From Telopea speciosissima (lineage: Eukaryota > Streptophyta > Magnoliopsida > Proteales > Proteaceae): a stretch of 64,000 nucleotides of DNA. The notes beneath the pieces are model-generated. The model worked only from the letters and a program-made list of their open reading frames with translations. It did not search any database and was not told the origin of the DNA. This document shows positions 1-64,000 of this stretch, piece after piece (position 1 is the first letter of the stretch; each line of letters opens with the position of its first letter). The position numbers and the translations under genes were made by a program. The stretch is from assembly GCF_018873765.1 (NCBI RefSeq), contig NC_057925.1, positions 59,408,970 to 59,472,969 of the forward strand. The letters run 5' to 3'.

Positions 1-3000
1 CCCAGGCACGAGACCCAAACCTGGTTTGAGCAGGTCACCCGACCCAAATTTTGACCCAACAATTGACCCGATTTGGTTGAACCGGTCAGCTTGACTGGTT
101 TGATCGGTTGTGTGTGATATCACGAGCCGGATTCAAACCGCGCGTGAGAGGGAGCTTGAGGTCCCTGTTTTTTTTCGCTATGCTTGTTTTTTCGAGGGCT
201 ACGCAATGGTATGCCTCACTTGCTTCAAATGTGACATCTAGGACCCGCAGTGAGCAATTTCTGTGTTTTTACAATTTTTGAAAGGTATGTACCTGCATTT
301 TTATTTCTATCATTTATGAGGCATACATTTGCAATAGTGTAACCTGATACAATGCAGAACAATAGTTTTTCTTTAAGGAATTGTTGAGTGTGATAATATT
401 CATGTATTGAATTGTTTGAATTTACAAACATCCCATGGCTGCATCATGAGTAATTGGGTACTCTAATAAGGTCAGATGGAATCCACCAAAGTGGTAAAAT
501 CTAATTTTATTAGAATGCCCAATAACTTAAGGTTTATTCTAAGAGCAGCAAAGAGTGGTGATGCTCACCCAAAGGTAGCATCATCCAAGACCAAAATAAT
601 AAACACACACACATAGGGAGAGACTAGCCTAGGAATAATTGTTTACCCAAAGGTGACAGCTCTTTCATAGGTTGGTACTGTTCCGCGGTAATTGCAAAGT
701 ATTGAGTGGACCAGTACATTTCAAAACCCAAAGGTTAGGGATGTAGATTCGGTTGACACTCTCGGCTATGTGCTGATACATTGTATTGTATAACCAGCAG
801 AGTGTGAAGAGGACCAGTGCATTTCAAAATCCAAAGGTTAGAAATGTAGTTCCGGTTGATACTCTTCTGGTTTTATAAACTAGTTCATTATAAACTAGCA
901 TGGACCTTAGGTTATGGGTATTAACAATACCCAATACTTAAATTAGCGAAAGGTATTGATTGTGCATGAAAAACCTTATACATAAGAATTAGTTAAGGTG
1001 CTAGAAAATATACTATACTGCACGTGCTTGTAAGAAAGTTCATTACTATAGGTGATTAGCTGTGGTTTTTCATTTATGGAAACTATAGAGGAATGAGGCG
1101 ATGACCACCACAGTGGCACATCAATTTCCTTTGCAGTTCGGCCATGGCAGCAAAGTTGGTAGTACATGCTTAGGAGAGTTGCTACCCAAGTTTAAAGAGA
1201 TTAGGCATGCATATGCAAGTATAGGAAGGATAAGCACCCTGGGGCTCTTTATGCCCAAAAGTGATAGGACTAATGTGGTCACTTTTGGTTTTATGGGAAG
1301 TACGGCTTAATGAAAGCTTAAACACATCTTATGCCCAGAGAGGGGAAGATATGCTCGGATTGTGTTGCTCGTAAATTATGTGGCTTTCAGCATCAGCTTG
1401 TCTTTTATGGGGTGTTTGTTACACATCCTAGTTATGCTCCCATGGGCAATAGTGCGCGTTTATCTATTTAGTAGTGACTAGAACTTGTGTACGCTATCCT
1501 GACTGAGTAAGGTCTAGGCAATGAATGTGGACCACTGCATCTTAGGAAGTATAGGTTATGAATGTACACTAGACTAAAATCCTTGGCTATTACGCTAATT
1601 TGTTTTGTTATAACCGACACAGTCTTGACACTGGATAATTATTGAAGTTATGGGTGTGGCAAATGCTAGTTATTGATTTGATATTCTGTTTGACAGGATG
1701 CCACCCACCAAAGAAAAGTCGATTGTAGATGATAATTTCAAGATGCAAAACTGTAATACCTGTGCCTTAGATTCTTCCCAGCACACTGGAAATCGCACTC
1801 GAGTAGGAAGTAAGAAGACGCGCTTGAGTGCACGAACATATAGGGCTATCATGAGGGCACATGCAGCGATTTTTAAAGGACCCAAAATGCCGAGACCATT
1901 GATAATGAGGGATTGGCCACCTGGGTGCGGACCAATTTAGAAAATCCTCTCTGACGTAGTGGATAAGTCGGACTCACCTTACTATACTCCGAGGTCCCCA
2001 CCAAGAGATGAGGCCGACTCTGAGGAAGTAGATAGACCAGAATCACCATTCTACACTCCCAGGTCTCGTGACCATTCACCACAGCCCTCAGAATATGAGT
2101 TTTTGTTTCATGATCAAGGGGTGAATGGGAGGTGAAGGTCTTAGTGAGAGATGAGGATATGAAAATATAGAAACCATATAGGAGCCATTGAGAACTTTTA
2201 AACCATTCTGTTCATGTTTCTTTTATTGTTTTGTTTTTATTAAAACATGTAGTTTTGTTTAAATTCAGGAGAATTTTGTTTTACTTGGATAAGGATTTAT
2301 ATTTTTTTTTTAATAAAGTTGGCTATCCTCATCAGTTGGTTCTTTTATTTGTTTTGATCATATAATTGATGATTGCATAAATTGTTATTCTCTCCCATAG
2401 TTTAATCAGTCACAGATTATACTAGGACTTGCGCAAATAGATAACCTAGCCAGACAGAGGTTAGGACGGGCCTATAGAGGAAGGTATTATTGATACTTAG
2501 CCTTTAAAGTATTAGGGAAGTGTGTTGACTGCATCAAGGGAAAGATGGTAACTTTCAGAAAAAAAATTAGTCCCACAGTGCTTGGAAGTGTCACGAAAGT
2601 AGTGGTGATGCTAGTCAACACTTGAGAAGGAAGTAAATTAGAAAATCCTAAGTTTAGGTTGAGATTTTGGGGTACGTATGATATTTTAAACTATAGTTTT
2701 CGAACAAGTAAATTAAAATACCCCATCTGACACAACCAAGGACTACCTGAGAACCTATCCTCTCAAATTTTACAATCCAAGGTGGGTGATAGCAGGATAT
2801 TTCGTAAGATCGTAGGGTCATAGATTTGACACTCAAGCTCAGAGAGTAGAATTAATAAGATCACTTGTGCAAACTCTCTTAAGGTTGAGGGTAAAGTGTC
2901 TGCGTTTGTGAGATGGTTGGAAGGGTTTAGGATGAAATGGTGTTTGAAAATTAATTGAGTTTCCTTAAGGGTACAAGGTTGTTGCATCAAAGCTGTTTGT

Positions 3001-3290
3001 TTTAAAACCAATATTGGCCTTCAGGGGAAGGCAGAACACCACAATACAAGACAGTACCGAAGTTTTCCACTGAGAAGGAAAGGGTTTGATTACAAGGAAG
3101 CCTTTCTATCTTTTAGACTCATTATTGTAGCACCCAAACCGTGGAGTCACATGTGTAGGAAAACTGGTAAGCCACCACCAACCTAGTAAGTTGAACTGCA
3201 ATGATCAGGTAGAGTGAGTTCACATGCCTCAGCATAAGTGTTTTGAGGAGGAAAAGGAAGGGCTATCGAATTCATAAGATGTCGGAATCA
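1..3290. other. Gene-free, decayed repetitive DNA
   Basis: I see no supportable gene here. Short open frames occur but none resembles a known family. A stretch of about 59 bp beginning with gaccagtacatttcaaaacc (709-768) recurs imperfectly at 812-870, about 103 bp further on, and a weaker third version starts near 1529. The stretch lies directly upstream of reverse-transcriptase remnants in the same orientation, so it may be the decayed 5' part of that Copia element; this is inference. The 5' LTR is not recognisable in the window. Confidence 0.45.
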
Positions 3291-3299
3291 CTGTAAGAA

Positions 3300-4250
3300 C
3301 TAAAACATGCTGCAGATTATGACTTCGTATGGTTCTGTTAAGCGTGAGCAATTGGCAATTGCATCCACCAGAAAACTACTAGGGGTAGGTTCATCTTCTG
3401 TGTGCCCTATGTAGATGATATACTGCTAGCCGACAGTGATCTTAACCTATTTTGGGAGACCAAACAGTTTATTTCCTGCGATCATGAATTGAAAGACATA
3501 GAAATAAAAGTACACCTATGTACTTGGTTTCGTGGTAAGTGATGGTAAGTCGTGTGGAAAGGAAGACTGTCTTAGGTTACCACAGAGAGCTTATATTAAC
3601 AAGATCTTGTTGAGGTTTGACTTATCCAATGATGTGGGAGGATGCACTTATCCACAAGGGGGACAACTTGAACGAGGAATAGTGTTCAAAGGAGTTTCTT
3701 GAGAGTGATTCCATGAAGGACAGGCCTCATGCTTCAGCTGTGGTCAGGTTGATGTATGCACAGGTGTGCACTCATCTTGATATTGCATTCGTAGTTAGCA
3801 TTCTTGGGAGCTTTTCAGTCTGATGTAGGACTGGGTCTTTGAACCGCAGCTAAGAAGGTGGTGCGGTACTTACTGAGTGCCAGAGATTTTGGGCTAGTCC
3901 ACGAGAGAGATGACTGACTTGGTGTAGCCGGATAATCAGATTCAGACTCCAATGGTTGAACTGATGACATGGAATTGATCTCTGGTGGTGTCAACTTGGT
4001 GGTTGGAGGAGTTCTATAGAAAAATGGAAAGGTGTAAAGCAGACCGATATTAGACTGTTGTTGCTCTACCCACCATGTAAGAAGCGTGATGACGATTTTG
4101 AGGCGATCGAGCGGGCTGTTTGGTTAGGCTTTTCACTGCAGAACTAAAGGTTGCTAACTCTGTCCCTAAACCCTTGTGGTGGTGGTAAGACAAGAGTTCT
4201 GCAGTTGTCTACCCAAAAGAACATCGAAAGGCAAACAGTTCAAGGCGAGT
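3300..4250 (+). mobile_element. Decayed Copia pol remnant (RT and RNase H part)
   Basis: Fossil of a Ty1/Copia retrotransposon. Translated pieces show the reverse-transcriptase core YVDDILLA near 3409-3438, an AYINKIL-like motif near 3590, and RNase H connection motifs near 3750-4100 (a GLMYAQV.TH.DIAF-like stretch, then AAKKVVRYL). The order and orientation agree with the 3' LTR at 5225. The reading frame is broken many times, so this is an old copy. Between 4250 and 5224 lies non-coding element sequence with no gene. Confidence 0.7.
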
Positions 4251-4679
4251 AGGGACAAAGTATTTTCCTGTCCGAGAAGAGGTGACTAAGGGAGAGGTCG
4301 ATGGTGTTTACGTCACTATTGTGCAGTTGGTGACTGAATCTTTTTCTAGGGTTTCATTCAGCAGGGTTTTTCTCTGAGGTCATATTTTCAGGAGACCAAC
4401 TAGTATAGTACAAGCAAAAGTCCCTAGATTCATGGAGGTATAGAACAACATAGTACTTGTCATGTTTGTTTGGGTGATGGCAGTGTGATTCCCGAGGTTT
4501 AGTGGGAGTCTGTATTGTTTTGACAATTATGACTATTATGTTCATGATATGTCGTTTTGTGGGAGTTTGTTGCTCCCCTTTTGACTGTTATTTTAACTCT
4601 TTATTTGACCAGTGATTTCTTTATTTCCTGCCATCTTGATGCATTTATTGGTTATGGTTTCTTTGTATATTATTGTATG

Positions 4680-4920
4680 ACATGTCTTATATGTACACAA
4701 TGGCGATGTTTAGCCAAGGTTTTTACGATGGCGGTATTTAGTCAAAGGTAACACAATGGCATTTAGCCATAGGCAATATTTAGCCAAAGATAATGAAGTG
4801 GCAATTAGCCATAGGCAGTTTAAAGCCAAAGTTCTTTAAGATTGGCAGATAAGCCATGGGCGGTAAGCCAAAGTATGGTGTTAACTCCAGTTCATGGTGG
4901 TTTAGCCCAAGTATGAGTTA
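4680..4920. repeat. Degenerate 'tttagccaaagg' motif cluster
   Basis: A short motif of the form atttagcca(a/t)agg recurs about nine times in roughly 230 bp, alternating with 'ggcgatg', 'ggcaata' and 'ggcagat'-like spacers. It sits between the Copia pol remnant and its polypurine tract, so it is probably a diverged short tandem repeat in the untranslated 3' part of that element. Confidence 0.5.
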
Positions 4921-5224
4921 ATGTCAAAGTGTACTACCTGTGAGGATTTTCAAGGTAGAGGACCTACGAGGAAATGAGCATTTAGTTGCTGATCACTTGT
5001 TATGCTCTTGTTTCCTTGTTAATATGTTTACCCAAAGCGATTCGAGTTAATAGATCGTTTGTGGCTGTAATGACAGAAAGTTGTATGCCGTATATTGAGG
5101 CATATCTTCTGATGTCGTTCGACACAAGTGGGTATTAATAAGAATCAAAGTAATTTTGAGTGAAAATGGGGTTTTGGCCAATTCCAATAAAGATATGTGT
5201 ATTAATTTTGTCCAAGTGGGAAAT

Positions 5225-5589
5225 TGTTGGGTTTTGGGCTTCATTAATGTATTTTATCTTTATTGGGCCCATAAGGTAAATATTGATAATTCACTCTAGG
5301 TTTAAGTCTGGGGTATATCTGACCTTACACATTGTGGGAGTGTGATTAGGGTCAGGGAGAATATTATATAATCAACCCTAAGGTCCCCACAGCTGTTACT
5401 TGTTATTTTTGTATTCCTACTCACGGGAGAAAGAGTGAAAAGGCTGTGGAAGGCTAAAGGGAAGGAAAAGCTTGGGGATCGACTACAGCCGCCATTAAAA
5501 CAAGGTATGTTATTTATGATTCTCAATTTATGGTGTTTCAAGTCTATATGGGCACGCGTATGATCGATTGGGATTCTCAAATCCCTACA
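5225..5589 (+). repeat. 3' LTR of the decayed Copia element
   Basis: A classic Copia polypurine tract (ccaagtgggaaattg) ends at 5225, directly before TGTTGGG, the usual start of such LTRs. The repeat runs about 365 bp and appears to end at ...ATCCCTACA (5589), where a LINE-type RNase H frame on the other strand starts abruptly. No matching 5' LTR is present, so the pair cannot be used for dating. The exact 3' end is inferred. Confidence 0.6.
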
Positions 5590-6150
5590 CTCACAACTCA
5601 CGTATCTCCTCAATCAACCATAGAGCATCCCACGTGATCTGATATCGACCCACAATCATTTGAATAGCCACAAGGGAGTCCAAGCGAACCTGAACTTGGG
5701 ATAGCTCCATCGCTCTTGCTTTTAACAATCCACACTTGATTGCATGAAGTTCAACATTAACCACATTGGTCTCCTTCACACCATCCGCTAGAGCAAAAAC
5801 TGGTTTGCCCAAGTTATCTCTACCAATGGCCCCATATCCACCCATCTCATTCTTCACTGATCCATCACAGTTTAAAGCAACCCAGCCAAGGGGAGGCCGG
5901 GAGGGGGAGGCCAAGTATAGGTGGTTGCCATAGGTCGTGAATAGGTTACCCGGATACCCCATTTATAAAAAAATTCTCTATTATTTTTGTTGTCAAGAGC
6001 CAGATATGGAAGATCAGAAAACTTGCCTTGAGTATCCAAGACAATGTGATGAAGCACACCCTCTGGAGAATTGGCTTGTTGTTGAAAAGCTCTTGCATTC
6101 CTCTCTTACCAAATACAGTAGACAACGACAACAAAGTTGAACTTGCAAAC
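5590..6150 (-). mobile_element. LINE-type RNase H fragment
   Basis: The minus strand encodes a 123-residue open frame (5962 down to 5591) with a plant RVT_3-type RNase H domain. Motifs include GWVALNCDGS with the first catalytic Asp, GGYGAIGRDNLGKP, ELHAIKCGL with Glu, and VRLDSLVAIQMI with Asp. These are typical of the RNase H tail of L1-like LINE ORF2 proteins. Related sequence continues upstream in another frame to about 6150 (LPYLALDNKNN). The domain ends at the Copia LTR edge, so the Copia element probably inserted into it. It could instead be a stand-alone RNase H-like host gene, but the missing N-terminal part makes a LINE relic more likely. Confidence 0.6.
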
Positions 6151-6354
6151 ACTATTCACTAAGGGATCACCCTTAAAGTGATTAACAACACAACCTTTTC
6201 CCAACTTAATGGGGTCAGATACATGGATCCTAGTAGAGAAAAATAAATTAATATAGAAGAATTAAAAGGAAGGGGCACACAACAACAACACAAACTCTAG
6301 GGCATCAACCCTTCTTAGCTATGTATCACCTCTTAACTGTCCAACATCTAGGCA

Positions 6355-6760
6355 TCGATTTGGGATTTATTACAACAACAACAATATCACAACATTAAAG
6401 TCCAACTAAATGAGGTTGTCAATATGGATCTTTGCTCTCCACTCGGCTCTATTAGAAATCATGTCAAGAACAAGGCCTAAGCTAAGCTAGTCTTCATTCG
6501 TCACTTCTCCCGTGGTAATCTTAGGTCTACCCCTCGTTCTTTTGACTCCCTCAATTTGAATTAGGTCACTCCTCCGAACTAGGGCATCCGAAGGCTTTCG
6601 TTGAACATGACCATGCCACCTCAAATGACTCTTCCAAGTTTATCATGAATTTGGAGTTACTCCCACCCCAACTCTAATGTGGTCATTCCTTCCTTTATCC
6701 TTCCTAGTTTCCCACATATGCATCTCAGCATCCTCTTCTCTGCAACACCACAACCCAACA
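6355..6760 (-). mobile_element. RTE-type LINE 3' end
   Basis: Reading the minus strand gives pieces of the C-terminal region of an RTE-clade LINE ORF2: RMLR, a WFGH-like 'AWSCS/GMVMF' region, a DLIQ.EG.KR.RGRPK-like region, and a final D.I-type end. The 3' end, at about 6370, carries the TTG-type trinucleotide repeat (seen here as acaacaacaac) usual for plant RTE elements. The frame is interrupted repeatedly. Only the 3' end is present, as is common for 5'-truncated LINEs. Confidence 0.5.
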
Positions 6761-7299
6761 TTCCTTTTTAGTAGGAACTTTAGTAATCATGACCTCATAT
6801 GATTGCTTAATTAATTTCATCATATTTCAAATATTATTAATAGTTTTTTACTTTATTTTACAATCAAATCTTTTTTATTTAGAAAGTATAATAAATTTTA
6901 AACATTAAAATATAAGGGAGAGGGTAAGCAAGTGGCACAGAGAAGCACACCGGTGAAGAACGACGAGATGGTTTTTTCATCCATGAAGGCAAATAGGTCA
7001 TTTCATGTAAGGAGAGAGTTAGAGAAGGTGCTAGTGTACCCTTTGCGGTCAGCTCAAAGAATATTTTATTAAAAACATGCATCAAACCCTTACATGGTTT
7101 ATTTTATGTATTTATTTATCATTTTATTTCTTTTATCTCGATCATGTGGGTCTTATGTGGAATTGTGGATGATACCATTCTCCACGTGCATTACCATTAG
7201 TGTGGCATGAGAGATTTTTCGCACATTGGTGGCGTGGTAAGCTTATCCTTTATGTTATAATTTGAATTTTGACACATTACAAAATCTCAAATATTTAAA

Positions 7300-7465
7300 A
7301 GAAAAAATGTTTTCTATACCTGAGCATGGTCTGTACCAGTGTCCCCTAGTGTCTATCTCTCTCCTCCCAAATGAAATGACTTCTCTACACCCTATTGGGA
7401 GAGGAGGAAGAGACATATGGGGCACTGGCGTAGGCCATGCTCCCGGACAGAAAATATCATCCCCA
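7300..7465. mobile_element. MITE family A, copy 1
   Basis: A palindromic element of about 165 bp. The left arm begins near gttttctatacctgagcatg and the right arm is its imperfect inverse, ending ...catgctcccggacagaaaat. The same arms occur in a second copy at 41041-41208, which has a clear 9-bp target duplication. This copy is more diverged and its target duplication cannot be read. It lies about 0.5 kb upstream of the inferred OTU-gene first exon. Confidence 0.7.
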
Positions 7466-7598
7466 AAAGTTCAAGTTGACCTGAACCTGCCCGAGCATAG
7501 CCCTGGTCCGGTCTATGCTGGCCCAATATTACACTATTGGGCTGGGCTGTTCTCTGCTCGGCCCAGCTGTGTAGAAGGCGGATTGAAGATTTTACACA

Positions 7599-7746
7599 GT
7601 ATTAAAATCCTTCGCAGCGCCGATGGGGCGGCGGTGCATATCCGGCAGCACAGCAGAGGCTATGTGTGCCATGTGTGCCAACTGGCCTCTGCTGTGTAGT
7701 CGGATGTGCATTGTCGCCCTGCCGATAGTGCAGAGGACCCTGGTCC
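7599..7746. mobile_element. MITE family B, copy 1 (9-bp target duplication)
   Basis: A 148-bp element flanked by perfect 9-bp direct repeats ttttacaca (7590-7598 and 7747-7755). The two arms form a long imperfect inverted repeat around a centre near 7670 (cagcagaggc ... gcctctgctg). A second copy lies at 39435-39573 with similar ends and its own 9-bp duplication. The duplication length and long arms point to a Mutator-like non-autonomous element. It sits in the presumed promoter of the OTU-domain gene. Confidence 0.8.
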
Positions 7747-7789
7747 TTTTACACACCCCCAACCCCACCCCAATTAAAAAAACAAAAAA

Positions 7790-9026
7790 ACCCCAACAAC
7801 CAACGTCGAGAAGTGTCCATGAATGACTTCTGGCTTCTCGAAGAACACCTGAATCGGAGATTTCTTTCCTTCAGCAACACAGATCGAAGCGAATAACCAT
7901 ACAGAGAAAGAGTAGAGGACTTATTGAAGTATCCAACTCGAAATTTTCTTTATTTATACTCAAGGATATCAGGTATTGGTTCCTTCAGATCCTTCTACTT
8001 CTCTCTTCGAATCTCTAACTTATCTCGCTAGACTCTATTTCTTATGCTTTTTTTCCCCTCGTTCTTTCAGCTATTTTTTTTCATTCACCCTGTTATTGTT
8101 TCTCCGTGCCATTTGTAGAACAGGTTATGTTCCATTTCCCGTCATATTTTCCCCTGTATTCTTTATCATTTATTTTCAATATGTTCCGATTCAAAAGTTT
8201 GTGTTGCTGTTAAATTTCCTGTGTGGTTCTCTGATTTTGGAACATCTATGAATCTTCATAAAATTTTAATTTACTGAATTCTGCAATCTACATTTGGTAC
8301 ATGCATTCATGTTTTTTTTTTTTTGGTGAATTGCATCCATGTTTTTTTCTTCCCCTGTAGCCATATTGTTTATATACAGGATGAATGTGGAGGACCCGAT
8401 GATCCTAACCATGTGAAAAATTATACCTCGTCTCTCTGAATTTAAATAGGTTGATTAGCAGGGGAGCAAAAGGTGAATTTGTTTGATTTATTTCATATCT
8501 ATATATGACTACATAGTACCCAGGTCTGATTGACCTAAGGGTTTTGAAGGGAGAATTGAAAGGAAAACTGTATTTATGTATATGTGTATGCATGTATGGC
8601 TTGAGTTATCATTGGGCAGACTAAATGTACAAACAGAAAAATTTATAAGTTTCAATGATTTGTTAGTAAGAGTGTATACATGAATAATAGCACTTTCAAT
8701 GTGTGATACATTTGAGATAGGGAGAGATGTTGAGCGAGGACGGGGAAATGGTGTGTGTGTGTGTGCGGGGGGGGGGTGTAATGTGTGTTCGCATACCAAA
8801 AAGAATGACAAAACCAGTTAGGAAAACATGGTGACAGTCATGATTAGAATTTGTATATGTTTTGTCTGAATGGATATTCATGCATGAGTATGTATTCTGG
8901 AATGAGATCAGTTAGAAAGTTTCATGATTGTATATGTGGGACATGAATTTATGTACACTTGTTGATTAGTTGTCTATTTGATGTGATCAGTTCTGAAGAG
9001 CTGCTTATACTTCTTGCTATGTCATC
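7790..9026 (+). promoter_or_regulatory. Inferred 5' UTR and leader intron of the OTU gene
   Basis: Between the MITEs and the start codon at 9027 there is no coding sequence. A likely non-coding first exon ends at 7972 (atatcag|gtattgg), followed by a T-rich stretch typical of a plant intron. A plausible acceptor is ...gatgtgatcag at 8990. A TG/G-run microsatellite lies at about 8750-8777. Transcript data would be needed to fix the leader; this is inference from splice-like signals. Confidence 0.35.
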
Positions 9027-12000
9027 ATGATAAGTTGTTCTCCTATCACTACATGCGTGAAACATGTTGTCTACCTTAGTAGGTATGCTGGAAAGCAAAA
9101 GACTGCTCAAGTTTATGCTATGGTGTCTCAATCACAATCAAACACATGCTGTTTTTATTTCCATGGCGGTCACTCCAAACCTAGATATGCTGGTTTGACC
9201 ATCTCTGCGAACTTTTGTTCCCAAGCACTGAGGGGAAACTCTCTTTCATCTAGCTTCTCCAAATGGAGGAGAAACTGGCATCCATTAACTATCAAAAGCT
9301 CAGCAAATTCTTCAGGACGGAAGATGTCATGTCTAGGGATTTCATCACCATGTCAAAACATTTGTTTAAGGCTTTTGGTGCCAAGACGAGAAATGTGTGC
9401 CAAAGTCAGGTGGAATTTCAGACCCACATCTCCGCAGCAAGGAGGTACCTCTGCAGGCCTGATTTTTGGCTTGCTGGTTTTCTTTTCAAGTTCCAACCCA
9501 ATATATGCTGCAGTGGCCAAAAGGAAGAAGGATCACGAGGATGATTATGAGTCTTCTGTGACCACTTCTTCACATGGGAAGAAAGTTTACATGGACTATT
9601 CCATCACAGGTGAGCAAATATTTTCTTTTCTTGCCTTTATCAGTGGTGGATTTAATTGATTTATCTTTTGTTTGCTGCAGGCATTCCTGGAGATGGGAGA
9701 TGTTTGTTCCGCTCAGTGGCACATGGTGCTTGTCTACGATCTGGTAAACCATCTCCTAGTGAGAGCCTTCAGAAAGAATTAGCAGATGAATTGCGAGCCA
9801 GAGTATGTTTTTCTATGCCCTTCACTATTATCATAATAAATCAATTTTTGTACTGATATTCATTTGTATAACAGTATAAGTACTAAGTGGGTTGTTAGTG
9901 GATCACCATGTGAGGATGTAAACCTGTGAGCTTTCATCTCATGACAGTGAAATTAACCTATCTAAGCAAGCTGGTATCTTTTGAATGTTTGGTGTTGCCA
10001 CTGGTTTTGCCTTTTCTGATGAGATCAGCAACTCAAGTAGGTTTTACTTTGATACCGATTGTTCAATTATACAGCCAATTTTGACAGTAATGTGACTCTA
10101 TGTTATAAGGGTGGGCTGCCTAATAGACTTAGAGACCAAATTTTGCCTACTAAATTCATTGTCTTTCCCGACATATTGGATACTATACATATATTTACTT
10201 TTATTTTTTTTTTTTTTTTGGGGGGGGGGGGGGAACCCACCCACCACCACCAACTCCACATTCTTTTGTCTTGCACATACAGTGCATGCACCTTTTATTT
10301 TTATTTTTATAGGTAGACCTTGAAGACTGTTGGATTCATGACCCCTTAATTGTGAGGTGTTGGTCCTTGCCGACTGAGCTACCTCCTTGTGCCAATTAGT
10401 TATTATCAAGGTTCGAGATTTCGGTTTTCATTAGGGTCGTAACCACAATATTTCGGGCTTCAATGAAAATTCGCCCGGAACTTTGCATGTTTTGGCTGGC
10501 CATTTCAGTGGTCAAATGGCCATATTTTAGGAACCTTAATTAAGCATCTCTAAGCATATTTGAACCTTTGGATTGTAAAAAAATACACCCAAAATGGTAG
10601 TTTAGTTTTGTACCCTAGGTTGGTCGTGTACACCTTACCCTGCTTTATACTTTCTCTTCTTTTTTCTTTTTTTTTGAGTTTTCCCATATAAAAGCTGAAA
10701 CCACTCGAAACTCAGGAAATGAATTGAAATTGTCAACTCATTTCGCTCAGAAGAATGCTTTTATATGTACTGTTTTGTATTGTTCCAATCATAAAATACC
10801 GAAACCGAGTCGACTGCAAAATTTTGGCTGAAACTACGAAATATCGGTTGAAATTATGCATACCTAGTGAGTTGACCTGCATTTCATGTTGACCTTTGTT
10901 GAAACCAATTTCTCCCCCCCCTTGAAATCTTAGTTGTTTTGACCGAAATTTCGAACCATGGTTTTTACTCCAAGGGGGGTATCTCAATTGACAAAGAACC
11001 AACACCTTACAATTTAGAGGTCATGAGTTCAAGTCTCGTTAGGCCTACCTATAAAAAAAAAAACCCCAGAATATAACATAAATTAACAACTTTCTCATTT
11101 TACAATTAAAGTAATCAAGCTTATGCAATGCTTAGAAATTGCCTTGACTACACTGGATGGTGCTCTGACCTCCCATTTTTTTGGGTGAGAGCAGTGATTA
11201 GATGTACATGAGTTTTGAGCCATGACTATCAAACAATGTTGGAGCCATGGCCATGGTTGTTGTCATTGTTGTCAACATGGTTAATTGAGCAACACACTCA
11301 CACAGGTAGTTGGCAGTATAATAAGATGACTTGACAATTGAGCAGTTCTTGTATATGTTAAATGTTTCAAGGTTGTTTCAATGGTTCAAATTGTTGGTCT
11401 TTTGGATTAAGCGTTTACCGCTACACTAAAATAATTGGTATCAGAGCCAAGGTCGCAGGCTCGAGCCACTTGGCAAACTCTGAGGGGGGAATTGTTGGGC
11501 CTAGAAGGTCAGTGTCTCCTTGCGACATTGGGACTAACCACCCCGCCTTGCATAAGGAAATAAAGTTGCACTCTTACACCCTCACTACCACCAATTGGTT
11601 TTTGTATCGCGGTGAATGCTTGATCCGAAAGACCCCTACTATTTGAGGAGTCTTGAAGAATAGAATCCTTTATGCGTGGCTTGCAGTTGAAGTACAGCTG
11701 TTAGGCGAAGAATAAGAGAGCTGCAATTAAAGGGGCAGTGTTTGTGCAACAGAATTGAAAAAGAACACACACACACATATTAAAGTGTGCTTGTGTGCTA
11801 CGTGTTCATTGTCATAAAGATCATGTTGCTGCTATGATTTCTGAGATCTAAGAGTGTGATCATTGTGCACGTGCTGCTATCATGAATTGAAGATCTTATA
11901 TGGTTCTGCTATGCATTCTCTGATATGATGTTGAAGACTTGGAGTTATTTTGATTTGAGAAGGAAGAGGTGCTGCTGTTCCATTACTGAAACAAATTTCA

Positions 12001-15000
12001 GACAGAGAGAAGGACAAGGGAGCAGTTAGAAGATAGATCAGAAATATGTGAATAGGTACTGTTCACTACTCAGATTTTCTAATACGGTTTGAATCAGTGA
12101 TATGATTGTGTGGGTGCTATTGAAGTGATATATTGCTGCCTGGGTTATTTGAGTTCTACTACTGCTCTGTAAATTGAAGATCAAACACTCTCTTTGATTG
12201 TTGATATTGTTGTTGCCATATTATTCTGGGAACAGTCTCACCTTGTCTGAGAAGGTAGTGATTGGTTAAAGAACTCGAAGTACATAGCTGCTATCATTGT
12301 GAATAGAAGATTATATGTTGTTGCTGCTTCCATGTTTTTGATGACTGAGATGGTTGCATTGTTGATCTTAGCACATTCAGTTTGATTCCTACACATTAGG
12401 GGAGACAATTGTTAGCGGGATTATACAGGTTGAGGTAATCTGCATCCGCAAGTCCTTATTTTTGTTTGTTTAGTGTTTGGTTAATATTGATAATCCTAAA
12501 CCATTGATGTATTGGTGGGATTTTTAATTTTGTGATATTATGTTGTAAACCTAGCAAGTTGGGACTTGTCTAGGGTTTGGGGATTGTTGTCCTAGCCTTT
12601 GTGTCATTAAGGATTGAAATAGGAGGGTGTTCTTGAGTCATTATTGTGGCTGAAACACACCTTGTGTAGGCAAGTGTTGAAATAGGATAAGGTGTTCTTG
12701 AGCCATTGTAATGTAGTCCTAGGTAGGAGTAATCCCACTAGGAACCAGGGTAATAGGATCTCTTAACAAGGCTGGCCGATTGGGACAGCTTAGGCTAATT
12801 AGGGCAGAATTAGGGTTATGGTTAGGGTTTCGACTTAGGGTTTTATTTGGTAATGATGTGCAGAATTTTATGAGTCTAATGGTATAAGTTGGATCAAATT
12901 TGGTTGAGGTTGGAATTCTGGGGTTTTGGGTAGGATGCCTTATGAAAATGGACTGTTTGTAAGATCTAGGGTTTAGGGGCAGATTTTAGGAAAGAGGTTT
13001 ATAGGGTATTAATGGGCAGGTCTAGGGGGTTATTTTGGTATAAAGAAGTTAGGGTTTGGATGAGTTACAAAATTTTGCAATTTAGGGCAGAATTGGATTT
13101 AGGGTTTTAGGGTTCTAATGGATCTATGGATTAATGGAAGGGATGATAATAGGAGTAGATGGAGCTTAGGTTAGAGGATTAGAAGAAGAAGGTTAAATGC
13201 TGAATTAATAAACTACTTACTTGAAAGATTAAATCTTCAATGGTAGCAGCTTTGAAGAACTAGAAGAAGGACCTCCCGATCTACAAGATGCAAAGAGTCG
13301 ATCGGAGTCCACCAATCCCTTCACCTTGATATTACCCACAAGATAGCCTTGATATTACTCACAAGGTTCACTCAACAGAGCAGAGCAGCAGCTATGGCAG
13401 CAAACAAAAGCTTTTTCATTAATCAAATTCGTGTCCAATGCTGGCCTCCCTTACAAACTTATATAGAAGACTCAAAAATAGACTTAGACACTAAAAGGGA
13501 ATGGCCTAACCTTATTCCTAACCTATTAGGCAACTTAAACTGACTAGGAAACTCAAATAGACTCAAAATAGAGTCCTAATGACTTAAAACAACTTAAACT
13601 ACTTAAAATAAAGAAGATTCCCTAGTAGCCAATAGGATATAAGAACCTCTTAGCCAATAGGATCACTTCACTTAAATTAGACCAATTGAACCAATTGGAT
13701 GCAACCAATTTAAACCGGTTCAATTAAAAACACACAATAAAAACTAAGTATTGGGCTAATCCCGTATGCAACCTATGTACCCCTATTTTAGGCCCAAAAA
13801 AGTGGCCTATTACATTGGAAACCCATGGGATCAAAGGCCCAACATGTATGTAACCCAACCCTAGACTTATTTCTAATGAAACAAGCCCTATTTGGTGATG
13901 AATCTGCATCACATTGTTGCGGTAAAAAATTGCTAGTGACTAAGTAAACGCTGGTGTCAGTTTGACCATTACTTTGTGGATGTAATGCATACTGCCGAAC
14001 CATGTAAACCTTGTATCATTGTGATTTGAATTTGTTTGGACATATTGGAGTGCTATTGTGATGATAGGATGGGTGTGCACTATCTAGTAGACCTGACCAC
14101 TTTGTTGTGACGAGGTGGAAGTACATACGAAAGTGTTTGTGCATCTACGTGTGTGTATCGAAAGTGAGATATCTTTATCAGTGTGATTGACTACAGGATT
14201 GTGTTGTGTGTGCTGTGTGTTGATAGATATAGTGTCGTCATTGTTGGTAATATCGTGGGTGTGTTGCAAAGAGTGTTGGGAGAAAATTTGGAGGATTTTT
14301 TTTTTTTTGTAGAAACTGATTCACCCCTCTTAGTGTCAACCTAGGAATATCAAATGGTATTAGAGCCAAGGTTGCAGGTTTGAGTCACCTGGCAAACACT
14401 GAGGGGGTGATTGTTGGGCCTAGAAGGTCAGCGTCTCCTCGCGACTTTGGTACTAACCGCCCGCCCTGCATTAGGAAATAAAGTTGCTCCCTTACTACCA
14501 CCAATTGGTTTTAATGTAGCAGTAAACGCTTGATCGGAAAGACCAACAAACAACAACAAAGACACTCATATACTTAACAATTTGGAATTTGCACAGCATT
14601 ATCCTGCTTTAATTGTGAGCATCGACTCATGTGGAAACTAGTTTCAACCAATGCTGGCCCTTGCCAACTCAGACTAGTAGTTATTTCGGTGAAAAATATA
14701 GGAATTCATAACTGGAGAGAAACTGATTTTTAGTTTTCTCATGCGTCTAACTTAGACTATTTCCAATTATGCAAGTATTTTTACAACTGCTTGAACTGAT
14801 CTGCTTTTACAGGTTGCAGATGAGTTTGTCAAAAGACGAGAAGAGACGGAATGGTGAGTTTGCTAAAATCCTATCTTTTTTAATTATTATAGTCGCTGTT
14901 CTTCGAAAGTAGACAGTGGTTGCTTGTATGTTAGATATTGCATCCCTATGGAGTCCAGCAATCTGCTTGGCCTGCGTCAGAAATCCCTGGAGAATTAGTT

Positions 15001-16038
15001 TGCTTGAAATTGTGGCATTTTTCTTATGCAAAGAAGATTGAACTAGACTCACTTGTTATGTGTCAAAATAATTGCTGGATGGGCATTTATTTGATTGAAC
15101 CAAAATTGCTAACAGGTTTGTGGAAGGAGATTTCGACACATATGTTTCACAAATCAGGAAGCCACATGTATGGGGAGGTGAACCTGAGCTATTCATGGCC
15201 TCACATGTTCTGAAGTAAGTCTTTATTTATTTTTTTTCATTTTTATAATTCTTTAGGAGTGTTGAAAAAGTGGGTCTTCATTAGCATCGGTTTAAATCCT
15301 GACTATGCGTTGTACATTCTTCACTTGTGGAAAGGAATTTTATTTTAAAAAAAAAGGTGTGGAAAGGAGAAAAGGTTACCATCTTTGAAGAATGAGGGCT
15401 CTCTGATTCTTTATCAACTCCAAAATAATTAACTAATTCAATGTACTTAGTTTAAGACGGGAAGAGTATTACGAGAGTAGAGAAAATCCAACTCTGACTC
15501 AAACCCACCACAGGTTACAATATCAAATCTGTGTTGCCTTCTGGTCAAAGCTTGCACAGATCTGTTCCAATAAGGCCAGGTCAGGACTGATTACCTAGTA
15601 ATTTGCCAGTTTGTTGTCCTTCCCTTTCTTTATTTCTAAAATATTTGGACCTATGTAACATAGATGTCAACAAATATCATCCTGACCTTCTCTCTTTCTT
15701 TTTGGAGGGGGGGGGGGGATGACCTCAACTAATCCAAACTGATTTTAAAGCATGCAAATCTAATATTTTTTTCTTTTTGTGAAAACAATTTCTAACTTTT
15801 GTATAAGAAACTTGAGGAGATGAATGTTATGAGAACTGATGGATATGATAACTTCAGGATGCCAATCACTGTTTACATGCATGATAAGGATGCTGGTGGC
15901 CTGATTACCATTGCTGAGTACGGTCAAGAATATGGTAAGGAGGATCCTATTAGAGTCCTCTATCATGGTTTTGGCCATTATGATGCTTTGCAGATTCCTG
16001 GGAAGAAGGGTGTTAGATCAAGACCATCGCACATGTAA
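9027..16038 (+). CDS. OTU4: OTU-domain cysteine protease (deubiquitinase), OTU4-like
   Basis: Five exons: 9027-9609, 9681-9802, 14813-14853, 15116-15214 and 15858-16038. They join in frame (1026 nt, 341 residues) with GT/AG borders throughout. OTU proteases cleave ubiquitin from proteins. The catalytic Asp and Cys lie in GDGRCLFR (D199, C202) and the His in GFGHYDAL (H322). Other family blocks are ELADELR, RRQE/RREETEW, VWGGEPELFMASH and IAEYGQEYG. The N-terminal 140 residues are Ser-rich and poorly conserved, followed by a hydrophobic stretch at residues 143-161, possibly a membrane anchor or part of an organelle signal. The start MISCSPITTC resembles, from memory, the start of Arabidopsis At3g57810, which supports this ATG and the symbol. 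The last acceptor (15857) is chosen because it continues the family's MPITVYM block; an ORF opening further upstream (15799) is intronic. No coding lesion is seen. Intron 2 is 5 kb and full of repeats. Confidence 0.9.
10300..10390 (-). mobile_element. tRNA-derived SINE, minus strand
   Basis: On the minus strand the sequence reads gtagctcagtcggcaagg, a good RNA polymerase III A box, followed about 30 bp later by a decayed B box (ggtcatgaatccaac) and an A-rich tail (ataaaaataaaaataaa). A plus-strand copy of the same family lies at 10974-11062. It is a SINE rather than a tRNA gene because no cloverleaf can be formed. Confidence 0.6.
10408..10957. mobile_element. Putative inverted-repeat DNA element
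   Basis: Left end aaggttcgagatttcggttt (10408-10427) is the imperfect inverse of the right end accgaaatttcgaaccatgg (10942-10961). The inside has further palindromic pieces (tttcggttgaaa, ccgaaattt) and no coding potential. It is bracketed by two oppositely oriented SINEs of one family, so a larger inverted repeat is also possible. No target duplication could be read. Related 'cgaaacctcgaaac' and 'ccgagatctcgatcc' sequence occurs at 41400-41520 and 59210-59360. Confidence 0.45.
10974..11062 (+). mobile_element. tRNA-derived SINE, plus strand
   Basis: An A-box-like start (ggtatctcaattgacaaag), a B box gagttcaagtctc and an A tail (ataaaaaaaaaaa) at the end identify the same SINE family as at 10300-10390, here in the opposite direction. 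The shared block is accaacacctcacaatt / accaacaccttacaattt. Confidence 0.6.
11396..11634. mobile_element. Small 239-bp repeat with 43-bp inverted ends and PBS/PPT-like core, copy 1
   Basis: The ends are inverted repeats of about 43 bp: left ggtcttttggattaagcgtt (from 11396) and right ending gcttgatccgaaagacc (11634), roughly 36 of 43 positions pairing. Just inside the left arm is tggtatcagagcc (11437-11449), the usual tRNA-Met primer site of plant LTR elements. About 35 bp further is a purine run tgagggggga (11480-11489) followed by attgttgggcc, as at a polypurine tract and LTR start. The mix of DNA-transposon-like ends and retroelement-like signals is odd. A second copy is at 14355-14544. 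The class is unclear. Confidence 0.6.
14355..14544. mobile_element. Small PBS/PPT-like repeat, copy 2 (left arm missing)
   Basis: From tggtattagagcc (14355) to gatcggaaagacc (14544) this is about 85 percent like copy 1 by eye, including the purine run tgagggggtg and the attgttgggcctagaaggtc block. The right arm is present but the left arm is replaced by an LTR-end-like sequence (ttcacccctcttagtg...cctagg). It is followed by an acaacaacaa run. Confidence 0.6.
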
Positions 16039-18530
16039 TTAGATTCAAGCCGGGAAAGAAAAATTGGAAAATTTTAGGGTAAAAAAAGGCATGGTCAGGG
16101 TGAGCAAAATGCATGTAACATGTCTCATCTTCTTCAGTCACATTTAACTGTAATACTAGATTTTCTTATTTTGTCATGCATCTTTTGCTATTGCTGGAAT
16201 GAAGTGTCATGCATCACACTTGATCTTTTGTACCAGAGAAAGATTCTGGACTTAGCCTATGTGAAATTATTCCAATCAATTGGAACTTATGTTATATATC
16301 TATAAAATAGAACACTAAAGTCATGAGGACCCTTTTGATTATTTGCATATTTAATCAAGTTTTCAGTGTCATTCCCATGGTTTTTGAATAAAACCAAGAG
16401 CTGTTTTCCTTAATGTATTTTTGGCTGGCCAATGAATGAGTCGATTTTCCAAGTTTTAAAACATGAACCAAAAAGATTGAAATGGTAAATTGCAAAGGGG
16501 AAAGAAGAGCAAAAACTAAAGATTTTTCCCATAAAAAACTGATGAAAAATGACTTAACAGGTGAAGCCATGAAGGTGGGAAGAGGAGTTAGGGTGGGAGG
16601 TTACCATGCAAGTTATCTGCTATTAGAACTCTCTATAAAAGAGATCTGACCTGTTGCATCTTTTCCAAACAACCATGGCATCATAGGCTTAGTTAGGTCA
16701 ATGATAGGGGATTGGTAATTTCAAGTTGTAATTTCTTTATTAAAGAGCACTAAGTTGCTATTATAAGTTAGTTTTTCTACTAAGGCTCTCAATAGAAAAT
16801 CAACAGCAACAACCCAAAATGCCCACATAACTACAAATTTCACTATGTGAATGTGTAGAATAATCCTTTTCTTTTTGGTAACTGCATGTGTAGCCTAATC
16901 CAACCAGCCTCATTATAGATGAAAGATGCTTGCCAATTTTACAAGGTTACTGAGGTAGGTAGGAGGGGCTCAGATGGGTTGAGGGCCTGAGGCCTTGGAG
17001 GGGCAGGGCGCCAAGAGTTTTTGAAACCTTAGCCCAACAGTATCAACCTATCTTTGGTCACACCAGCAGACCCTCAAAATTAGGAATGGAGATGGTAACC
17101 ACCCATCACCATCCTAAGGTAAGTAATAGATGGGGGTTTCAAAAATGGGGGTTGGATTGGCCGAATTGTATCAGAATTGACCAAGGCTGATCCAAATGCG
17201 AGTCGATTTGGCTCGGCCGTGATCCTTCCAAAACTAGGATTAAGGCATATTTGGGTCGATTTTATCGATTCTTCATTGATCCTGATCGATGCTGAATTGG
17301 ATTTGACCGAACCGAACTGAATCCCAGTTCCAAGTTTTTAAACCCTAAATAGATGTGAAGGTGACATTCAAATTTCACAAACAACACTTTTCTATACATC
17401 CCCTTCTTTATATATGATCTGTTAATGAATATTTGTTTCTTAAGTTCAATTCTATTGGCATGTTGGTCTATCAATGGAGTTGTTCAACCTAAATTTTAAA
17501 ACATTGTTCACAATGTAGCATTGAAGGGTCAGGAATTTTTTAGCTTTTTTGTTATTTAAAAAAAAAAGTTGAAACTGGATGAACCAGATAGGAGAAAGTT
17601 TCCTTTGCAAAAAACCCATCAACGGTTATAAATGTTCTGTTCCCTATAATATGAAATCAATAATACCCTCCACTGTTTCATAACCCCATGGACACCATCT
17701 GAATCCTTCTTTGACCATGGTTTTTCGATTCCATTCAAGATACAGATTGTACAAGACGAAACTGAATAGATTTAGAAAGAATTTTAAAATCAAAAGTGAA
17801 TTGGTTTGATTCAGTTCTTATTCGAGTTTCATGTATTCGGTTCTTATACAGTTTTGAAATTTCTGTTAGACTTATTTGATTCACATTGGATCTTTTACAG
17901 GTTTTCGATTCAAAGTTTGGTTCATTTGGTTCGATTTCCATTGTATTTCACTCAACCTATAGTCTTAACTTTAAAATCAAAATTTAATTGTACGGAAACG
18001 ATTTTCATTTTTCAAAACCATAACCATACTAATTCCTTTTGGTTGGATTGAATTTGATTTTAAACGACCTGTTTTGTTTTTGTTCCAATTCTAAATAGGG
18101 ATATAAACAGATATTCGAAAATTCGAATTTGATTTGTATTCATATTTGTGGGTATCCGAATTTTTATTCGAATAATTCGTACAAAAATTATTCGATCCGA
18201 ATAGATATCTAACTAATAATAATAAAGTAACTAATGAACTTGAGGGTAATTCAATAGGTTCTAAAAAATGAGAATTATGAGATTAAAACAACTCAAACAC
18301 ATGGATTGAAAGTGAATTGTATCCATTGGAGGGACGAAGATCTATGTTACACAAATCAAAGATGTAAATGGATAGTTAAAAATCCAAAATTAATTTGCAT
18401 CTGTATTTGTTTAGAAATATTCATATTCGGATAGATAATATCCCAATCCGATCACATCCGATTCATATCCAATCCGTATATCAATTCAGGTCGTCTATGT
18501 ATATGGCCAACGTTTACTTGAAATTCCATC
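16039..18530. other. Intergenic, AT-rich, no gene seen
   Basis: Holds the 3' UTR of the OTU gene (ending undetermined) and then AT-rich DNA. From about 17130 to 18500 there are many short overlapping words such as gattcggtt, ttcgattc and attcgaat, typical of a decayed repeat, but no ends or coding domain are recognisable. Nothing else can be supported. Confidence 0.5.
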
Positions 18531-18630
18531 TGTGTGGCCAAAGGCGTACGAGAATGGCTCTCATACAATGTATGTGGCCAGCGCTCCGCCCCTTCGTGTA
18601 GAAAGGAGACAAGATAAGTGGAACAACTCT

Positions 18631-18645
18631 CTCTCTCTCTCCAAT
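18631..18645 (+). repeat. CT microsatellite in the presumed NIT4 leader
   Basis: A short (CT)n run, ctctctctctctctcc, lies about 270 bp upstream of the NIT4 start codon. CT-rich tracts near transcription starts are common in plants, so this may mark the core promoter or 5' UTR. That role is inference. Confidence 0.4.
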
Positions 18646-18666
18646 CGAATAGCTGAAGCGACGGCT

Positions 18667-18924
18667 ATGGAACAGAATCTTTCGGTTTTTTTATTAGATT
18701 TTTTTTGTCACACAGAGCAAGGACCTTCCATCGTCATTTGCTCTCGGTGCTTATCTCCGCGCCTCAGGCTTCAGCAATCAGTAGGCACGCTGCACGCATC
18801 AAAGCTCGAAAGGATTCAAGTTAAAAGAGCATCTGAAGGTAAAAAACGGCAAATTGTCATAATCCCTCTGTCGCCACGGACTGCAAAAGAGGAATCATTG
18901 AGGCACAAAAGCAAATGGCTTTAG
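18667..18924 (+). other. Upstream ORF overlapping the NIT4 start
   Basis: An open frame of 85 codons starting MEQNLSVFLLDFF begins at 18667 and ends at 18924, ten bases past the A of the NIT4 start codon (18915), in another frame. It resembles no known protein. If the transcript begins upstream of 18667, ribosomes using this ATG would bypass the NIT4 start. The CT run at 18631 suggests transcription may begin nearby, so inclusion is uncertain. Confidence 0.35.
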
Positions 18925-21900
18925 TTCCAACTACTATCTCCAGTGGAGCCGTCATTGCCGAGGTTGATATGGGCGCGGACTCCGCCTCTCCTACGGTTCG
19001 TGCCACAGTCGTTCAAGCTTCAACCATCTTCTACGACACTCCTGCTACTATAGGTATTCCACTGCTTCTTACCCACCAATCGATGTTGAATTTTTCCTTC
19101 AGTTGCAGACAATTGTCAACTAACCCATTTGGGGGAAACCATGGATTTTACTGGATTAGTCGTTTCCACAAATACGGTGGAGATTATGTTTCATTGACCA
19201 CTTGTCCACCTTGTTGGTTTGCTTTATCAGTGACAGACAAAGTCATCTATGTTTTTTTCATTATTAACCCATTTGGAGAAAGAAACCTTGAATTCTAGTT
19301 TGACTACACTATTTCACGGGAAAGGGTTAAGATTCAGGGTTATTGTTTTCGTTACTACTTGCCCACTACCTGGGATTCTTCATCCGTGGCTGACAATTTC
19401 ATTTTTGTTTCTTTTCATTACAATAAGCGCTGTGGAGAGAAACCATGGATTCTAGTAGATTACTCGTTTTCTACTGATATTTAAAGTTTATATTCCTTGC
19501 TCTATGAGCAGATAAGGCAGAGAGACTGATTGCAGATGCGTCTGCATTGGGGTCGCAGTTGGTTGTGTTTCCGGAGGCTTTTATTGGTGGTTATCCTCGG
19601 GGTTCAACCTTCGGTGTCACTATTGGTGCTCGTTCGCTCAAGGGTAAAGAGGACTACCGGAAATATCATGCAGCCGCTATTGACGTACCAGGTGAATTTC
19701 TTCCCTTTTATAGGTTTGTGTTCAATTTGGTATGGTGCATTATTTGAAGCTTTTTAGGACCATTTGCCAGTAGAGATCATTCTTAGGTAAAATTGAGATG
19801 GAAGCTTGGGAGACCATCCATGGAATCTAATTCTACTTAGCCATATAGTTAACTGTATTCTAATCTGAAAGTTATTTGTATGCAAATTGCAGATTAGAGT
19901 GCAAGGACTTATCTAAATATTTGGTGTCTGCTAACAAAAAGGTTAATTTTAAGTAAAGTTAAGTGAATTAGTGGCAAGAAATGAACAGAAAGTGTCGTTA
20001 ATGAAGACTGGTATTTGCATTCTAATAGTACATGCATGCATCGACCATCAATACATATCATAATGCAGGCTTTTTTTTAGGGGGTGGGGGTGGGGGTGGG
20101 GGTGGGGGTGGGGGTGGGTGGGATGGAAAATTCAGTTAACAAGCATCCCTTCTAAAACAGCAGATGATTAACTACAACTAGGTGATGTTGATAAATGCAA
20201 TCCCCCTTCTGGGACTAAGATTAGGTTCCCATACAAAGTCCATTATGTTATGTAAAGGAAATTTGACTTTAAAAGAGAAACAAGGTGTGGGGAAAATAAA
20301 AATAAATGAGCAGGACTCTTAACATAAGAAGATGAGTGACTTCTTAATGCAATATTTAACTGAAGGCCATTATGAAAGGGCTTGAGACTGCTTTGGCCAA
20401 TGGGTGGAACAAGATGATAGGGGAAGGTGAATCTTCCTTGGCTGAAGGATCATGTAGGGGGTCCTTGGAGATATCGTTACCTTATCAAGAAGGCTAGGTC
20501 CCTTGCAGGGCAAGGTATTCTTTTTCTTGGAGATTGAGGAATGCCAACTTGATTGCTAATGAGTTGGCTAGATAGGGGATGAGTAGGCAGTCTTTCTACT
20601 TGGGTCCTTTGCTAGCCAAGATTGATGAGTCTAGAACAGAATCAAAAGGGCCAGTGGACAAGTATTGGACTCTCAGTTTGGCTCGTTCGGTAGGGTCAGG
20701 TTAGTCCCCCAGTTCGACCCAGCTAATTATTTACTTAGTGAGCCAGTGCACGTAGGTGGGCATTGCTTCCTTGTCTCATTGCCATTATGTAGCATTCTCT
20801 GGTATTTGGGCCTTTGCCCTTGTGTTGTTGTATTTAACTGTTTTCCTTTGTTTGGGCTTTGGGCTTGACCTTGGCCGTTGTTGGTGTTGTATTTTGTTTC
20901 TTATAGCTCTTTTCACATGTAATAAAATTATCATTAAAAAAAAAAAAAACTGAATGTGTGAAGAATGGGAAAAGGAAAATACTCTCCATCCATCAAATAC
21001 AATTTTGAGAGAGATTGGCATGGGTCTCTACAAGTTGCAGTTCTTTTGCAACATGCCATGATAGGGTTTGATTTAGATAAAGGTTGACGATCTCTTGCTT
21101 TAGGTTGTAATCAGACACCCTAAACATCTCTGTGGAGGTTGTGTTAACATGGAGAAACATCACAGTTGCAGTGCCTACATCTGATGAAAATGTTTATACT
21201 GTATAATGTGTTTGTGACATTAAATTATCTTGACATTCATAGACTTATCGTTATGCTGAATTTGTGCAAACTGCAAACAGGACCTGAAGTTGATCGACTG
21301 GCAGCAATTGCTGGAAAGTATAAAGTTTATTTAGTGATGGGTGTAATAGAGAGAGAGGGATACACACTCTACTGCACAGTTCTGTTTTTCAATTCTCAGG
21401 GGCAGTACCTTGGGAAACACAGGAAACTTATGCCAACAGCTTTGGAGCGTATAATGTGGGGTTTTGGAGATGGATCTACGATTCCTGTATTTGATACTCC
21501 GATTGGGAAGATAGGTGCCCTCATTTGCTGGGAGAACCGAATGCCTCTATTGAGAACCGCAATGTATGGTAAAGGTAAACATATTAACTTATAATATTTG
21601 AGATAACATTCCCTTATACAGTGTTTCTTTGATAAGGTTACTCATTTTTTAATTCATATTATTTTTGGCAAGACGTCATCCATTCTTCCTTAACGTTGCT
21701 GTATAATGTCTTAAATGGTGGAGTGAGTTGACTTTGCAGTTTAACAGCCGAGTCATACATCTGACACATCTTCCAGCCTGCATCTGCTATACACAATGGT
21801 ATACATGCATTGTAGTGGAAACTCATCATTTGGTTTTTCCCTTTTGGGAGATCTTGTAGACCAAATTTGATTCTCTTGGATGCTACAGAAAATCCATTAT

Positions 21901-22907
21901 TTTATCTTGATAATTGAAAAAATGTGATATATAACATCCCTTTAGATGTCTAAAATAGGGGTAAATTACGCAAACCGCAGCTCGGACAATTAGATGCTTT
22001 AAGGTCCATGGTCCTCCACATGTGCATAGGGCATAGGTAATTTGTCATGTAAACATGGATTCTATTACATAAGGATTATTCTCTTGTGCTAGTTATTGTG
22101 AATAATGCATTGACAATTATAGGTAAGACGTTTGGTTGAATAAGAGACCAGTTTGGGATTAAAGGATCCTGTAAGTCCGTAGACCATTATCTTGACTGCA
22201 AGATGACCCGCATTTCTAATTGTTTGAACTGACTGATTCATTTTCTTTAGTACTTTCAGATGCTCAATCTCACCGCATTTTTTATCTTTTAGGCCTGGAG
22301 ATATATTGCGCACCTACAGCTGATTCAAGGGATGTATGGCAAGCATCCATGACCCATATTGCTCTTGAGGGAGGATGCTTTGTTCTATCTGCAAACCAGT
22401 TTTGCAGAAGGAAAGATTACCCACCTCCACCGGAATATGTGTTTGCAGGTACAGATGAAGATCTCTCACCTGATTCTGTTGTTTGTGCTGGAGGCAGTGT
22501 CATTATTTCGCCATCAGGGCAAGTCTTGGCAGGACCTAATTATGAAGGAGAGGCTCTCATCTCGGCTGATCTAGGTATGCTTGCCTCTTTTAGCATTCAT
22601 CTATGTGAAAGGCATTGATATGACTCAAAACAACACTAAACTTTCAGTATCTACCCATTTTCCTGTCCTGCATTTAGTAGTTCCTTGAGTAACCCACTCT
22701 TTTTTCATGGTTCTTATCATTATAAGGTTAATTTTGATGTTGAAATGATCTGCAGATCTTGGAGAAATAGCACGTGCAAAGTTTGATTTTGATGTAGTTG
22801 GGCATTATTCAAGGCCGGATGTATTGAGCTTGGTGGTGAGGGACCACCCAAACACACCTGTTTCTTTTACATCTGCGTTGAAAGCAGAAAGGCCCCAGAA
22901 GTCATAG
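18915..22907 (+). CDS. NIT4: Bifunctional cyanoalanine nitrilase / nitrile hydratase NIT4
   Basis: Five exons: 18915-19053, 19512-19691, 21281-21574, 22293-22574 and 22756-22907. They join in frame (1047 nt, 348 residues) with GT/AG borders. NIT4 hydrolyses beta-cyanoalanine, formed when plants detoxify cyanide, to aspartate plus ammonia or to asparagine; it is a soluble cytosolic enzyme. The nitrilase triad is visible: Glu68 in [14 protein letters not shown], Lys155 in GKHRKLMPT and Cys189 in [10 protein letters not shown]. Blocks such as [30 protein letters not shown] and [14 protein letters not shown] are NIT4-type and distinguish it from the NIT1-3 group only by memory of the family. Length matches the usual 345-355 residues. 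It is the only intact NIT4 copy here; a pseudogene and smaller relics lie at 38.5-63.4 kb. A candidate overlapping upstream ORF and a G-rich tract in intron 2 could affect expression. Confidence 0.95.
20080..20124 (+). repeat. G-run tract, strong quadruplex motif
   Basis: In intron 2 of NIT4 the sense strand carries a 45-bp run of G3-G5 blocks separated by single T residues (ggggtgggggtgggggtggg and so on). Single-base loops between long G runs are the pattern of very stable parallel G-quadruplexes in DNA or pre-mRNA. Structure formation is inferred. Confidence 0.7.
20380..20951 (+). mobile_element. 5'-truncated L1-type LINE with poly-A tail
   Basis: Within NIT4 intron 2. Degraded coding pieces at about 20520-20575 read [16 protein letters not shown], like the end of the RNase H domain of plant L1 ORF2 proteins (usually REAN.VADELAR). 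The 3' UTR-like part contains tgtaataaaattatcatt and ends in a pure A run at 20936-20950. Truncation at the 5' end and a poly-A tail fit target-primed reverse transcription. The 5' boundary and target duplication are not clear. Confidence 0.6.
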
Positions 22908-23031
22908 TGTAGTCTTGGCATCATCGGCCACTCCATATATTTTCATATTTGGGAAAGCTCTTTGTCATTTATATTATTGGGAGCTCAGTTAGTATCATGG
23001 CTTCCCATCCATGTTGATGAATGCCAAATTT

Positions 23032-23037
23032 AATAAA
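23032..23037 (+). terminator. Poly(A) signal of NIT4
   Basis: A canonical AATAAA lies 125 bp after the NIT4 stop codon in the sequence ccaaatttaataaagatg. The same surroundings recur in the NIT4 relics at 41.7 kb and 49.6 kb, which marks them as copies of this 3' UTR. Confidence 0.6.
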
Positions 23038-23416
23038 GATGTATCTATAGCTGTAAGTGGTTAATTTGGGCAAGGACAACTCTACAATTATAATTATGAA
23101 TTTTCCATGGTTGTTTTCATATTTCTTCAAAAAAAAAATTTCTCCAAAAATCCATCAAAATACATGTTATCCTTCAATGAAGATGATATTTCTTTGATAG
23201 TTTTAACATTACAAATGCAAATTAAGTACTTAACATCTTTACATCAGACCGACTGATTCTATTGCTGGCTTGAATTGGTTAATAACATTACTAAGCAAAA
23301 CTTTGGTGTCTCAATGAAGTAGTAATGGACTACACTGGCAACGGCAGTAGACAGAGTGACAGACACAGAGACAACATTAAGATATTAACAATTATAATAA
23401 CAATGAGAATAATAAT

Positions 23417-23675
23417 TATTGAGAGAAAGATCCATGCAAGATGATATACTTACCTTTCTCGGCTATTATCACATGTGTCATCACATGTGATATAAATCCG
23501 AATATCTTTAGTAACCCAATCAGTTGGGCTCTCATTATGGTCACACAATATCTCTTCCAATATTCTTGTAATCCTCAATATTGTGTCACTATGTTAGATC
23601 AGATTGTATCTTGTGTATGTATATCTCCTTTGGGGTAAATCAATATATAAACTAAGGATCCCATTTACACTAATA
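23417..23675 (+). repeat. 5' LTR of the Ale-like Copia element
   Basis: 259 bp, starting tattgagagaaagatccatg and ending ccatttacactaata. The ends TATT and AATA are inverted to one another. The repeat matches the 3' LTR with about nine substitutions and a few small indels by direct comparison. The boundary is set by where the two copies stop matching. Confidence 0.88.
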
Positions 23676-26600
23676 TGGTATCAAGAGCCAAGAAAGCTCA
23701 AACGAGCAATCTCTGATTTTTTTTCTCTAAGCCATGATTGGCTGCCATAGCTCCTCCAACAATGGGAGCCCTACTGGCCACGCAAGACTTGCCCAACCCT
23801 CTTCCCTTCTCGTCTTCCATCTCTCCTCCTTCCTTGAATCATGCCCACCACTACATTTCATTGAAGTTAACCTCTAAGAATTTTATTTTCTGGCAAACTC
23901 AGGTTGAGCCATTCTTGGATGGCCAAAATCTGTTTGGACACATTGATGGTTCCACACCATGTCCTGATCGATGATCTGACTGAGGCTGCTGCATGGCGAT
24001 GTCAGGACTCCCTCATTCGAAGTATGCTTGTGTCCTCCTTATTTGAAGAAGTGTTCCTGCTGGTTGTTGGGAAACGGACCAGCAAAGAGATTTGGGACAC
24101 CTTGACAATAGCCTTCTCATCCACATCTGAGAGCCGATTGATGGCCCTTAACATGGCACTCACAGATTTAGAACAAAAATCTGATGAAACTGTTTCTCTG
24201 TTCCTGCAAAGAGCCAAGTCCATTGCCGATGAACTAGCTGCAGCGGGTCACTCTCTGCGCCCAAGTGCTTTCAATCTACATGTCTACCGTGGATTGAAAC
24301 CTGAATTCAAATCCATGGTTTCGTCTTTACTCACAAGGACCGATCCTATTGGTTATGATGACCTTCATGCGATGCTGTTAAGCCATGAATTTTTGCATGG
24401 CACATCCTTGAAAAAGCTGGCCCTAACGGAAGATGCTGCTCCTATACAACCTATAACTGCAAATAATGTCCAGCGATCCAATACCTCCCCCTCCCCTAGC
24501 TCCTCTCCATTGACTCGTGGTGGCCATGGGGGCAGATGGGGGCGTGGAGGGTGCAATGCTGGGTGTGGCCGTGGTCCTCCAAATGGCTATGGCCTTTTTG
24601 GTGTTCGATTTGTAGGCGCACCAACCATTCTACAGACAGATGCTTCTATCATCCACAACCAACCTTTCCTGCTACATCTACATATCCATTTGCAAACCCA
24701 AACCCATCAGCCCATTATTCTTACCCAAACCCGACAGCCTATTACCCTACCCACACCCAACCAAATCCGCCCATATTACCTACACTTCACCCATCAATAG
24801 CACTACCCTGGTACCCTGACACTGGTGCATCCCACCATGTAACTCCAGATCTCTTTGCTTTATCTCAATATGATGACTACAACGGTATGGATCAGTTGCA
24901 TGTGGGTAATGGTAAGGGGTTACAAATATCTCATATTGGTTCTTCTTCAGTTCCTTCCAGTTCATCTCGTGCTTTTTATTTGCATAACATTTTACACGTA
25001 CCTTCCATTTATAAATCTTTATTATCTGTTCAGAAATTCACTCAAGATAATAATGTCTTCTTTGAGTTTCACCCGTCTCACTTTCTTGTGAAGGATCAGG
25101 TAACCAAGGAAACCCTGTTGTCCGGACCGAGTAAGGATGGTCTTTACCAGCTTCACCCATCAGTCTCTCCTTCTGCGCATTAGGCCATTAGAAGTTCTCT
25201 TGTTCTTTGGCACAATCGTCTTGGGCACCCACATCAACTCCTTTTACAGCATATGCTTCGACAAAATAATTTAAGTTTTCATTCTTTTGGTTTAAAATCA
25301 CTTTGTAAGGCTTGCCAACTTGGCAAGGCCAGGCGACTTTCTCTTCCATTATCTAGTAGTAGAAGTATTTATCCTTTAGATTTAATTTTCACAGATGTGT
25401 GGGGACTGTCACCCACCCCGTCAATATCCAACCATCGTTATTATGTGATTTTTGTGGATGATAACACCAAATACCTATGGTTTTATCGATTCACTCACAA
25501 ATCCGAGGTTTTTGAGGTTTTTCCTAAATTCGAAGCTATGGTTGAACGTTTATTTGGGAGAAAAATAAAATCACTACAATCTGACTGGGGGGGGGGGGGG
25601 AGGGAATTTCGGTCTCTACCAACTTATTTTGCTAAGCTTGGAATCATTCATAGACTTTCTGCCCCACATACCCCTGAACAACAGGGTTCCGTTGAGCGTC
25701 GGCATAGACATATTGTTGAAACTGGTCTCACCCTGTTTGCTCATGGGTCTGTGCCTCAAAAGTATTGGCATTCTACTTTCGAAACTGCCGCTTTTCTAAT
25801 CAACAGAATGCCATTTTCTGTCTCACATGGCATCTCTCCATTTCAGTTGGTTTTTCACAAGTCTCCAGACTATGGTTTTTTAAAAGTGTTTGGGTGTTTA
25901 TGTTATCCCTATTTAAGACCATACAATCATTATAAGATGGATTACCGGTCCAATGCTTGTGTCTTCCTTGGTTACAGGCCCTCTCATTTGGGCTACAGAT
26001 GTCTTGACCTTACAACTCACAAAATGGTGATTGCACGCCATGTTCGTTTCGATGAACATTCTTTGCAATTTTCCAGCATGTCCACTGCACCTACCATTCC
26101 ACCCACACCAAGCTCAATAGTTCCTTGGGCTTCATCACCTCTTACTCCACCTAGTGCACCAGTACCATAGCCACATGCACCACCACCATCACCAGTGTCA
26201 CTACCGTCCATGGGTACCCCAACAATGCCTTCTCTCCAGGCCACACCCATGTCAGCCCAACCCATTACGGGTTTTCAGACACCAAGTCCTAGCCCACCCA
26301 TTTCGTCTTCCTCTCCACCATTAAGAACTAGGCCTCAAGCCCATATTTCTAATGTAGTTATTACTGAGCCATCTTCTTTCTCGCAGGCTAATAAGGTGTC
26401 AGAGTGGAGAGCTGCGATGAAAGAGGAATTCAATGCCTTATTAAGGAATGACACATGGTCCCTTGTGCCTCGAACAGCTGCAATGAATCTTATTGGCAAT
26501 AAGTGGGTATATAGAATCAAACGGAAGGCTGATGGATCTTTAGAGCGCTATAAAGCGCGCCTGGTGGCTAAGGGGTTCCACCAACAACATGGTCTGGACT

Positions 26601-27915
26601 ACAGTGAGACGTTTAGCCCTGTTGTAAAGCCGACAACCATCAGATGCATACTATCCATAGTAGTTTCCAATAACTGGCCAATCAGACAGCTGGACGCCTA
26701 GAATGCGTTCCTACATGGTTCCTTGGATGAGGAAGTGTTTATGGCTCAGCCGCAAGGTTTTATTGATCCATCGCACCCAGATTATGTCTGTCGACTCCAT
26801 AGATCACTCTATGGCCTAAAACAAGCACCTCGTGCTTGGTTTCACAGATTATCAGCATTTTTGATTGGTTTGGGTTTCATTGGGTCCAGAACGGACACAT
26901 CTCTCTTCATCCGTCGATCCAATGACCAGGTCTGCTACATACTTATCTATGTTGATGACATAATTGTCACGGGTAGCGATCCGTCAATGATCCATTCTTT
27001 ATTACAGAGGTTATCCAACGAGTTCTCCATCAAAGATCTAGGGGATCTTCATTTCTTTCTTGGCATAGAGGTGAAGCAGCATAGCAATTCAGGGCATTTT
27101 ATTATCGCAGAACAGGGATATCTCGGATTTATTAAACCGCACGGGTATGAGTGACTGCAAGCCCGTGAGGACACCAATGGCTACCACTCTCAAACTCAGT
27201 GACTCAGGGGGTGCACCAATGGCTGACCCAACCAAGTATAGATCGGTTGTAGGTGCACTACAGTATGTTACCTTGACACTACCAGATGTCTCGTTTACGG
27301 TGAATCGTGCTTTTCAGTTCATGCATTCACCAACAGAGGAACATTGGCAGCTTACCAAGAGGATAATTCGTTACTTAAAAAACACACAGTCTGCAAGTCT
27401 TTTAATCGAGAGATCTCCTTCAAAGTCACTACAAGCCTTCACCGATGCAGATTGGGTCGGTGATGGTTCCGACCGGAAGTCGACCGAAGGATTTGCTATT
27501 TTTCTGGGCCCGAACCTTGTCTCTTGGGTCTCTAGGAAGCAGAGAACTGTGGCTCGGTCCTCTACTGAGCCCGAGTACAAGGCGCTCGTAGCTGCGTCTG
27601 CCGAGCTTATTTGGCTAGAATCTCTACTGATGGAACTGGGCCATCTGCTGTCTGGCCCTCCAATTTTGTGGTGTGATAATCTAGGGGCTACTTACCTGTC
27701 GGCTAATCCAGTATTCAACGCGCACATGAAACACGTGGAGGTTGATTTCCACTTTGTTCGTGATCGAGTGGCTAAGAAACAACTCCAGGTGCAGTTCATT
27801 TCATCCCACAATCAACTTGCTGATACATTAACCAAGCCTTTGGCACATTCCAGATTTGAGTCATTAAGGGACAAGCTGAAGATTCGGTTGCCCGATTCTC
27901 CACCTTGAGGGGGTG

Positions 27916-28169
27916 TATTGAGAGAAAGATCCATGCAAGATGATATACTTACCTTTCTCGGCTATTATCACATGTGTCATCACATGTGATATGAATCCGA
28001 ATATTCTTAGTAACCAAATCGGTTGGGCTCTCATTATGGTCACACAGTATCTCTTCCAATATTCTTGTAATCCTCAATATTGTGTTACTATGTTAGATCA
28101 GATTGTATCTTGTGTATATATATCCCCTTTGGGGTAATCAATAAACTAAGGATCCCATTTACACTAATA
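27916..28169 (+). repeat. 3' LTR of the Ale-like Copia element
   Basis: 254 bp, five bases shorter than the 5' LTR because of small indels near the aatcaataaactaag segment. It follows the polypurine tract without a gap and ends at ...acactaata; host sequence (gtaataaacaaataaac) follows. Confidence 0.88.
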
Positions 28170-30335
28170 GTAATAAACAAATAAACAAGAACAGATATTC
28201 CTTTTTCACCATTTCTCCATTCACACACCTACCAGAGCTACAACCCTAAAGTAAAATAACCCTACAATGAAAGGTAGAGAATTCGAAGAAGAAGTTGAAA
28301 AGAGAGATCAAAGATGGCATCCAAAGCAATTACAAGTCTTGTGTGTGAAAGAGCAGAAACCAAATGGCCTGTTTGAGATGTTGCAGTTGATGGCATACCA
28401 GACAAATAAATAACAAATTGGTTAAAAGGTATAAAACAGAACAAGGACTTAAATCAAGATCATTAATCTAGGAAGAGAGCTTTTTCAAAATACAAATAGG
28501 AATTGGTTTAACCAAGAACCTCTACTGACAAAAGCATTTTATGACTCACTCTTGTTGTTTTAAGTAAGCTGAATGATTAAAACATGATCAAGCAAAAGGG
28601 AACCACTTCTCAAAGGTTGCAGTTTCTGTGCCTCTGAAAATTTAGGGTCTAATTCAGATATCATAATTAAAAGAGAAAAGAGAATACTTTTTCCATAAAA
28701 ATCCCCCATCCGCCCAAAAAAAAAAAAAAACACTAAAATTGAAGCAACAAACCTACTTACTTCCCATTCAATGGCAATTACAGAAATCAAGAAAAAAGAA
28801 AATGCAGAAGTTAAATATGCAGAAAAAAGATTACTAGCTCCTGTCATCAATTTAATTGATGAAACTACAAAAACAATTATGATCTCAGTGCAAAAAAAAA
28901 AGAAAAAAAAGGAAGAGAAGTTCCTGTGCCAACACAAAAACCAATAGACCCTTTTATATTTTCAAATTTCAACTGAAATGAAACTCAAATTGAAGAAAAT
29001 ACAACAATCTTAAAAAGAAGATACTTAAAATGTCCCACCAATAAAGCTATTTGACAAAAATTGGAAAACACTGTGAAAGTAGGCGATTGGTCTTTTGACT
29101 TCCAGGCGTCAAACTCATCCAAACTAGTGGAGAGTCTGGAGATCAAACATGCATGAAGCAAATATTTCTTCCGAATCGACCCCAAGAAAAATAGATTTTA
29201 TTCTTATTCTCAAAGTAATATCAAACAAAATTTGTAACTATGAAACCTACCTAGCTAGTACCTAGTTGATGGCTCATGTAACTAATAATATCAACACTTC
29301 TTGCATTGGTTACAGGTTGAGATGCTTGGGTTTCACTTTCCATACCATTTCTCACAGTGAGAAAAGTTTCCTCTAGTCTTTCCCCCAACCTCTCTTTGGA
29401 TATGCATACCAGCTTCCTTCTTTACGACAGATTGTTCGTGGGTGCACTCTCATTCTGACGTCAGGACGGAAACTTTTGAAATATTTATGATTTTTTAATT
29501 TTGTTTCTTAAATTTATCAGCAAAACAATCACAAAATGTGAAAACCAATCTTCTTTTCTTGGCTTCCAAACAGCCTTATTTTTGCTGCTGAGATTATTAT
29601 CACTTGGAGTATTACTCCCAAATCCCCACCCATTGGTCCCACAATTGGGCTTTCGGGTTTATCAAGAATTTTCACCATATTCCCAGCTAGCTATTTTACC
29701 TCATACAATCTCCGACGACTTCTTTCCACATATTTCTTCCGAATCAACCCCGTGATTCCCGTGATCTTTTAAGGTGATTGACTGATGGATCAGGATCGTG
29801 TCTCCAGGAACCCATCCAAGCATCCAGGGTGCTGTCAAAGAGCATCCAGTGGTTGGTTGAGCTGTGCCACACACATCTCGCTACACCTCTAGGGATGTGT
29901 GTGGGACAATCCAACGGGGCTGGCAGCATCTGGGCGTGCTGGACTCCATGGAAACGAACTAAATTCTTGATTGATGAGTCTCTTTTATCCAGGAACTTCA
30001 CTTTTTTCTTGGTGGTGAGGGTCACCAATTAAACTTTTCTTCGGCTCGATCTCTTCCTTTGCTCTTTTTTTTCCAGGAACTATACTTCTGCTGCTGAGAT
30101 CATCAGATTAAAGTTTAGTTGAAATTGGGCATACAATGTGAGAGGGAGTTGTCCCTATATCTCACAAAAGATGCTTTTAATTATTTCAGTTTGTGTGTCC
30201 CTACTCAGTACTGCGTAATTATTTCACTTTGTTGTTTTTCTCCGGCGAATGGCTTTTGTTTATCTCTTTCTTGTTTTTTGTAATTTTTATTTAACAAAAT
30301 TGCCATTTCATTGCCTCCATTGTGACCACTCATTT
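28170..30335. other. Intergenic between the Copia element and NLR1
   Basis: AT-rich DNA with A and T runs (28719-28734, 28893-28915). No coding domain is recognisable. A GC-richer stretch at 29790-29960 (ccatccaagcatccagggtg ... gggctggcagcatctgggcg) has local inverted repeats but no identifiable ends. Nothing further is supported. Confidence 0.5.
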
Positions 30336-30343
30336 TATAAATA
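30336..30343 (+). promoter_or_regulatory. TATA box candidate of NLR1
   Basis: TATAAATA occurs 141 bp upstream of the NLR1 ATG (30477). The homologous stretch before NLR2 reads tctacaaattccc (about 42024-42036), so the box is absent there although the following ttgtgagctctat is shared by both copies. Function is inferred from position. Confidence 0.45.
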
Positions 30344-31289
30344 TCCAGTTGTGAGCTCTATCTACTATCTCTTCTTATATACAATTTCCACTCCTCCGTC
30401 TCCTACTATTTTCTTACTTCCTGCCGTTGTTGCAATTAAGTCCGGGAGTTCTTTGCCCTTTCTAACCAAGAAAAGGATGGCGGACGCAATTCTTTTTAAT
30501 CTTGCAAGCAAAATCATAGAGGTCTTGGGCACTCTCCTTGTCCAAGAGATCGGACTAGCATCAGGAGCAAAAAAGGAACTGAGTAAGCTCAAAGACTCTT
30601 TATCCACAATCAATGCCATATTATTGGACGCAGACACGAAGGGTGCCACGAGTCATAGGGTCAAAAATTGGTTGGGAAGGCTTAAAGATGTAGTTTATGA
30701 TGCTGAAGATTTGGTGGATGAATTGGCAACAGAAGCCTTGCGACAGAAAATGGAGCTTCCAAACAACATGGTAGCAAAACAGGTACGCAGATACTTTTCA
30801 AGTTCAAATCCACTTGTGCTTAGTTCGAGAATGGGTCATAAAATAAAGGATATTAAGGAGAGGTTAGATCATATCAGAATGGATGTTGTGTTTGCTGGAT
30901 TTCAATTTACAAATCAATGGGTGGATGGGGGAGACATCAATGATGATGATAGGAGGTCTGGTACCGACCCTTCTGTAATTGAATCTGAGGTCTTGGGTAG
31001 AGATAAGGAAAAAGATGATGTAGTAAACTTGTTAACTTCTTCATCATCATCATCATCAGGTGGCAGTATTAATGAAGTACTGATGAAAGTGATGGTGATT
31101 CCCATAATTGGGATTGGGGGTTTAGGGAAGACAACATTTGCTCAGTATGTTTATACCGATCAAAGAGTGAAGACTCATTTTGAGTTGAGAATGTGGGTGT
31201 CTGTCTCATTTGAATTTGATGTTGACCATCTTGCTAAGAAAATTTTAGAATCCCTACCTAATGATGATAACTCTGGTGGTTTACCGGTC

Positions 31290-31406
31290 GGGGAAATTGA
31301 TTCAAAGTCAAAACTCATAGAAAAAACCGGGGAAATTGATGCAAAGTCAAAAGTCATAGAAAAACCAGGGGAAATTGATGCAAAGACAAAACTCGTGCAA
31401 AAATTA
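31290..31406 (+). repeat. Three tandem 39-bp repeats inside NB-ARC of NLR1
   Basis: Three in-frame units start ggggaaattgat at 31290, 31329 and 31368. They encode GEIDSKSKLIEKT, GEIDAKSKVIEKP and GEIDAKTKLVQKL. They lie between RNBS-A and kinase-2, where other NLRs have a single spacer of about this unit's length. NLR2 has none of the three in this form and a shorter spacer. Unit-to-unit differences are few, so the expansion is recent. Confidence 0.9.
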
Positions 31407-33758
31407 TCTGGAAAGCGATACTTGCTTGTCCTAGATGATGTCTGGAACGAAAATAATCCTGGTAAATGGGAGAGTTTAAGAGAACTGTTAGTAGGAGGGG
31501 CATGGGGAAGTATGATCTTGGTAACCACCCGTAGTGAAAAGGTTGCATCAATCATGCAACCGAGTAAATCATTATTTTACCATTTGCAAGGGTTAAATGA
31601 TAATGTTTGTGAATCATTATTCAATGAGCGGGCATTTGGGAAAGAAAACAACGAAGCAGCAGCAAACAATCATCCTAAGCTAGTGAAGATTGGGAAGGAT
31701 ATAGTGAAAAAGTGTGGAGGAGTGCCTTTGGCTGCAAAGGCACTCGGAAGTTTGTTGTGCCATACAAGAGACGAAAAGGAATGGCTGGATGTCCTAGAGA
31801 CAGAAATTTGGAAGCTATGTGAACGCGAAAGCGAACCCGAACGAAAAATCCTACCTGCTCTAAGGATAAGCTACGACCATTTGCCATCCCATTTGAAGCA
31901 ATGCTTTGCCTATTGCTCTATTTTCCCAGAAGATCATCAAATAGATGTTGATGATTTGATCCATCAATGGATGGCACATGGGTTCATCCAACCACCACCA
32001 CCAACTAGAGGAGGAGGAGGAAGTCACTCTACATTAGAAGACATTGGGAATAGGTATTTCACGGAATTGCTATGGAGATCATTCTTCCAAGAGCTAAGAT
32101 AAGAAGAATATGATTTTGGCATGAAAAAGCGGGTATGCAAAATGCATGACCTGGTGCATAATCTTGCACGATGGGTCGCAGGGTCGGAGGTAGAAGATTA
32201 CTACTACAACTCAGGAAATAGTAGTAGTAATAGTTGTAGTAATCACATTATATCTCATCAGGGGGGAGTCAGGCGACACATGGTGTTTCATTTTGACAAG
32301 GATGAGACGTTAAATCATGAAACTCTGATACCCTTTGACAAGCCCCAAAAGTTACGGACACTTTACTTGCATCATCATGATGATCAATATTATCATTATG
32401 GTAAGTTGGAAATTAGTGCTGGATTCGTCTCACCTTTGCAAGGCTTGCGAGTGTTACAGTTGAGATGCTTAGGAATGAGGAAAGTGCCGAATTGCATAGG
32501 TTACCAGCTGCAACAATTAAGGTACCTTGACCTCTCCGAGAATCCTTTCAGAGCACTTCCTAATTCTATTTGTAGGTCATATAATCTGCAAGCATTAAGA
32601 CTTGGGGGTTGTCGTTGCTTTAGAAAGTGGCCCAGGGATGTGACAAAATTGGTTAGCCTTAGACATCTTGAGTTGCGGAAGTGTGAAAGGATACAATACA
32701 TGCCACGTGGGTTGCGGCAGTTGTCTTCTCTTCAGACTTTGGAATATTTCGTTGTCGTGGCGGCGGGGGAAAGGAAAAAGGCTGCTGCTGCTGGGATTGG
32801 GGAGTTGCATGGCCTAAACCACGAGCTTCGAGGAAAACTAGTCATCCGAAGGCTTGGAGAGGTGAGAGATGCCATAGATGCCGAGGAAGCAAACTTGAAC
32901 GACAAGTCGGAGCTTCAATCTTTGGAATTGAATTGGGAAAGCCATAGTGGAAGGGGAAGATGTCTAGAAGACGAAAAACGACGGATTCGAGTGTTGGAGA
33001 ATCTCCAGCCGCACCCAAATCTTAAGGAGTTGGTAATTAAATATTACGTAGGCATCGAGATGCCACTTTGGACGCTCTCTTCTTCCCTGCTCCCACATCT
33101 AACGGAACTTAAGCTCTGGCGTTGTTATAATCTTAAATGTTTGCCACTAATTGGCGAATTCCCTTGCCTTAAGAATCTCCAATTAGATAGTTTGAAATCC
33201 GTGGAGTCAATATGCAATAAAGTGGTGGAGATGATGGGAAACAATAATGGAGGAGGAGAAGGAAAACCATTGGTACTATTTCCATCGCTAGAAAAACTTG
33301 ATCTAATAAATATGCCAAATCTGGAGAGATGGACAATCTCAGTAGAAGCGGCAACGATGACGGGATTAACTGAGGAAGAGGAGAAGCACGAAGGAGAAGA
33401 AGAATCGGTAGCAGCAGCGGCAGAAGAAGAAGAAGCACAAAATAATAATTTGCATTTGCTATCTTCGAGTTTTCCTCGTCTCACCCACTTGACTTTCAGC
33501 TTTTGCAATAAGCTGACAACAGTGCCAATTCTTTCGGTGGGAGGAATAAACCATCTAACCTCTCTTCAAACATTGAGAATCGATGGTCCTGAAAATATAT
33601 TGGCGTCTCTGCTTGATTGCCCTGCTCCAGCAACACTAGAAAGGCTAAACATCAGTGACTGTCCTAATCTGGTGAGATTTTCAGACTGCTTCATTGAGCA
33701 TCTCAAGTCACTTTCTGAGCTTAGAGTTTCAGGTTGTGAGAAGTTGACATCTTTACCG

Positions 33759-34430
33759 GAAGGGATTCGACACCTTATTAAATTGAAACTGCTACGAATT
33801 ATCGACTGTTCAGCCTTGACAACATTACCGGTGGGTTTGGGAATTCTTTCATCACTTGAAAAGCTTGAGATTTGGGGTTGCTCTAATTTATCGTCTCTGC
33901 CAGAAGGGATTCAGCACCTGACTGCACTTAAAAAGCTGGAAATTCAGACATGTCCAGGTCTAAAGACGTTACCGGAGGGCTTGGGAAGTCTTTCATCACT
34001 TGAAGAGCTTGGGATTCAGGATTGCTCTAATTTATCGTCTCTGCCAGAAGGAATTCAGCACCTGACTGCACTTAAAAAGCTGGAAATTGAGATATGTCCA
34101 GGTCTGAAGACGTTACCGGAGGGCTTGGGAAGTCTCTCATCGCTTGAAAAGCTTACGATTTGGGGTTGCTCTAATTTATCGTCTCTACGAGAAGGGATTC
34201 AGCACCTCACTGCACTAAATACTCTGAAAATTATAAGCTGTCCAGGTCTGAAGACGTTACCGGAGGGCTTGGGAAGTCTCTCATCCCTTGAAGAGCTCTG
34301 GATTGACGATTGCTCTAATTTATCGTCTCTGCCCGAAGGAATTCAACACTTGACTGCACTTAAAATGCTCTTGATTGAGGATTGCTCTAATTTATCATCT
34401 TTGCCAATAGGGATTCAGCAACTCGAATCT
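33759..34430 (+). repeat. 144-bp tandem repeat units in the LRR of NLR1
   Basis: The word gaagg(g/a)attc(a/g) recurs at 33759, 33903, 34047, 34191 and 34335, exactly 144 bp apart. Each unit encodes two leucine-rich repeats of 24 residues (SLPEGIQHLTALKKLEI... and TLPEGLGSLSSLEEL...). The middle units are almost identical. NLR2 has only three such starts (45193, 45337, 45481), so NLR1 has gained, or NLR2 lost, two double-LRR units by unequal exchange. Confidence 0.9.
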
Positions 34431-34511
34431 CGTGGTGTACTTGGGATTTCAAATTGTCCTAAACTGTCTTGGAGGCATTTCCTAAGGTCTCTTCCAAAAA
34501 GATTATCGTAG

Positions 34512-37500
34512 AATGTACTGATCAGCTACTCCCTGAGGTTTAAGTCTCTTTATTTCAAGGAATCTTAAAGATACGAAGGGACGTGCAAAAACAAATTACA
34601 CCTCTCATCTTCCAGGTCCGGTTCTCTCTCCCTCTCTCTCTCTCTCTCTCCCCGCTCTTTTTTTTTTTTTTAACCGCGTTTTAGTTTTGGGAAATAGTTG
34701 CTTCTTTAACTTCTTTGCCCTTTGCTTCTAATTTGCATAACAGAAAAGTTCAAGGAACCAGAATTATTGGAACAAGTCCATAACTTGTGATGCGTTGTCC
34801 TCTTCCCATCCAAATAGTGGGAAAATTTAAAGGAGTTGGGTAAGAATTTTTTTTTCCTTCCTACTTTGAAAAATAGAAATCAAGATTATGGTTTGAATGT
34901 GAATATTGCTTCTTAGAGTTTTGTATTTTCAATCAAAGAGTGCTCTTTCATTATCTCTCTCTTCCTATCTCCATTTCGTTTCCTTAGGTCATTTCCTTTT
35001 TTCTTGGAAAATTTTGTTCTCATCATTTTCTTGACTGGATTTCAGATTTAGCTCAAACATCTTTTGTTATTTATACTAAAATGTTGTTCTTTGACTTGAT
35101 TATTGCTAAGAGTGTCCTTTTCTTTACAAGTCCTACTAACCATTTTCTTTTGAAAATTCTAATTTTGCTTTTTTTAGCCTTATTAAGTTGTTTTTAATGC
35201 CATATCTCTTCCTTTAGTTATGAAGTTTCACAAAACTCTTGGATTTGGCTTCTCAGTTTAATTTTTTTTTACCCTATATTGTTTTAGTTGTAATTGATTA
35301 ATTTTAAAAATTTAAAGCAATTTCCTTATTTGCATTTAGATGCATTTGGGAGATGTGGCAGCGTCATCCACCACATCGCAGCCATCGTATTCCAAACCTT
35401 GTGCATTTACTCATCCAAACATAGTCTTCTATATACTGTTCACTTTTATTTTCTATAAATTTTCTTCAAAATTATTTATTAGTTGATTTTTTTTTTCATA
35501 CATTGCAAATCATTACAACCCCAATCTGCTCTATCATTTTCGTAGTCCTAGACCCAAGTAATATTTAAAATTGATTCGTACTGAAAATCAAGGGGCAAAT
35601 CTGATCTCCAGTTACAAATATTATTGAAGTCTCATGAATTTGGTTACCCCCCCCCAAAAAAAAAAAGAAGTCTTATGAATTTCATAATCATATCCATAAT
35701 GAAAATTATTTTACAGTGGTACCATACTTTGATAAATTTTCACCCACTTTTTAATCTTCCAAATCATTGTTCATTTAATCCAGTTACAAATGGAGATGAT
35801 ATGTCTAATAAAAAGCAATCTGACTATTCTAATGACAGGACACCTGCAGCAGATGTTTCATCAATAATTTGAATCTTGGCCCAAGCCTACTCGATCATCA
35901 GTTTAAGCTTAACCACTCAACAAAACTACTCAACAAGTTCAGGACTTGCTTGGTCTAAGTGGGTGAGCAAGGATTAAAATTTCGGTAGATTTATCTCCTG
36001 AGGTGCGAGATAATCCAAAGCCCTAGTACAGAGGTGCTAGTTGCAGATCCTATAGAGAGCTATTTGCATGATCAAGCCTTGCTGTTTAGTTTGAGTATGA
36101 TTCATGAACAATTGAAATTATTATATGGGCAAGAGATCGTTGCTTGGTCGTGTAGCGCCTGCACAAGTGCAGGGGTCCAATGAGAGTGCATGCAAGGGCA
36201 TCAACATAGATGTAATTTTTTATTCCATGAGGGGCAGGGCAGTACTTTCACACACTCCTGTGTTTGGGCGTAGGAGCCACGCAACCAGGTAGCGTTCTTT
36301 TCCCCTTATTATATTTATTGTGTTTTTAGTGGGGCAACTTCATTTACTTTTTAAGAATAGGTGAAAGAGACAACTATATACCTTCTATTTAGTTGCATGA
36401 AAGAGCAAGGCCTATATTATTAATAGCACTCTGACTCTGAATTTATCTCATCTGTGTATTGGCAGTGACACCAGCCCAAATGTTGAAATTTGCAAAACAT
36501 CCTTTTCTGACTCTTGTTAAGGTATCCACTAAGATTTCTTCTTCCTTCTTTATGTTTTTTTCCAAAGGATGTTGGGATATGTAAGATGGTGCTTACCTTT
36601 TACAGCATTAGACGTGCAAATGGAAATGAATACCAGGTCTAGGGTATGACTACCAGGCTAAAATAGCAAAGCATAATTGCATCTTCAATTTTTTTGCTAT
36701 AGCTCCTATAAATCAAAGCTACCCGATGGAACCCATGCAAATTTGATTCAACCCTGCATTTCAATATTCGGAAAATGTGACTTCAGTTGGCTTTGAATTA
36801 TATTGAGCTCCAATGCAATGAAGTCATGCACTATTCTCCATAACTTCAGTTGGATTTCTTGAATTTAGCTCCTTGTTTGTTCATTTTGCCCACTTATCTG
36901 GCTAAATGCTACTTGTTCGCTGTCTTCATCTAAAATACTCAATCTTTCTTGATTTTATATTATGTTATGCAATGTATTTGTGTTCATTTAAGTTGGTTGA
37001 TTATACATACTGCTTAGTTTCTCAAAATCAATTTATTTGGATTGTTACGAATTCATGGGAGACGCAGAATTCACATATCCCTGGAACCTTTATGTCTCTA
37101 TAGTTAAAATACTTTTTTCTCATATATTGACTTAACCAGAGTAATTGTTTTCTTATTTGTTGAGTGATGATAATATGCATAGGTTTGACATAATATCGAC
37201 ATGGAAATCACAAGGCAAAGTGAACAACTAGCTACTTGATGTTGAAATAATTATCTGAACATGTAGTTACAACCCTTCCTATAACATTTGAAGTGAAGTT
37301 GAAGGTGAGAGTCTCAGGCTTGTTCTCTAACTTGTATCATTTATTTAATGACAATGCTTTTGTCATTTTTTAAGAAATGATGATAGATTTATTTGCCTTC
37401 TGAGTTTTAAGATTTTATATACCAATTTCACTATATGTGATAAATTATCCAGCTTTGCAAGTGAAAAAGGGAAATGAAGATATAAACCAGTTACTGCCTT

Positions 37501-38471
37501 TCTTGACTGATAAATATGGTGCCTACGGAAGACTGAGGCAAGTTGTGGCAGCAAATCTGAATAGCTAAACAGAATGGCATTATGGGGTTGTTGACTGACC
37601 TTTGTTCTTGATTGATGATGAATGATTTTTTGGATATGAACATAAAGTTACAAGCCTTCATAATGCATTCAAGTGAAGCTGAAGGTAGAGTTTCAGTCTT
37701 GTCCTGTATCTTTTGTCTTTAGTTTAATAATGTTGATTTTTTTTGTTTTATAAGAGATTGTAATAGATATGTCTACCTTTTGACATGTTCCTGCACACTT
37801 GTTGATAGAGGTTGTGGTGCGGGGGAAGAGCAGGGCAAGCTGTGACATAACTCCAAGCCTCTTATCCAAATTGAATTTGAAATTTTACTGGTGATATGGC
37901 GATGTTGTTATCAGTGCTGAATTCCTGCTCTCTATTTTTTATCATTCTTTGAACAAAATAGCAAGGATCATGGATTGCAAGGACTCACAATAACCTTGTT
38001 TGGTGCCAGAGATGTTGAGGATTGATGTCTGTTATGTGTGTCTTGTTGTTCCTGTTTCGAAGATTGGCCCACTCTGACTTTTTTTTGTCGATCTTTTCTG
38101 GATCGACCCATCTTGGAGGAGTATTTATATATTTTATTGTCTTGTTGTGTAAGAAAGAAAAACAAGTGTGATTTGGGGATTTTCGAGCTAGGGTTTTTTG
38201 AGGAGTGGTTTTGCTTCAACTTTTGGCGTTTTTGAGAGATCTCCACTGTACTTTTCTTCCATTACATAGTGAATCATCTTTAGCTTCACCCGTGGACGTA
38301 GCACATCATATCTGTGTGTGAACCACGTTAAGTCTCTGTGTCATTTTTGCTCTGTTTTGTTTCTTCATATTTTGCAAACAATGTCTTTTATTCAAATTGT
38401 ATCTCTATGTTTTCTCTTTGACTTGATGGTGATGGAGGTTATTAGCTAGTCAATTCAAAAAATGGAAACAT
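34512..38471. other. 3' flank of NLR1, paralogous to 45550-49522
   Basis: No gene is seen. The stretch matches the NLR2 flank nearly base for base over most of its length. Shared landmarks are ggaatcttaaagatac, a CT microsatellite (34629-34650), atgaattcatgggagacgca (near 37045) and aaccacgttaa (near 38320). The NLR1 copy carries about 620 extra bases at roughly 35040-35690. The NLR2 copy carries about 270 extra bases at roughly 47313-47585. This establishes a segmental tandem duplication larger than the genes themselves. Confidence 0.85.
36127..36305. mobile_element. MITE family C, copy in NLR1 flank (9-bp target duplication)
   Basis: A 179-bp element with perfect 9-bp flanking repeats ttattatat (36118-36126 and 36306-36314). 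The left arm gggcaagagatcgttgcttg is the imperfect inverse of the right arm ccaggtagcgttcttttcccc. The sister copy occupies the same place in the NLR2 flank (46544-46725), so insertion came before the duplication. The 9-bp duplication and GGG ends suggest a Mutator-like MITE. Confidence 0.8.
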
Positions 38472-38545
38472 TCATCTACCCATTTTCCTGGTGAAAGCAG
38501 AAAAGCTCCAGAAAGCCCTTGTGTTTCATGAACAGGGGGTCCCTT
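38472..38545 (+). pseudogene. NIT4 relic: intron-4 scrap, exon-5 end and upstream scrap
   Basis: atctacccattttcctg (38474-38490) matches NIT4 intron 4 (near 22651). It is joined directly to gtgaaagcagaaaagctcca, a version of the end of NIT4 exon 5 (ttgaaagcagaaaggcccca near 22878). Then comes cccttgtgtttcatgaa, which matches the upstream flank of the NIT4 pseudogene (50765). The pieces are short, so each match alone is weak, but their order and position between NLR1 and the intron-2 block fit a deleted NIT4 copy. Confidence 0.5.
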
Positions 38546-38992
38546 GATTACACCCTTGTCTACCCTTCCTTCTAATTTCTGTTGATTACACCCTTGTCTC
38601 ATTTGTTGAGGATCAAGACCCATATCTAATGGGTTCACCAAAGATATTGGTGACTCCAGTCAGCATTAGAAAATGATAACAACTATGTTTTTAATGGATT
38701 CATTTCTATGGTTAAGGATTTAAAGTTTAACTCTGCAGGCAATTCTAGGATATTATCTGCATCAGTGTATAGAAATCTTTCCTGCTGAGTTTCGGCACAG
38801 ATGATATCTTGGCAGGAACCATGAAATGGTGGTTTCTGTCCTTTTTGCATGAGAATGTGTTGCTGGATTTAATGAATCCAAGGCTCCTCTGTTACACCCC
38901 CACCCCCCTCTTTAGAAATGCTGTTATGAATTATTGTCGCAAATGGGATGTCTTAGTGTTTTTTTGTTAGAAGATATAGAATTTGATACTGA

Positions 38993-39160
38993 GTGGGGGA
39001 GCCTTGGTGCAACGGTTTAGTTGCACTATAGCAAACATCTGGTGGTGGGTTCAAAACATGGAAACAACCTCTCCGCGGAGCCAGGGTAAGGCTGCGTACA
39101 TCTGCCCCTACTGCAGCATCCTGCAGTAGCAGGAGTCTGGTGCACTGGGACACTCTTTTT
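38993..39160 (+). mobile_element. tRNA-derived SINE, Au-like (shared by both blocks)
   Basis: gagccttggtgcaacggttt gives an A box and gtgggttcaaaac a B box, followed by the Au-SINE-like body gaaacaacctctc and aggctgcgtacatctgcccc. The same insertion is present at 57206-57358, so it predates the block duplication. Confidence 0.7.
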
Positions 39161-39434
39161 TTTCTAAATATTTTGGATCTTATAATGGTTACGTTGTTAT
39201 AATCTACAGGAGTTGAAGGTCCATGCCCTGGGCCCAGTAAGAAGGCCCCCTTTGTAATAAACAACATGTATATGGATAGCTGTGCTAGTTTCAATGAAGT
39301 TGAAGTGCCTACCTTTTCTGGCCTTTTATCTCCCTTTGTTTTCTTTTTTGTGAATGAAGTAAATTTTTTCCAATGAGTGCAAAGTACAAAAAAAGGTGTA
39401 GAATCCCATCTTAATGGGCTTCATGCTTATCTCT

Positions 39435-39573
39435 GGACCAGGATCCTCTGCAGTACCGCCGGGTGTGTGGTGCACATCCTGCGGCACAGCAGGGGACACA
39501 TGGCACACATGGCCTCTGCCGTGCTACAGGATGGGCACCGCACACCCACCGTTACTGCAGAGGATTTTTATCC
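39435..39573. mobile_element. MITE family B, copy 2, with empty site in sister block
   Basis: A 139-bp element with 9-bp direct repeats cttatctct (39426-39434 and 39574-39582). Ends are inverted: ggaccaggatcctctgcagt at the left, and a right end whose inverse is ggataaaaatcctctgcagt. In the sister block (57628-57640) the sequence reads cttatctctataccattggg with a single cttatctct and no element. This proves insertion after the duplication and fixes the element's ends. Confidence 0.92.
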
Positions 39574-40275
39574 CTTATCTCTATGCCATTGGGGGTTAGA
39601 AAAAGACTCCCACGCCTCAATCTTACACAACATTGTCAAGAAGCAGCCTAGAGGAAAAGTAGATGTAATTATGAAGATGAAGAAGTGAATCTATTTTTGA
39701 AAGTGCATCAAATCGAAAAAGCCAAGATATCCCACCTGAAACTTTCTCCACCCAAATTTCGGTAGTATATCTGATGAACTGCCAAAGATATTCTAAGAGC
39801 CACGGCCAAGAAAGGTTAAATATTCCTCAGTAGATTGGTTGCATCATACTGAAATGAATTTATATAAATTCTCTGTTTTGGTGAAAAGGCTACTCTTTCT
39901 TTTAGTAACTCATGCCAGGCCACTTTTTAAGCAGTAGATTACTAGGTTCCTTAACAAACTTTATTTGGGAGGATTTGGAGGGTCTGATGACCTAACTGAG
40001 AAGTAAGTAGTTCTGAAGCTACTAGAGCAGCAGGAGGAGAATCTGATAAGAAAAGATTTCTCTAAAGTTGAATGTCCAAACCTTTTTGTGTCTAGTTGCT
40101 CTCAAGCAAAGCATATCCATCCGGTCTTGATCAAAGCATATAGACACTTGTGGACATACTGCTTTCATGAACTCTACTAACACTTTAAGGTTACTACTGC
40201 ATATACTAATCATGTGAGCACTGGGGATCTCGTCGTCGTCATACTCCATATTCCTACACCCATTTTTATCCGCCA

Positions 40276-40408
40276 CTGTGGGGTCTGGGGAGGGTCATAA
40301 TGTACACAGTCTTACCCCTGCTTTTGCAGAGAGACTGTTTCCAGGCTCGAACCCGTGACCACTTGATCACAATGGAGCAACCTTACCGTTGCACCAAGGC
40401 CCACCCTC
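40276..40408 (-). mobile_element. Au-like SINE, minus strand
   Basis: The minus strand reads gccttggtgcaacggtaagg (A box) and cgggttcgagcctgg (perfect B box). It continues with the Au-SINE body gaaacagtctctctgcaaaa, ggtaagactgtgtacatt and gaccctccccagacccc. The sister block has unrelated sequence of about 48 bases here (58632-58680), so the difference is not a clean insertion. Confidence 0.8.
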
Positions 40409-41040
40409 GGCCATTTCCCTGGAAGTACCTTATTTATACTTCATGAAGCAAAACCAATGGTCTACTCCCTCCCCCAATTCATTAATGTGAACATATCTTC
40501 TTCCATGCTATCAGGTGATATTTTTCTTCTCTTAATCCTTTCCTTATACTGGAAAAAAGAATAGCAAGATGGGTATGTGAGCTCCATGGTATGAGATATA
40601 TTATCTTCTTAAAATGACATCATTACTAATGATAAGTAATTCTTTCATAATTGTATTCAAATCCTATATATCCTTCTTTGGATGTACTCAAGATGATTAG
40701 ATTTTGTAGAGTATGGCAAGCTTTTCTGTAAGCCTGTAATTGACCCTGTGTTGGGTTGCCTCTTCTGATTATTATGAAGGCATTTTAAGGAGTCCTGTAG
40801 AATGGCCGATGGCCTTGCCTTATTTTACACACAATTTGTAGAGGTAAGGTTGTTCCTAGCTTGTAGATTTCTCCCATAAAGTAACTGGTATACAACCTGA
40901 TGGTTCTAGTGGTTATAAATATTACAGGATGTAAATAAAGGATTTATTCTATAGGGCCCTAGGATTCCCTGCTTATCCCCCCAGAAGAAAGAAGAAAAAG
41001 AAGAGAGAAGTTCTACTTATTCAAAATACAAAAAAAAATA

Positions 41041-41208
41041 GGGAGGCAGTTTTCTGTACGGGAGTGTAGCCTACACCAGCACTCCCATGTGTCTATCTCT
41101 CTCATCCTTAAAAAAGGGGGCAGAAGTATCTTTTCACATGGGGAGGAGAGAGATAGACTCATGGGAGTGTAGGCGTAGGCCACACTCCCGGACAGAAAAC
41201 TTTTTCCC
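41041..41208. mobile_element. MITE family A, copy 2, with empty site in sister block
   Basis: A 168-bp, almost wholly palindromic element. The arms are about 60 bp each: gggaggcagttttctgtacg at the left and the inverse of ...cactcccggacagaaaac at the right. It is flanked by 9-bp repeats aaaaaaata (41032-41040 and 41209-41217). The sister block reads straight through this site (59030-59060, aaaaaaaagaatacaaaag). The family also has a copy at 7300-7465. Confidence 0.88.
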
Positions 41209-41688
41209 AAAAAAATATTACAAAAGTTACAGTTTACCTGATGTAAATCTTATCATGTTTATCTTGCACCATAACTTTGTAAAGTCCTTGATGATTTGTG
41301 AAATTAAACAATCACTTGCAATCATGGAACTAAATCTCTGTCAAAACTGATCAAAATCTTCGAATTGTCTCAGTTTCTGGCCTTGATCAAAACAAAACAC
41401 AGGATCGAAATATGGATGAAACCCAATGTCGAAACCTCGAAACAAGATTCAGCATGTCTTCCCAAAACCAGATCCAAAACTAGATCCAAAATCAGGTCCA
41501 AAACCGAGATCTCGATCCTTGTTATCAAATATCTGCAGTGACTCCCATTCTCATTGGAGTTTTTTTTAATTTTTTTATGAAAGTGTAACCACACATCAAT
41601 CCCAAAAAGTTAACCATTATCATTGGAATTGGTGCAATATATATGCATTACAATTGTATTGAGGAACTTTCATGAAAACTGATCGAAA

Positions 41689-41835
41689 CCAGAAAGATCC
41701 CAAAAGTCAAAGTCTACCCCATGCTATTGAATGGCTAATTTAATAAAGGTATATCAATAGCTGTATTTTGGGTTGAATTTTCCATGGTTATTTACAAATT
41801 TCTTCGATCTCCACAGTTTTTCAACCCCTACTCAG
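41689..41835 (+). pseudogene. NIT4 relic: exon-5 end plus 3' UTR
   Basis: cagaaagatcccaaaagtca matches the last coding bases of NIT4 exon 5 (cagaaaggccccagaagtca, 22885-22904). It is followed by a 3' UTR copy: ggctaatttaataaaggtat and aattttccatggttatttac, compare 23020-23115. It begins where homology to the pseudogene's intron 2 stops (41683). One deletion therefore removed everything from intron 2 to the end of exon 5 in this copy. The NLR2 gene follows, as NLR1 follows the intact NIT4. Confidence 0.75.
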
Positions 41836-42175
41836 TATTTCCCATCTTACAAAAGATTCTTTAATTATTTTATTATTATTATTTTTTTTAATCAAAAGAA
41901 GCCGGAGAAACACCTCTACCACCAAGCGATTGACTGCCAAGAAAGACGCGTCTGCGTGGGTGCCCTTCTACCAGTGTAGAGGAACCGGACAATAATTGCC
42001 CCATTTTGATCTCTCTCCCTCTATTCTACAAATTCCCAATTTGTGAGCTCTATTCTATCTCTTTAATACAATTGTCCCATATAATTTCTAATCCTCCATC
42101 TCCTACTATTGTCTTCCTGCCGTTGTTGTAAGTCCAGGAGTTCGATCTTTGACCTTCCTAACCAAGAAATTAAGG

Positions 42176-45100
42176 ATGGCAGAAGCAATCGTTTCTGGAC
42201 TTATAATCGAAATCTTAGTGGCTTTGGGCACTCCTCTTGTTGTCCAAGAGATTGGACTAGCATCAGGAGCGAAAAAGGAACTGAGTAAACTCAAGGACTC
42301 TTTATCCGCAATCAATGCCATATTATTGGACGCAGAGACGAAGGGTGCGATGAACCATGCGGTCAAAGATTGGTTGAGAAAGCTTAAAGATGTAGCTTAT
42401 GATGCTGAAGATCTGTTGGATGAGTTCGCAACAGAAGCCTTACGACAGAAAGTGGAGCTTCCGAACAACATGGTAGCAAAAGAGGTACGCAGATACTGTT
42501 CAAGTTCAAATCCACTTGAATTTAGTTTGAAAATGGGTCATAAAATAAAGGATATTATGGAGAGGTTTGATCGTATTCGAGCGGATGTTGTGTTTGCTCA
42601 ATTTCAAAGGGTGGATAGGGACGTCAATGATGACGATAGGAGGCCTGGTACCTACCCTTTTGTAATTGAATCTGAGGTCTTGGGTAGAGATAAGGAAAAA
42701 GAAGATGTAATTAAATTGTTAACCGTAGGTGGTGGTAATGAAGAGGATAATGTGATGGTTATTGCCATAATTGGGATTGGGGGTTTAGGGAAGACAACAC
42801 TAGCTCAGTTTGTTTATAATGATGAAAGGGTGAAGACTCATTTTGAGTCGAGAATGTGGGTTGTGTCTCATTTGATTTTAAAACTCTGAAAAATAAAGCA
42901 GTATCTGAACTTAGGGAAAAACTCTCTGGGAAGAGATATCTACTTGTCCTAGATGATGTATGGAATGAACAAAAAAGTGAATGGGAGAGTTTAAGAAATC
43001 TATTAATAGATGATGGGGCATCAAGGGGAAGTATGATCTTGGTAACCACCCGCAGTGAAAAGGTTGCAAAAATCATGGAACCGATTAAATTATTGTACCC
43101 TTTGAAAGGGTTAAATGAAAAGGATTGTGAATCATTATTCAATGGACGGGCATTCGGGAAAGGAGAAGAAGCAAACAACAATCATCCTGAGTTAGTGGAG
43201 ATTGGGAGGGATATAGTGAAAAAATGTGGAGGAGTGCCTTTGGCTGCAAAAGCACTAGGAAGTTTATTGTGCCATACAAGAAACAAAAAGGAGTGGTTGG
43301 ATGTCTTAGATACTGAAATTTGGAAGCTATGTGAACGCGAAAACGAACCTGAACAAGAAATTTTACCTGCTCTAAGGATAAGCTACAACCACTTGCCATC
43401 CCATTTGAAGCAATGCTTTGCCTATTGTTCTATTTTCCCACAAGATCATGAAATAGATGTTGATGATTTGATCCATCAATGGATGGCACATGGGTTCATC
43501 CAACCACCACCACCAAATAGAGGAGGGGGAAGTCACTCTACATTAGAAGACATTGGGAATAGGTATTTCAGGGAATTGTTATGGAGATCATTCTTCCAAG
43601 AGCTAAGAGAAGTAGATCGTTTTGGCAGGAAAAAGTGGGTTTGCAAAATGCATGACCTGGTGCATAATCTTGCACGATGGGTCGCAGGGTCGAAGGTAGA
43701 AGATTACTACTACGACTACTCAGGAGATAGTAGTAGTAGTAGTAGTTGTAGTAATCACATAATATCTCATCAAGGGGGAGTCCGGCGACACATCGTTTCT
43801 CATGTTAAGAAGGCTGACACATTAAATCATCAAACTCTGGTGATACCCTTGAATGACAAGCCCCAAAAGTTACGGACACTTTATTGGCATCACGATGATG
43901 ATGATTATGGTAAGTTGGGAATTAGTGTTGGATTCATTTCACCTTTGCAAGGCTTGCGAGTGTTACAGTTAAGAAATTTAAAAATCAAACATGTGCCGAA
44001 GTCCATAGGTTACCAGCTGCAACAATTAAGGTACGTTGACCTCTCCGGCAATTCATTCAAAGCACTCCCTAATTCTATTTGTAGGTTATATAATCTGCAA
44101 ACATTAAGACTTGGGGGTTGTGGGGAATTTAAACAGTGGCCCAGAGATATGACAAAATTGGTTAGCCTTAGACATCTTGAGTTGGATGAGGGTCTAAATA
44201 TACGATACATGCCACGTGGGTTGGGGCAGTTGTCTTCTCTTCAAACTTTGGGATATTTCGCTGTGGCGGCAGGGGGAAGGAAGAAGGCTGGACTTGGGGA
44301 GTTGCATGGCCTAAACCAGCTTCGAGGAAAATTAGTCATCCGAAGGCTTGAAAATGTAAGAGATGCTAGAGATGCAGAGGAAGCAAACTTGAAGGAAAAG
44401 TCGGAGCTTCAATCTTTGAAATTGGATTGGAAAAAGGGGAAATTCGATTATAGAGGGCAAGGATGTCTAGAAGACATAAAACGAGGGATTCAAGTGTTGG
44501 GGAATCTCCAGCCGCACCCAAATCTTAAGGAGTTTAAAATTATAAATTACGTAGGCATCGAGATGCCACGTTGGATGCTCTCTTCTTCCCTGCTCCCGCA
44601 TCTAATGGAACTTGACCTCTGTAATTGTTATAATCTCAAATGTTTGCCACTAATTGGCGAATTCCCTTGCCTTAGAAATCTCCAATTAACGCATTTAGAT
44701 GTTGTGGAGTCCATATGCAATAAAGTGGAGATGTTGGGAAACAATAATGGAGGAGGAGGAGAAGGAGAAGGAAAACCATTGGTATTATTTCCATCGCTAG
44801 AAAAACTTTATCTCTACTCTACACCAAATCTGGAGAGATGGACAATCTCAGTAGAAGCAACAGAAGCACAACATAGCAACAATCATTTGCATTGGCTGTC
44901 TTCGATGTTTCCTAGTCTCACCCACTTGACTTTCAGTCGTTGCAATAAGCTAACAAGAGTGCCAATTCTTTCGGGGGGAGGAATAAGCCATCTAACCTCT
45001 CTTCAAACATTGAGAATCGAACATCTTGAAAGATTGGCATCTCTGCCTGATTGCCCTGCTCCAGCAACATTAGAAAGGCTAACCATCAGTAACTGTCCGA

Positions 45101-45549
45101 ATCTGTTGAGATTTGCAGACTGCTTCTTTGATCATCTCAAGTCACTTTCTGAGTTTACAGTTTTAGATTGTGAGAAGTTGACATCTTTACAGGAAGGAAT
45201 TCGACACCTTATTACATTGAAACTGCTACAAATTGGCGGATGTCCAGGCTTGGTAACATTACCGGTGGGCTTGGGAAGTCTTTCATCACTTGAACAGCTC
45301 CTGATTAGGAATTGCTCTAATTTGTCGTCTCTACCAAAAGAAATTCAGCACCTCACTGCACTTAAAAAGCTGAAAATTTTTGAATGTCCAGCTCTGAAGA
45401 CGTTACCGAAGAGGTTGGGAAGTTTCTCATCGCTTGAAGAGCTTAAGATTTGGGATTGCTATAATTTGTCATCCCTGCCTGAAGGGATTCAGCACCTCGC
45501 ATCTCGTGGTGTACTTCAGATTTCAAATTGTCCTAATCTGTCTTCTTAG
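42176..45549 (+). pseudogene. NLR2: CC-NB-ARC-LRR receptor with one frameshift
   Basis: Paralogue of NLR1 and intronless. Starts MAEAIVSGLIIEI at 42176. The coiled coil carries YDAEDLLDE, and the P-loop IGIGGLGKTTLAQFVYND follows at about residues 197-214. Near 42858-42863 one base is missing relative to the family wording ESRMWVCVSFDF (tgggttgtgtctc instead of a ttt run). The first frame then ends at 42889 after 237 residues, while the rest of the gene is open from there to 45549. The second part keeps kinase-2 LLVLDDVWNE, RNBS-B, GLPL, CFAYCSIFPQD, MHD (43648-43656, intact and not preceded by a stop) and about 17 LRRs. The spacer between RNBS-A and kinase-2 is some 20 residues shorter than usual. 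Apart from this single event it looks intact, so a sequencing or assembly slip in a homopolymer is a real alternative. Confidence 0.9.
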
Positions 45550-48500
45550 GAATTTCCTAACGTCTACTACTCACGTACCCTTCATTCATGTCAACTGAGC
45601 TGCTCCCTAAGGTTCAAGCCTCTTTATTTCAAGGAATCTTAAAGATACCTAAGGGACATCCAAAAACAAATTACACCTCTGATCTTCTTCAGGTCCGGTT
45701 CTCTCTCTCTCTCTCTCTCTCCCTGGCTCTTCTTTTTTTTAAACACGTTTTAGTTTTGGGAAACAGTTGCTTCTTTAACGTCTGTGCCTTCTGCTTTTAA
45801 TTTGCAGTTGAGAAATGTGCAAGGAACCAGAATTATTGGAACAAGTCCATTCCTTGTGATGCATTGTCCTCTTCCCATCCAAATAGTGGGAAAATTTAAA
45901 GGAGTTGGGTAAGATTTTTCCCCGTACTTCGAAAAATAGAAATGAAGATTATGGTTTGAACGTGAATATATATTCTGCATGCATTTACTTTTTAGAGTTC
46001 TCTTTTTTCAATCAAAGAGTGCTCTTTCAATATCTCTCTCTTCCTAGCCCCCTTTCCTTTTTCTTGGAAAATTTTGTTCTCATCATTTTCCTGTCTGGAT
46101 TTCATAACCCATATCTATATCATCTGATAAAGAAAATTATTTTACAGTGGTACCATCGTTTGATAATGTTTCACCCACTTTTTGATCTTCCAAATCAATG
46201 GTCATCTAATCCAGTTAAAAATGAAGATGATGATAAAATAAAATAAAAAAAGCAATCTGACTATTCTAATGACAAGACACCTGCAGCAGATGTGTCTCTC
46301 ATTATTCTGAATATTGGCCCAAGCCTACTGGATCATCAGTTTAAGCTTAACCAGTCAACAAAACTACTCAACAAGTTCAAGGTTTGCTTGGTCTAAGTGG
46401 GTGAGCTGCTAGGATTAATATTCCGGTAAATTTTTCTTCTTTGAGTAGCGGGATAATCCAAAGCCCCCTAATACAGAGGTGCTGGTTGCAGATCTTATAG
46501 AGAGCTATTTGCATGATCAAGTGAACAATTGAAATTATTATATGGGCAAGAGATTGTTATTTGGTCGTGTAGCGCTTGCACCAGTGCAGGGGGCCAATGA
46601 GAGTGCACACAAGGGCATCAACATAGATGCGGTTTTTTTTTATTTCATGAGGGACAAGGCAGTACTTTCACATGCTCCTGTGTTTGGGCGTAGGTGCCAC
46701 GCAACCAAGTAGCGTTCTTTTCCCCTTGTTATATTCATTGCGTTTTTAGTGGGGCAACTTCATTTACTTTTTATAGGTGAAAGAGACAACTATATACCTT
46801 CTATTTTATTTTATTTTATTTTTGGTTAAGACTATATACCTTTTATTTAGTTGCATGAAAGAGCAAGGCCTATATTATTAATAGCATTTTGACTCTAAAT
46901 TTATCTCATCTGTGTATTGGCAGTGACAGTGACACCAGCCCAAATGTTGAAATTTGCAAAACATCCTTTTCTGACCCTTGTTAAGGTATCCACTAAGATT
47001 TCTTCTTCTTTATTTTTATGTCCAAGGGATGTTGGGATATGTAAGATGGTGTTTACTTTTTAGAGCATTAGACGTGCAAATGGGAATGCATATCAGGTCT
47101 AGGGTATGACTACCAGGCTAAATTAGCAAAGCGTAATTGCATCTTCAATTTTTTAGCTATAGCTCCTATGAATCAAAGCTACCCGATGGAACTCATGCAA
47201 ATTTGATTCAACCCTGCACTTCAATATTCAGAAAATGCAACTTCAGTTGGCTTTGAAATATGTGGCGCTCCAATGCAATGAAATCAAGCACAATTCTCCC
47301 TAACTTCAGTTAAAATTAAAGAATATTTGTTTTGCAACAGTGGGTAAAATATGATGATAAGCTTTTCGGTTTGCATTGAATTCAACTAGGAGACAGTAGT
47401 ATATTCGTTATATATTATTTTTTTCGGTAAGTATATTCGTTATATTGACTGGACTCAAATTCTAATAAGGCTGAACGAGTTACCTCTTGGTTGAAAATAT
47501 TGTATAGAGTTTGCACATTATGTTTAAAGGTTGAGTGTGCACTTATGTCATTATATCAAATAAAAAGGTTAGATTTATATTGGATTTCTTGGATTTTAGG
47601 TCCTTGAATGTTCATTTTGCCCACTTATCTGGCTAAATGCTACTTGTTCCCTGTTTTCATCTAAAATATTTGATCTTCCTTAATTTTGTATTATGTTATG
47701 CAATATATTTGTGTTCATTTAAGTTGGTTGATTACACATACTGCTTAGTTTCTCAAAATCAATTTATTTGGATTGTTATGAATTCATGAGAGACGCAGAA
47801 TTCACATATCCCTGCAATCTTTATGTCTCTATAGTAAATTTACTTTTTTTTTTTTGGCTCATATATTGACTTAAACAGAGTATTTGTTTTCTTATTTGTT
47901 GAGTGATGATAATATGTGTAGGTTTGACATAATATCGACATGGAAATCACTAGGCAAAGTGAACAAGTAGCTATTTGATGATGAAATAATTATCTGAACA
48001 TGTAGTTACAACCGTTCATATTACATTTGAAGTGAAGTTGGAGGTGAGAGTCTCAGGCTTGTTCTCTAACTTGTATCATTTATTTAAGGACAATGCTTTT
48101 GTCATTTTGTCAGAAATGATGATAGATTTATTTGTCTTTTGAGTTTTAAGATTTTATATACCAATTTCACTATATGCAATGTTTTGCAGTTGATAAATTA
48201 TCCAGTTTTGCAAATGAAAAATGGAAATGAAGTTATAAACCATCTACTGCCCTTCTTGACAGGTAACTATGGCACCGACGGAAGAGCAAGGCAAGTTGTG
48301 GCAACAAATCATAATAGCTAAACAGAATGGCATTATGTCTGAGTTTAACAACTTCGTGCCTCTTTATCTTCATTGAAATTGGGGTTGGTGATTGAGTTTT
48401 GTTCTTGATTGATGATGAATGATTTTTTTGGATATGAACATAAAGTTTCAAGCCTTCATAATACATTCAAGGGAAGCTGAAGGTAGAGTTTCAGTCTTGT

Positions 48501-49522
48501 TCTGTATCTTTTGTCTTTAAGTTAATGATGTTGATTTTACTGTTTTATACTTTAATAAGAGATGGAAATCCTGCGCACTTGTTGATAGATGGTTGTGGTC
48601 CTGTGGAAGAGCAAGGCAAACTGTGGCAGCAAAGTATTAGTGGCTAAAAAGAGTGGTGTTATTTGCGGGTTCAGCAACTCCAGGCCTCTTATCCAAATTG
48701 AATTTGGGATTTCTGACCAAGCGCCCCTTTGGAATTTTACTGGTGATATGGCGATGTTGTTATCAGTGCTGAATTCCTGCTCTCTATTTTTTTTATAATG
48801 CTTTGAACAAATAGCAAGGATCATGGATTCATAATAACCTTGATGTTGGGGATTGTGTCTGTTATGTGTGTCTTGAATTCGATCTTGTACCCTTTTCGAA
48901 GATTGACCCGCTCCAACAATTTTTATGGCGACCCGAATGAGATTTTCTCTGAGGTCTGTGATGATAGTGGAAGGCTTGGGCCGACTCGATAGATCGGCCC
49001 ATCTTTAAGGAGTATTTATATATTTTATTGTCTTGTTGTGTAAGAAAGTAAAACGGATGAGCTTTGAGGATTTTCGAGCTAGGGTTTTTGGGGAGTGGTT
49101 TTGCTGCAATTTTTGGTGTTCATAAGAGATCTCCATTGTACTTTTCTTCCATTACATTGTGAATCATCTTCAGCATCGACCGTGGACGTAGCACATTATA
49201 TTAGTGTGTGAACCACGTTAAATCTCTGTCTTTTTTTGCTGTATTTTGTTTCTTCGTATTTTTTAATGTTTGCTCAAACAATGTCTTTTATCCAAGTCGT
49301 ATTTGTATGTTTTCTCTTTAACTTGATTGCGATGGAAGTTATTAGCTAGTCAATTCTAAAAATGCATACATTCAACAAACCATTGAATTGCAGTTGGTGG
49401 AATCTGATGATTATTTCTCATAGTTTTCATGTCTAGGGAGCTGGAACTTTTAAATGGAGCCTTTTGTAATCTTTCTTGCTTTCCAATAGAGTAAAGAGTT
49501 ATGCACGAGTGGTGTAGAAACA
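45550..49522. other. 3' flank of NLR2, paralogous to the NLR1 flank
   Basis: No gene is seen. It shares the CT microsatellite (45696-45721), MITE C and the downstream landmarks with 34512-38471. About 270 bases at 47313-47585 are absent from the NLR1 flank; they are AT-rich (attcgttatatattattttt) and show no recognisable ends. At 48600-48830 the copy retains sequence that is shortened in the NLR1 flank. Confidence 0.8.
46544..46725. mobile_element. MITE family C, sister copy in NLR2 flank
   Basis: Same position, arms and orientation as 36127-36305. The flanking 9-mers ttattatat and ttgttatat now differ at one base, as expected for an insertion older than the duplication. Confidence 0.78.
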
Positions 49523-49790
49523 TTATCTACCCATTTTCTTGGCGAATTTTGATTTTGACGTAGTTGGGCATTGTTCAAGGCCGGTTGATAAATGCCAAAT
49601 TTAATGAAGAGTGCCAAATTTATAAGGAGTAAGGACAACCCTACAATTATAGTCATAAATTTCCATGGTTGTTTACAGTTTTCTTCAATTTTTATTTTCC
49701 CGCAAAAATTCATGAAAATATATATGAACCTTCAATGAAGAAGATACTTCTTCAATTATTTAATATTACTGATGCCTAAGATACTTCTTC
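49523..49790 (+). pseudogene. NIT4 relic: intron-4 scrap, part of exon 5 and 3' UTR
   Basis: tatctacccattttcttgg (intron 4) is joined to a piece of exon 5, gattttgacgtagttgggca and ttcaaggccgg (compare 22790-22818). It then jumps to the 3' UTR: gataaatgccaaatttaatg, ggacaaccctacaattatag and ttccatggttgtttac. It lies between the NLR2 flank and the NIT4 pseudogene. It shares its intron-4 edge with the relic at 38472, so both NLR flanks end at the same kind of junction. Confidence 0.75.
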
Positions 49791-51943
49791 GATTATTTAA
49801 TATTACTGATGCAATTTTTTTTACATTTCCCTTTACTTCAGTCGTCCTTTTCTTTCCCTAAACCTGTTTTTCCGTAATAATTTCCCAGTATAGCTGCGTG
49901 AGTAAAGTTACGATTAATCGAATGGTAGACGGCAGAGACGTAGGGCAACTATATATAATAGTAATTCATAACCCCACAACAGATTGGATTAGTCAATCCC
50001 ATAATTAATAGACCTAGTTCAATATTTACCCAATAAATCAATGCACATTAATCGAACCCAAAACCCAACATTCCGAAGTCATGTTTCGGTAGTTTATTTA
50101 TAAATAAATAAAAAAAGTTGGAGGTATCCTGAAATTCTAGATGATTTAGATCTAAATCAAAATTTTTAAACTGTCAATCGGTGTCAATCGGTGTCAACCC
50201 GGTCCTGCTGGGTCCACTCCCAAAATCCCACAAGAAGGTAAGAATTCGTCGCTCCAAAATATATTCCGATCATGTCCGATTCAGATCCAGATCGTCGATT
50301 GAATCGGTTGATCCAAATCACAGGATTCGAATCGAAAGGAACCGTGATCCGTAAAGGCAATTCTACTCATGCGATTGCGATTCCGATTCCGATTCCTTAA
50401 AAAACGTCTGGTTCCCATGCATATTCCCAGCGATTTCCCGTTTACATTCTCCGACGACTTCTCTCGATGTTTTCCGGTGATTTTCACCCTTTTTCCAGAT
50501 CTCTTTCTCCGTCTTAAGCAATTTCTCACCTTCATCTTATCCAACAATCTCTCCCCTCCATGTTCTTCGACAATGTTTGCGAGAGAGAGAAGAGAGTGAA
50601 TGAGAGGGAGCAAGATAGACTAAGAGAGTGAACTAATTTCAGAAAAATCAGATGATCTTGGGATTTCGATTTTTAATTATCCGCCTTGCAAGGTTGGGGA
50701 TGTAGTTCTAAAGGGTTTCAGATTTGATTTGCTTTAAGAAAGAGCAAAGAGAAATTTGGTGGAGCCCTTGTGTTTCATGAATAGAGAGAGACACTTTTCA
50801 TGAACAAGCCCCTTCCATGAAAAATATTAAAAATGACCCCCCTAATTTGAATTTCTCTATTTTGTGGAGTAGGTTAGATTCAGTAAATAATTAGAAACTA
50901 CACTACCAGAAGGTAAGGAACAGAGAGCAATGGCTCTGGTTCCGGTCCCATCTCCAACGATCGGAGCACCCTTCGCTGGCGATGTTGACATGGGCGTCGA
51001 TTCTAATGCACCAATGGTTCGAGCCACCGTTGTTCAGGCAGGCCTCAACAATATTCTACGACACTCCCGCCACTTTAGGTACTAAAATTTTTTTTCCCCT
51101 AGAATTTTCGTTATGACGTTTTATAGGGTTTTGGAAGATCATGAACACTACTACGTTATGAAGAGATAAGTTTGGATCGATCCTGAATTACAGTGACATT
51201 TCGTTTTCATTTAACTTATGAGCAGATAAGGCAGAAAGATTGATTGCAGATGCTGCCTCATCTGGTTCGCAATTAATTGTGTTTCCTGAAGCGTTTATTG
51301 GTGGTTATCCGCGTGGATCCAACTTTGGTGTCACATTTGGTTATCGCACCGCCAAGGGCAAAGAGGATTTCCAGAAGTATCATGCTTCAGCCATTGATGT
51401 GCCTGGTGAAATCCTTTACTTCACCTCTCCCACAATACTACTCCCTTTTAATCTTGTAGACATTTTAAACTGGAAAGAAGACTTGGTTAAACTTTATACC
51501 TTCTTTACATGTTAGCCAAATGCTAACTCAAGCTCAGAATGCATATACTAAACACTAATCCACTAGAATACAGAAGAAATCCAGCATTGAATTATGAAGC
51601 CGATGAAGATGGCAACCAGTTTCTGCTAGTGTGTTGTTTCTGTGTCAAATTATCTTGTTCAAGGGGATTGATTGATCTGGTGAAGGTTAGTGAAGATTAC
51701 ATATGGGCAAATAAGGGATCTTAATTGGGTTGATGTTGGAGGTTTTAGACCTTAAAGTATTGTTGGAGAGTAGGGGGATGGTACTGTGTTTTAACCATTG
51801 TGAATCAAAATTGGAAGATGAAATAGAACACGCATCTAGATTTGTGAGAGGTAAATTAAGGTGATAAATGATGAATCCTCTACCCAATTGAAGGGTTGTT
51901 GTACTGATTAAGTCACTTTTCGCTTGATAAATCGGCTGACAAG

Positions 51944-54918
51944 TGTAGGTGCAGTTGACGGAGGGTCGCTGAGCATGCACCCAGGGGGAAAGAAAGAAAA
52001 TGGGAAAATGGGAGTCGCCACCTAGATTTAGGGTCTAGGACCCATGAATGGTGCCCCTCCTTCGCAGAAGGGGCGCTAAAGTAACTCCAATGACTCAATG
52101 GATGGTCTGCCCCAAATCTCTGGGTAAGTGTCAAGTTACGGGCTGGGAAGGTGTTAGGCACCCAGCAACCGCTCGGCCGACGGCCGGTCTTCCTAGACCA
52201 AACTCTGTTGTGTACTGTTGTTTTATACATATTATGTACCTAATTAAACTATTTTTTTTTTAAAGATTTTTTATTATCTTAATTGAAATTTATGAACCTA
52301 GTTAGGCTAATTAAGATGAATGTTTTAATCCTGATTACTATCACTAGGCTAGATAGTTATGTACATTATGCATCCTAGTTAAGCTAATTAATGGATTTTA
52401 CCTAAATTAGAAAGCCTAACTCCATGGTCTAAAACATGGTTGACTGTAAAAAAGAAAACCAAGTCTAATTATATCATGAAGAAGGACAATTATATTGATA
52501 AACAAAACAGCTTATAGGCCAAAATAGCCAAAATTACGAAAATGCCACTAGAGGGCCAAAATATGTACAAAGGCATGAAATCATATTTAAATGCTGTAAC
52601 TAAGCAAAACATGATTAAATAACATTAACATCATGCATTTGGATCATCAAGAGCACATGAAATGGCAAGGAAATGTGGGGTGGTAAAAATTACCAAAATG
52701 CCCCTGTTATGGCAAACATGTAGAAAATGCATGATAATTCATGAAAATGCTGACTTATGCTTAAAACATGTTTATTAAATGTTAAAACATGCGGCAAAAG
52801 TAACAGGAGCCTTTCCGGGGTCCTAAGCAAGGTTTGGTCACAAAATGACCAAAATGCCCCTAAGGGAAAAATGGCAAAAGTGTCAAAAGACACTTAGAAT
52901 CATTATAGGCATTGAAAGTGATGTTAAACATCCTAAGATGACTGAGCACACCAAATGATATTTCCAGAATGATAGCCTAGGCTCACGTTTGGTAAATTAC
53001 CAAAATGCCCCTAGAGGGCGCAAATGACTTTGTATGCATATCTATCAAGCATGATGGTCACGTATGCATATGAAAACATCCTAAACCATTCTAAAACAGC
53101 ATGTCATGCATAAAAACATTTTTTCCTATTTTTCCAGAATTTTTCATTATAATTAGAAAAATGACATTTATACCCCTAAATGAGGTGGGAAATGTATAAA
53201 AACTATCAAACATGCATGTCAGTGGATAATGATTCCATAAAATCAAGCATGATGAAATATGCATTCCATAATTTTTTTGTGAATTTTTATGCATTTATAT
53301 TATTTTTAATATTTTCTGAAATGCTAAAAAAGAAGGGAAAACAAAGAAAAATACAAAATCCCCATCACAGATCCGAATTGGATCAAACCAGAGCCCATTC
53401 CCACTAATCAAAACATGATCTTTAACATGGTCATAACACTTTTGTCCAAATACCCACCCACATGTTCAGATTTTACATAATCCGAAAACCTTTATAGGGG
53501 CAAAAATGTCACAAAAAAATGATTTGGAGCTTGAGCAAATTAATGAATGTCAAACATAGTGACAGGCATCATCCCTGAAAATTTCATATTTTTATCACTC
53601 TTGAATTATTTTTAACATTTTTATAACTGAAAAACAACCTTTGTTGTAAAGAAAATCAAAACAAATACTTAGAAATAAGTAAAAAATATGGAAAAATACC
53701 CTTGAAGCGTGGAAGTGCCTGGGCTCAGTTGAGTAACCTTTTTTTGACCGTAAGTATCACCGGAAACCTCCAAAAGCCTCTACTTGCTCCGAATGGCAAG
53801 AGTGGTGAAGAAGGGGTATTTACGGAATTTTATATCAGTAATGGAGCATAACCTATGGATAAGAAAACCATGGATGGAAAGAGGGGATCAAGGACTACGT
53901 GAAGGTAATTTTTCACTAATTTTCCTCCGTCCCTAATCTATCTAAAACACCTCCTATTTATAGGAAAAAAGTGTTCGAGGAAAGGTCTCAAAGACCCCTG
54001 GTGCATTAATGGCTAGGATAAGGAGTGATGGGCTGGCTTGCGTGTGGCTAGGCTTGCTGTGCCTAGGCTTGCTGTGCAGCCTGGGCATGGGTGATGGGCC
54101 TTGTGTGGCTCAGCCTAAATGGTGGGGGTTTGTCCCCTACCGATAGTCCAGCTGGGCCGGGTCAGACTGGGTTGACTCGGTTCGGGTCAACTCAGTTTGC
54201 CCCACCTTTTTTTTTTTTTTTTTTTTTAATAAACCATTTAAAGATTCCATTTTAAAGGCCCAAGTTCAAATGCTAATATCTTTAAAACCGAATGGCTGAT
54301 TTTGATGCACCACATATCGCCGCGAAGGTCTCAACATGTACTTTCCATCCGTGTGGCAGATATGGCCTGATTTTTCCTAAAAATGGCACGGATATCGAGA
54401 AAAACACATAAGTGGTGTTTCACGCCGATCAAGGTCCAAATGATACCAGAATTACATGAAATTTTACGTGTAAGCACAATATGACCAAATAAAGTTATCC
54501 AAATGGTTTCAGGTCACATCGGGTGGCTCGGGTACCAAGAACCATGTCAGGGGTAAAGCGGTCATTTTCCACAAAAATTACCCGATTTGGCCGAAACTTT
54601 ACGTGAAAGCTTAATATGACCAAATGAGGTCATCCAAAGTGTTTCAGACTAAATCGGGTGGTATAGATACCGAGAATCGTGCCAGGGGCAAAACGATCAT
54701 TTTCACAAAGGTGTTGGATTTGGGTGAAACTTCAAATGTGGACTTAAAATGGTTAAATACGGCTATGTTAGGGGTTTAAGCTCTATTTGGGACAGTTGGT
54801 TACAAAAGGTGGGGTAGGGGTAATTTGGTAATTCTTGCCATTCAGTCACCACACGAGTTACGAACTTTACCATCATTGCCAGGACGCACTTCCAAGGTGT
54901 CAAAATGTGGTGTCTACA
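51944..54918. repeat. Solo LTR, 2975 bp, probably Gypsy (Ogre/Tat-like)
   Basis: Starts TGTAGGTGCAG and ends GGTGTCTACA, so TGTAG and CTACA form an inverted terminal pair. It is flanked by perfect 5-bp repeats acaag (51939-51943 and 54919-54923). No primer site, polypurine tract, coding domain or second LTR is present, so recombination between two LTRs probably removed the inside. The block gggagtcgccacctag...gggaaggtgttaggcaccc and the ending gtgtctaca are, from memory, seen in large plant Gypsy LTRs. A weak repeat of about 120 bp (54455-54720) and recurring ccaaaatgcccct words lie inside. Confidence 0.82.
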
Positions 54919-55116
54919 ACAAGTCAAACTCAGAATGACTTGTTACCACTTCTCGAGAAGGTTAAGATTTCAGTTACTGTATAAATTGAAATTTTCATGA
55001 AAAGTGATGTAGATGGGGTTAAAAGAACCAAATATAAGAGAAAGGGAATCTTAATCCTTGATATGAAGTTACATGACCTGCTTCATGGTGTATGTTGTCA
55101 ACATCTCACCATGTGG

Positions 55117-56802
55117 TGTTGGACAAGTGTGTGTCCATCAAACCCGATTCGGTCCGGTTCAACCCGGTTCACCTTTGTATTGAACATTTATACATTTTAG
55201 TTTAATATTGTCACATGCGATATAAACTTTTTAAGCATTATGTGTCCGTAAGTTATACTTAAAATGGTAGTCACGACTAGGGTTTGGGTGGCACCTTATC
55301 ATATGGTCGTCAGATTGGGTATGCCTAGACATGTGATGTCGTGACGAATGCGAGTGCTCACATGTTTGATGTGTGCATTGGCGAAGAATCTACTTTGTCG
55401 ATTCCTCATGTATTCGCCGGATGTAGGAAGGGATAGACATGTGTCACCGACACCGCACTGAGGGAACCTCCCACCGCAGTGTGATCGCATTCTTTGGTTC
55501 ATCAATGACCGAGACTCAAGCGAGTCAAAGTCGGTGTTCGGGAATGCGTGAACACTTTGTGAGTGAAGGAGTTATCCAACACGGTCACCACGCCCGATTG
55601 GGGAACACCAAGATAGAGACTGCTCGTGCATGGTCGGATCGTAACTGGATCGAGCCGTTTTGGAAATGGTTTTGCAAATTTTATTTTACATAAAATGATA
55701 CATTATTTATAGTTATTTCAAATAAAGTGTTTTATCGAGTTTTGCGGGACCCGATCGGATGCACATACGCTCTTATATGGACATGTACTATGGATTGGGG
55801 TTTGGCAAGACATGTGTACATGCCCTAGATTCCATAATGATGGTGTTGAGTAGTGGGGGTTGTATATGATAAATTGTTATCATATAGGGAGTTATTTGGA
55901 ATTTGCTAATTTAATTGGCTCTTTATTTAATTAATGGATTTGGTGCTAATTGTAATTATCCATTAATAATTAAATAAAGAATCTAATTAATACTTTCCCT
56001 ATTAGATTCTCGCTTCTTCACCTATGTAGCACTTTGAGTTTAAACAGAACGCGATCGAGAGAGAGAGAGAGTCGACTCTCACTAGGGCTCTATTAAATCT
56101 ATCTAGGATTTAATTAAACCCTATTATTATAAATAGGGGACCATAAAAAGCGTAAGGAGAAGCTCTCCACGTTTTTGGAGCAGATACACTCTCTCTCCTA
56201 CGTTTTTGGTTTCTCTCTCTCCCTCTTGTGATCTCTCTTCTTCTTCTTGCTTTTCTCACTGTGTTTGAGAGTTAGGGTTTGTGAAACCCTAGATCTGTGG
56301 CGAGGAGTTTGAGGGCATCCGGGATTGGCGTGTAGAACCTTGGTAGCACCATTGGAGGTTGGACTGTTTGCTTGGAGCGCTTATGGAGGAAGAACCACTG
56401 TCTATTGGAGGAGCAATGCTTGAGGCTCACCAGGTTAGCAGTTCTTTATTAATTCCTTCTCGCTCATTGATTATTAATATTTATGGGATGCGAAAGAAAC
56501 TCGAATCGATTAATTTCGCTGCGCATTCGAGTATGGGATGGATCCCTCTTGCCATGTGATGGACTAGAGACAAATTTCTCCGTCCCTATTGTGATAATTA
56601 ATTTTATGGAATGCAATAGGGAAGGAGAAACCCTAATAGGGATGCACTGGGGTTCCCATGGGCGACCATGGGAAACCCTAAAATTAAAATGGGGCACCCA
56701 TGGGACACCATGGGCTAACCCAGCGTGCAAAACCCTAAAGATAAATATCTTGGTCTCCCTAGGGAACCATGGTTTGATCCCTGGACCGTTGTTTGGCCAA
56801 CA
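55117..56802 (+). repeat. Solo LTR, 1686 bp
   Basis: Starts TGTTGGACAAG and ends GTTTGGCCAACA, with TGTTGG and CCAACA inverted to each other. Perfect 5-bp flanking repeats tgtgg lie at 55112-55116 and 56803-56807. Near 56130 tataaatagggg, followed by CT-rich sequence and agggtttgtgaaaccctag, looks like an LTR promoter with its transcript start, which sets the plus orientation. No coding region or partner LTR is present. The family cannot be named from the LTR alone. Confidence 0.85.
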
Positions 56803-56807
56803 TGTGG

Positions 56808-59476
56808 CTCATTTGTTTAGAGGATCAAGACCCATATCTAATGGGTTCACCAAAGATATTGGTGATTCCATTCAGCATTATCAAATGATAACAATTACGT
56901 TCTTAATGGATTCATTTATATGGTTAAGGATTTAAAGTTTAACTCTGTAGGCAATTCTAGGATATTTATCTGCATAAGTGTATAGAAATATATTTTCTGC
57001 TGTGTTTCGGCACAGGTGATATTTTGGCAGGAACCATGAAATGGTGGTTTCTGACCTTTTTGCATGAGAATGTGTTGCTGGATTTAGTGAATCCAAAGCT
57101 CCCCTGTTACCCCCCCCCCCCCTTTTAGAAATGCTGTTATGAGTTATTGTTGAAAATGGGATGTCTTAGTGTTTTTTTATAGAAGATATAGAATCTGATA
57201 ATGAGTGGGCGAGCCTTGGTGCAACGGTTTAGTTGCACTATTACAAACATCAGGTGGCGGGTTCAAAACATTGAAACAGCCTCTCTGCGGAGCGAGGTTA
57301 AGGATGTGTACATTTGCCCCCAGATCCTGCAGTAGCAGGAGTCTCGTGCACTGAGATACTTTTTTTTTCTCTAAATTTTTTAATCCTATTATGGTTACAT
57401 TGTTATACTCTACAGGAGTTGAAGGTCCGTGCCCTGGGCTCTGTAAGAAGGCTGCCTTTGTAATAAACAACATGTCTATGGATGGCTGTGCTAGTGTCAA
57501 TGAAGTTGAAGTGCCTACCTTTTCTGGTCTTTATCTCCCATTCTTTCTTTTTTGTGAATGAAGTTTTTCCAATGAGTGCAAAGAAAGAAAAAAAAAAGTG
57601 TAGAATCCCCTCTTCATGGGCTTCATGCTTATCTCTATACCATTGGGGGCTAGGAAAAGACTCCCAAGCCTCAATCATACACAACATTGTGAAGAAGCAG
57701 CCTAGAGGAAAAGTAGACATAATGATGAAGATCAAGAAGTGAATCTACTTTTGAAAGTTCATCAAATCTACTTCCATAATTTCCAACATACAGAAAAAGG
57801 TCATCCTTCGGATTATTTTCCTTTTTGGCCGTCCACCCAAATTTTGGTAGTATATCTGTTGAAATGCCAAAGATATTCTAAGAGTCACGGCCAAGAAAGG
57901 TTAAATATTCCTCAGTAGATAGATTGCATCATACTGAAATGAATTGATATAAATTCTCTATTTTGGTGAAAAGGCATCACATGTTACCTGAAAACATATT
58001 CACTAAATCTGTAGGATGTACAATGAACTACAAGAATGTCCGGAGAAGTCACCAAATGGATCTGGATGATTAAAATGTTTCCCTCTCTTTATTTTTTATG
58101 TAATGCATGTATACATTTTTCTATAGATGCTACTCTTTCTTTTAGTAACTCATCAATGCCAGGCCACTTTTAAGCAGTAGGTTACTAGGTTCCTTAACAA
58201 GTTTTATTTGGGAGGATTTGGAGGGTCTGATGACCTAACTGAGAAATAAGTAGTTCTGAAGCTACTAGAGCAGCAGGAGGCGAATCTGATAGAAAAGATT
58301 TCTCTGAAGTTGCATGTCCAAACCTTTTTGTGTCTAGTTGCTCTGAAGCAAAGCATATCCATCCGATCTTGTTGAAGAACATATCAACAGTTGCAGCTCA
58401 CAGTCATTTAAGTTCCTTAAGAAAGTTGGAAGCCAAAAATTTTGACGCTTTTAACTTCAGGAAATGAATAAAATACTTTCCATCTGGTATTGATGAAAGC
58501 ATGTAGACACTTGTGGACATACTGTTTTCATGAACTCTACTAATATTTTAAGGTTACTTCTCCATATACTAATCATGTGAGCACTGGGGATATCATCGTC
58601 GGCATACTCCATATTCGTACACCCATTTTTACCTGACATTGCCCTTCTTCGTGTATCACCATTATTGTAGTATATCTCAATGGCCATTTACCTGGAAGCA
58701 CCTTATTTATACTTCATGAAGCAAAACCATGCTCTACTCCCTCCCCCAATTCATTAATGTGAACATATCCTCTTCCATGCTATCAGGTGATATTTTTCTC
58801 CTCTTAATCCTTTCCTTATACTGGAAAAAAGAATAGCAAGATGGGTATGTCAGCTCTATGGTATGAGATATATTATCTTCTTAAAATGACATCATTACTA
58901 ATGGTTATAAATATTACAGGATGTAAATAAGGATTTATATATGATAATCTCTATAGAGCCCTAGGATTCCCTGCTTATCCCCCCAGAAGAAAGAAGAAAA
59001 TGAAAAGAGCAGTTCTACTTATTGAAAATAAAAATAAAAAAAAGAATACAAAAGTTACAGTTTAGCTGTTGCAAATCTTTCCATGTTTATCTTGCACCAT
59101 AACTTTGTAAAGTCCTTGATGATTTGTGAATATAAACAATCACTTGCAATCATGGAACTAAATCTCCATTGAAACTGACCAAAATCTTCGAGTTGTCTTG
59201 GTTTCAGGCGTTGGCTGAAATGAAACCCAAGGTCGAAACTTCTGGTTGAAACCCAAGGTTCGACCCAGGGAGGTCCATGGACGAAACCCAGCGTCGAAAC
59301 CTTGAAATGAGATCCAGCACGTCAAGCCTGAAACCAGGTCCAAAACCGAGATCTCGATCCTTGCTTGCAATAAGTATGCTATCAAATATCTGCAGTGACT
59401 CCCATTCTCATTGGAATTGGTGCAATAGATATGGCTTTCAGTTCTCTTTGTATTGAGGAACTTTCATGGAAACTGA
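56808..59476. repeat. Duplicated block in intron 2, sister of 38598-41683
   Basis: Homology starts at ctcatttgtt right after the solo LTR's target repeat and ends at ctttcatggaaactgat (59476). The block lacks MITE A and MITE B of the sister copy and so shows their empty sites. It still continues into intact intron and exon 3, which identifies it as the ancestral NIT4 intron 2 context. Confidence 0.85.
57206..57358 (+). mobile_element. Au-like SINE, sister copy
   Basis: gagccttggtgcaacggttt (A box), ggcgggttcaaaac (decayed B box) and gaaacagcctctctgcgg match the SINE at 38993-39160. About 17 bases (ctactgcagcatcctgc region) are missing or changed near its end. Confidence 0.7.
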
Positions 59477-61121
59477 TGAACCCCGCATCAAATTATATGT
59501 TGTGATTCCCTACTTGGTGAATCCATTTGGTCTACCTCTCCCAAAGCCTCACAAACTTATATTTTAATGCTAGCATCCTTTCTAAACTGTTGCATTGATC
59601 TAATGAAAGATGGTGAAAGTGTAACTCATTGAGCCTAGGTGGGTAGCATCAGGCTGGTACTTGAGTATAGATTATATTGTCATTCATATACAGTTTTGGT
59701 GATGAATTTGTATATTCAGGTCCTGAAGTTGAGAGATTAGCATCCATTTCTGGAAAGTATAAAGTTTAAATAGTAATGGGTGTGATAGAGAGAGATGGAT
59801 ACACACTCTGTTGCACGGTTCTCTTTCTGGATTCCCTTGGGAATTACCTTGGAAAACACCGTAAACTTGTGCCAACAGGATTGGAACGTGTAATATGGGG
59901 GCCTGGAGATGGATCAACTCTTCCTGTGTATCAGACTCCTATTGGAAAGATAGGTGCCGCCATTTGCTGGGAAAATAGAATGCCTCTACTAAGAACAGCA
60001 ATGTATGCTAAAGGTAAAACATTCTGGCATTAGAATTTTACATTTTGTGCTATTGTATCTTTCCTTTCCAAGCAAATTTGTTTCTGAAGATGTACTTTTT
60101 CTGATTTTTTTTAAAAAAAAATTCTTTTTTCACCTGTTTGGTAGATGCAATTGTGTTTTTTGATACTTTCCATGTTGTTGAGTAGGATTAAACTTATCTC
60201 TGTTTGTAGATTAATATTCTTTGTTGAGAACATCCTCTGCATTTGAACACACATGGTGCACATGCATAGTGGTTGAGAACAACCACTTGGCAGTTCTGAT
60301 TTGGAGGATCTAGTGGTCTATAATTTGACCCATATAACTCTTGTGTAAGATCCAACCCAAATGGTACTGCTTGTGGTGTGAAATCATTGCAATAATGGGG
60401 ATATGCCAAACAGTCCAAACAGAATGGGTTGTATTAGATACTTGTCCGACCAATTCAACTTTTGGCCATTGTGACACAGAAATTTGATAGGTCTTTTGCA
60501 CATATTTATTGCACTGCTGGGTTGGGGCAGCGGTGAGACACGTGGATGCCTTCTTTTTAATGCTCTTCTTGTATGAAAGTTGTTTGCATTTAAAGCCCAG
60601 TAACACTAGTAAATGTCAAGTCAAAGATGTTCACTTTAGGATACAGAGTTTTGGATTTCCATGTTTTTCTGACCTTGATGAATCATTCTCATGCATTTTA
60701 AAGCAATTTTGCTTTTCTACTAGTTGGAACAACAACTATTTTTTAATTTTTTTGGAGTTTGTTGCTATTTAAAAAATAAAGAAAAAATCTTGAAGCCCTT
60801 TCTTATTCACTAATCTCACAAGATCCATATTTCTTTAGGTGTTGAAATCTATTGCGCACCTAATGCTGAAGCGAGAGATGTATGGCAAGCATCCATGACA
60901 CACATCGCTCTTGAGGGTAGATGCTTTGTTCTCGCTGCAAACCAGTTCTGCCAAAGGAAGGACTACCCCACCTCCACCTGATTATGTATTTGTGAATAGA
61001 GATGAAGAACTCTCACTAAATTCTGTTGTATGTGCTGGGGGAAGTGTCATTATTTCACCATCAGGTGCAGTTTTGGCAGGACCAAATTATGAAGGGGAGG
61101 CCCTCATCTCAGCTGATCTAG

Positions 61122-63270
61122 GTACAGTCACTTTCCTCCTGCCTTCAATCAAGACAAATGACTTACAATTCTATATATATATATAGGGACCATCTAAATG
61201 ACACCTCTATAGGTGTATTTAGAACTTGACACCTCTTTTGATTGCCCCTTGTCTTATTCCCAAATGTTTTTTAAGTTAGGGGTTAAAAAAGGTTCTCAAA
61301 AATAATTTGAAGTAACCTATCATGATGTCATGTCAAAGTATGTGCTTACTAGTAGTAAGGTAGGATGCTTAAGCCACCTGTGAAATGGATAAGCATTTCA
61401 TTGAATGGATCCAGAGCATACATTAGAATCCACTTATTATTACTACTTTAGCACTACATTATCTATGGGAGTATGATCCTCCAGTGACTTAATGGACTAA
61501 AACAAGTAATAAATGTGAACCTAAAGGGTGAAAAACCAACCTTGTTTATTTCTGTGTTGGTACCTCAAATTCAATGTAATCCAACCCTGACCACAAGCAT
61601 TGGTCATTTGGAGAAGAACGCTGTAGAAAACTCTTAAGAGTTGAACGGAAAGGAAGCGAGTGTTAAAAAAATTAAAATAGGATGGGCTTTAACTATTACA
61701 GCCCCTCTCTTGGATGCTTTGCTTATGTATGAAGTGTTATTCTTATGTATCGTAACTCAATGATATCATCAGTACTGATGCTTTTGACACTCCGCCAGTT
61801 TTTTTACGAAATTTTTATTATCCTATCACTGTCAATGTCAAATTAACTGGCTGGAAAAACTGATACATATTGGACTGTAACCTAGCATAGGATACTAATG
61901 CATACTTTTAAGGTTTTAACTTTAAAGTATCAGTGTGGATAAAAGTATCATAAGTCAGTTTCAAGAACCATGTCTTGGATACATGTGGATGTACTGGAAA
62001 TGTCAGAGATTATTGCAACGGGAAATGTATTCGAATCTTATGATTTTGTCAATACATGTTAAATTAACATATTAGATTAGTAATAAGATACTGATGGAAG
62101 TTATACTCAAGCAACTGTAGAATTCACTCCCAGCCAAGGTGTTATCTTAAGCAAATACAGGCCCTCATTGATTGCAAGTACTTCAGCATAGGCCTGTCTT
62201 AAACTACACAAGTAAGGTGGGATCAACAAAACCATCAATTATCTCCCCCTCCCCCTACCCCAAAATAAATATTGAAGGGGAAAAAGGGGAGAGATGAAGT
62301 ATACTTAGACTTTGTGGGAAGACTTCACTTTTCAATAGATACCTCGACTCCTCGAGGTGAATTTAATGCAAGTCACTGCACCCCAATGAAGGGAAAAAGA
62401 AAAGAAGAAATCAATTTAATTGGTACTTAAACCTCTTAAATGTGAATTTATCAAATTTTATTTGTTTAGGGTAGTTACTTATCAGATTGTAACAAAAGGA
62501 TGCATGTGAATACTTTAGACCTTGGGGTGTGTACTATACTACTATAGAACACCAGCCTCTGGCTGATCCCTTTCAAAGTTTCTCCTACGCTGAAGGCTTA
62601 TACACTGAATGATCTTAACCTCCAGTGATTTACGGTACATCACTGGATCGAGTTCCCAAGAAAAACTTCTTTGGATAAGGTGCTTAGGATAATCTGATCA
62701 AGATGATTTGCTTTAATGATGTCCCTTTAGAGACCCTGTAAATTATGCATCTTGGCTGGTTTTCCCTTGGCAAGCATGTTGTAAGAACCTAACCAATGCA
62801 AAATCCCTAGGACTGATCAAAACATGAAGTTAGGTCCTTAACCTCTTGGGGTTTTAACAGTCCACATGCTCTAGTGCTGACGTTCATATCACTCATTCTT
62901 GCCTTTTGTTTAAATAGATCCCTTCTGGATTTCCGTCTTATGTCTGCTCTCACTTAATCCAGATTACCCTCTCAATTTCCAGCTGTGACTGTGAACTCAT
63001 GACTCTCTGTGCCTCTGAACCCAAATAAATATTAGGAACCTAGCAATATACCAAAAGCCCTAGGACTGCTGGCAATGTTTCAGATTAGGCCCTTAACAAC
63101 TTGGTTCACAACAAATTGTTGGGGTTGGTGGACCATCTTAAACCCTACCAGTATCAAGATTTTGTTTTTGGGGGGGTTGGGTTGTTGATGTGAAGAACCT
63201 TCATGTTGTTTTCTTTTTTCAATTGTTGTGATCAATGAAGGTCTCATATTTTGGTTCAAATGATATGCAG
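61122..63270 (+). other. Intron 4 of the NIT4 pseudogene
   Basis: This 2.1-kb intron runs from gtacagt to gatatgcag; the intact gene's counterpart is only 181 bp. A TA dinucleotide run (61173-61187) and a poly-C/CT stretch near 62240 are the only landmarks. Extra sequence must have been inserted, but I cannot recognise its ends or class. Confidence 0.6.
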
Positions 63271-63639
63271 ATCTTGGAGAAATAGTACGGGCAAAGTTTG
63301 ATTTTGATGTGGTCGGGCACTATGCAAGGCCTGATGTACTAAGCTTGACTGTGAGGGACCATCCAACTAAGTCAGTTTTCTTCACCTCAGCAGAAGAAAT
63401 GGAAAGCTCCCAGAAATCTTTGTAACTTCATTGTACTGTATAGGCTATTGGGCACATCATTTCTATCACTAACATAGAGAACCTAGTACTGTGGTCATGG
63501 CCCCCCATGCTGTTGAATCTGGAAGATTCCTCTTTTATTCCAGGCTGGACGATCGATACTAAAAAAACCTTTTCTCAGTTCTATACCAACTTATTGGATG
63601 TCAAGTTTCATTATGCCCCCAAGATTATGTTTGAAGCTT

Positions 63640-64000
63640 GACTCTAATCTCTGCTAAAATATGGAGAGGGGAAGATGATAATAAGAGGAAATGGTTTTAT
63701 TGGGTGGATGGTTTTATGCAAACCAAAATCATTGGGTGGCCTAGGCTTTAGACGGTTATCTATTCATAACTTTGTGCTAATTCTTAAATTGGCGTGGCGA
63801 ATCCTTACCCAACCAGATCTTTTGTGGGTTAAGGTATTGAGAAGGAAATATTTCCCTAATAAGGGACTTGTTTCATAATCTTTCTAGTGAAACGTGGTTC
63901 TGCTGGTTGGAGTAGTATTGTAAAAGTTGTACCCTTGCTAAGACATGATTTGTAGAAGATTGGGTAATGGTCATCTCATTGATATTTGGAAGGATCCGTG
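63640..64000 (+). mobile_element. L1-type LINE ORF2 fragment, running off the window
   Basis: Downstream of the NIT4 pseudogene. The frame 63675-63878 encodes LCKPKSLGGLGFRRLSIHNF, followed by LAWRILTQPDLLWVKVLRRKYFP, the region between reverse transcriptase and RNase H of plant L1 ORF2 proteins. Pieces on both sides continue in other frames (WRGEDDNKRK before; GNGHLIDIWKDP at 63964-63999 after). It is a broken copy, cut by the window end. Confidence 0.75.

Follow-up and report, generated by a model that had tools for sequence, protein, structure and literature searches.

NIT4 Fragments Accompany a Probable NLR Birth-and-Death Array in Telopea speciosissima

To judge from its sequence, the unit that has been copied in this region of the Telopea speciosissima genome comprises an NLR gene, the 4 kb of flank on its 3′ side, and broken-off NIT4 ends, not a whole NIT4 gene. 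We consider it probable that the locus is a small NLR birth-and-death array lying between two old NIT4 paralogues, and that the pieces of NIT4 within it are passengers. An initial annotation had described about two and a half repeats of a NIT4-plus-NLR cassette; a whole NIT4 is absent from every inner unit. What the inner units hold is scraps of NIT4-A-type 3′ ends (intron 4, exon 5, and 3′ UTR) and, in the block at 38.6–41.7 kb, part of a single NIT4-C-type intron.

Results

The window (the whole 64-kb stretch analyzed; all positions are counted within it, and all features lie on its forward strand except the join at 41684, which is given none) has the gene order first described for it: an open-frame NIT4, NLR1, NIT4 scraps, NLR2, further NIT4 scraps, and a NIT4 pseudogene. 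Self-alignment gives the diagonals that had been claimed: 30310–38484 around NLR1 matches 41995–49384 around NLR2 at 78–85% identity; 38595–41683 matches 56805–59477, within intron 2 of NIT4-C, at 77–96%; and the exons of NIT4-A match those of NIT4-C at 73–84%. No tRNA genes were found within the 64 kb. Between NIT4-A and NLR1 lies a Ty1/copia-type LTR retrotransposon (23417–28169), named by eye from its reading frames, whose LTRs are about 95% identical (K80 0.047, below that of the NLR flanks). The initial annotation mentioned neither this element nor the breaks in the two NLRs.

NIT4-A (18915–22907) is by its sequence a clear NIT4-type nitrilase. Its exons (18915–19053, 19512–19691, 21281–21574, 22293–22574, and 22756–22907) form an open frame with a CN_hydrolase domain (Pfam PF00795, E 6.3e-64), and the translation has the Glu-Lys-Cys catalytic residues, its motifs, ICWENRMP among them, being aligned to Arabidopsis NIT4 (6i00). 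Five exons, a length of 348 amino acids, and Arabidopsis NIT4 as the best match in the PDB (E 1.7e-183 over 329 residues) liken the predicted protein to the NIT4 β-cyanoalanine hydrolases. A NIT4 homologue specific for β-cyanoalanine is attributed to all plants by PMC6637149. Between NIT4-A and NIT4-D, a relative elsewhere in the genome, dN/dS is 0.19 and dS is 0.27 (0.269).

The second full-length NIT4, NIT4-C (50930–63419, with an intron 2 of about 8.3 kb), is an old, dead paralogue: the frame is broken in exon 1, exon 3 carries a stop, and exon 4 a frameshift. With dS near 0.9, NIT4-A and NIT4-C are, by this measure, old paralogues. The value between them is 0.91, about the same as that of each against a NIT4 on another chromosome (0.91 for NIT4-A, the value given for NIT4-E, and 0.87 for NIT4-C), the differences involving NIT4-C being somewhat inflated, since its exon 1 is partly out of frame past the break.

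NLR1 (30477–34511; 1344 codons) and NLR2 (42176–45549) are both of the CC-NB-LRR type. Rx_N, NB-ARC, winged-helix, and LRR domains are present in each, assigned in NLR1 as Rx_N, NB-ARC, WH_DRP, and LRR_R13L1-DRL21; in both genes the parts before and after the break were scanned separately. Neither frame is uninterrupted as assembled: NLR1 has one in-frame TAA stop at 32100–32102 and NLR2 a frameshift near 42860, either of which may be a sequencing error. Their 3′ flanks (34512–38445 and 45550–49345) belong to a sequence common to NLR relatives 1.5 Mb distant; that of NLR1 occurs in pieces behind related NLRs at C10:57.87–57.89 Mb. Farther right, the DNA between NLR2 and NIT4-C (49776–50929) shows a single weak resemblance to DNA upstream of the NLRs, at 50420–50505. 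This possible NLR-upstream remnant resembles 29676–29770 with a score of 59, against 65 for the highest of 100 shuffles (BLAST E 5e-4), and was not picked up in the genome search.

Both 3′ flanks had been reported to end at a scrap of NIT4 intron 4, and ATCTACCCATTTTC is indeed found behind each NLR, at 38474 and 49525, as well as at 22649. Behind NLR2 the seam (49342–49775) is direct, passing through NIT4 intron 4 (49342–49541) and the middle of exon 5 (49542–49587) into 3′ UTR. Homology of the flank to the relative at C10:57.89 Mb stops at 49345 and homology to NIT4-D intron 4 starts at 49342, leaving a 4-base overlap, TTAG, at 49342–49345; for another relative (L039) the alignment of the flank continues, gapped, as far as 49357. 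Behind NLR1 (38442–38513) the flank is followed by scraps of intron 4 and the exon-5 end. Compared directly with NIT4-D intron 4, in the pairwise tests used for all short seam pieces, this stretch scores 28, and shuffles reach 37; its standing as a seam therefore rests on its match to the seam behind NLR2 (38440–38484 against 49340–49384, 87% identity, E 2.8e-6 in the whole genome).

Between the two NLRs, the NIT4 intron-2 block at 38.6–41.7 kb gives way, as first described, to the end of a NIT4 exon 5; 3′ UTR comes next. NIT4-C-type intron 2, with MITE-like insertions, occupies 38595–41683, and its homology runs to about 41683, opposite 59477–59483 in NIT4-C; homology to the NIT4-A exon-5 end begins at 41685, opposite 22880, and continues with 3′ UTR to 41805. 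Pieces resembling the exon-5 end and 3′ UTR of NIT4-A recur both here and at 49584–49775. NIT4-A is a better source than NIT4-C for the 3′ piece: the exon-5 end scores 40 with NIT4-A and 22 with NIT4-C (shuffle maxima 24 and 28), and the 3′ UTR scores 81 with NIT4-A (shuffle maximum 50) against 28 with NIT4-C, no better than shuffles. The exon-5 end is present twice, at 38492–38524 and 41685–41716, and both occurrences are nearer NIT4-A than NIT4-C. The change of source at 41684, placed to within a few bases, is on this reading of its two sides the join of two tandem copies. It is highly unlikely that the block is instead a mobile element inserted at two places, an idea encouraged by its MITE-like stretches, with their many matches elsewhere, and by the lack of a match in intron 2 of NIT4-A, NIT4-D, or NIT4-E. 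Beyond the repeats, intron 2 of NIT4-C was the only other match among the candidates scored (40 of 10198 and 40 of 1562 in the two genome searches, in which 39441–41700 was not searched apart), and the right end of the block falls at the exon-5 seam.

These seams bear on the possibility that whole NIT4–NLR pairs were amplified together and the extra NIT4 genes decayed afterwards, as a true cassette would have it. The alternating order of NIT4 and NLR sequence favors such a history, and 38514–38535 agrees with 50763–50784, ahead of NIT4-C, at 21 of 22 bases, hinting at DNA from upstream of NIT4-C in the first copy; the same 22 bases, however, recur within short matches at C7:19847015 and C5:4150292 and may be a repeat. 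The two NLR seams share a single intron-4 border, so that NIT4 was probably truncated before it was copied. In addition, the relic in the middle combines an intron of NIT4-C type and a 3′ end resembling that of NIT4-A, and the divergence of NIT4-A from NIT4-C is far older than that of the NLR copies. We judge whole-pair amplification improbable. One whole NIT4 in each unit was rejected as a description of the locus, given that only fragments are there, that NIT4-A and NIT4-C are so diverged, and that the truncated seams are shared.

Divergence between the copies is equal in the two right-hand parts of the unit: K80 is 0.096 (95% interval 0.082–0.110) in the NLR 3′ flank and 0.090 (0.074–0.110) in the intron-2 block, as expected from one tandem duplication of about 18 kb. 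Divergence is greater in the left part. K80 reaches 0.195 (0.114–0.267; 88 columns) in the NIT4-A/B 3′ UTR and 0.295 (0.183–0.417; 144 columns) in the NLR 5′ flank, and dS between NLR1 and NLR2 is 0.20–0.26 (Nei-Gojobori). Since pooled introns of NIT4-A and NIT4-D differ by a K80 of 0.272, close to the dS of the same pair, the gap between left and right could be real, and a duplication history in two steps is possible from these values. One such history, a variant of the passenger reading to which we give limited credence, would begin with an older tandem duplication of a unit running from NIT4-A intron 4 through exon 5, 3′ UTR, and NLR to the flank, giving NLR1 and NLR2. Later, flank, seam, and NIT4-C intron 2 would have been copied ectopically from the NLR2/NIT4-C side to a place behind NLR1, by gene conversion or break-induced replication, landing in the exon-5 end. 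The more diverged left part and the two NIT4-A-like exon-5 ends fit this sequence of events; fourfold sites of the NLRs fit it less well, with 29 of 231 differing (about 0.14, three segments pooled), which is not far from 0.10. Within the NLR flank no significant change-point was found (block-permutation p 0.246), and the scheme needs more steps. Sub-stretches of the flank do range from 0.065 to 0.139, however, which tells against a single duplication.

The same divergence makes it scarcely credible that two haplotypes were joined in assembly. Tandem repeats commonly mislead assembly and the single NLR lesions could be sequencing errors, but divergence between the copies in noncoding DNA is about 10%, too much for haplotypes, since heterozygosity in Telopea is given as 0.76% in PMC13080361. 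The copies also carry their own insertions, the copia element being in one only.

Within this genome, the adjacency of NIT4 to an NLR did not recur at the places examined. Around each of the two other NIT4 genes, one of them NIT4-D, 40 kb were read and contained no NLR1-like match; the nearest NLR-like place listed for NIT4-D is about 107 kb off. A NIT4 match is near none of the six NLR places outside the array that came closest among the 80 candidates scored of 577. A functional link through cyanide and ethylene, suggested at the outset, finds no support here: both NLR frames are broken in the assembly, and no other NIT4 sits beside a close NLR relative among these places.

Discussion

Joint copying of NIT4 and NLR sequence is supported by the NIT4-derived seams at corresponding places behind both NLRs and by the equal divergence of the NLR 3′ flank and the block of intron 2. 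To that extent the proposed joint amplification stands; the accompanying idea, in which the metabolic gene multiplied as a whole gene, finds no support. The inner units hold only fragments, and therefore no working NIT4 was gained there.

As the probable birth-and-death array, the locus probably arose in three steps. First, the 3′ flank of an NLR would have become fused with a NIT4-A-type gene at its intron 4, leaving the TTAG seam that is clear behind NLR2 and has a matching stretch behind NLR1. Later, a segment starting at the NIT4-A exon-5 end, taking in NLR, flank, and first seam, and stopping within NIT4-C intron 2 would have been duplicated in tandem, producing the join at 41684 and two copies: 22880–41683, bounded by the NIT4-A exon-5 end and 3′ UTR (22880–23218) on the left and the intron-2 block on the right, and 41685–59483, bounded by the NIT4-A-like piece before NLR2 and by 56805–59483 of NIT4-C intron 2. 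Finally, the copia element would have entered the first copy, MITE-like insertions and large deletions would have altered both, and NLR1, NLR2, and NIT4-C would each have been disrupted by lesions, the frame of NIT4-A staying open. We suspect that illegitimate end joining produced the duplication, or else unequal crossing-over of NIT4-C with NIT4-A and a subsequent deletion; the older seam may go back to a previous tandem duplication that has since lost its additional NLR, and the NIT4 pieces are presumably passengers without function. The more ambitious proposal, that crossing-over between the two paralogues left two NLRs with a C/A hybrid NIT4 in between, making the conserved pair a substrate that drives NLR copy number and could do so again in related Proteaceae, is in our view unlikely. 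If NIT4 paralogues did recombine to duplicate an NLR, its copy number here should vary among related plants.

The locus offers a readable case in which fragments of a neighboring gene would mark the break points of NLR duplication; with the break points so marked, the events can be put in order. It also advises caution: what looks in raw sequence like a gene-plus-NLR "cassette" may consist of seams and not of coamplified working genes. A search of the open-licence part of PubMed Central found no paper combining NIT4 or nitrilase with NLRs and tandem duplication.

The tomato Cf-4/Cf-9 (Hcr9) cluster has lipoxygenase sequence interspersed in it, and the likeness to the present locus lies in a resistance-gene array with co-copied pieces of a linked metabolic gene. 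The two differ in that Hcr9 genes encode receptor-like proteins rather than NLRs, and in that the passenger is a lipoxygenase, not a nitrilase. The lipoxygenase detail does not appear in the accessible part of PMC7202015. With birth-and-death clusters of plant NBS-LRR genes, the array shares adjacent paralogous NLRs and decayed, chimeric, and truncated copies; the Prunus Ma cluster, as described in PMC6141779, includes chimeric and frameshifted members. Unlike those clusters, the array described here has its seams in a neighboring metabolic gene family and not in the NLRs themselves.

Results

Two NIT4 genes bound the array. The first, NIT4-A (18915-22907), is split into five exons by GT-AG introns and encodes 348 aa in an open frame, in agreement with the intact NIT4 of the initial annotation; its protein has a CN_hydrolase domain match in the domain scan, and its best PDB match is Arabidopsis NIT4. 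NIT4-C (50930-63419) retains recognisable pieces of all five exons, but its frame is broken in exon 1, interrupted by a stop in exon 3 and shifted in exon 4. Between them lie two CC-NB-LRR genes, NLR1 (30477-34511) and NLR2 (42176-45549), in both of which the domain scan finds Rx_N, NB-ARC, winged-helix and LRR domains. A single in-frame stop interrupts NLR1 and a frameshift NLR2; therefore, neither is intact as assembled.

Within its NB-ARC region NLR1 carries an insert (31218-31361) of three similar GEIDxKxKxxxK-like units that NLR2 lacks, and matches to several NLR relatives are interrupted near this position. Its LRR region holds tandem repeats of 144-base period (33708-34424); NLR2 has fewer, and relatives L040 and L042 have them too. 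Elsewhere in the window, an open frame at 5591-5962 (minus strand) resembles, by eye, an RNase H-type segment from a LINE-like element.

Behind NLR2, at the join J2 between NLR and NIT4 sequence, the 3′ flank stays homologous to the NLR relative at C10:57.89 Mb as far as 49345 (against another relative it trails with gaps to 49357), and homology to intron 4 of NIT4-D, a copy elsewhere on C10, begins at 49342 and is followed by exon-5 and 3′ UTR sequence; the two homologies overlap by TTAG. This intron-4 stretch is visible through NIT4-D because NIT4-A, which presumably once had it and then lost it, is without it. Behind NLR1, at J1, 38440-38484 resembles 49340-49384 and 38465-38495 resembles 49517-49546, and scraps of NIT4-A type, from intron 4 and the exon-5 end, score above shuffles (43 versus a maximum of 30; 39 versus 20). 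Compared directly with NIT4-D intron 4, J1 does not (28, shuffles 37), and it is solely through its match to J2 that J1 may be read as a seam. The proposal that both NLR flanks end at a NIT4 intron-4 scrap stands clearly for NLR2; the NLR1 flank ends at a stretch resembling the NLR2 seam.

A second seam lies at about 41684. Of the candidates scored, intron 2 of NIT4-C is the only one to match the block 38595-41683 outside repeated stretches; the block stops at about 41683, and from 41685 an exon-5 end and 3′ UTR follow that fit NIT4-A better than NIT4-C, bearing out the suggestion of an intron 2 joined to an exon-5 end. NIT4 order is broken here, running from intron-4/exon-5 scrap to intron 2 to exon-5 end and 3′ UTR.

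The two NLR 3′ flanks differ by a K80 of 0.096, and the intron-2 blocks by 0.090 (range 0.090-0.112 across three maskings), and four-fold sites pooled from three NLR segments differ at 29 of 231 (about 0.14); the copia LTRs give 0.047. One event accommodates less well the short alignments of the 3′ UTRs of NIT4-A and the relic NIT4-B (0.195) and of the NLR 5′ flank (0.295), as well as NLR dS (0.20-0.26), and a two-age history of the array is possible.

The window occupies C10:59408970-59472969. Across the genome (822.9 Mb, 1287 contigs), the 22 NIT4 protein matches at E up to 10 fall at NIT4-A, -C, -D and -E, with a short fragment on C10 (49.23 Mb) and a single C5 match (E 5.5) making up the rest. 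NIT4-D (C10:5.67 Mb) has exon pieces covering residues 1-346 with no stop. Synonymous divergence is lowest between A and D (0.27; A-C 0.91, A-E 0.91, C-E 0.87), and NIT4-D is therefore the close relative of NIT4-A; blastn aligns parts of both loci in the same order over 9.9-23.0 kb of the window. Collinear with DNA upstream of NIT4-D are stretches at 9928-16031, which may include repeats; they point to the NIT4-A locus having a duplicate of segmental or whole-genome origin. In NIT4-E (C1:25.06 Mb; 25047764-25066600, L017, L018 and L020) the introns are very long and exon 5 has diverged; this copy could be an altered nitrilase or a pseudogene. The fragment at C10:49228248-49228373 matches residues 18-59 across the exon 1-exon 2 border with no space for an intron, and is perhaps a retrocopy.

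At E 1e-5, no NLR1-like match falls within the 40 kb read around each of NIT4-D and NIT4-E, nor within 40 kb of the window on either side; among the places listed, the NLR-like one nearest NIT4-D is about 107 kb away. None of the six closest NLR relatives outside the array (C11:45.43, C11:45.06, C10:58.42, C10:57.89, C10:57.88 and C7:19.39 Mb; best 80 of 577 candidates scored) is near a NIT4 match, and eight stretches fetched from C10:57.87-57.89 and 58.42 Mb hold no NIT4 sequence except one 84-base match, which falls where NIT4-C intron 2 is repeat-like.

Discussion

We think it probable that the array arose by tandem duplication of an NLR with NIT4 passengers, after an older fusion of NLR flank to NIT4 intron 4; our confidence is slightly lowered because J1 depends on J2. 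A single duplication, spanning some 18 kb from exon 5 of NIT4-A into intron 2 of NIT4-C, would then have yielded both NLRs, with the NIT4 fragments carried along as dead passengers. The older event was perhaps also such a duplication, its second NLR since lost; the sole trace found is a weak stretch at 50420-50505. A NIT4-NLR unit of cyanide immunity, as the initial annotation had contemplated, finds no support: both NLRs are damaged as assembled, and at the places examined in this genome no further NIT4 sits next to a near relative of them.

Our search of open-licence PubMed Central papers, which weighs little, found none linking nitrilase to NLR duplication. Tandem duplication and decay are a usual mode by which NLR clusters grow (PMC6972905, PMC6141779), and we regard the array as a clean new example of that known process.
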